Shown here: piece after piece, positions 1 to 33,895 of the stretch
Position numbering within the stretch: the first letter of the stretch is position 1
How the letters are laid out: every line of letters begins with the position of its first letter
Program-made: the position numbers and the translations under genes
NCBI GenBank assembly: GCA_020720115.1
Contig: DYPD01000036.1
Span: 1-33,895, forward strand
From: Thiomargarita sp.
GTDB lineage: Bacteria > Pseudomonadota > Gammaproteobacteria > Beggiatoales > Beggiatoaceae
DNA: 33,895 nucleotides
Direction: 5' to 3'
The notes under the pieces: model-generated
The model's database searches: none
The model's input: the letters and a program-made list of their open reading frames with translations, nothing else
What the model was told of the DNA's origin: nothing

Positions 1-112
1 TGAAATCTGAAAAATTTGGAGTCAGTTATATTCTCGAACCCCGCATTTTTACTGGATTTATGTCGCAACAAGTCTATTATCCTTGAGCGCCCCGTAAACA
101 CAGAAGGTTTTC

Positions 113-874
113 ATGCAAAACACAAGATTTACTGACAAAGTAGTGCTGGTCACTGGCGGCACTGCTGGTTTGGGACGTGAAAATGCCATTGCCTTCGCCC
201 GCGAGGGCGCACAAGTGATCATCTGCGGGCGACGCGCACAGCAAGGCGCAGAAACCCTAGACATGATCCAAGCCATTGGTGGAAAAGCGATATTCTTGCC
301 ATGCGACATCACAGACATTGCCGAGGTCAAACAATTATTTGCAGAAATTCAAGGCAGATACGGCAGACTAGATTGCGCCTGTAACAACGCAGCCATTCCT
401 GATTCACCGCAAATTCTGCCCACGCACCAATACCCCAGCGAAGATTGGGACGCCATCTATTTCACCAATCTAAAAGGCACTTGGCACTGCATGAAATACG
501 AAATAGAAACCATGCTAAAAACTGGCGGCGGCGCTATTGTCAATATCGCCTCCGTGTTTGCTTATCGCGGCTCAGAAGGGCGCTGTGGCTATATCGCCAG
601 CAGTCACGGTATCGTTGGTTTAACCAAAACCGCTGCATTAGAATATGCCGCAAACAAAATCAGAATCAATTGTGTCTGCCCGGGCGGGATTTCTTCTGAG
701 CCAGACCATCCTTTAGCCGCAGAATATGAAAAAGAATACGCCTCTATGATGCCCATGAAACGCCTAGGGATACCTATTGAAATGGCTATGCCAGTGTTGT
801 TTTTATGCTCTGAAGAAGCCTCCTTTATCACTGGCGTCGTATTGCCAGTTGATGGCGGCTGGTCAGCCGGATAG
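113..874 (+). CDS. SDR-family oxidoreductase with missing catalytic Lys
   Basis: This is a 253-residue classical short-chain dehydrogenase/reductase, a family of NAD(P)H-dependent oxidoreductases. The dinucleotide-binding motif TGGTAGLG lies at residues 14-21, the NNAA-type motif at 91-94, the active-site Ser at 147 (NIAS) and the active-site Tyr at 160. In the canonical YxxxK motif the Lys at +4 is Ser164 (codon AGT at 602-604), although the surrounding residues (GIVGLTKTAALEY) are well conserved. The fold is therefore clear but normal redox catalysis is doubtful. The start is ATG with AGAAGG just upstream. It is the first gene of the + strand cluster, 26 bp before the methyltransferase gene, so it probably tailors the same product. 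The substrate is unknown. It may be an inactive or repurposed member. Confidence 0.9.
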   Translation: MQNTRFTDKVVLVTGGTAGLGRENAIAFAREGAQVIICGRRAQQGAETLDMIQAIGGKAIFLPCDITDIAEVKQLFAEIQGRYGRLDCACNNAAIPDSPQILPTHQYPSEDWDAIYFTNLKGTWHCMKYEIETMLKTGGGAIVNIASVFAYRGSEGRCGYIASSHGIVGLTKTAALEYAANKIRINCVCPGGISSEPDHPLAAEYEKEYASMMPMKRLGIPIEMAMPVLFLCSEEASFITGVVLPVDGGWSAG

Positions 875-900
875 AACTCATTAAATACCAGGAAAACACA

Positions 901-1500
901 ATGGAAAACAAAATCTCCGCTGAAGCCTATTTCGATGATTTAGCTGCCGAATATGAATATGAAGGCGTTGAAAGCGCCTTGCAAACCAATCATTTAGTTG
1001 AAGCCAAGAAAATTTTTGACACGCATCAGATTAAAGAAGGGCAGATTTTAGATTTAGCTTGTGGCACCGGCTTGCTTTCCCTATTGCTGGAAGGAAATTT
1101 CGAGTTTACCGGCATTGATGTATCCGAAAAAATGCTACAATCCGCCGCACAACGAGGTTATAAAACCATCCACAAACCACTAGAACAAGGATTGGCTGAA
1201 ATTGCCGATCAGTCTTATGATTTTGTCACCTGTTTAACCGCTTTGCTCTGTATTGAAGACATTCAACCTGTACTCAATAATATGAAAAGAATTGCCAGAC
1301 GAGGAATTCTCTTTACACTAGAAGAAATAACAGATGATTTTCTTGCCGAATTTCCCGCATCAGCTTACAACCACAGCCATCTCAGCTTCCCTGATGCCAA
1401 AGAAGATTATCGCGTGTTTGGCTGGACTACGCCAAAAGGTTTAGATATGTATGTGCGGATGATTTACCTTGAAACCCTAAAGCACCAGGAAAACAACTAA
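901..1500 (+). CDS. Small class I SAM-dependent methyltransferase
   Basis: A 199-residue protein with a Rossmann-like SAM-binding motif I (LDLACGTGLLSLLL, about residues 49-62), followed by an acidic motif at TGIDVSEKML. This is the layout of Methyltransf_11/25-type class I methyltransferases. It would move a methyl group from SAM to a small-molecule O, N or C acceptor. The C-terminal half is short (whole families are commonly 200-280 residues), leaving little room for a substrate cap. AGGA lies about 9 bases before the ATG. The stop codon overlaps the next ATG by one base (TAATG), indicating translational coupling to the SnoaL-like gene. The substrate cannot be told from sequence; context suggests a natural-product intermediate. 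Confidence 0.85.
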   Translation: MENKISAEAYFDDLAAEYEYEGVESALQTNHLVEAKKIFDTHQIKEGQILDLACGTGLLSLLLEGNFEFTGIDVSEKMLQSAAQRGYKTIHKPLEQGLAEIADQSYDFVTCLTALLCIEDIQPVLNNMKRIARRGILFTLEEITDDFLAEFPASAYNHSHLSFPDAKEDYRVFGWTTPKGLDMYVRMIYLETLKHQENN

Positions 1501-1922
1501 TGGCACTGTCAGAACAAGATAGGCAAAATATCAAAGCCACCTATATGCAAATGATGCAACGCATGATGGCGCTTGATTGGCAGAGTTTTGCTGAGATGTG
1601 TACTGACGACATGATTCATGTCACCGCTGATGGCCATCTCTTCCAAGCACAAGGTAAAGCTTCGCTAAATCAGCGGTTGACTGAACTGATGGGCGAGGTT
1701 GAAACCTTCGACATGGAATATTCTATCCGAGAAATCAATGGCGATGGTAACTGTGCTTATGTATTGACGCCCAACAAAGATATACTCAAGTTCTACGGCA
1801 GCGAAGAGACCTTAGTTCTGGACCATTGTCAAACCTTATCCATACTTGCACGGCAGCAGGATAATTCCTGGAAATTAAAACTGCAAATGTGCATTGTCCC
1901 AGAATCCTCCAAGCCCGATTAA
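1500..1922 (+). CDS. SnoaL-like / NTF2-fold protein, copy 1
   Basis: A 140-residue protein of the NTF2-like superfamily (SnoaL/DUF4440 style): an N-terminal helix with IKATYMQMMQRMMALDW, then alternating helix and strand, ending in the WKLKLQM strand. Such cone-shaped proteins often act as cyclases, isomerases or hydrolases, or as binding proteins, on small hydrophobic substrates in biosynthetic clusters. It is clearly paralogous to the gene at 7350-7778: both start M-L-S-E-Q-D (after one variable residue), share the DWQ motif near residue 27, an F-Q-Q-G motif and a WK-KLQ ending. It overlaps the methyltransferase stop by one base. The specific reaction is unknown. Confidence 0.8.
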   Translation: MALSEQDRQNIKATYMQMMQRMMALDWQSFAEMCTDDMIHVTADGHLFQAQGKASLNQRLTELMGEVETFDMEYSIREINGDGNCAYVLTPNKDILKFYGSEETLVLDHCQTLSILARQQDNSWKLKLQMCIVPESSKPD

Positions 1923-1959
1923 TCAACACCATGTTTTTCTACTTTAAGAGTGCCTTATC

Positions 1960-4092
1960 GTGTTGCTAGAACTGTTTCTAGTGGGCGCTGGCGTTTCCGC
2001 CTATCTGCGCAAACGCACTCAAGCCGCGCCCGCAACAGCGGAAGAACAACTTCTATCACCTGATAAAGAGCAACTCCAGTCTGAGCGAAGTCATAAAAAT
2101 CTATTGACTGACTTAAAAACAGCCATCTTAGGCAGTGATCGGCAGCAGCAAGAACTGGTACTCAATCCAGAAAAACAACAAGAGCTTGAAGAATATAGAC
2201 GAGCCTCTAACCGCAATTTTCGTTTAACCTCAATAGCTGCCGGCGTTGCTTTGTTTGGCGCGATCTTTCCTGCTTTTACCCTAGTTGGAATAGGCGCGGT
2301 GTTGTATTTATCCAAAGAAATATTTGCCACTTTCTGGAAATACGCCAAACAAGGGCACGTTCTTAATGTCTATCTGTTGTATGTAGTCATGGCAATAGGG
2401 ATGATTGCTGACGGGCATTTTGTGATTCTTGCCATCGCCAGCATTCTCAGTGCAATTGCCATGAAAATTGTCAAGAAAGCCGAAGAAACTTCGCAACATC
2501 AATTACTCAATGTGTTTCAAGGGCATCCCGCAAAAGTTTGGATAGAAAAAGATGGCGTTGAACTACAAGTTGATTTTTCTAGCATTACCAAAGGTGATTT
2601 GGTTATTGTCAATGGCGGAGAAATCATCCCCGTTGACGGCATTATTCAAACCGGCATTGGTACTATTGATCAACATGTTCTAACCGGCGAAAGCCAACCG
2701 GTAGAAAGAGAAATAGGGGACAAAGTCTTTGCTTCAACGCTTTTGCTCTCAGGCAGAATGGTAATTCTGGTAGAGGTCGCCGGGGAAGACACCATTGCCG
2801 ACAATATTGGCAAAATTCTCAATGACACCCAACATTACACGGATAATGTGATGGCACGCGGACAAAAGGTTGCCGACGACCTATTACCCGTCGAGCTTTG
2901 CGTTGGCGCAGTCACCATCGCCACCTTGGGCTTCACCGCCAGTCTTGCTGCACTCTGGTCTAATTTGGGCTCCAACATGGTCGTGCTCGGACCACTAAGC
3001 ACTTTGAATTATCTGCAAATTCTTTCTCGGCGTGGAATTTTAGTAAAAGACGGGCGAGTATTTGAAGCATTAGGAAAAGTAGACACCATCGTATTTGACA
3101 AAACTGGCACCCTGACCCTAGAACAACCAGCGGTTCATAAAATTCATCTACTCAACACAGAATACGATGAAAATACTATTTTGGCTTATGCCGCTGCCGC
3201 CGAACAACGTCTTCCTCATCCGATTGCACAAGCCATTGTTGCTAAAGCAAACGAGGCTTCTATCGTCATTCCTGAAATAGCCGATGCCCAATACGAACTG
3301 GGCTATGGTATTCAAGCAACTATTGAAGGCAAACTGATTCAAGTGGGTAGTTTGCGTTTTATGCAACAAAAGAATATTGCTATTCCAGAAGCAGTTCCTC
3401 CCTTACAAATCCAAGCCGAAGCCACAGGTTATTCTTTAATCTACGTGGCAATCAATGGAAAATTAATCAGTATGCTGGAACTCTGCCCAACCATTCGCCC
3501 AGAAGCTACTGAAGTTATTCAAACATTAAAACAACGTGGTTTGAATTTATATATTATTTCCGGCGATCACGAAGCGCCGACGCGGCATCTTGCGAAACAA
3601 CTTGGTATTGAGCATTATTTTGCAGAAACCTTGCCAGAAAACAAAGCCAAACTGATTAATCAACTCAAAGAAGAAGAACATTGTGTTTGTTTTATTGGCG
3701 ATGGCATCAATGATGCCATCGCGCTAAAATCAGCCCAGGCATCTATTTCTATTAAAGGCGCCTCTAGTATTGCCACCGATGTGGCACAAATTGTTTTCAT
3801 GGATGGTTCTCTACACCGCTTGCCTACATTATTTCAATTATCAGATGAATTTGAGCGCACTATGAATAAAAACCTACTGTCAGCAGTGGTGCCTGGTGCT
3901 ATTAATATTGCCGGTATTTATCTATTGCACACCCGCATTGCTATTAGCGTAGCTATCTATTATATGGGTACAGTGGTGGGGTTGGGGAATACGTTACAGC
4001 CGTTGCTCAAACATCAGGATGAACAGCAGGAACATCCAACCGATGAATCAATTATAAAAGCAGAAACAGAGGTTTCTGATAAAGCAAATTAA
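1960..4092 (+). CDS. P1B-like P-type ATPase lacking the CPC metal motif
   Basis: A 710-residue inner-membrane P-type ATPase. Visible are the actuator motif LTGES, the phosphorylation motif DKTGTLT (Asp380), the P1B-type nucleotide-domain motif LPHP and the hinge GDGINDA. About eight membrane segments come in pairs near residues 88-120, 135-170, 305-350 and 645-690. In heavy-metal pumps the helix before DKTGT carries CPC or a variant; aligned by the following Pro and RGILVK, this protein has Leu-Gly-Ser at 336-338. No N-terminal CxxC metal-binding domain is present; the first 80 residues are charged. ATP-driven transport is likely, but the cargo may not be a soft metal. It is the only transporter in the cluster. 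The start is GTG at 1960 with AAGAG upstream; TTG at 1963 is an alternative. Confidence 0.88.
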   Translation: MLLELFLVGAGVSAYLRKRTQAAPATAEEQLLSPDKEQLQSERSHKNLLTDLKTAILGSDRQQQELVLNPEKQQELEEYRRASNRNFRLTSIAAGVALFGAIFPAFTLVGIGAVLYLSKEIFATFWKYAKQGHVLNVYLLYVVMAIGMIADGHFVILAIASILSAIAMKIVKKAEETSQHQLLNVFQGHPAKVWIEKDGVELQVDFSSITKGDLVIVNGGEIIPVDGIIQTGIGTIDQHVLTGESQPVEREIGDKVFASTLLLSGRMVILVEVAGEDTIADNIGKILNDTQHYTDNVMARGQKVADDLLPVELCVGAVTIATLGFTASLAALWSNLGSNMVVLGPLSTLNYLQILSRRGILVKDGRVFEALGKVDTIVFDKTGTLTLEQPAVHKIHLLNTEYDENTILAYAAAAEQRLPHPIAQAIVAKANEASIVIPEIADAQYELGYGIQATIEGKLIQVGSLRFMQQKNIAIPEAVPPLQIQAEATGYSLIYVAINGKLISMLELCPTIRPEATEVIQTLKQRGLNLYIISGDHEAPTRHLAKQLGIEHYFAETLPENKAKLINQLKEEEHCVCFIGDGINDAIALKSAQASISIKGASSIATDVAQIVFMDGSLHRLPTLFQLSDEFERTMNKNLLSAVVPGAINIAGIYLLHTRIAISVAIYYMGTVVGLGNTLQPLLKHQDEQQEHPTDESIIKAETEVSDKAN

Positions 4093-4286
4093 ACTCTTTT
4101 ACCTGATACCATATGCTGCATAATAATGCCGCCATTTTCCAGCTTTAACATAGATACCAGCCTTTATCTGTAGCATCTCGCGGTAACTCAAGACAAACAA
4201 AGGTTTCACTTGATGTATAAACAAGTATTGAATATCAGCACTCATCTTTTCAGACAATTTCTTTTGATCAAGTCAAGGTAGGACAC

Positions 4287-7200
4287 GTGACGGAACAACT
4301 TCACAACACTCCGGGTGATATATACACCCATCGAATGAATCCGAATTTCGGGCGCATCTTAAAATCCATTGATATGCTCGAAGCCTTTGAAAGTGGGCAG
4401 GGTGAATATTTGTTTTATACCAAAAATGGGAAACAAATTCAGTGCTTAGACTTTCTGACTAATTTCGGACCGGATTTTTTTGGTATCAATAATGAAAAAT
4501 TAGTCAAAGCAGCAAAAAATTTCTTTGATGGCTCTTATGTAAATCTGAGCAATGCCAGTGTTCCGGCATCCGCTACTGCGCTGGCAGATAAATTAAATCG
4601 CATGACCAGTGCCGCCGCCGGTGGTGGGGATTATGTCATTAAGCTTGCTAATTCAGGCGCAGAAGGTGTGGAAGTTGCCTTCAAAGTCGTTGAATTATAC
4701 AAATACAAAAAAATAGACATGCTGCTGGAAAAATCCAGAAGCAATATTCAACGGGCAAAAAAAGCCATAGCAGCAGGGCAGGGATTTTCGCAAGAGTTTC
4801 TCCGCAAAGCAATGCAATTGATTAATGAAAAACGCTTTGCTTTCATTGTTGAACAGCAACAGCTTGATATTACTGCCTGTAGTGCTGATGATATTTTAGA
4901 TTTTATTTTTGCAGTCAATGAATACCTGTTGCTGCATACCGAACTAGCAACCATTGCGCTGGAAAAGAGTTTTCATGGTAAAACGCACGGTGCTTTGCGA
5001 GCTACTTATAAGAAAGAATACCGAAAACCCTACCTGCGCTACTTAAGCAAAACCCTGTTTGTTCCACCGGATGACGTGCAGGCTTTGCAAAATGCTTTCA
5101 CACAGCAAATGGAATTGTATTATCAAATCAAATTCCAAAATAACCAGTTGCATTGGCAAGAAGTGCACTGGATCAAAGCCTCTTCCATTATCATTGAACC
5201 AGTAATGGGCGAGGGCGGCGCCTATCAGTTGAATAAAGTCTTCTTGCAAGCCTGCCGGGATTTAGCAACTCAACATGACATTGCTTTAATCCTGGATGAA
5301 ATTCAATGTGGACTAGGACGTACCGGCTATTTTTTAAGCACTGAGTGGTCTGGAGTAAAAGGCGATCTTTATATTCTCAGCAAACAATTAGGCGGTGGCA
5401 TTGCCAAAATCAGCGCCACCATGATTGATTCTGCATTTTACGATAAAGATGATGATATTCTTAATCATTCCTCCACTTTCAATGAAGACACTTTCAGTAG
5501 TAAGATTGCCCTAGAAGTGTTGAATATTTATGAAACAGACAGGATACAAGAAAGGGTCTTAGACACAGGCACTTATCTCAAAAATCGCCTGGAATCGCTA
5601 CAACGTGAGTTCCCACAGGTCATTGAACAAGTCACTGGCATGGGGTTGTTGTTGGGCGTGCATATTGCTGATCAAAGTGATTCGTATTCGGTGTTCATTC
5701 GTTCTTTATGGGATATGGAAAGCCTGGGCGCAATCATCATTGCCCACTTGTTTAATGTATTTAATATCCGCTTGTTTGTCACTGTGTCTAATGACAGACC
5801 AGTGATACGCTTGCAACCCTGTGCTTATATCAAAAAAGAACAGTGCGACCATGTAGTTGCCGCTTTTCGGCATATTTGTGTGATTATTAGCCGTGACAAT
5901 GCCTATGAATTAATGAAGTTTCTTACCGGTCATCTGCAACCGGCGCAGCCTGATGAAATCAAAGATTTCAGCCATTTGCGCTCAACGCCTAAAGTAGATG
6001 TGGAAAACTACATTAAGCAAGGCGGCAAAACCGCTTTTATGCTGCTGCATATTCTGGATTACACACATCCAAAGAAATATCTAGATCATTCTCTAGGACA
6101 ATTCACTGATGAAGAACTGACCTTTTTAATTGATAAGTTCTACGGTATTTCTGATGATGTTTATATTGGTATACCAGATGCGCTTAAGATCAAATCCACC
6201 GCTGACTCTGAAGTGGTGCTAGTGCCCATCTATACCCTGGCAGGTCCTAGCAAAATCAAAAATGCTTTGCAATTGGCTAAAACTGGTGAAGATAACAACC
6301 AAGCTTTGCGCTATTTATTGCGCATCACCGAAACAGCCAAAGAAGAAGTCATTAAACTGGGCGGTACTGCGCTGGGCTATGGCGGCTATTGGTCTATTGT
6401 CGCGCAGTACGGCATGGGCTATCAGGATGAACGCATATTTGTTTCAGCTTTTGCAGATGAAAGTCGTGTGAAACAAACCACCGGCAATACGCTCACTGCC
6501 TATATCACAGCGCAGGCAATCCGTGAAGCCATTGCTAAAGTACATGCTAAAGGCGAAAGCGTAACACTGGCAGCCATTGGCATTAACGGCAATATCTGCA
6601 ACAGCGCGGCACTCAGTTTGTTGAAAGATGTAGAGCGTATTATCGCTGTTGCTACTTCGATTCCTTCTACTGAACGTGCGGGTATTTCCATTTGTCAGTA
6701 TTTATTGAAAATGATTGTACAAAACAATGAAATCAGCGGAGTTGCCAAAGCTTTATTGGCAATAGAATCGGTGCGCAATAAATTAGAAAATCCTGGATTC
6801 CGGCAAACCGCGCAAACTGCTTTGGAGAACGATGATCAAGCTAAAGTGCGTGAATTAAGCAAGGAGTTGTTAGATTGCCTGCGTAATGAAAGCAACTCTC
6901 CCGTTATTTTGTCTGTTGATCCTAAGTGGAGCATCACCCGGGCAAATATTATCTTTGCCGCCACCAATGATCCCAATGTGCTGATTTTAAAAGAAGATTT
7001 ATCTAAAGAACAGAATCAGGATATTTACATTATTGATACTTCCACGCCGCATAATATAGACAAGAATGTCAATGATTTACCCTATGTTCATCGGCGTGGT
7101 GGTGGCTTAGTAACCACCTCCTCAAAGCAGCAGTTGATTTTTAAAGGAACTGATTTGCATGACACGGATTTGTTTGCCTGTATTGCAGAAACCTTATTGG

Positions 7201-7337
7201 TTGCTATTGACGACGCGGCTAAACAGACTATCGGCGCTATTAGTGTGGAGGATTTGGAAAGCATGGCGCGGGCGGGTGAACGATTCGGTTTTATTCTGTC
7301 GGAGAATGAAGGTGAAACTGAGATTTTTACGGGTTAA
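4287..7337 (+). CDS. Class III aminotransferase fused to acyl-ACP reductase-like domain
   Basis: A 1016-residue fusion. Residues about 15-530 are a class III PLP aminotransferase: NSGAEGVEVAFKV for cofactor phosphate binding, a DEIQCGLGRTG segment, and the Schiff-base Lys366 in SKQLGGG. An extra insertion lies near residues 145-215. Residues about 570-1016 resemble cyanobacterial long-chain acyl-ACP reductase (AAR): LGYGGYWSI, TTGNTLTAYI, a Rossmann-like GINGNIC, the DLFACIAETLL segment and the terminal ERFGF. Relative to AAR as I recall it, the dinucleotide motif is altered (GATGDIG to GINGNIC) and the residue matching the acyl-accepting Cys before IDGGYP is Ile. The expected role is reduction of an acyl thioester to an aldehyde followed by transamination to an amine, as proposed for tambjamine TamH and prodigiosin PigE. 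GTG start after AGGTAGGA. Confidence 0.85.
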   Translation: MTEQLHNTPGDIYTHRMNPNFGRILKSIDMLEAFESGQGEYLFYTKNGKQIQCLDFLTNFGPDFFGINNEKLVKAAKNFFDGSYVNLSNASVPASATALADKLNRMTSAAAGGGDYVIKLANSGAEGVEVAFKVVELYKYKKIDMLLEKSRSNIQRAKKAIAAGQGFSQEFLRKAMQLINEKRFAFIVEQQQLDITACSADDILDFIFAVNEYLLLHTELATIALEKSFHGKTHGALRATYKKEYRKPYLRYLSKTLFVPPDDVQALQNAFTQQMELYYQIKFQNNQLHWQEVHWIKASSIIIEPVMGEGGAYQLNKVFLQACRDLATQHDIALILDEIQCGLGRTGYFLSTEWSGVKGDLYILSKQLGGGIAKISATMIDSAFYDKDDDILNHSSTFNEDTFSSKIALEVLNIYETDRIQERVLDTGTYLKNRLESLQREFPQVIEQVTGMGLLLGVHIADQSDSYSVFIRSLWDMESLGAIIIAHLFNVFNIRLFVTVSNDRPVIRLQPCAYIKKEQCDHVVAAFRHICVIISRDNAYELMKFLTGHLQPAQPDEIKDFSHLRSTPKVDVENYIKQGGKTAFMLLHILDYTHPKKYLDHSLGQFTDEELTFLIDKFYGISDDVYIGIPDALKIKSTADSEVVLVPIYTLAGPSKIKNALQLAKTGEDNNQALRYLLRITETAKEEVIKLGGTALGYGGYWSIVAQYGMGYQDERIFVSAFADESRVKQTTGNTLTAYITAQAIREAIAKVHAKGESVTLAAIGINGNICNSAALSLLKDVERIIAVATSIPSTERAGISICQYLLKMIVQNNEISGVAKALLAIESVRNKLENPGFRQTAQTALENDDQAKVRELSKELLDCLRNESNSPVILSVDPKWSITRANIIFAATNDPNVLILKEDLSKEQNQDIYIIDTSTPHNIDKNVNDLPYVHRRGGGLVTTSSKQQLIFKGTDLHDTDLFACIAETLLVAIDDAAKQTIGAISVEDLESMARAGERFGFILSENEGETEIFTG

Positions 7338-7349
7338 AGGGAATAAACA

Positions 7350-7778
7350 ATGAGTTTATCTGAACAAGATGTAACAGCTATCAAACAGACTTACGACACA
7401 ATGATGCAGTGTTTTCTCAACTTTGATTGGCAAGGCTATGCTTCTGCCTATACCGAAGATGCGCTTTTCCTCGCACCGGAAGGTGACATATTTCAAACCC
7501 AGGGACAACAATCCCTAGTAGATTGGACGGCGGGAATGATGAAAGATTATGGCATTGAACGGGTGGAAGTCGTTGACGGGATAGAAAAGATTGAAGGTGA
7601 TGGTGCTTGCGCTTATTTGTACACGCTAGAAACCCGTGAGAAGCTCAAATTGAGTGGCAATGAAAACATGCTGGAATTTAAAGGCAGCAGCGTGTCGGTG
7701 TTTGCAAAGCAAAGCGATGGTGCTTGGAAAATCAAATTGCAGATTTGGAACAAACAAGCTGTGATTCAAGGAGACTGA
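7350..7778 (+). CDS. SnoaL-like / NTF2-fold protein, copy 2
   Basis: A 142-residue NTF2-like protein, paralogous to the product of 1500-1922. Both have the M-L-S-E-Q-D start, the DWQ motif, a D-F-Q-QG segment, a GDG-CAY strand and a WKIKLQ ending, but overall identity is modest. The two copies bracket the P-type ATPase and the aminotransferase fusion, so they arose by an old duplication within the cluster. They could form a heteromeric cone or act on successive intermediates. AAAGGGAA lies before the ATG, and the gene begins 12 bp after the preceding stop. No fixed catalytic residue can be read from the sequence, and the function is inferred only from fold and context. Confidence 0.8.
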   Translation: MSLSEQDVTAIKQTYDTMMQCFLNFDWQGYASAYTEDALFLAPEGDIFQTQGQQSLVDWTAGMMKDYGIERVEVVDGIEKIEGDGACAYLYTLETREKLKLSGNENMLEFKGSSVSVFAKQSDGAWKIKLQIWNKQAVIQGD

Positions 7779-7780
7779 AT

Positions 7781-8305
7781 ATGAAACCAGTATGGGTGCT
7801 ATTGATTGCCAGCTTGTACTTCTTACCTGCCACTCATCGTCAAGTAGTCGCAGAACCCGCCGCAAAGCCGTCAATCATTTCGGAGAATCCCCATAAAGCA
7901 GTTATACAACATAGTATTGAAGTTTTGAATCAAGGCGATACCAGTGCAGTAGCGCAAGCCATTGCGCCAGATTACAAGTATTATTCACCTTCTAACGCGG
8001 CAACGCCCTTATCTAGGCAAGAAATGATGGCGCAATTGAAATCTGTCTTAGCGGCTTTTCCCGATCTCCGTTGGCAGATTAAAGCCATGTATGCGGCAGA
8101 GGATTGGGTGATTACCCGTTTTGTTATCAGCGGCACGCAGCAGGGTGATTATATGGGCATTCCCGCTAATGGCAGAAAGATTGAATACAGTTCTATTGTG
8201 ATCTGTCATTTTAAGGACGGTAAGATCATTGAAGAAAGAGAAGAACTAAATCTGCTGGGCATTATGCAGCAATTGAATCTGGAATTAAAACCTAAAGAAA
8301 ACTAG
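7781..8305 (+). CDS. Exported SnoaL-like polyketide-cyclase-family protein
   Basis: A 174-residue protein with an N-terminal signal peptide (MKPVWVLLIASLYFLPAT, cleavage probably near VVA-EP) followed by a SnoaL (ester cyclase) domain: HSIEVLNQGD, YSPSNAA, FPDLRWQIKAMYAAEDWV, GIPANGRKIEYSS and FKDGKIIEEREELN. The domain matches the larger SnoaL group better than the two NTF2-like neighbours. The ATG at 7781 was chosen because GGAGA lies just upstream and it gives a proper signal peptide; the frame is open further upstream but that part overlaps the previous gene. Export is unusual for this family, whose members usually act in the cytoplasm. A periplasmic tailoring or binding step for the cluster product is the likely meaning. 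Confidence 0.85.
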   Translation: MKPVWVLLIASLYFLPATHRQVVAEPAAKPSIISENPHKAVIQHSIEVLNQGDTSAVAQAIAPDYKYYSPSNAATPLSRQEMMAQLKSVLAAFPDLRWQIKAMYAAEDWVITRFVISGTQQGDYMGIPANGRKIEYSSIVICHFKDGKIIEEREELNLLGIMQQLNLELKPKEN

Positions 8306-8350
8306 GTTTTAATTATTCTCAACCCTTATAGGATATAGGAACATCAGTAT

Positions 8351-10051
8351 ATGGCAAATGAACATAAAAAAATTGAGTATCAACCCGTTCCTCATGAGGG
8401 AGAACTGGCGTTTCTGCCTATTCCCGATGATTTTCCGGTGAACTGGCCAACGCCAGATGATCAGCGTTTATTGTGGGAACTGGATACCCATTACGTTAAA
8501 CCCAGGAAAGCACTGGATGATGTTTTTATTAAAATCTTAGTAGACCACTTTTTAGTGGTGTGCAACGATGTTTATGCTTATCCCTTCAAAATTAAAAGCC
8601 TGGTAGTCAATAATTCTCTGTATGGTTCTTATACCCATGATTTAGGTGCTGTGCCTGAAGAGGGCATTCAAAACTACATGACTAAACTAGAACCTGTCAT
8701 GTTGAATTTGCTGGATATTTTGGAACAAAAATGGCTGCCTGAAGTTAAACAACATCTTGCCTACTGGGAAGCTTTTGATTTAAGCAACGCATCTATGGCA
8801 GAATTATTGGCGCATTGGGATGAAACCATCCAGCGCCAGCATAGCTGCTGGAACATCCGGCTGCTGTTGTTTATGCCTATCATGCTGGGGCGAGATATTT
8901 TTCATCAAACTTATCAAAGCATTTTTACGGGTGCAAGTGCCATTGAAGGGTGCGCCATGCTCCTGGCTTATGGGCGCAATACCAAATATGACCGTGATCT
9001 GTGGGCATTAAGCCGCGAAATCATGGCTTCATCTAAGCTCTATCCATTGGTAGCCAACAATGCAGCGGATGCCATTCTGGATTTGTTGGATGATTGTGCA
9101 GAATGCCGCGCTTTCAAACAAAAGCTCGCTGATCTTTCTTTAATTTATGGCAAACGGGGTGAACGCGGTACGCTGGTGAGCAAAACCGTTAATCCAGCGC
9201 CTTTATTGGAAACTGTGCAGGGTTATTTCCATCAGCCAGAAAATTATCTGGAACAGCAGATTCAAACCTGGGAAATCGAACGCAATGCACGCTTGCAAGC
9301 TGTGCGTGCCAAGTTGCAAAGCTATCCGTCGGAAGTGGTGGAGAAATTTGAACGTCATTTGAAAATGACGGAAAACGCTAATCAATTGCGTGAATTGAAT
9401 AATGAATGGATTGATGTACCGAGCATGAATCATTTCCGCCAGATTGTACAAGAATTTGCCCGCCGTTTAGTTGAAGGGGGGGTGCTGGAGAAACTAGAAG
9501 ACGTTTACCATCTGAATGCAGATGAATTGAAAGAAGCGGCTGCTCTGCTGCCAGAAGTGCTGGATGTGCGTCAGCGCATTCAAGAGCGTCAGGCAGAGGA
9601 AGACCAATTTGCGCCTATCACGCCCCCCGCTTTTATCGGCGCTTATCCGGTAGATGCTCACTATATCTTAGACCCGCTGACGCTTTCCTATGTCAATACA
9701 GAAGCGCCTGAACCGGTTGAAGTATCAGGGGGTCTGGGTGGCGTGCCTGCGGCGCCGGGGAAAGTCAGAGGACGCGCTAAGATTTTACATGATTTGTATG
9801 ATAGTCATAAATTAGAACCTGGCGACATTATGGTGGTGGGTTCTTTAGCGCCCGCTTGGACACCTTTGTTTAGCAAAGCAGGCGCAGTGCTGGCAGATAT
9901 CGGCGGCGTGCTTAGTCATGCAGCGGTGTTGGCGCGTGAATATGGTATTCCTTGCGTGGTTGGTTTCCGTATTGGCACGCATTTGCTTAAAGATGGTCAA
10001 TTGCTTGAAGTGGATGGGGACAAGGGCACCGTCCTGTTTCTGGATGAGTAG
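8351..10051 (+). CDS. PEP-utilising phosphohistidine-domain protein (RPH/PigC-like, permuted half)
   Basis: A 566-residue protein. The last ~100 residues are the swivelling phosphohistidine domain of PEP synthase-type enzymes: PGKVRGRA, PAWTPLF, then GGVLSHAAVLARE with the catalytic His523 and REYGIPCVVG. The first ~450 residues correspond to the substrate-binding middle part of rifampin phosphotransferase/PigC-type proteins. There is no TIM-barrel PEP/pyruvate domain, so this is not a true PEP synthase. The ATP-grasp domain, which normally precedes these parts, is encoded by the next gene, 10 bp downstream. Together they would use ATP to phosphorylate a His and pass the phosphate to a small molecule, either modifying it or activating it for condensation as PigC does in prodigiosin formation. 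AGGA lies before the ATG. Confidence 0.85.
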   Translation: MANEHKKIEYQPVPHEGELAFLPIPDDFPVNWPTPDDQRLLWELDTHYVKPRKALDDVFIKILVDHFLVVCNDVYAYPFKIKSLVVNNSLYGSYTHDLGAVPEEGIQNYMTKLEPVMLNLLDILEQKWLPEVKQHLAYWEAFDLSNASMAELLAHWDETIQRQHSCWNIRLLLFMPIMLGRDIFHQTYQSIFTGASAIEGCAMLLAYGRNTKYDRDLWALSREIMASSKLYPLVANNAADAILDLLDDCAECRAFKQKLADLSLIYGKRGERGTLVSKTVNPAPLLETVQGYFHQPENYLEQQIQTWEIERNARLQAVRAKLQSYPSEVVEKFERHLKMTENANQLRELNNEWIDVPSMNHFRQIVQEFARRLVEGGVLEKLEDVYHLNADELKEAAALLPEVLDVRQRIQERQAEEDQFAPITPPAFIGAYPVDAHYILDPLTLSYVNTEAPEPVEVSGGLGGVPAAPGKVRGRAKILHDLYDSHKLEPGDIMVVGSLAPAWTPLFSKAGAVLADIGGVLSHAAVLAREYGIPCVVGFRIGTHLLKDGQLLEVDGDKGTVLFLDE

Positions 10052-10061
10052 CTAAACTGGC

Positions 10062-10868
10062 ATGAGCATTCTCTGGCTAGATGAGCAAGCGGGGCAAAAT
10101 GCTCAAGTGTGCGGTAACAAGGCGGCGATTTTAAGCCGCCTTAGCGCCCGCTATGCAGTGCCGCTTGGTTTCTGCATTGCAGCGCATACGGGTGCAGCGG
10201 AAATTATTCAAGCCTATGAAATTTTAAGCAAAAAGCTGTGCGCTAAGGATGTTTCCGTTGCCGTCCGCTCATCTGCGACCGATGAAGACGGACAGGGTTC
10301 TTCGTTTGCTGGTCTATATGCCAGCTATCTGAATGTGATGGGTGCAAAGCATTTGCTGGAAGCGGTGGAATCTTGCCTGGCTTCCGCCGCATCCGAGCGG
10401 GTGGCGGCTTATCGGAAAAAGTTTGCACCTGCCGCACAATCCCATATTGCGGTGCTGGTGCAGCAGTTCATTCCCGCCGCATGTGCAGCCGTAGTATTCA
10501 GCGCCAATCCGGTCAATGGTAAGCCAGATGAAATCATCATCAATGCCCACTGGGGACTGGGAGAGTCTATTGTTGCTGGGCGCGTTATGCCTGACACCTA
10601 TGTATTCAGCAAAGTGGAAAATCGTATCACTACCCAGCAAATCGGCGCAAAATCTAGCCTGATGCGCCCAAATCAGGGCAATGGGATGGTCGAAACCTTA
10701 ACGCCGCCCGCGATGGCTACTGCTCTGGTGTTGAGCGAAGCACAAATATTCGCCGCTGCACAATTGGCACTAGAACTTGAACACCAGTGTGGATATCCGG
10801 TGGATGTAGAATGCGCCTGGTATAATGAAAAATTATATCTGTTACAATGCCGACCAATCACCACTTGA
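10062..10868 (+). CDS. Stand-alone ATP-grasp (PPDK_N) half of a split dikinase
   Basis: A 268-residue protein comprising only the pyruvate-phosphate-dikinase N-terminal ATP-grasp domain. Motifs are CGNKAAIL (nucleotide-binding Lys), VAVRSSATDEDGQGSSFAG, WGLGESIVAGRVMPDTY and the terminal VDVECAW...LLQCRPITT. In PEP synthase, rifampin phosphotransferase and PigC this module is at the N-terminus of one chain; here it ends cleanly after RPITT and is translated separately. It should phosphorylate the His of the product of 8351-10051 in trans. The start context is weak (no clear Shine-Dalgarno), so translation may depend on coupling across the 10-bp gap. An alternative is that the pair forms through a different, unknown partner. 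Confidence 0.85.
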   Translation: MSILWLDEQAGQNAQVCGNKAAILSRLSARYAVPLGFCIAAHTGAAEIIQAYEILSKKLCAKDVSVAVRSSATDEDGQGSSFAGLYASYLNVMGAKHLLEAVESCLASAASERVAAYRKKFAPAAQSHIAVLVQQFIPAACAAVVFSANPVNGKPDEIIINAHWGLGESIVAGRVMPDTYVFSKVENRITTQQIGAKSSLMRPNQGNGMVETLTPPAMATALVLSEAQIFAAAQLALELEHQCGYPVDVECAWYNEKLYLLQCRPITT

Positions 10869-10883
10869 TATAAGGAGATGTAT

Positions 10884-10895
10884 ATGAATCAATGA
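10884..10895 (+). other. Three-codon ORF with a strong ribosome binding site
   Basis: After the ATP-grasp gene there is AAGGAG at 10872-10877, well spaced before an ATG that reads Met-Asn-Gln and then TGA. It may be the decayed start of a lost gene or a chance site. The rest of the 129-bp gap to the hydrolase gene shows nothing clear. Confidence 0.3.
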
Positions 10896-10997
10896 ACATT
10901 GACCTATTCAAGCATAGTGTGCATTTTCTCAGCCGTTGTTTATACAAAATCCAATGAATCCATTCTTAATTCAATCCATACCCTATAAGGAAACTTG

Positions 10998-12485
10998 ATG
11001 ATGTTCAAGAAACTCACCTGTTTATACGCCCTTGCGCTATTTCCCGCCTTGTCTGCGGTCAGTGCTGAAAACCATGCCCTAGAAGCAACCGCCTGTCCTG
11101 ACGGCTATGCAGAAACCCAAGTCCAATGGGAATGCAGCTACTTAAGCGTGCCAGAAGACCACGCCAAACCTGACGGCAAGCAAATTAAAATCTTCGTTGC
11201 TAAAGCCAAAAGTCGTAGCAGCACACCCGTAGCTGACCCGGTGTTATTTGCTGGTACTTCAATTGGCGGCAAAATCGCTGAAATGATTCCGGTGCTATTT
11301 CCTTTATACCCAGACTTCACCAAAGATCGTGATTTCATTATGTACGATCATCGCGGCGTAGGGAAATCCATGCCTAATCTGGAGTGCCCAGAAATAGATG
11401 AAGCCCACAACAAGGATTTTGGCAAAGATATTAGCATAGAAGAACATGTAAAACATGAGGTGGATGCGGTGAATGCCTGCGGTGTGCGTCTAGGCAAAGA
11501 CAATAACCTGAATGTTTATAACACGGAACAAACCGCGTTAGATATGGAAGCCATTAGAAAAGCCTTTGGCTATGAAAAGATCAATATCTTCAGTTATTCT
11601 TATGCCACTTATTTAACCCTGACCTATATGCGGAAGTTTCCCGCTCATATTCGTAGCGTGATTATGGATTCTGCAATTCCTTCTGATATTTGGTTGTATT
11701 CAAATTTGCTGGCAGCGCAAGTGAATAGTTTAAACAGCGTCTTTGATAACTGCAAAGCCGATGCGGATTGCAATGCCAAGTATCCTAAACTACAAAATGC
11801 CTATTCAGCTATTATTCAACGCTTAGATAAAGCACCGCTTAAATTGGCAGTAAAGAATCCTCATTGTGCTGAAGGTGCTCAATGTGATGCAGTAGAAATT
11901 CCGGTGAATGACAACCTGTTTAGCGGCTATATTGTGAATGAACTCTTTACCGCGAATCCAATCCCCAGATTACCCAAGCTCATCTATGAAACCTATAAAG
12001 AAGACTACAATGGGTTGATTGAAGCCATCAATGAGCAACAAGCAGGTGGGCATGTCATTGGCACCAGTTGGGGACGTTACTATTCAACCGTATGCCATGA
12101 TATGGTAGATTCTGAAAACAAAGAGACTATTGAAAAAAGTATCGAGATGTATTCCTGGGTCGGTTTACCCTATTACCAACCGGCAGTGCTGGGTGGAGAA
12201 ATTAAAAACATGTGTAACCAATGGGTCAGTAGCACCGCTGCAAAAGAACAGGACATGCCCGTGCATTCTGATCTGCCGGTGCTGATTATGCAGGGTGAAT
12301 ATGATCCCTATGCGCCGCCAGTGTGGGGTAAACATATTTCTGAAACCCTGCCAAACAGCCATTTCTATGTGATGAAAGGTCTGACCCATGTAACAGTTCT
12401 GGGAGAACCCTGTCCTATCAGTATTGCGGAACAATTTATTGCCGATCCCAATAAAGAACCGGAGACAAGCTGTATCGGCAAATAA
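10998..12485 (+). CDS. Exported alpha/beta hydrolase with TAP-like C-terminus
   Basis: A 495-residue hydrolase with a signal peptide (MMFKKLTCLYALALFPALSA, cleavage near VSA-EN) and the fold of tripeptidyl aminopeptidase/proline iminopeptidase-like enzymes. The oxyanion region is followed by DHRGVGKS; the nucleophile Ser201 lies in FSYSYAT, where the usual GxSxG has Ser and Ala instead of the glycines. The Asp is in GEYDPYAPP and the His in GLTHVTVLG. Several Cys residues fit periplasmic disulfides. It would cleave an amide or ester outside the cytoplasm, possibly removing a protecting group from the cluster product or giving self-resistance; this is inference. The start was chosen at ATG 10998 after AAGGAAA; ATG 11001 is equally possible. 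A terminator follows. Confidence 0.87.
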   Translation: MMFKKLTCLYALALFPALSAVSAENHALEATACPDGYAETQVQWECSYLSVPEDHAKPDGKQIKIFVAKAKSRSSTPVADPVLFAGTSIGGKIAEMIPVLFPLYPDFTKDRDFIMYDHRGVGKSMPNLECPEIDEAHNKDFGKDISIEEHVKHEVDAVNACGVRLGKDNNLNVYNTEQTALDMEAIRKAFGYEKINIFSYSYATYLTLTYMRKFPAHIRSVIMDSAIPSDIWLYSNLLAAQVNSLNSVFDNCKADADCNAKYPKLQNAYSAIIQRLDKAPLKLAVKNPHCAEGAQCDAVEIPVNDNLFSGYIVNELFTANPIPRLPKLIYETYKEDYNGLIEAINEQQAGGHVIGTSWGRYYSTVCHDMVDSENKETIEKSIEMYSWVGLPYYQPAVLGGEIKNMCNQWVSSTAAKEQDMPVHSDLPVLIMQGEYDPYAPPVWGKHISETLPNSHFYVMKGLTHVTVLGEPCPISIAEQFIADPNKEPETSCIGK

Positions 12486-12508
12486 CCTCAATCTGAAGCA
12501 GTTCTAAC

Positions 12509-12547
12509 AATTAGGGTGGTCAATAATACAACCACCCTAATTTTTTT
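12509..12547 (+). terminator. Strong intrinsic terminator after the hydrolase gene
   Basis: A perfect 12-bp inverted repeat (AATTAGGGTGGT with ACCACCCTAATT) encloses a 10-base loop and runs straight into seven T. It lies 23 bp after the hydrolase stop on the + strand and separates the upstream operon from the NRPS-like gene, which therefore needs its own promoter or read-through. Confidence 0.93.
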
Positions 12548-12609
12548 ATGTGTATCTCTCACATAAAATGCTGCTTAGCCACTTAGATTCTTGTTGACCA
12601 AGGTGAATT

Positions 12610-15600
12610 ATGACGCAAGCAACTCAAACCCCTTCCTTTAGTTGTTTTATGCTGGGTGAAACCAGTTTACTCATGCGCTGCGCTGAGTATTGGTTAGCAC
12701 AAGGGCATTCAATTCAGGGCATTTTTTCGCCTGATCCTGAAGTGATCGCCTGGGCAAAACAACGGGGTTTAAGTTGCTTTACGCAGCAATCCACTTTACT
12801 GGACGCATTGCAAGAACAAAGCTTCGATTATCTTTTCAGTATCGTCAATGGCTGGGTGATTCCAACTGAAGTATTGCAACTGCCCCGCAAAGCTGCAATC
12901 AACTACCATGATTCACTGTTGCCTCGTTATGCGGGCGTGCATTCAACTACTCATGCGCTGCGGCTGGAAGAAAAACAGCACGGTGTGACTTGGCATGAAA
13001 TGACAGCGGGTATTGATACGGGCGATATTTTGCAACAGGTGCCAGTGGAGATCGCGCCCGACGACACCGCCTTGAGTTTGAATCTGCACTGCTATGCCGC
13101 TGCTTATACTGCATTTACTGAATTAGTTCAGGCGCTTATAGAAAATCGTCTAAAGCCAGTTAAACAAGACCTCAGTCAGCGCAGTTACTATGGTCTATGG
13201 CATCGTCCTGAAGCCGCTTGTGCGTTCAATTGGGCAGAACCCGCTGAACGCCTGGATGCCTTGGTGCGTTCACTGACGATGGGCAATTACCGCAACGCGG
13301 TCGGTTTACCCAAACTGAGTTTCGGCGATCAGGTATTGATTCCCTTAAAAACCAAAGTGTTAGATCAGGCATCTCACCAGCCGCCAGGTACTTTGCTGGC
13401 GCTTCAAGAGGGCGCTCTTCAGGTTGCCAGCGCGAGCCAAGATTTGGCTATCTATCAATTGTCTTCAACGAGCGGAGAAATTTTGCCGACCGCCGCCTGG
13501 ATGCAATGTTGCGGTGTGTCAATCGGCGCACAGCTTGCCTCGCCCACCGCTGAGCAATGGCAAGGCTTAACTGAATTAGATGCCGGTTATTGCCGCTATG
13601 AGCCGTATTGGACGCGCCAGTTGGCTGCCTTGACGCCGCTCAATTTGCCGCTGGCGGAGGCTACCGACAAACCGGTGTCTGTGCAGACCTATTCGGCACA
13701 TTGCGATGCGGCTTTTCTGACTTTAAGTTTTGCCATTTTGCTGGCGCGTTTGAGTCAGGGCGACAAAGTCAGTTTAGGTTTCAGCTATCCGGCATTAACG
13801 CAAGCCGTTGTGGGCTATGAAGATTATTTTGCGCAGCGCGTGCCCTTAAACCTCCAGATTGACACAGCACACACCTTTGCTCAGGCGCGCCAGGCATTTC
13901 AAGAAAAACTAGAAGAAATTCAAGCCAAAGGCTGCTATTTGCAGGATTTGGTGTTGCGTGAACCGACGCTGAAAGGCGGCGCAGGCTTGGCTGAGTTGCC
14001 TGCCATTGTCTGGCTGGCGCTGGAGCAGAAAACGACTACGGCGGATGAAAGCGCGATCTGGTTTGCCCTCAGTGGCGGGCGGGCGCACTGGCCAGCGGCT
14101 TGGCAACCGCTGATGGGACATTTCCAACAATTGCTCAGGGCGATAGCTGAGTATCCCGACTTGCCGCTGGCGCACTTACCGCTGCTAGACACACAGGCGC
14201 TTGAGCAACTCCAGGCGTGGCACAGCGCAACAGTAGATTACCCACAAAATCAAACCCTTGTGGATTGGTTTGAACAGCAAGCCGCGCAAACCCCAGACCA
14301 TGTTGCGCTGCGCTGTGACAGCGAAAACCTCAGCTATGCCGAGCTGAATCTTAAAAGCAACCAATTGGCGCACTATTTACTCAGCCTGAGCAGCGATAAC
14401 GCCGATAAGCTATGGGCGATTTGCGTCGAGCGTTCTCCGACGCTGCTGATTAGCCTGTTGGCGGTGCTCAAAGCGGGCGCAGCCTATGTGCCCATTGATC
14501 CGACCTATCCCACAGCACGCATTTTGGCGATGTTGCAAGACAGCCGCACGCCCCTGCTGCTGACGCAAAGCCAGCTACGTCCGCGTTTGCCGCTGGCAGA
14601 ACTGGCGCACGAATACCGTTTGCTGTGCCTAGATGAACTCAGTCTGGAAGCGCAGCCCGCCACCAATCCTGCACTGAACATTGCCGTCAACAGCCTGGCG
14701 TATGTGATTTACACCTCCGGCTCGACGGGCACGCCAAAAGGCGTGATGGTGGAACATAGTGCGCTGGCGCTACATCTTCAGGCTATTTTGCAACATTATC
14801 AGCCCACCGCTGCGGATAAAGTGTTGCAGTTTGCCTCCTTAAGTTTTGACATTTCTTTGGAACAACTGTTCTCCGCCTGGTTGCGTGGCGCTTGCGTCGT
14901 TTTGGTCAAAAGCAGCCTGATGCCGCCGGCAGATTTACTGGCTTTGCTGCAAACTCAAGCGGTAACTATTGCTGATGTTCCGCCAGCCTATTGGCAAGAA
15001 ATGCTTGTACTTGAAAGCCTTAGCGAAAACTTATCAACCTTGCGCATCCTGATTCTGGGCGGCGAAGCCGTGCCTTCAGCACTGGCGCAACAAACCCGCG
15101 ACCGCTGCCCCGCTTTAACTATTTTCAATGCTTACGGACCGACCGAAGCGGCAATTACCCCAACGCTGCACCGCCTGCCCAGCGTATTGCCCGCACAGAC
15201 TAGCCCCTATGTTTCTATCGGTCGGGCGCGTGCCAACACCCGCGTGTACATCCTTGATGCGCACCACCAGCCCTTACCGCTGGGCGTGCCGGGCGAACTC
15301 TGCATCGCTGGCGTAGGGCTGGCGCGTGGCTACCTTAATGCGCCCGCATTAACCGCAGAAAAATTCCTGCAAATTGAACTATTTGGCAAAACCGAGCGGA
15401 TTTATAAAACCGGTGACCTGGCACGCTGGCTGCCCGACGGCACGCTCGACTTCCTTGGACGCCTTGACCATCAAATCAAATTGCGCGGCTATCGCATTGA
15501 TTTAGGAGAAATTGAAGCCACGTTACTGGAGCATCCAGCGGTGCAGGAAGCGGTGGCAGTGATCTATAGCAAAAATAACCAAAAACGCCTCATCGCCTAT

Positions 15601-17445
15601 CTGACCCTGACCGCAGGCGCGGACGCCAGCGCCGTGACCGCCGAACTCAAGGCGACTTTAGCTGCGCGTTTGCCCAATTACATGCAGCCCAGCCATCTGA
15701 GCGTGTTGGAGCGCCTGCCGCTAACGTCCAACGGCAAAATTGACCGCAAAGCCTTAGCCGCGTTAGAACCCGAAAGCCTGGCGGACAAGTATGTCGCGCC
15801 CACCTCCAGCATTGAACAACAACTGGTTGAAATTTGGCAAAATGCCCTAGAAATTGAACGCATCGGCGTGCTAGACAACTTTTTTGATTTAGGTGGAAAC
15901 TCATTACTCGGATTGCGCCTAGTCTCTGAATTACAAGCAGCGTTCAATATCAACTTTGGTATTCATGACTTATTTGAAATGTCGAATATCAGAACCCTAG
16001 CGGAGAGCATTGAACAAGGACATTGGCAATTGTCCACCCGCCAAAGCGCTATTCCAGAGCAACCGCGTGATGGCAGATTGTATCCAGTAGTGCTGGAAGT
16101 GGAAAGCTTGTTTAAGATGTTTACCGCTTTTGGCATGAATGATCAATTGTTCTGGATGCCATTTCATCTGTATGGCAAACTCGATCTGGTTGCGCTTCAG
16201 CACGCATTTGATGCGATGCTACAACGCCATGAACCGCTCAGAACCAGCCTAATTCTTGACAACGAAGAAGCTTTACAGCGCATTGAACCTTTTCAATCCC
16301 TGACAATCCCCCAGCTAGATTTCAGCACGCTGGATGCAACCCAACAGCAAGCAGAAATACTCAAGTTTTTTTCCGCAGCACGTTTCAAAACGGTCAAACC
16401 TGGTTATATGATAGACAGCGTGCTCATCAAATTAGGCAAAGAAAATCACATTTTTGCTTACTGCATCCATTATTTCAGCTTTGATGATCAGGCAATTACC
16501 CTCTTTAATCAAGAGTTCTCCACCTTATACCAAGGTTTTCATCAACAGCAACCGGTTGCATTACCTGCATTGCCAATTCAATATGCTGATTACGCCCAGT
16601 GGATAAAAGAACAGCTTACTGATACCAGCGATGAACCTGTGTATGGTGCAGAAACCTTAGCGCAATTCAAAGGCTCACAATGTCCCTGTGATTTTCCACC
16701 CAACCCAGAAAATCCACCGCAGCCAGTGATGAAGAAATTAAGCTTTGACCGCAAAACGGCACACGCCTTTGCGGTTTTGAACTCTGGCGTGCAAACCACA
16801 GAATTAATGATTTCTACTTTATTACTGCACACGCTATTGCACCGCTTGAGCGGGCAAAATCAAATCATCAGCATGGCAGACTTCAACTACAGAACCCGTA
16901 AAGAACTCAAAAGCATTCTAGGGCATTATGCGATGTCAGCCTATATCTGTACAGATTTCAGCGATGATCCCAGCTTTAATGAAATGCTCGAACGTGCTAA
17001 ACACTCCATGCGCGATTTTTATCGCAACATTTCTAATCTCAGCTATTGCAAAAAACTCCTGGATAATTTAATTTTTCATCCCGAAAGCACCGCTTTTTCG
17101 GATGTTTGTTGTTTAGCTGTGATCTATCCAGCGTTCTTTGAACCTACTTTGCCGCTGGCTGGTTTGCAATCTCAGTATGAAGAAGCCTTTCCTTACACCT
17201 TTTTCATTCATTTCTACATGCACCTAACCCACAGCAAAGATCGCTTGTTTGGCTCATTAAACTATGACCGCGCCCGTTTCAAAGCAGAAACACCGCATAC
17301 CATGATGTGTCAATTCAGGAATATCTTAAACAACGTAGCCGCTAATCCTAATCAACCCATTTCGCAGATTCCTTTGTTCTCCACTGAAGATGCCCGTTAT
17401 GTGATCCATGATTTGTCTAATGAATATACGCAATGGCAATTCTAA
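12610..17445 (+). CDS. NRPS-like enzyme: formyltransferase, partial C, A, carrier, degenerate C
   Basis: A 1611-residue non-ribosomal peptide synthetase-like protein. Residues 1-240 are a formyltransferase domain with Asn98, His100 (NYHDSLLPRYAG) and Asp136 (GIDTGDI), all intact, so it should formylate an amino group using formyl-tetrahydrofolate. Residues about 310-525 look like the C-terminal half of a condensation domain without HHxxxDG. Residues about 545-1030 are an adenylation domain (YTSGSTGTPKG, NAYGPTE, YKTGDLARW, SNGKIDRKAL). My manual alignment gives the ten-residue code DIEDIGAITK, whose acidic positions hint at a basic amino acid. A carrier domain follows with the phosphopantetheine Ser1098 (LGGNSLLG). 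The last domain, about 1165-1600, is condensation-like but has HYFSFDD in place of HHxxxDG. No thioesterase or reductase follows. Start ATG after AAGGTG. Confidence 0.9.
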   Translation: MTQATQTPSFSCFMLGETSLLMRCAEYWLAQGHSIQGIFSPDPEVIAWAKQRGLSCFTQQSTLLDALQEQSFDYLFSIVNGWVIPTEVLQLPRKAAINYHDSLLPRYAGVHSTTHALRLEEKQHGVTWHEMTAGIDTGDILQQVPVEIAPDDTALSLNLHCYAAAYTAFTELVQALIENRLKPVKQDLSQRSYYGLWHRPEAACAFNWAEPAERLDALVRSLTMGNYRNAVGLPKLSFGDQVLIPLKTKVLDQASHQPPGTLLALQEGALQVASASQDLAIYQLSSTSGEILPTAAWMQCCGVSIGAQLASPTAEQWQGLTELDAGYCRYEPYWTRQLAALTPLNLPLAEATDKPVSVQTYSAHCDAAFLTLSFAILLARLSQGDKVSLGFSYPALTQAVVGYEDYFAQRVPLNLQIDTAHTFAQARQAFQEKLEEIQAKGCYLQDLVLREPTLKGGAGLAELPAIVWLALEQKTTTADESAIWFALSGGRAHWPAAWQPLMGHFQQLLRAIAEYPDLPLAHLPLLDTQALEQLQAWHSATVDYPQNQTLVDWFEQQAAQTPDHVALRCDSENLSYAELNLKSNQLAHYLLSLSSDNADKLWAICVERSPTLLISLLAVLKAGAAYVPIDPTYPTARILAMLQDSRTPLLLTQSQLRPRLPLAELAHEYRLLCLDELSLEAQPATNPALNIAVNSLAYVIYTSGSTGTPKGVMVEHSALALHLQAILQHYQPTAADKVLQFASLSFDISLEQLFSAWLRGACVVLVKSSLMPPADLLALLQTQAVTIADVPPAYWQEMLVLESLSENLSTLRILILGGEAVPSALAQQTRDRCPALTIFNAYGPTEAAITPTLHRLPSVLPAQTSPYVSIGRARANTRVYILDAHHQPLPLGVPGELCIAGVGLARGYLNAPALTAEKFLQIELFGKTERIYKTGDLARWLPDGTLDFLGRLDHQIKLRGYRIDLGEIEATLLEHPAVQEAVAVIYSKNNQKRLIAYLTLTAGADASAVTAELKATLAARLPNYMQPSHLSVLERLPLTSNGKIDRKALAALEPESLADKYVAPTSSIEQQLVEIWQNALEIERIGVLDNFFDLGGNSLLGLRLVSELQAAFNINFGIHDLFEMSNIRTLAESIEQGHWQLSTRQSAIPEQPRDGRLYPVVLEVESLFKMFTAFGMNDQLFWMPFHLYGKLDLVALQHAFDAMLQRHEPLRTSLILDNEEALQRIEPFQSLTIPQLDFSTLDATQQQAEILKFFSAARFKTVKPGYMIDSVLIKLGKENHIFAYCIHYFSFDDQAITLFNQEFSTLYQGFHQQQPVALPALPIQYADYAQWIKEQLTDTSDEPVYGAETLAQFKGSQCPCDFPPNPENPPQPVMKKLSFDRKTAHAFAVLNSGVQTTELMISTLLLHTLLHRLSGQNQIISMADFNYRTRKELKSILGHYAMSAYICTDFSDDPSFNEMLERAKHSMRDFYRNISNLSYCKKLLDNLIFHPESTAFSDVCCLAVIYPAFFEPTLPLAGLQSQYEEAFPYTFFIHFYMHLTHSKDRLFGSLNYDRARFKAETPHTMMCQFRNILNNVAANPNQPISQIPLFSTEDARYVIHDLSNEYTQWQF

Positions 17446-17460
17446 TGAAATAACCGCCTG

Positions 17461-17493
17461 GTAGGGTGCGTTAGCGATAGCGCCATACGCATC
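17461..17493. repeat. Fragment of a GTAGGGTGCGTTAG-type intergenic repeat
   Basis: The segment begins GTAGGGTGCGTTAGCGATAG and ends with a diverged inverted arm (CCATACGCATC). Its look is that of the short dispersed repeats with GGTGCGTTA arms common in some filamentous bacteria. Only one copy is seen here. Confidence 0.45.
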
Positions 17494-17512
17494 AACTTAA
17501 GCTCTCACCATT

Positions 17513-17872
17513 TTATCCCTTATGATGCCTGCGACGCGGACGGGCAGCTGAGTTGTGAAGTAATTGCGCCGTATTTGGGTGTTTTTTACGTTTGTTGAGC
17601 GAGCAGCCATGAGAGAAATAAGTACACAACTCATCCAGAAATACGATTAATTCCTCTTTATTATTAACCGCTTTTGCAAATCGTGCAGCTGGGTCTTTGA
17701 TGAGTTGTGTTGCTTTAACTAAACTACGATTTTCATTATTCCATGAACCAGATAGTATTATCCACTGTTGAATTAAAACAATAAGTAATTTGACATAAAA
17801 TTCACTTAAAACTCTGTCTTTAATGCTTATCAAAAAGTCAGCGAAGAAATTTTTGCACTTTGGATATGCGCA
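17513..17872 (-). pseudogene. C-terminal remnant of an IS4-like transposase
   Basis: The - strand frame is open from 17872 to 17513 (about 119 codons) without a convincing start; the only start-like codon is TTG at 17833. The translation has the pattern I know from the C-terminus of IS4-family DDE transposases: RVLSEFYVKLL, VLIQQWIILSGSW, NRSLVKATQLI, and near the end the GCSLNKRKKHPNTAQLL signature. The catalytic DDE core is absent because a stop codon lies just upstream (complement of 17873-17875). It is thus a leftover of an insertion at the edge of the biosynthetic cluster. No matching terminal inverted repeats were found. The family call is by eye. Confidence 0.65.
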
Positions 17873-18010
17873 CTACTTAACCTTAATACCTGTTGAGCAG
17901 CAGCAGCAGGTGTTGAAAATCAGCAGGTTTTGATGTTGCGTACATCACAAAGGCAGCTTAACTTCTTTAAGCTTTAGTAACTTAGCTGTGCATAATTGCT
18001 TTTTTAAGGC

Positions 18011-18025
18011 TGGCATATAATATGC
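18011..18025 (+). promoter_or_regulatory. Sigma-54-type promoter upstream of the pilin gene
   Basis: TGGCATATAATATGC has the sigma-54 hallmark GG-N10-GC and sits just after an A/T-rich stretch. Pilin genes of many gammaproteobacteria are transcribed by sigma-54 with PilR. It would give a leader of about 165 bases before the pilin ATG. The -12 half (ATGC rather than TTGC) is imperfect. No other clear feature was found in 17873-18202. Confidence 0.5.
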
Positions 18026-18202
18026 GCCGAGGATGTGATACTAAAAATAGAGATTTTTTAGCTGTACTGGAAAATAAGGTTTGATAAACTCAAATTGTGA
18101 GCTGTTTCAGCACATATAAATTTTGAGTTTTGCATTAACCTATGAGTCGTTTCGGTGCAGCCTGTTTTGTAAATAATCAGCGTATATTCAAAGGGATAAA
18201 AT

Positions 18203-18649
18203 ATGAAAACCAGAGTTTCTAACACCCAAACAGGTTTTACCATTGTTGAATTGATGATCGTCGTTGCGGTCATTGGCGTTTTGGCAACTATTGCCTTGCC
18301 CATTTATAACGACTATATCAATCGTGGTAAAGTGTCTGAAGCCGTTCAGCTTTTGGCTGGATTGCGCATTCCTATGCAGGAGTTTTATTTATCGAGGGGA
18401 GTCTGGCCTACTGTAGATCAGATCGGCGGGAAATCTGCGGGGAAGTACACCAGCCTCATTACTTCTTCAACTGATCCTAACAATCTCTACGTTGAAGCAG
18501 AAATGCGCGGTGCAGCAAACTCCCCGCTGGGCGGTAAAAAAGTTCGTATGCTGTATTTTCAAACGGGTAAAGATTGGAATTGGGACTGCACTATAGCGGG
18601 CGTAACCAATCCTATTGGTGTTCAATATTTACCTTCTTCTTGTAAATAA
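18203..18649 (+). CDS. Type IV major pilin-like protein
   Basis: A 148-residue prepilin. The leader is 11 residues long (MKTRVSNTQTG) and is cut by prepilin peptidase before Phe in G-FTIVELMIVVAVIGVLATIALP; the conserved Glu at mature position 5 is present, followed by the hydrophobic helix that packs in the pilus core. A C-terminal Cys pair (WDC and PSSC) makes the usual D-loop. The length and D-region fit PilA-type major pilins of gammaproteobacteria, but a minor pilin is possible because no pil assembly genes lie nearby. A sigma-54-like site lies upstream. The gene converges on the cyclase gene with only 8 bp between the stops and no clear terminator. Confidence 0.92.
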   Translation: MKTRVSNTQTGFTIVELMIVVAVIGVLATIALPIYNDYINRGKVSEAVQLLAGLRIPMQEFYLSRGVWPTVDQIGGKSAGKYTSLITSSTDPNNLYVEAEMRGAANSPLGGKKVRMLYFQTGKDWNWDCTIAGVTNPIGVQYLPSSCK

Positions 18650-18657
18650 AAGCCGCC

Positions 18658-20883
18658 TTATTTACTGGTATGCGTAAACACGCCATCCCAGTTTGTGCTT
18701 GGCGGGCTTTGTTGAAAATGGCGGCTGCGCTCCAAGTAAATGTTATAGAGTTTGCGCTCAGGATAAGCTTGTGCTAAGGCTGCAAACTCTTGCGTTGCTG
18801 CCTCCCAAGCTTGTTCGCGGTAGTGCTGCAAGGCTTGTTCGTAATTTTCTATTTCTTGCCTCGTTGCCGCACTGATGTTGGCTTTATCACCTAGCGGCTC
18901 ATAAATCTTGATGGGCAAATCTTTGCCCTTCACTCGCACTCTATCTAATTCGCGGTAAACATATTCGGGCACAGCCGCACGGGTGCTTTCACTGACAATA
19001 ATCTGTACGCCGTATTGTTTCGTCAGTCCTTCTAAACGCGAGCCTAGATTTACTGCATCGCCCAATACTGTGTAAGCCATGCGAAATTCTGATCCCATGT
19101 TGCCTACGCTCATCACGCCAGTATTTAAGCCCACGCCAATTTTAACTTCAGGCCAGCCTTGTTGAGCGAAGAGCGGCTGCATGGCTTCGAGTTTTTCAAT
19201 CATTTTCAATCCGGCATCCAAAGCACGACGGGCGTGTTGTGCGTCAGCCAAGGGCGCTCCCCAAAATGCCATAATCGCATCGCCCATGTACTTATCAATG
19301 GTACCGCGGTGGTCATGAATGATATAGGTCATGGGTGTGAGAAAGGTGTTCATCAAGCGCGACAGTTGTTTAGGCTCAAGCCCTTCAGAAATAGAGGTGA
19401 AACCGCGCACGTCAGAAAATAACACAGTCATTTCGCGGCTATCGCCTTCCATAGAAAAATCGGCGTGAGGATTTTCACTCATTTCGTTGACCAATTGCGG
19501 CGGCACATATTGCCCAAATAAACTGGTCAATTGGCGTTTGTTGCGTGATTCGACAAAATATCCGTAGGCAAGATTAAAGAAAAACAACGCTGTGAGCATT
19601 AACATCGTCGGTGCGAGGGGGATAATGAGTTGATATTGTTGCCAAATCACTAAATTTACCCAAAACAGCAGCACACTGAATAAAAATGCTAAAGACGCAG
19701 TCCACAGCGGCGTGAGCAACAGCATCAGGGTAATCATAAACAAGCCACTGAGCAGCACTTGATAGAGTTCCCAATGTTCCTGATCCTTGTGCAAGATGTG
19801 CCCGTCCATAATACCGGTAATCAAATTGGCGTGAATCTCCGCCCCTGGATACACCTCTTGTACGGGGGTTGCGCGTAAGTCAAACAAACCTTTTGCTGTA
19901 GTGCCCAACAACACGATAGCGCCGTTTAAGAGTGCGGGATCAGCTTCGCGGAAAATCACGTCAACCGCAGAAACATAAGGAAAACTGCCGCTTTTGCCCT
20001 GATAGGGAATGAGTGCTTGTAAATGCGGATCAAGCGGAATATGGCGTGTCCCTAAACGCAATCCAGTTAAGTGCTGTACGCCTTGCGGGGAACTTAGGTC
20101 TAAGGTTAAGGGTTCGTTGAGCACAAAACGCGCAATTGCCAGCGACAAAGACTGGTAAAGCTTGTTGTCGTAACCATACAGCAGAGGCACATGGCGGGTG
20201 AGACCGTCATTATCTGGATAAGAATTAAAATGTCCGGCACTCATGCTGGCGTTGGCGAGTATGTGCAAATTACCCGCATAGCCAAGTGCTTGATAGGGTT
20301 GTGAAAAACTGTTTTCCAAGGCGGACAGCGGAAAGTCAGCAGGCGGCAACTGTCCGCTGGTACTATTCTCCGCATCTAGCCAAGTGTAGCCCATGACCAC
20401 GCGACGGTTGCGCAAACTCTTGGCAAAACGCTGATCGAAATCCAAATTGCTGCGCATGTCTTGCAACACATGCAGAAAATCCTGGTTATCTTTGAGTTGC
20501 TCTTGTGCCAAATATTCCAGGGTGCTCAAACCAGAGCTGATGTCCGGTTCGGCAAACACAGCATCAAAACCTAAGATATTGATTTTATAGTGATCAAACA
20601 AAGAGTCTACCAGGTCGCCCAGCGAACTGCGCCGCCAGGGCCAGCGTCCCAATACCTTCAGACTTTTTTCATCAATGTCCACAATCACCACACGCCTATC
20701 GAACGCGGGCGGTTGCTGCTTTAACAAAATGTTCAAGCGGGCGTCGTAGGTCAAAAGCTCCAGCGCGTCAATCCCGCTCCAACGCAGATAATTCAGCGCA
20801 TGTGCCAGGAAAAACGCCATAATCAACAAGCTGACCAGGGTGCGGAAAAAATGCCGAGCAATGGCATTCCAGAGTTTTTGCAT
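18658..20883 (-). CDS. CHASE2-domain class III adenylate cyclase
   Basis: A 741-residue membrane sensor. An N-terminal membrane helix (about 15-30) is followed by a periplasmic CHASE2 sensor domain (about 35-365), three membrane helices (about 370-455) and a class III nucleotide cyclase domain (about 470-660). The cyclase has both metal-binding Asp (LFSDVRGFT and DKYMGDAIMAF), the Lys/Asp pair expected for ATP (DKYMGD, VLGDAVN) and the transition-state Asn and Arg (NLGSRLE). It should convert ATP to cAMP in response to a periplasmic signal. The last 80 residues form a helical tail often seen in this family. The gene is the second of a - strand pair with the SDR at 20955-21659, 71 bp upstream of it. 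The signal is unknown. Confidence 0.93.
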   Translation of the reverse strand: MQKLWNAIARHFFRTLVSLLIMAFFLAHALNYLRWSGIDALELLTYDARLNILLKQQPPAFDRRVVIVDIDEKSLKVLGRWPWRRSSLGDLVDSLFDHYKINILGFDAVFAEPDISSGLSTLEYLAQEQLKDNQDFLHVLQDMRSNLDFDQRFAKSLRNRRVVMGYTWLDAENSTSGQLPPADFPLSALENSFSQPYQALGYAGNLHILANASMSAGHFNSYPDNDGLTRHVPLLYGYDNKLYQSLSLAIARFVLNEPLTLDLSSPQGVQHLTGLRLGTRHIPLDPHLQALIPYQGKSGSFPYVSAVDVIFREADPALLNGAIVLLGTTAKGLFDLRATPVQEVYPGAEIHANLITGIMDGHILHKDQEHWELYQVLLSGLFMITLMLLLTPLWTASLAFLFSVLLFWVNLVIWQQYQLIIPLAPTMLMLTALFFFNLAYGYFVESRNKRQLTSLFGQYVPPQLVNEMSENPHADFSMEGDSREMTVLFSDVRGFTSISEGLEPKQLSRLMNTFLTPMTYIIHDHRGTIDKYMGDAIMAFWGAPLADAQHARRALDAGLKMIEKLEAMQPLFAQQGWPEVKIGVGLNTGVMSVGNMGSEFRMAYTVLGDAVNLGSRLEGLTKQYGVQIIVSESTRAAVPEYVYRELDRVRVKGKDLPIKIYEPLGDKANISAATRQEIENYEQALQHYREQAWEAATQEFAALAQAYPERKLYNIYLERSRHFQQSPPSTNWDGVFTHTSK

Positions 20884-20954
20884 GTTAAATACCTAACTGA
20901 ATTTCCTAAACGAGAGGCGCAGGGTGGCAGCAACAATGACGAGCAGTTTTGTGC

Positions 20955-21659
20955 TTAAGTCAAGCCATACACGGGTAAGCCCACGCCATGTATAGCGCGG
21001 GCGGCGGGAGAGGCGAGAAACAAAATGGCATTGGCGATGTCTTGCGGCGCAACCCATTGGGAAAAATCCGCATCTGGCATGTCTGCTCGGTTAGCCGGAG
21101 TGTCTAGGGTGCCGGGTAAAATGCAATTGACGTTAATGCCCTGGTTTTTGACTTCCGCTGATAGGCTTTCGGTCAAGCGCAACACCGCTGTTTTGGAGAT
21201 TACATAAGGCACCATCTTAGCTTTGCCCGCCAGCGCTACGCGGGCGGCGATATTGACGATTTTGCCTTGGCGACGCGATAACATATGGGGTGTAACGGCA
21301 CGACACATGAGAAAAGCGGATTTGGCGTTCATATTAAGCATCAGCTCCCAAGTGTCCAAATCGGTTTCGTGTAGCAGAGCGCCCATGCGAAAACCACCAG
21401 CGACATTGACCAACACATCCAGATGCGAGAAAGTTTGAATCGCTCGTTCAATGGCTGCTTGCACTTCTTTCTCGTTGGTTAAATCGGCAGCGCAGGGCAA
21501 GCAATGTTCCCATTGTGCATAGACTTTTTCCAGGTTTTCCTGATGTAAATCAATCAGTACCAGCTTGGCGCCGGCTTGCCTAAAGGCTTGGCTAACGACT
21601 TGTCCTAAACTGCCAGCCGCGCCCGTGATAACCACAACTTGTCCACTAAAATCAAACAT
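20955..21659 (-). CDS. SDR-family oxidoreductase
   Basis: A 234-residue short-chain dehydrogenase/reductase with the cofactor motif TGAAGSLG (13-20), NVAGG in place of NNAG, and the active-site YVISK with both Tyr and Lys. The position of the catalytic Ser is Ala (NIAARVALAG); related SDRs with a GAR or AAR motif here exist, so this is a subgroup trait and not clear decay. The C-terminus lacks the usual DGG segment and ends GLPVYGLT. The start is ATG at 21659 with AAAGGAGTG just upstream. It is divergent from the kinase-like gene. The substrate is unknown; nothing ties it to the cluster at the left of the window. Confidence 0.9.
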   Translation of the reverse strand: MFDFSGQVVVITGAAGSLGQVVSQAFRQAGAKLVLIDLHQENLEKVYAQWEHCLPCAADLTNEKEVQAAIERAIQTFSHLDVLVNVAGGFRMGALLHETDLDTWELMLNMNAKSAFLMCRAVTPHMLSRRQGKIVNIAARVALAGKAKMVPYVISKTAVLRLTESLSAEVKNQGINVNCILPGTLDTPANRADMPDADFSQWVAPQDIANAILFLASPAARAIHGVGLPVYGLT

Positions 21660-21718
21660 GACTCACTCCTTTATATGTATGTGACTTTTTTGTTACCAAT
21701 GACCGAGACCCTAGCATC

Positions 21719-23404
21719 ATGCAGACTCAAACTTTATTTATTCAGGGCGGGCAAGCCGTCCACTTAAGTGACCAGGATTTCATCGCACAAGGCGGCGAAG
21801 GGTGTTTGTATATGCAGGGTGCATGGGTCTACAAGATTTACACCAATCCGCAACAGATGCCGCCCGCCGCGAAGATTCAGGAATTAAGGGTGCTGTCGCG
21901 CCCCAACCTTATTGTGCCGGATGCGCTCTTGCTGGATACGCAACAGCAGCCGGTTGGCATACGCATGGCGCATGTGCCTGACAGCGTGGCGCTACCGCGT
22001 TTGTTTACCAATGATTATCGCCACGCACAACGCATTGATAATGCTAAAATTTTGTGCTTATTGCAGATCATGCAAGAGAGCATTGCCTTTATTCATGCAC
22101 AAGGCTGTTTGTTGGTAGACGGCAACGAAATGAACTATCTGCTGGATAAGCAGCACACGCAAGTTTATTTCATTGATACTGACTCTTACCAAACGCCGAG
22201 TTTTCCCGCTACCGCCATCATGCCCAGTATCCGCGATTATCATACGCCAGGATTTTCCACGCTGAGCGATTGGTTTGCTTTTGCCATCGTTGCCTGTCAA
22301 TTATTGATCGGCATTCATCCCTACAAAGGCAAGCATCCACAGTTTAACAAGCAAGATTTAGCCGCACGGATGCGCGCTAATATGTCCATTTTTAATCCGC
22401 AAGTGTCGCTGCCCGCTGCCGCCCGTGATTTTAGCTTGATTCCCCCAGCCTGGCGCGATTGGTTCGAGCGCCTATTTGAACAGGGTGAGCGTCAGCCCCC
22501 ACCGCCGCTTGGCACCGCCCACCAGGTTGCGCAGCCCGCCGCGCCCGTGCTGCAAAGTTCTCGCGGCTTGCAAATTCAACTGCTACGCACCTTTAACGCC
22601 CCCATTCACGGCTGCCAGAGTTATCAAGGACATATCACAGTGTTTGCCGGACAGCAGGCGCATTTGGAAGACGGTACTCAGATTCAGCTACCTGATATTT
22701 ATCAGATTTTTCATGCAGAACTCAGTATGCAGCCGATCCTAGCCAGCTTGGTAAACCAACAACTGCAACTGCATAATCTACACAGCAAAACGGATTTGAA
22801 GTTGCCGCTGAAGGCTGAAAAGCTATTGCTGGCAGACAACCACCTGTTTTGCGTCAACCAGGATAAAGTGACCGGCATCAAATTACACGAATTAAAACAG
22901 ACCTGCGTTGCCGCACCAGGCGCAAGCTGGCACATTCTGCCCAAAGCGCACCAAGTGCTAAACGGCATACTGTACCAAAACGTGCTGGGCGAACCCTATG
23001 TGCTCGTTCCCTACCAAGCGCAAGCCTGCGCCCTGCTACCCGTGCCGGAACTACAGGGTTATCAAGTGCTGGACGGCAAATACGAAGCAGGCGTAGCCAT
23101 GCTGTTGGGCTATCGGCAGGGGCGTTATGCGCTGCTGTGCTTGCGTTTTAGTGAAAACTTCCAGCATTATCAAGCAGATATTATGCAAGATGTAGAACAA
23201 GCCCAGGTGAATTTCGTTGCCTTGGATAATGGCGTGGTGGTGCAGTTGTTACAAGAGGGCGAGTTACAAGTGCTACACCGCAGCCAGGCAGGGCGCCGTG
23301 TAGTGAAAGACGCCGCCATTCGTAGCGATATGCGCCTGTGCAAAAATGGCACGCAAGTCCTAGCCTATCAAGGCGAACGTCTGTACGCCCTGCGTTTGAG
23401 TTAA
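21719..23404 (+). CDS. Atypical protein kinase-like protein with C-terminal beta-rich region
   Basis: A 561-residue protein. The first ~255 residues are a protein kinase-like domain: a glycine-rich loop GGEGCLY (25-31), ATP-binding Lys39 (VYKIY), a catalytic loop VDGNEMN with Asp134 and Asn139, and a metal motif DTD at 153-155 (FIDTDSYQ) in place of DFG. This form resembles the kinases found with vWA and PP2C proteins in TerY-type groups, but neither partner is visible here. Residues about 280-561 form a repetitive strand-rich region (for example LLADNHLFCVNQDKVTGIKL) that could be a propeller-like domain; I recognise no family. The start has no good Shine-Dalgarno. It converges with the Uma2 gene. 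Confidence 0.8.
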   Translation: MQTQTLFIQGGQAVHLSDQDFIAQGGEGCLYMQGAWVYKIYTNPQQMPPAAKIQELRVLSRPNLIVPDALLLDTQQQPVGIRMAHVPDSVALPRLFTNDYRHAQRIDNAKILCLLQIMQESIAFIHAQGCLLVDGNEMNYLLDKQHTQVYFIDTDSYQTPSFPATAIMPSIRDYHTPGFSTLSDWFAFAIVACQLLIGIHPYKGKHPQFNKQDLAARMRANMSIFNPQVSLPAAARDFSLIPPAWRDWFERLFEQGERQPPPPLGTAHQVAQPAAPVLQSSRGLQIQLLRTFNAPIHGCQSYQGHITVFAGQQAHLEDGTQIQLPDIYQIFHAELSMQPILASLVNQQLQLHNLHSKTDLKLPLKAEKLLLADNHLFCVNQDKVTGIKLHELKQTCVAAPGASWHILPKAHQVLNGILYQNVLGEPYVLVPYQAQACALLPVPELQGYQVLDGKYEAGVAMLLGYRQGRYALLCLRFSENFQHYQADIMQDVEQAQVNFVALDNGVVVQLLQEGELQVLHRSQAGRRVVKDAAIRSDMRLCKNGTQVLAYQGERLYALRLS

Positions 23405-23413
23405 TTCATTGAG

Positions 23414-24007
23414 TTAAAAAAGCTTTTGCAAATCCACGCGCATATCCGCCCAAGCAGAGAGCACCAGGGTTTCGTCGCGGCGCGGTTTTACGCGCACGCG
23501 GTAATCGCCCTCAACGGGTTCGCGGTACACTTCCAAGCGATTTGCCGTCACATCCAACAACCAGACTTCAGGAATCCCGTGCTGCGCACACAGCGGGATT
23601 TTCACGTCGCGGTCATAGCGCAACGAAGTATCCGCGACCTCGATAATCAGCAACACATCTTGCGCACGCGGATGCGCTTCGCGGTAAGGCTGAGCACGCG
23701 GACGCAGCAACGCCAGGTCAGGTTCAGGTTCGCTGGTTTCGCTCAAGTACACCGGGTTTTGTATGCTAATCACCAGGTCATCAGCGGCTATTTTGCTAAA
23801 ATAACGAGCCAAGCGGTTGACCCTATCTGCGTGTTCACTGCCTATCGGTGACATACGAATAATCCTTGAATCAATGAGTTCAATACCATGTGTGTGCTGC
23901 AAAATCCCAGTTTCTGCCATGCGGTGATATGCCTCGACCGTCATTGGGTATAAATAGGGTTGCGTAGTAGAAACCTGGGTGTCCAGATAGGCGGCAAGTG
24001 CGTTCAT
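23414..24007 (-). CDS. Uma2 family protein (PD-(D/E)xK nuclease fold)
   Basis: A 197-residue Uma2/DUF820 protein. The signature is EPEPDLALLRP, then LLIIEVADTSLRYDRDVKIPLCAQHGIPEVWLLDV, which carries the Asp, Glu and Lys of the PD-(D/E)xK nuclease-like core. The family is widespread in cyanobacteria and filamentous bacteria with many paralogs per genome, and its role is not settled; nuclease activity is predicted from the fold. It is followed 3' by the kinase-like gene in convergent orientation with a 9-bp gap, and lies 24 bp downstream of the phosphohexomutase gene, so it may be co-transcribed with that gene. Confidence 0.9.
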   Translation of the reverse strand: MNALAAYLDTQVSTTQPYLYPMTVEAYHRMAETGILQHTHGIELIDSRIIRMSPIGSEHADRVNRLARYFSKIAADDLVISIQNPVYLSETSEPEPDLALLRPRAQPYREAHPRAQDVLLIIEVADTSLRYDRDVKIPLCAQHGIPEVWLLDVTANRLEVYREPVEGDYRVRVKPRRDETLVLSAWADMRVDLQKLF

Positions 24008-24031
24008 GTCATGCTCCTGAGTGCTTTGTGC

Positions 24032-25405
24032 TTAAAAAGGCAAGTCTAAATCGGCTTTTTGCGCCAACAATTGCTGGCGAAAAACCGCTTGAATGCGTTG
24101 CAAGGCGGCTGAACTATCGGCTTCAAAACGCAGCACCAAACAGGGCGTGGTGTTGGAAGGGCGCACTAAACCCCAGCCATCGTCAAATTCCACCCGCAAA
24201 CCATCAATCAGAGACACTTGCGCAGCGCCAAAATCTGCTTCTTGTACAAAGGTTTGCATAAACGCAAAATGCTCGCCTTCCGACATAGACACTTGCAATT
24301 CTGGCGTGCTTACAGCATCTGGCAAATCGGCAAAGACCGCTTGCGGTGGACGCGGGTCTTTGGAGAGAATTTCCAGCAAACGGGCAGCAGTGTAAAGCGC
24401 ATCATCAAAGCCATACCAGCGTTCCTTAAAGAAAATGTGCCCGCTCATTTCGCCCGCCAACAACCCGCCTTCAGCGAGTTTGGTTTTCATGAACGAATGC
24501 CCGGTTTTCCACATAATGGGTTCACCGCCTGCTTCGCTGATGACTTTATGCAGATGACGCGAACACTTCACGTCGTAAATAATGCGTCCGCCCGGATGAC
24601 GGCTGAGAACGTCAAGGGCATAGAGCATCAGTTGGCGGTCGGGCCAAATAATGTGTCCTTGCGCATCCACCACGCCCAGCCGGTCGCCGTCACCGTCAAA
24701 GCCCAAGCCTAAATCCGCTTGCTGCGCTTGCACCACACGAATCAAATCCTGCACATTTTTGGGTTGTGTAGGGTCTGGATGATGGTTGGGAAAATGTCCG
24801 TCTATTTCGCAAAATAACTCTATGACTTCACAGCCTAATTCGCGCAACAAACGCGGCGCCAACACGCCCGCCACACCGTTACCAGCATCCACCACCACCT
24901 TAAACCGCCGTCCGGCTTGCAGTTTGACATCCGAGAGCACGCGCTGCACATAGGCATCAGCAATTTCGCGGCATTCCAAGCCGCCCGCGCCGCTATATAA
25001 GTCATTGTTATCAAAACGAGTTTTGAGCGCCTGGATGCCCTCGCCAGAGAGGGTTTTGCCGCCCAGCATGATTTTCATACCGTTATAATTTGGCGGATTA
25101 TGGCTGCCGGTCAGCATCACGCCGTTGCCGGTGGCGTAATGATGCGTGGCGAAATACAGCAGCGGCGTGGGCAACATACCAATATCAATCACATCACAGC
25201 CGCTGGCACGCAGTCCGCGTATCAGCGCCGCTTGCAAGTTGGGTCCCGATAAGCGCCCGTCGCGGGCGACTACCAGACGCGGAGTCTGGTTAGGTTCTAG
25301 GCTTTGTGCTTGGCTACCGATGGCTTGGGCGATGCGCTCAACCAAAGCTTCAGTCAAGCTTTCGCCAACAATACCGCGAATATCGTAAGCTCGGAAAATA
25401 GACAA
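24032..25405 (-). CDS. algC: Phosphomannomutase/phosphoglucomutase
   Basis: A 457-residue alpha-D-phosphohexomutase of the AlgC type, which interconverts hexose 6- and 1-phosphates for exopolysaccharide and LPS precursor synthesis in the cytoplasm. It begins with the typical FRAYDIRGIVGE; the phosphoserine is Ser101 (TGSHNPPNYNGMK), the metal loop is DGDGDR, the sugar-binding loop is GEMSGH and the phosphate-binding loop is RPSNTTPCLVLR. Length and motif order are normal. AGGAG lies upstream of the ATG on the - strand. In many gammaproteobacteria algC follows dut; here the upstream neighbour is a response regulator across a 198-bp gap in which I see only a weak hairpin. Confidence 0.94.
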   Translation of the reverse strand: MSIFRAYDIRGIVGESLTEALVERIAQAIGSQAQSLEPNQTPRLVVARDGRLSGPNLQAALIRGLRASGCDVIDIGMLPTPLLYFATHHYATGNGVMLTGSHNPPNYNGMKIMLGGKTLSGEGIQALKTRFDNNDLYSGAGGLECREIADAYVQRVLSDVKLQAGRRFKVVVDAGNGVAGVLAPRLLRELGCEVIELFCEIDGHFPNHHPDPTQPKNVQDLIRVVQAQQADLGLGFDGDGDRLGVVDAQGHIIWPDRQLMLYALDVLSRHPGGRIIYDVKCSRHLHKVISEAGGEPIMWKTGHSFMKTKLAEGGLLAGEMSGHIFFKERWYGFDDALYTAARLLEILSKDPRPPQAVFADLPDAVSTPELQVSMSEGEHFAFMQTFVQEADFGAAQVSLIDGLRVEFDDGWGLVRPSNTTPCLVLRFEADSSAALQRIQAVFRQQLLAQKADLDLPF

Positions 25406-25603
25406 GAGAGACTCCTTTAAGCGACTGAGCGCGAATCAAATTAGGTACAACAATAAACAGGATGTAGAATCAGCAGAGGATTAAGCAGGGGTTAAATGGA
25501 ACAATTAACTGACTCGGTTTCGTGCCTGCCAAAGCATCCAACTTAAACCTCTCTGGATGTTTTATTTTTATTAAGCATTTCTATTCATTTTAATCAATTA
25601 TCC

Positions 25604-26539
25604 TTATTCTTGTACGCGATTGCGTCCGGCTTCTTTGGCTGCATACAATTTAGTGTCGGCTTCCTCAATCAAAAGTAACGGCGAATGCTGATCATCTGGC
25701 ACCTGAGTCGCCACTCCCAAGCTGGCGGTCACTACGTTGCTCACTTTAGAATCACTATGAGGAATTTGCAATGCTTCTATATGTGCCCGAATATCTTGCG
25801 CAAAACGGGTTGCAGTTTCATGATCCGTGTTGCCATACAATACGGAAAATTCTTCACCACCAAAACGCGCTGGTAAATCGGTAGGACGATTACCCACCGC
25901 TGCCAGCACTTGAGCAACTTGTTTTAAGGTATCATCCCCTTTTAAATGACCATAAGCGTCGTTGTATAATTTGAAATAATCAATATCAATCATCACTAAA
26001 GAGAGGGGGGCTTGTGCTCGGTGACAACGCCGCCATTCAGAGCGCATAAATTCATCAAAACGCCGCCGGTTTGCCAACAGAGTTAAACCATCTCGATCTG
26101 CAAAGGCTTGTAATTGTTTAGTTTGTTGACGCAGTGCAATGTGTGTTTTCACCCGTGCTAAAAGAATTCTAGGATTAAAGGGTTTAGTTACATAATCAGC
26201 CGCACCTAATTCAAATCCTTGCAAAACATCTTCATCTTCTGCTTTAGCTGACAAAAATATCACTGGAATATCGCGGGTTATCGGGTCTTGTTTCAGACGC
26301 CGACAGGTTTCTAAGCCATCTAACTCTGGCATCATAATATCGAGTAAAATCAAATCCGGCATGATTTTGCCAGTTAAATTAAGTGCTTGCACACCATTTT
26401 GCGCAACATTTATTTGATAATCTTGCTGACGTAAAATAGTACCCAATACCCTTATGTTATCTGGAGTATCATCTACTATAAGAACGCGGGGACTCGACTG
26501 TTTATCTAAGTCCATCCAGCGTGTTGTTTCGCTTAACAT
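25604..26539 (-). CDS. Response regulator with GGDEF diguanylate cyclase domain
   Basis: A 311-residue protein. Residues about 18-135 are a receiver domain with the phospho-accepting Asp in LILLDIMMP and the conserved Lys in VTKPFNP. Residues about 145-311 are a diguanylate cyclase domain with an active GGEEF signature. Five residues before it is RPTD, which fits the RxxD inhibitory site for c-di-GMP feedback. Phosphorylation should switch on synthesis of c-di-GMP, the signal for biofilm and surface behaviour. It lies 31 bp downstream of the histidine kinase gene, so the two are likely one operon and partners. AAGGA precedes the ATG at 26539 with good spacing. Confidence 0.95.
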   Translation of the reverse strand: MLSETTRWMDLDKQSSPRVLIVDDTPDNIRVLGTILRQQDYQINVAQNGVQALNLTGKIMPDLILLDIMMPELDGLETCRRLKQDPITRDIPVIFLSAKAEDEDVLQGFELGAADYVTKPFNPRILLARVKTHIALRQQTKQLQAFADRDGLTLLANRRRFDEFMRSEWRRCHRAQAPLSLVMIDIDYFKLYNDAYGHLKGDDTLKQVAQVLAAVGNRPTDLPARFGGEEFSVLYGNTDHETATRFAQDIRAHIEALQIPHSDSKVSNVVTASLGVATQVPDDQHSPLLLIEEADTKLYAAKEAGRNRVQE

Positions 26540-26570
26540 CTCAAATCCTTCAAGAAACTTTTATAACTGC

Positions 26571-27668
26571 TTATTCACTGCGCAATAAATGCAAACTAAT
26601 AACAGTGCCGTGCTGTTTGGGGTGTTCTTTCTCTGAACTAGAAGTCACTTCGATTTCTCCACCATAGGCTTCTACAAATTTCTGTACCAGTGGCATACCA
26701 AAGCCCGTACCCTGTTCTCCTTCTGTTCCTCTTCTGCTGGTTGTTTTGTGTACATCAAACAAGCCGCTGACCAGTTTTTCTGACATACCTATACCAAAAT
26801 CCTGAATACGCAGAATCACTTTGTGGGCATTTGTGACCTCAGCGGTTAAGTTTACTTCAGTATTCGGGTAAGAGAATTTCAACGCATTCGTCAGTAAATT
26901 GTTAATCACCGAATTAACAAAAGAAGTACGTTCAACTTGCACCTGTATATCGTTAGGAATATTAATGTGCAAAGCCACTTGCTTATCTTGAAAACGTGCT
27001 TGTAATAGCCGTTCCGATTCAGTCACCATTGACAATAGATTCAAAGATTCCAGATTCAGCCGATGTTCATCTAAGGCTTGCATTTCGCGCACGAGTTGAA
27101 TCACATTTAAGCCATTTTCCACCGCAGATAATAAAAGCTCACGCATTTCATCGAACGTAGCAAAAAAATCCTGCATATTCAGAATGGAAATCATGGTGCT
27201 CATGGGATTAGCCAGATCGTGACACAGAATATGCACCAGTGCTTTGCGTTCATTGCTAATGCGTTCTATTTCATCGCGGCTGGATTTGAGTTCTAATTGG
27301 GTGCGTACTCGAATCAATAATTCAGTCGCATTGAAGGGTTTGGTAACATAATCTACTGCACCCAGTTCAAACCCATGTACAATATCATTGGTTTCTGCTT
27401 TAGCCGTGAGAAAGATCACTGGAATATGACGTGTGCGTTCTTCCGCTTTCAGACGTTTACAGGTTTCAAAACCATCCAATTCTGGCATCATTACATCCAG
27501 CAAAATCAAATCAGGTAAGATTTCATTCATCATACCTAAGGCTTGCAAACCATTTTGCGCAACATAAATCTGGTAATTTTCGCGGCGCAAAGTCGTACCT
27601 AAAACTTGAATGTTTTGCGGAGTGTCATCCACAATCATGACACGCGGTGGCTTTTGTTTTTCTGTCAT
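26571..27668 (-). CDS. Receiver-domain histidine kinase
   Basis: A 365-residue cytoplasmic signalling protein with an N-terminal receiver domain (Asp in LILLDVMMP, Lys in VTKPFNATE), a short coiled linker and a histidine kinase core. The H-box is ILCHDLANP; the ATPase has the N-box NNLLTNALKF, DFGIGMS and GTGFGMPLV. It has no membrane segment, so its input is probably phosphotransfer from another kinase. I chose the ATG at 27668 and not the one at 27677 because AAAGG is 9 bases before the former and abuts the latter. Its receiver domain is very similar to that of the GGDEF protein encoded 31 bp downstream, which suggests duplication of the receiver and a shared pathway. Confidence 0.93.
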   Translation of the reverse strand: MTEKQKPPRVMIVDDTPQNIQVLGTTLRRENYQIYVAQNGLQALGMMNEILPDLILLDVMMPELDGFETCKRLKAEERTRHIPVIFLTAKAETNDIVHGFELGAVDYVTKPFNATELLIRVRTQLELKSSRDEIERISNERKALVHILCHDLANPMSTMISILNMQDFFATFDEMRELLLSAVENGLNVIQLVREMQALDEHRLNLESLNLLSMVTESERLLQARFQDKQVALHINIPNDIQVQVERTSFVNSVINNLLTNALKFSYPNTEVNLTAEVTNAHKVILRIQDFGIGMSEKLVSGLFDVHKTTSRRGTEGEQGTGFGMPLVQKFVEAYGGEIEVTSSSEKEHPKQHGTVISLHLLRSE

Positions 27669-27887
27669 GTAGTACATCCTTTGGAAAATGCTAAAAAACG
27701 AGTATTGAATGCAGTTAAGTCATTGCAAAATTCTTAAACAACTTGAGGTGTCAAACGGATTAGTTATTCAATACTATGATTTGTTGGTAAATCTCTAGCA
27801 TACCACGCTTTGGTTAAATACTTGGATAGACATCTTAAAACCTTTGCAAAACAGTCTGCTAGCCGATAAATCGGGGGAGGATTGGGG

Positions 27888-29462
27888 TTACTCCCATTCA
27901 ATGGTCGCCGGGGGTTTGCCCGAAATATCGTAGGCAACCCGTGAGATGCCTTTGACTTCATTGATAATGCGGTGTGACAGGGTGTCGAGCAGTTCGTAGG
28001 GCAGAGGTGCCCAACGTGCGGTCATAAAATCAATGGTTTGCACCGCTCGCAATGCCACCACATATTCATAATGCCGCGCATCGCCGGTCACGCCGACAGA
28101 TTTGACCGGTAAAAACACCGCGAAGGCTTGGCTAACTTTGTCGTACCAACCGCTGTGGCGCAGTTCTTCAATGAAAATCGCGTCGGCTTGGCGCAAGATG
28201 TCGGCGTAGTCTTTATGCACTTCGCCTAAAATGCGCACACCTAAACCGGGGCCTGGGAAGGGATGGCGATAGACCATTTCGGCGGGCAAGCCGAGTTCTA
28301 CGCCGAGTTTGCGTACTTCGTCTTTGAATAGTTCGCGCAGCGGTTCGATCAGTTTGAGTTTCATGTGTGCGGGTAAGCCACCGACATTGTGGTGTGATTT
28401 AATGACGTGGGCTTTGCCTGATTTCGCGCCAGCGGATTCGATCACGTCGGGGTAAATCGTGCCTTGTGCTAACCATTTGACGTTGGTGAGTTTCGCGGCT
28501 TCTTCTTCAAATACTTCGATGAATAAGTTGCCGATGATTTTGCGCTTTTGTTCGGGGTCGCTCACGCCCTTTAAGGCGTCGAGAAATCGCGTTTCGGCGT
28601 TGACGTGAATTACTTTTACACCCATGTGTTGCGCGAAAGTTGCCATCACTTGCTCGGCTTCGTTGAGGCGTAGTAAGCCGTTATCTACGAATACGCACGT
28701 CAGTTGCTCGCCTATCGCACGGTGTAACAGGGCGGCAACCACCGAGGAATCAACGCCGCCCGATAAGCCCAGCAGCACTTCGTCGTCGCCGACTTGTTGT
28801 AGCACAGTCTGGATACTGTCTTCAATGATGTTGGCAGCCGTCCACAGCCGCTCACAGCCGCAGATGTCGTGTACGAAGCGGCTGATGATGCGCTCGCCTT
28901 GCGCGGTGTGGGTGACTTCGGGGTGAAATTGCAAGCCATAAAACCGCCGCGTTTCGTCTGCCATGCCAGCAATGGGTGCGTTGTCGGTGCTGGCGATGAT
29001 TTTGAAGCCGTCGGGCAGGCTTTCTACGCGGTCGCCGTGACTCATCCAGACATCAAGTAAGCCGTAACCTTCGGCACTGCCCTGATCTTCAATGTTTTTC
29101 AACAGTTGCGAATGTCCGCGAGCGCGGACTTGGGCGTAGCCGTATTCGCGGTGTTGTGACGCATCCACGCTGCCGCCGAGTTGTGCCGCCATCGTTTGCA
29201 TTCCGTAGCAGATGCCTAGTAGCGGTATACCGAGTTCAAATACTGTTTGCGGGGCGCGGATGTGGGGGGCTGTTTTGACGGATTCGGGACCGCCCGATAG
29301 GATTATGCCATTGGCATTAAGAGCTATTAAATCAGCGGGTTGCATATCGTAACTGTGAATTTCACAATACACCCCCGCCTCGCGCACACGGCGGGCAATG
29401 AGTTGAGTATATTGAGAACCAAAATCGAGGATGAGGATGCGTTGTGCGTGGATGTTGTGCAT
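27888..29462 (-). CDS. guaA: GMP synthase (glutamine-hydrolysing)
   Basis: A full-length 524-residue GMP synthase, converting XMP to GMP with glutamine and ATP. The N-terminal class I glutamine amidotransferase has the nucleophile Cys in LLGICYGMQ and the His/Glu pair in LQFHPEVTH. The ATP pyrophosphatase has the P-loop [10 protein letters not shown], and the C-terminal dimerisation domain has [15 protein letters not shown] and ends with the conserved TIEWE. guaA commonly follows guaB in one operon; here the gene is single, with the histidine kinase genes downstream across a 219-bp gap (27669-27887) in which I see no feature, and coaD divergent upstream. Confidence 0.98.
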
Positions 29463-29566
29463 GGCGGTCTATTCCAAAATGTTGCGGTGGTCAATTCTAA
29501 AGGGCGCAAAAGTATAACACTGAAAGCGCCCGCACCGAGTTTGTGTGCGATAGCTGAAATTGTGAA

Positions 29567-30115
<549 letters not shown>

Positions 30116-30131
30116 CTTTAAATAGGTTTGG

Positions 30132-30153
30132 CTTTGCAGTCTTGACTGCAAAG
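30132..30153 (+). repeat. Perfect short inverted repeat between coaD and the ferredoxin gene
   Basis: CTTTGCAGTC and GACTGCAAAG form a perfect 10-bp stem around two bases, 17 bp after the coaD stop. No T-run follows, so it is not a standard terminator. It could be an attenuator, an mRNA-processing hairpin or a protein site. Confidence 0.6.
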
Positions 30154-30173
30154 TCCTTTGGTAAATCCAATAA

Positions 30174-30455
<282 letters not shown>

Positions 30456-30495
30456 AAGCTTTTTCCCATCTTCGCATCAGCCTGTTTTAACAATG

Positions 30496-30522
30496 AAAAA
30501 CCCGACTTAAGTCGGGTTTTTT
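30496..30522 (+). terminator. Strong intrinsic terminator after the ferredoxin gene
   Basis: AACCCGACTTAAGTCGGGTT is a perfect palindrome flanked by an A-run and a T-run, so it can end transcription from either strand. It lies about 40 bp after the ferredoxin stop and just before the first hydrolase gene. Confidence 0.95.
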
Positions 30523-30544
30523 GACGCACCCGCCTGCAAAACAA

Positions 30545-31495
30545 ATGCCCCCTATGTACAACCCCAATCCCGCACACAGCTACCCGCTGGACGCATTACT
30601 GCGCCTAGCACCGCCACCACCACCGGCAGATTTTGCCGAGTTTTGGCAACCACGTTATACCCGCACGCTACAGGTACAACCGCGCCCGCGCCTAAGCTAC
30701 AACAGCAGCCAACAAGACTTTGAAATCTATGATTTAAACTACCGCTCCAGCGGAGACTTTGAGATCGGCGGCTGGGCGTTGATTCCCCGCCACGCGCCCG
30801 TCACCCGCGCACTGGTGGTTGGACACGGCTACGGCGGACGCGACGCCCCAGATTTGCATTTACCCGTCCCAGGCGCAGCACTACTATTCCCCTGCTTTCG
30901 CGGCTTATCACGCAGCCGCCAAGTCTCCATTTCCGATAACCCCCAATACCATGTGCTACACGACCTCGACAAAAAAGATCGCTATATTCTCGGCGCTTGC
31001 GTTGAAGACCTCTGGTTAGCAGTGTCCGTGCTACTGCTCCTATTTCCCGCCACACGCGGACACATCGGCTATCTTGGCACCAGCTTTGGCGGCGGCATAG
31101 GCGCACTGGCGCTGCCCTGGGATACACGCATCGCACGCGCACATCTCAACGTCCCAAGCTTCGGACACCAGCCAATCCGCCTGCAACTCCCCACCTGGGG
31201 CAGCGCCAGCGCCGTACAAAGATTTCACCGCGCCCATCCAGAGCTTCACGTTCTGGAAACATTAGCCTATTACGATGCTGCCAATGCAGCGCATTACATC
31301 CGCCAACCGCTACACATAGCCGCCGCACTCGCTGATCCAATGGTCACACCGCCCGGACAATTCGCCATTTACAACAGCTTAAGCAGCAAAAAACACCTGT
31401 TTATCCTCGAACAAGGACACTCAGACTACCCCAACCGCGCCGCACAAGAACAAGCTTTGTTATCCGAACTCAAGGAATTTTTTGCTGGATTATGA
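30545..31495 (+). CDS. Alpha/beta hydrolase, acetyl xylan esterase (AXE1)-like
   Basis: A 316-residue cytoplasmic esterase-like protein. The strand before the oxyanion hole reads ALVVGHGYGG, the nucleophile Ser lies in GTSFGGG, the Asp in AALADPMVTPP and the His in EQGHSDYP, giving a complete triad in the order and context of the AXE1/cephalosporin-C deacetylase family. There is no signal peptide. The start is uncertain: ATG 30545 and ATG 30554 both lack a clear ribosome site, and the upstream TTG falls inside the terminator. The last 4 bases overlap the start of the next hydrolase gene (ATGA), so the two are translationally coupled. Codons are unusually C-rich compared with genes further left. 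Confidence 0.85.
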   Translation: MPPMYNPNPAHSYPLDALLRLAPPPPPADFAEFWQPRYTRTLQVQPRPRLSYNSSQQDFEIYDLNYRSSGDFEIGGWALIPRHAPVTRALVVGHGYGGRDAPDLHLPVPGAALLFPCFRGLSRSRQVSISDNPQYHVLHDLDKKDRYILGACVEDLWLAVSVLLLLFPATRGHIGYLGTSFGGGIGALALPWDTRIARAHLNVPSFGHQPIRLQLPTWGSASAVQRFHRAHPELHVLETLAYYDAANAAHYIRQPLHIAAALADPMVTPPGQFAIYNSLSSKKHLFILEQGHSDYPNRAAQEQALLSELKEFFAGL

Positions 31496-32220
31496 ACCGA
31501 GAATATCACCGCTGGTACAGCCCCCGCCTAGGACGCGACATGGAACTCCTAGTCTTTGGACACGCAGGCGCCAAAGTGCTCATCTTCCCCACCCGTGACG
31601 GACGCTTTTACGAATACGAAAACCTCGGACTGGTCGCCACCCTCGCGCACAAAATCAACGCCGGACAACTCCAACTCTACTGCGTAGACAGCCTCGACTG
31701 GGAAAGCTTCTACTGCGACTGGTGCCACCCCGCCAGCCGCATCCACCGCCACCTACAATTTGAAGACTACATACTCAACGAAGTCCTACCCTTCATCGCA
31801 CACAAAAACCCACACCCCTGCACCATCGCACACGGATGCAGCTTAGGCGCTTTTCACGCCGCCAACATCGCCTTCCGCCACCCGCACCTATTCAAAAAAC
31901 TCTGCGCCTTTTCAGGACGTTACGACCTCACCCTCAACGTCGAATCCTTCCGCAACCTATTTGACGGACACTACGACGAACACATCTACTACAACACCCC
32001 CACCCACTTCCTCCCCAACCTCGACTGCCAATGGCGTTTACAACACCTACGACAAATGGACATAGTGCTCACCATCGGGCGCGAAGACCCCTTCCTCGAC
32101 AACAACCGCCACCTTAGCCAAACCCTGTGGCACAAAGGCATCTGGCACGCCCTGCACGAATGGGACGGACGCGCCCATCGCGGACGCTACTGGCGACAAA
32201 TGGCCGCCCTCTACCTATAA
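31492..32220 (+). CDS. Esterase-family alpha/beta hydrolase (esterase D-like)
   Basis: A 242-residue protein of the putative esterase family (PF00756 type). The nucleophile Ser is in HGCSLGAFHAAN; an Asp lies in GREDPFLDNN, and the likely catalytic His in HEWDGRAHRGRYW. Homologs are often annotated as esterase, and some of their hosts use them against formyl or acyl esters; the substrate is not evident. It overlaps the preceding hydrolase by four bases, suggesting the pair act together. Codon use is strongly C-ending (ACC, CAC, GCC, CGC), more extreme than in the preceding gene. It converges with the WD40 gene, 33 bp apart. Confidence 0.88.
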   Translation: MNREYHRWYSPRLGRDMELLVFGHAGAKVLIFPTRDGRFYEYENLGLVATLAHKINAGQLQLYCVDSLDWESFYCDWCHPASRIHRHLQFEDYILNEVLPFIAHKNPHPCTIAHGCSLGAFHAANIAFRHPHLFKKLCAFSGRYDLTLNVESFRNLFDGHYDEHIYYNTPTHFLPNLDCQWRLQHLRQMDIVLTIGREDPFLDNNRHLSQTLWHKGIWHALHEWDGRAHRGRYWRQMAALYL

Positions 32221-32253
32221 AAAAACATTGCCATCCGCCGCCTTATCCGTGCT

Positions 32254-33231
32254 TTATTCATAATTCAAGCGATACAACGCCAATTTCCCCACCGTCAGCG
32301 GCACCGCAATCCAGCAGTCTTTTTGCGCCTCGCCCACGCAGCGGAAGTCGAAGTCCCACAGCGGCGGCTGGTTATTTATCATTTGCGTCGGCAAGCGCAA
32401 GCTGAACAACGCCTTCTGGCTGTCCAAATCCCACACTTTCACCGTCATGTCGCCGCTCACCGTTGCCAGTTGGCGGCTGTCGGGGCTAAAAATCGCACGC
32501 AATACGGTATTTTCATGCCCCACCAGGCGCAAGGGCGTGGCAATGCTGGTCAGCGGGTAGAGGGTGACGACAGCATCGCGCCCGACGGCGGCGGCGTAAC
32601 GGTTGTCGGGGCTGAAGCTCGCCCACAGCAGCTCGTCTTGGGAGCGCAGCGGCTCCCGCGCTGGGCTGGGCGGGGTGGTGGTGAGGTTCCAGAGGCGCAG
32701 GGTCATGTCTTCGTAGCCGCTGGTTAAAATTTGTTTGCCATCGGGTGAAAATTGGACTGATTGGACTGTCCCCTCATGCGCCTTCAACCACGCCTGCCGT
32801 TCCCCGCTCGTCACCTCAAAAATCCCCACCTGCCCGTCATAGCTCGCTGTGGCGAGGCGTTGCCCGTCGGCGCTGAAGGCGACGGCGTGGACGGTAGCGG
32901 TGTGGTCGGTGAGGGTGTGAAGGAGTCCAAGCCTCGGCTTGGACGTGTCCTGGTTTTCACGTCCAATCCGAGGATTGGACTCCTTTAACGTCCACAGCTT
33001 GGCGGTTTTATCCATCCCGCCGGAAGCCAATAACTTACCGTCCGGGCTGAAGGCAAGGCGTTTGATTTTTTCGCCATGCGCCTCCGCCATTTCCGCCAGC
33101 AGCAGGGGAGTCTCCGAAACCTGACAGGTTTCTAAAAACCTGTCAGGTTTGTCCGCGTCACACGGCAGGCCATACAGCCGCAAGCTGCCATCGGCAAAGC
33201 CTATTGCCACCAGCGTCCCGTCCGGCGACAC
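32254..33231 (-). CDS. WD40 repeat protein, C-terminal segment (frame-interrupted gene)
   Basis: A 325-residue reading frame with at least five WD40 blades, seen as FSPDGKLLASGG...KLW, FSADGQRLATASYDGQVGIF, FSPDGKQILTSGYEDMTLRLW and FSPDSRQLATVSGDMTVKVWD. It forms part of a beta-propeller, a protein-binding scaffold. The apparent start is a GTG inside a blade (VSPDGT), so this is not a true gene start but the continuation of the frame above 33267. Two palindromic elements are translated within it: one gives an ESNPRIG...SKPRLG insert (32920-32985), the other KPDRFLETCQV (33117-33150), both in loops between blades. The protein is either decayed or rescued by frameshifting. Confidence 0.8.
   Translation of the reverse strand: MSPDGTLVAIGFADGSLRLYGLPCDADKPDRFLETCQVSETPLLLAEMAEAHGEKIKRLAFSPDGKLLASGGMDKTAKLWTLKESNPRIGRENQDTSKPRLGLLHTLTDHTATVHAVAFSADGQRLATASYDGQVGIFEVTSGERQAWLKAHEGTVQSVQFSPDGKQILTSGYEDMTLRLWNLTTTPPSPAREPLRSQDELLWASFSPDNRYAAAVGRDAVVTLYPLTSIATPLRLVGHENTVLRAIFSPDSRQLATVSGDMTVKVWDLDSQKALFSLRLPTQMINNQPPLWDFDFRCVGEAQKDCWIAVPLTVGKLALYRLNYE
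32920..32985. repeat. 66-bp double-hairpin palindromic element inside the WD40 gene
   Basis: Outer arms AAGGAGTCC and GGACTCCTT enclose two related hairpins: GTCCAAGCCTCGGCTTGGAC (32925-32944) and GTCCAATCCGAGGATTGGAC (32961-32980). The length is exactly 22 codons, so the reading frame is kept. Confidence 0.85.
33117..33150. repeat. 34-bp palindromic element inside the WD40 gene
   Basis: AAACCTGACAGGTTT (33117-33131) and its reverse complement AAACCTGTCAGGTTT (33136-33150) are separated by four bases; each arm is itself almost a palindrome. The exact insertion borders are unclear. Confidence 0.85.
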
Positions 33232-33710
33232 GGCGGCGGAAGCGGGTTCGTGGTCGAGTTGCCAGAGGAGTGCAAGCCCCTGCCTTCGACAGGCTCAGGC
33301 AGCGGGCTTGCACTCCACCGCCTTACCGTGCCGTCATTCGCCGCGCTATACCAGGCCCCGTCGCGTTCTACCACATCCAACAACCCGGCAGTATGTCCCT
33401 GCAACACCCGCAGCGTCACGCCGCTGCCCACGCCAGCATTGAGCGGAGTCGAAGTGTCCCACAGCCGCAGGGTGTTGTCGCGGCTGGCGGAAGCCAGGGT
33501 ACGACCATCGGCGCTGAAGGCGAGGCCGAAGACGATGTTTTGATGCCCCGCCAGCGGTTGTTGCGCTATTTCGCCGCTTTCTACATCCCACACGACAATG
33601 CGGGCATCATCGCCGGATGTCGCAAGCAGTTCGCCATCAGGACTGAAAGCTACCGTCTGTACGCTGCCTTTATGCCACTCCAACTTATGCAGTTCCTTCC
33701 CGCTGTCCAC
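33201..33710 (-). CDS. WD40 repeat protein, middle segment (frame-interrupted gene)
   Basis: A 169-residue reading frame continuing the same propeller: VAFSPDGELLATSGDDARIVVWD, LAFSADGRTLASASRDNTLRLWD and NDGTVRRW. After that Trp the frame enters the 50-bp palindrome (33267-33316) and then reads nonsense to a stop, so only the part above about 33316 is native. The start is a GTG inside RLWQVDSG; homologous sequence continues upstream in the same frame to the six-G run at 33765-33770. Removing exactly the 50-bp element joins this frame to the segment below. Confidence 0.75.
   Translation of the reverse strand: MDSGKELHKLEWHKGSVQTVAFSPDGELLATSGDDARIVVWDVESGEIAQQPLAGHQNIVFGLAFSADGRTLASASRDNTLRLWDTSTPLNAGVGSGVTLRVLQGHTAGLLDVVERDGAWYSAANDGTVRRWSASPLPEPVEGRGLHSSGNSTTNPLPPPCRRTGRWWQ
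33267..33316. repeat. 50-bp palindromic element interrupting the WD40 frame
   Basis: Perfect 13-bp arms GGAGTGCAAGCCC and GGGCTTGCACTCC enclose an inner CTGCC/GGCAG stem and a CTTCGACAGGCTCAG core. Its length (3n+2) accounts for the frame change between the two WD40 segments. Confidence 0.85.
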
Positions 33711-33895
33711 CTGCCACAGCCGCGCCGTGCTGTCAAACGAGGCACTGGCGAGGCGTGTGCCGTCGGGGGGAAAAGGCTAAGCCGTTGGGCGCGGCGATAA
33801 CGCTGGCGTGGCCTTTTAAGACACGCAGCACTTTGGGCGCGGCGCTTGCCGTTCCCTGAGCTTGTCGAAGGCTCGTTCCCTGAGCTTGTCGAAGG
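33711..33895 (-). pseudogene. WD40 gene, upstream part, frameshifted and cut by the window edge
   Basis: On the - strand this reads VLRVLKGHASVIAAPNGLAF followed by SP, then, after a one-base frame change in the G run at 33765-33770, DGTRLASASFDSTARLWQV. Both halves are normal WD40 sequence, so the gene continues beyond the window and the break is recent or a sequencing error in a homopolymer. Confidence 0.7.
33850..33895. repeat. Tandem 22-bp repeat with TTCCCTGAGCTTGTCGAAGG
   Basis: Two identical 22-bp copies (33850-33871 and 33874-33895) are offset by 24 bp, eight codons. On the - strand in the WD40 frame each copy encodes LRQAQGT. The core GTCGAAGG matches, inverted, the core of the 50-bp element. 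The array may continue past the window. Confidence 0.85.

Follow-up and report, generated by a model that had tools for sequence, protein, structure and literature searches.

The closest described counterpart of the central enzyme reported here lies in the tambjamine YP1 cluster of Pseudoalteromonas tunicata, where PtTamH carries an aminotransferase followed by an AAR-type reductase in a single chain, has a PLP lysine and a catalytic cysteine, and has CrmG and acyl-ACP reductase as its nearest solved structures; it works with C12-ACP, a fatty acyl-ACP, and its transaminase takes C7-C14 aldehydes (available part of PMC9594044). Phenylphosphate synthase is built from a His-bearing alpha subunit and a separate beta subunit, encoded in Thauera under neighboring locus tags, alpha then beta (112830 and 112831), which is also how the dikinase halves of the locus described here are arranged; phenylphosphoamidate synthase is a related system (available part of PMC7500099). 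Three peptides formylated by a formyltransferase (F) domain are counted in the accessible portion of a 2022 review, in which the synthetases of linear gramicidin, anabaenopeptilide and kolossin A start with such a domain and linear gramicidin unites N-formylation with reductive release (PMC8949500). Terminal condensation (C) domains of the glidonin type accept a free amine and attach putrescine, and the second His of their HHxxxDG motif matters for function (PMC10587159, in its available text).

The window, meaning the whole 33,895-nt stretch of DNA that was analyzed, is an entire contig (G000:C68). Positions 113-17445 hold a row of 11 genes on the + strand (Table 1), spaced by -1 to 194 bp, with gaps of 126 and 124 bp flanking the hydrolase gene. 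All 11 have family-level profile matches, which bears out the gene set listed in the earlier note. Promoter-like patterns (32 in the window against 33.7 in shuffles) and terminator-like patterns (19 against 21.5) showed no excess, so we infer rather than observe that the row is probably one transcription unit. The repeat end at the contig edge has at least 24 further copies in the genome at 91% identity or more over at least 76 bases (40 of 93 candidates scored); copies with both ends exist in the genome, and the end pattern matches the window at that single place. The genome has 15 carrier domains, of which the window encodes one, the T domain of the nonribosomal peptide synthetase (NRPS), and no acyl-ACP synthetase is encoded in the window.

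Table 1. Positions of the 11 genes and the repeat end, with the supporting matches.
Feature	Coordinates	Strand	Evidence
Dispersed-repeat end at contig edge (repeat ~170 bp, inverted ends, MITE-like)	1..80	.	genome copies
FabG-like short-chain dehydrogenase (SDR)	113..874	+	PF13561 1.9e-54
Class I SAM methyltransferase (MetW/UbiE-like)	901..1500	+	PF13847 1.1e-13
DUF4440/SnoaL-like protein 1	1500..1922	+	PF14534 6.5e-5, just under Pfam cut-off
P1B-like P-type ATPase without CPx metal-binding motif (GSNMVVLGPLSTLN there instead), DKTGT intact	1960..4092	+	TIGR01525
TamH-type fusion, class III aminotransferase and AAR-type thioester reductase	4287..7337	+	profiles, alignment, AF2 model
DUF4440/SnoaL-like protein 2	7350..7778	+	PF14534 1.6e-8
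SnoaL-like protein 3, signal-like N-terminus (judged by eye)	7781..8305	+	PF07366 2.8e-33
Split dikinase, middle and phosphohistidine half (SHAAVLAR, His523)	8351..10051	+	PF00391 9.2e-22; motif
Split dikinase, ATP-grasp (PPDK_N) half (RSSATDED)	10062..10868	+	PF01326 2.1e-59; motif
TAP-like alpha/beta hydrolase, signal-like N-terminus	10995..12485	+	PF00561, PF08386
NRPS: formyltransferase, stretch alignable to partial C, A, T, C-like	12610..17445	+	Pfam, alignment, motifs

The reductase/aminotransferase fusion recognized in the earlier note has both of those parts in the reverse order, the aminotransferase being N-terminal (residues ~35-530) and the reductase C-terminal (residues ~582-1016) in one chain, as in PtTamH. 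The PLP Lys366 and the reductase Cys965 were invariant across all 20 aligned sequences, window included. An AF2 model of the fusion (pLDDT 86.4) predicted a CrmG fold for the aminotransferase part; the best 50 Foldseek matches listed for the full-length model were aminotransferases only. The reductase part, modeled and searched by itself, was predicted to have an acyl-ACP reductase fold. The nearest solved structures are CrmG and acyl-ACP reductase, as for PtTamH. Judged by sequence and model, the fusion shows all tested features of an acyl-thioester-to-amine enzyme and in principle could act on an acyl thioester bound to a carrier, with Cys965 of the AAR domain serving reduction to an aldehyde and PLP Lys366 transamination to a primary amine. 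The earlier statement that the locus matches no known pathway overlooked PtTamH, the likeness to which is drawn from the published description, in the part available, and not from an alignment (PMC9594044); that article was also the only one found in a literature search for papers joining at least three of thioester reductase, aminotransferase, fatty amine and PEP synthase.

Used alone as a query across genome contigs, the full-length fusion found nothing, and an alignment of the reductase domain recovered 34 named loci. Identity of the window fusion to its aligned relatives was 22-30%, and in the tree it formed a deep lone branch. A one-piece PEP-synthase/RPH/PigC-like enzyme accompanied the TamH-type fusion within the stretch examined in 6 of the 34 loci, adjoining it in four, fused to it in the same frame in one and lying ~4.5 kb off in one; three of the six had two dikinase paralogues, and the other 28 loci had no dikinase in the stretch examined. 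The pairing of a TamH-type fusion with a dikinase, the logic of TamH plus TamQ, recurs across phyla. The dikinase-linked fusions did not form one clade, and a sister relationship between them and the window protein was not found.

The two genes at 8351-10868 had been called a split PigC-like enzyme. Two separate genes they are, encoding the halves of a phosphohistidine dikinase with intact motifs in both, and the PigC label does not hold: the ATP and His halves scored 172.5 and 110.7 bits against the PigC profile (NCBIfam equivalog cut-off 1300) and 154.1 and 130.3 bits against RedH (cut-off 1350), far under either cut-off, which ruled out PigC identity. On these profiles and motifs the pair is a split dikinase and not a broken PigC, the latter label being unspecific. 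PigC-type ligases are proposed to phosphorylate a carbonyl oxygen. In the tree, the His half clustered at UFBoot 100 with other separate dikinase halves, seven with the window's own (one of them, L190, classed as split by length, with no ATP half seen); an earlier, weak tree (UFBoot 33-62) reached this support with two added family members, and the split half L192 fell outside the group. The order of the halves varied among relatives, the ATP half coming first in G004 and the two lying on opposite strands in G405. The G004 pair lies ~5 kb or less from an ATPase of the window's ATPase family, beside PKS and NRPS genes. The resemblance to phenylphosphate synthase is one of layout and not of sequence comparison, and the window pair differs from it in standing in a natural-product-like locus.

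Within the NRPS, Pfam reported Formyl_trans_N/C, AMP-binding, PP-binding and one Condensation domain, the terminal one. It found neither Thioesterase nor NAD_binding_4, and the earlier observation that the protein lacks a release domain was therefore right. Alignment with relatives, but not Pfam, points to a further, incomplete condensation domain lying between F and A. The F domain precedes A-T and has the N-x-H and D residues (NYHDSLLP, GIDTGDI) that we take to be the formyltransferase catalytic motif; the T domain spans 15817-16005. In the terminal C domain HYFSFDD aligns with HHIVSDG of Txo1, placing Tyr at the second His of HHxxxDG, the residue that matters in the glidonin-type domains, which likewise stand near the NRPS end. 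The ten A-domain specificity positions, as we presume them to map, read DIEDLLAITK in the window and DTEDLLAITK in L112, and their acidic residues do no more than hint at a basic substrate. Unlike the three formylating synthetases named above, the window NRPS is one module with a terminal C domain and no R domain in cis. Homologous F-A-T modules end variously in NAD_binding_4 (L243), a thioesterase (L244, L245), a C-family domain with a thioesterase (L112) or none of these (L071, L120, L259). In G404 and G022 a formylating NRPS is followed directly by an ATPase of the window's family.

The P-type ATPase of the earlier note is P1B-like: it resembles P1B heavy-metal ATPases in exceeding the TIGR01525 cut-off (383.8 bits against 346.25) and in its DKTGT motif. 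It differs from them in lacking the CPx motif (CPC/CPH/SPC) of the membrane domain, so a metal label needs correcting, and some of its relatives directly adjoin NRPS genes. The motif was missing in 83 of 83 sequences, the window's and 82 relatives, among which proteins of 560 aa or less (L121, for example) were left out. The family is multicopy and expanded in the host's bacterial family. A constant association with NRPS genes was rejected by neighborhood counts: of the 20 nearest ATPase loci (one of which, L120, holds no ATPase) five have an NRPS within 5 kb, and of the following 40 two do; among 20 control aminotransferase loci the count was two. An assembly-line gene lay within 1.5 kb on the same strand in 10 of the 82 relatives (in L151 an 870-aa adenylation protein only), eight of them among the 20 relatives in the clade of the window ATPase (local support 0.825) and two among the other 62. 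The control being small and the sequences related, this pattern offers a clue but does not amount to a test. Plasmid records of the ATPase that were looked up showed no biosynthetic context, and no literature was found linking P-type ATPase with nonribosomal peptide synthetase and Beggiatoa, or with biosynthetic gene cluster and CPx motif.

Among the remaining proteins, the SDR had NF004818 as its best NCBIfam match (280.9 bits, under the cut-off of 336), and SnoaL-like proteins 1 and 2 were 38% identical to each other. For SnoaL-like protein 3 the ATG at 7781 is a likelier start than the called TTG at 7724. The hydrolase belongs with carboxylesterase A, Hip1 and secreted proteases (best PDB matches 8e18, 5uoh and 7sfm, also TnmK2, 8g5t).

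Each part of the locus resembles known kinds, but none of the other genomes searched had the complete gene set; a conserved whole locus was thus rejected for those genomes. The reductase domain occurred in 1 of 42 genomes of the host's family (E 1e-8). Within the stretch examined, the fusion lay near none of four other formylating-NRPS places in that family, and no fusion, ATPase or dikinase was found near a formylating NRPS at 10 loci of the host's class, which were all but one (G163:C60) of the 11 matches with E values no higher than 2.6e-39. Neighborhood comparison, which the earlier note had named as a route to refutation, thus speaks largely against a conserved locus, while sub-pairs do recur: formylating NRPS with ATPase in two relatives, and split dikinase with ATPase and PKS/NRPS genes in one.

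These results support the earlier view of an orphan biosynthetic-looking locus. We tentatively favor, at somewhat less than even probability, a gene cluster whose product would be a small metabolite bearing an N-formyl group and an amine, and probably undescribed. Speaking for this reading are the TamH-like domain order, residues and folds, the recurrent pairing of fusion and dikinase, and the surroundings of the related ATPases in G004, G404 and G022. In the proposed route, which rests on domain content and models, the reductase would take a fatty or other acyl-ACP in the manner of PtTamH, giving a primary amine, and the NRPS would make an N-formyl-aminoacyl-S-T. The split dikinase would use ATP to phosphorylate one partner, either at a carbonyl oxygen, as in the PigC type, or at an amine or hydroxyl, as in phenylphosphoamidate and phenylphosphate synthases, whereupon the amine and acyl part would be joined or the product masked. 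The SDR, methyltransferase and SnoaL-like proteins would tailor the product, the ATPase would export it or protect the producer, and the hydrolase would process it outside the cell. Contig C102 of the same genome encodes a 687-aa fatty-acyl-AMP-ligase-like protein with a C-terminal carrier domain, the TamA layout, which would favor this reading if the protein serves the locus. Counting against the reading are the sole carrier domain of the window, its lack of an acyl-ACP synthetase and the 28 fusion loci without a dikinase. Since the terminal C domain lacks the second His, the joining step is unaccounted for.

The earlier note had the fusion release the NRPS thioester in trans; the N-formyl-aminoacyl-S-T would leave as an aldehyde and be aminated to an N-formyl vicinal diamine. 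Reductive release of such a thioester is plausible from L243, a single-module F-A-T protein with NAD_binding_4 in cis, and the absent release domains, the degenerate terminal C, the varied endings of homologous modules, the sole carrier encoded in the window and the linear gramicidin precedent (PMC8949500, in part) all agree with it. The NRPS thioester need not be the fusion's substrate, however, because the reductase is predicted to fold like an acyl-ACP reductase and differs in type from the NAD_binding_4 domain of L243, and PtTamH acts on fatty acyl-ACP and medium-chain aldehydes (PMC9594044, in part); with no such fusion near the formylating NRPS at the 10 class loci, we consider this route unlikely.

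Because the full set occurs in no relative, the genes could also be neighbors without a joint product, at least two unrelated units, an upstream amine/dikinase operon and the NRPS, making different things. The gaps around the hydrolase gene, the recombination of modules between relatives, and formylating NRPS genes standing without fusion, ATPase or dikinase at all 10 class loci examined and without the fusion at all four family loci point that way. Against it are the 11 genes that all run in one direction, none lying more than 194 bp from the next, and an ATPase family that ties both halves together, by the formylating NRPS in G404 and G022 and near the split dikinase in G004; we judge it improbable.

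More specifically, the phenylphosphate-synthase-like split dikinase might itself be the bond former, phosphorylating a formyl or other carbonyl oxygen or an amine and so joining the TamH-made amine to the N-formyl-aminoacyl unit as an amide or even a formamidine, while the CPx-less P1B-like ATPase would move the organic product and not a metal; to this combination we give little credence. A tambjamine- or prodiginine-type pathway with its bipyrrole (MBC) genes on another contig is very improbable. In its favor, a TamH architecture and a dikinase both count among the hallmarks of tambjamine clusters (available parts of PMC9594044 and PMC6667630). Against it, the window lacks TamA, TamT and any recognized MBC gene, and its dikinase is split and by profile not PigC/TamQ. 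A reading of six further contigs with carrier domains, rather than a search with MBC-enzyme profiles, recognized no MBC carrier gene; the six do not include C35, which has a carrier frame of 86 aa.

The chemistry proposed for the favored cluster is rare: it would convert an acyl thioester to an amine, add a formyl cap and use a phosphohistidine enzyme to join the parts at the expense of ATP. Should that reading fail, the labels "split PigC" and "heavy-metal ATPase" are still shown to be misleading in such loci. Should it hold, TamH-type amine formation would extend beyond tambjamines, split dikinases would gain a role in secondary metabolism, and the question would be raised of what a P-type ATPase without the metal motif does beside NRPS genes.

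The window is the entire contig C68 of the Thiomargarita sp. genome (33,895 bases), and positions 113-17445 are filled by 11 genes, all on the forward strand, with intergenic gaps of -1 to 194 bp. The gene assignments of the earlier note were backed at family level by Pfam and NCBIfam, two weak ones excepted. The SnoaL label of the first DUF4440/SnoaL-like protein is weak, with a score just below the Pfam cut-off, and "PigC-like" proved not to be specific for the dikinase. At least 24 further copies (at least 91% identity) of the repeat found at the contig start occur in this genome; since it occupies that position, the break in the contig falls within a mobile-looking repeat, ~32 bases ahead of the SDR gene. 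Promoter and terminator patterns showed no excess in the window. Large PKS fragments truncated at contig ends were seen on other contigs of the genome (L237, L238, L239), and some could be parts of one cluster.

Positions of features in the window and in other loci examined
Feature	Sequence	Position	Strand	Content
Repeat end	window	1-80		One end of dispersed ~170-bp repeat, inverted ends, MITE-like
Locus of 11 genes	window	113-17445	+
P-type ATPase	window	1960-4092	+
TamH-type fusion	window	4287-7337	+
Dikinase half, 566 aa	window	8351-10051	+	Phosphohistidine domain, SHAAVLAR
Dikinase half, 268 aa	window	10062-10868	+	ATP-grasp domain, RSSATDED
Hydrolase	window	10995-12485	+
Formylating NRPS	window	12610-17445	+
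Pilin gene and CHASE2 cyclase gene	window	downstream of locus	opposite
Ligase-carrier frame	L235 (G000:C102)	3364-5427
Fused dikinase frame	L021	1-5310
ATPase, EgtB, EgtD	L103	3701-11325
ATPase, EgtD-like	L067	2877-6096
NRPS with PilZ	L259 (G404)	1365-5366
NRPS with monooxygenase	L242	5211-9872

Residues 35-530 of the fusion are a class III aminotransferase, the best solved relative of which, CrmG (5dds), aligned over 35-534. The C-terminal part had scarcely any sequence-profile match and was modelled from a 19-sequence alignment (pLDDT 83.0); in a PDB search the top four matches of this model were all to the acyl-ACP reductase of cyanobacteria (6jzy, E 3.7e-14, TM 0.77 by target), and next came the carmabin-pathway TAD domain, which binds NAD(H). 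For the fusion modelled in full (pLDDT 86.4, pTM 0.83), the TM to CrmG was 0.91 by target, and Lys366 and Cys965 showed no variation across 20 aligned sequences. PtTamH is described with an aminotransferase at residues 1-500, a reductase at 547-941, Cys887, and CrmG and SeAAR as closest structures (PMC9594044). The fusion has the same layout: aminotransferase, then reductase, with CrmG and acyl-ACP reductase nearest and a conserved Cys. The domain order of PigE is opposite, judged from match positions in 4ppm and, weakly, from another search. In assays of the same study, PtTamH with PtTamA made a C12 amine via C12-ACP, and no amine was seen from C12-CoA (PMC9594044). A 687-aa protein on contig C102 of the Thiomargarita genome has a fatty-acyl-AMP-ligase match (PRK09192, 380.5 bits, below the cut-off of 600) and a carrier domain at its end; it shares the ligase-carrier layout of PtTamA and is a candidate counterpart encoded away from the locus. 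On contig C108 a 507-aa AMP-ligase-like protein adjoins a 95-aa carrier frame, and the C102 and C108 proteins are a possible acyl-ACP source for the locus.

By Pfam, the NRPS comprises formyltransferase, adenylation, carrier and condensation domains (F-A-T-C). Its F-A interval could be aligned to those of homologues L071 and L120, in which Pfam recognises a condensation domain's C-terminal half, above the cut-off in L071 (33.6 bits) and under it in L120 (27.9 bits). The best relative is encoded by family member G404 (first 500 residues, 54%; 1318 aligned positions, 49.8%) and is F-A-T with a C-family domain carrying the epimerase-like motif HHLVVDGVSW, and a thioesterase (TE); an ATPase of the same protein family as the window's follows directly. 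An F-A-T gene in G022 is also followed directly by such an ATPase, with a large NRPS-like gene further on. No ATPase was found beside the second G404 copy (L259) in the 1.2 kb up to the contig end, and in G024 the contig stops 116 bp past the formylating NRPS gene. In the class survey, 10 of 11 places with E up to 2.6e-39 were examined, and neither fusion, ATPase nor dikinase was found in the 5 to 19 kb around any of the ten. In L259 a PilZ domain (PF07238, 30.8 bits, cut-off 22.5) splits the two parts of the adenylation domain, which would suggest cyclic di-GMP control; in L242, likewise a formylating NRPS, a luciferase-like monooxygenase is apparently inserted between two AMP-binding parts.

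The homologues end in NAD_binding_4 (L243), TE (L244, L245) or neither (L071, L120, L259), and the window NRPS ends in a C-like domain with its second histidine changed to tyrosine. That histidine is described as important for amine attachment in glidonin synthetase (PMC10587159). The earlier note proposed that the NRPS thioester is released in trans by the reductase of the fusion, a serious rival to which the in-cis NAD_binding_4 of L243 and the fact that no other release domain is present lend weight; the acyl-ACP reductase fold and the behaviour of PtTamH favour acyl-ACP, and for these reasons acyl-ACP is preferred as the putative reductase substrate.

Judged from its relatives, the split dikinase is an established two-gene enzyme rather than a mutation-broken gene, because the best relatives of the dikinase half are separate halves too, grouped by IQ-TREE with UFBoot 100 (seven halves, the window's included). 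They include family members G004 (9.3e-92) and G405 (3.2e-82) and, in Thermomicrobium roseum, a half (6.9e-46) with its ATP half 2.9 kb upstream, these E-values coming from separate searches and being comparable only roughly. The ATP half lies at most ~0.5 kb downstream in G580, G517, G521 and G563, comes first in G004 and is on the opposite strand in G405; for G544 (L190), where an ATP half was not seen, the split class rests on the length of the protein. T. roseum joins the group with support 59, and G563 (L192) falls outside. A PigC identity was rejected: the PEP-synthase, RedH, PigC and RPH models gave comparable bit scores, far short of the PigC and RedH cut-offs, and six one-piece dikinases near TamH-type fusions also stayed under these cut-offs. 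To our knowledge, the nearest characterised enzymes with a two-gene layout are phenylphosphate and phenylphosphoamidate synthases. These are described as passing phosphate from ATP via histidine to phenol or aniline (PMC7500099); the likeness to the split dikinase is one of layout.

The P-type ATPase scored over the heavy-metal ATPase cut-off, and the CPx motif is absent from it and from all 82 relatives longer than 560 aa that were examined. The ATPase is multicopy: counting the window's genome, 33 of the 42 genomes of the family have matches at 1e-100, with up to 19 in one genome. Ten of the 82 relatives have a same-strand assembly-line gene no more than 1.5 kb away, the window's own ATPase, 8.5 kb from its NRPS, being left out of this count; the clade of the window protein (local support 0.825; 18-member core, 1.0) contains 20 of the relatives, and eight of the ten are among these. 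The association is modest overall, because a 5-kb NRPS-proximity test gave 5/20 and 2/40 versus 2/20 control loci, and is most marked where the two genes adjoin directly. In G004, EgtB and EgtD genes passing their cut-offs lie ~3 kb from the closest relative (65%) of the ATPase. CPx-less ATPases were seen near ergothioneine-type genes in L103 (EgtB and EgtD over cut-off) and near an EgtD-like protein, under cut-off, in L067.

The catalytic residues needed to reduce a thioester, to transaminate, to transfer a formyl group and to pass phosphate through histidine are conserved; we infer all substrates, the step order and the product. PigC-type enzymes are proposed to activate a carbonyl for amine attack. 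The dikinase might do this, or phosphorylate an amine or hydroxyl; PigC is described as using ATP for the condensation (PMC6667630). Product export or protection of the cell is a possible role of the ATPase, and the hydrolase, kin to secreted proteases and esterases, may trim the product outside the cell.

Scanning named genomes with the reductase alignment gave 34 loci; a single frame matched aminotransferase and reductase queries in 29, and in a thirtieth (L026) the matches were by phmmer and tblastn, respectively. The reductase domain was found at E 1e-8 in the window's genome only among 42 family genomes, and at 1e-10 in two of 369 class genomes, its own included; family members G003 and G027 carry a diverged fusion in a different context, weaker than the E 1e-8 threshold. 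At 6/34 loci the stretch examined includes a PEP-synthase-like enzyme, adjoining the fusion in L020, L023, L024 and L030 and ~4.5 kb away in L015; in L021, from a Sericytochromatia MAG, dikinase, aminotransferase and reductase matches share one 1769-aa open frame with an open 5' end. Two different one-piece dikinase paralogues stand beside the fusion in L020 (L020/L011), L023 and L030, the hosts being three distant lineages (proteobacterial MAG UBA6915, Candidatus Methylomirabilis and Massilia atriviolacea), and we know of no product for this recurrent three-gene module. SDR-like genes lie near the fusion in nine of the 34. In a tree built from 34 sequences (the window, L013, L014, L184 and 30 of the surveyed loci), one clade takes in 9/10 SDR-linked fusions, dikinase-linked fusions are spread over the tree, and the window protein branches deeply and alone. 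Same-architecture fusions followed by two SDR genes were seen in Xenorhabdus (L035, L037, L042, L045) and Photobacterium (L184); in L184 the reductase part was matched by tblastn only, and upstream carrier-like and ketosynthase-like proteins were recognized by eye.

The full gene set was found in no genome searched. The view of the earlier note that the combination matches no pathway is weakened by the PtTamH layout of the fusion, and its PigC label is weakened too. Three overlapping groupings recur, namely formylating NRPS with ATPase (G404, G022), split dikinase with ATPase and PKS/NRPS (G004), and TamH-type fusion with dikinase (the six loci), and therefore suggest a mosaic of modules that met before, a mild argument against chance neighbours. 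The locus is real and an orphan, is probably biosynthetic, and is a new assembly from known enzyme kinds. Two points remain of interest: amine-makers pair with dikinases in different phyla, and ATPases lacking CPx occur next to NRPS genes.
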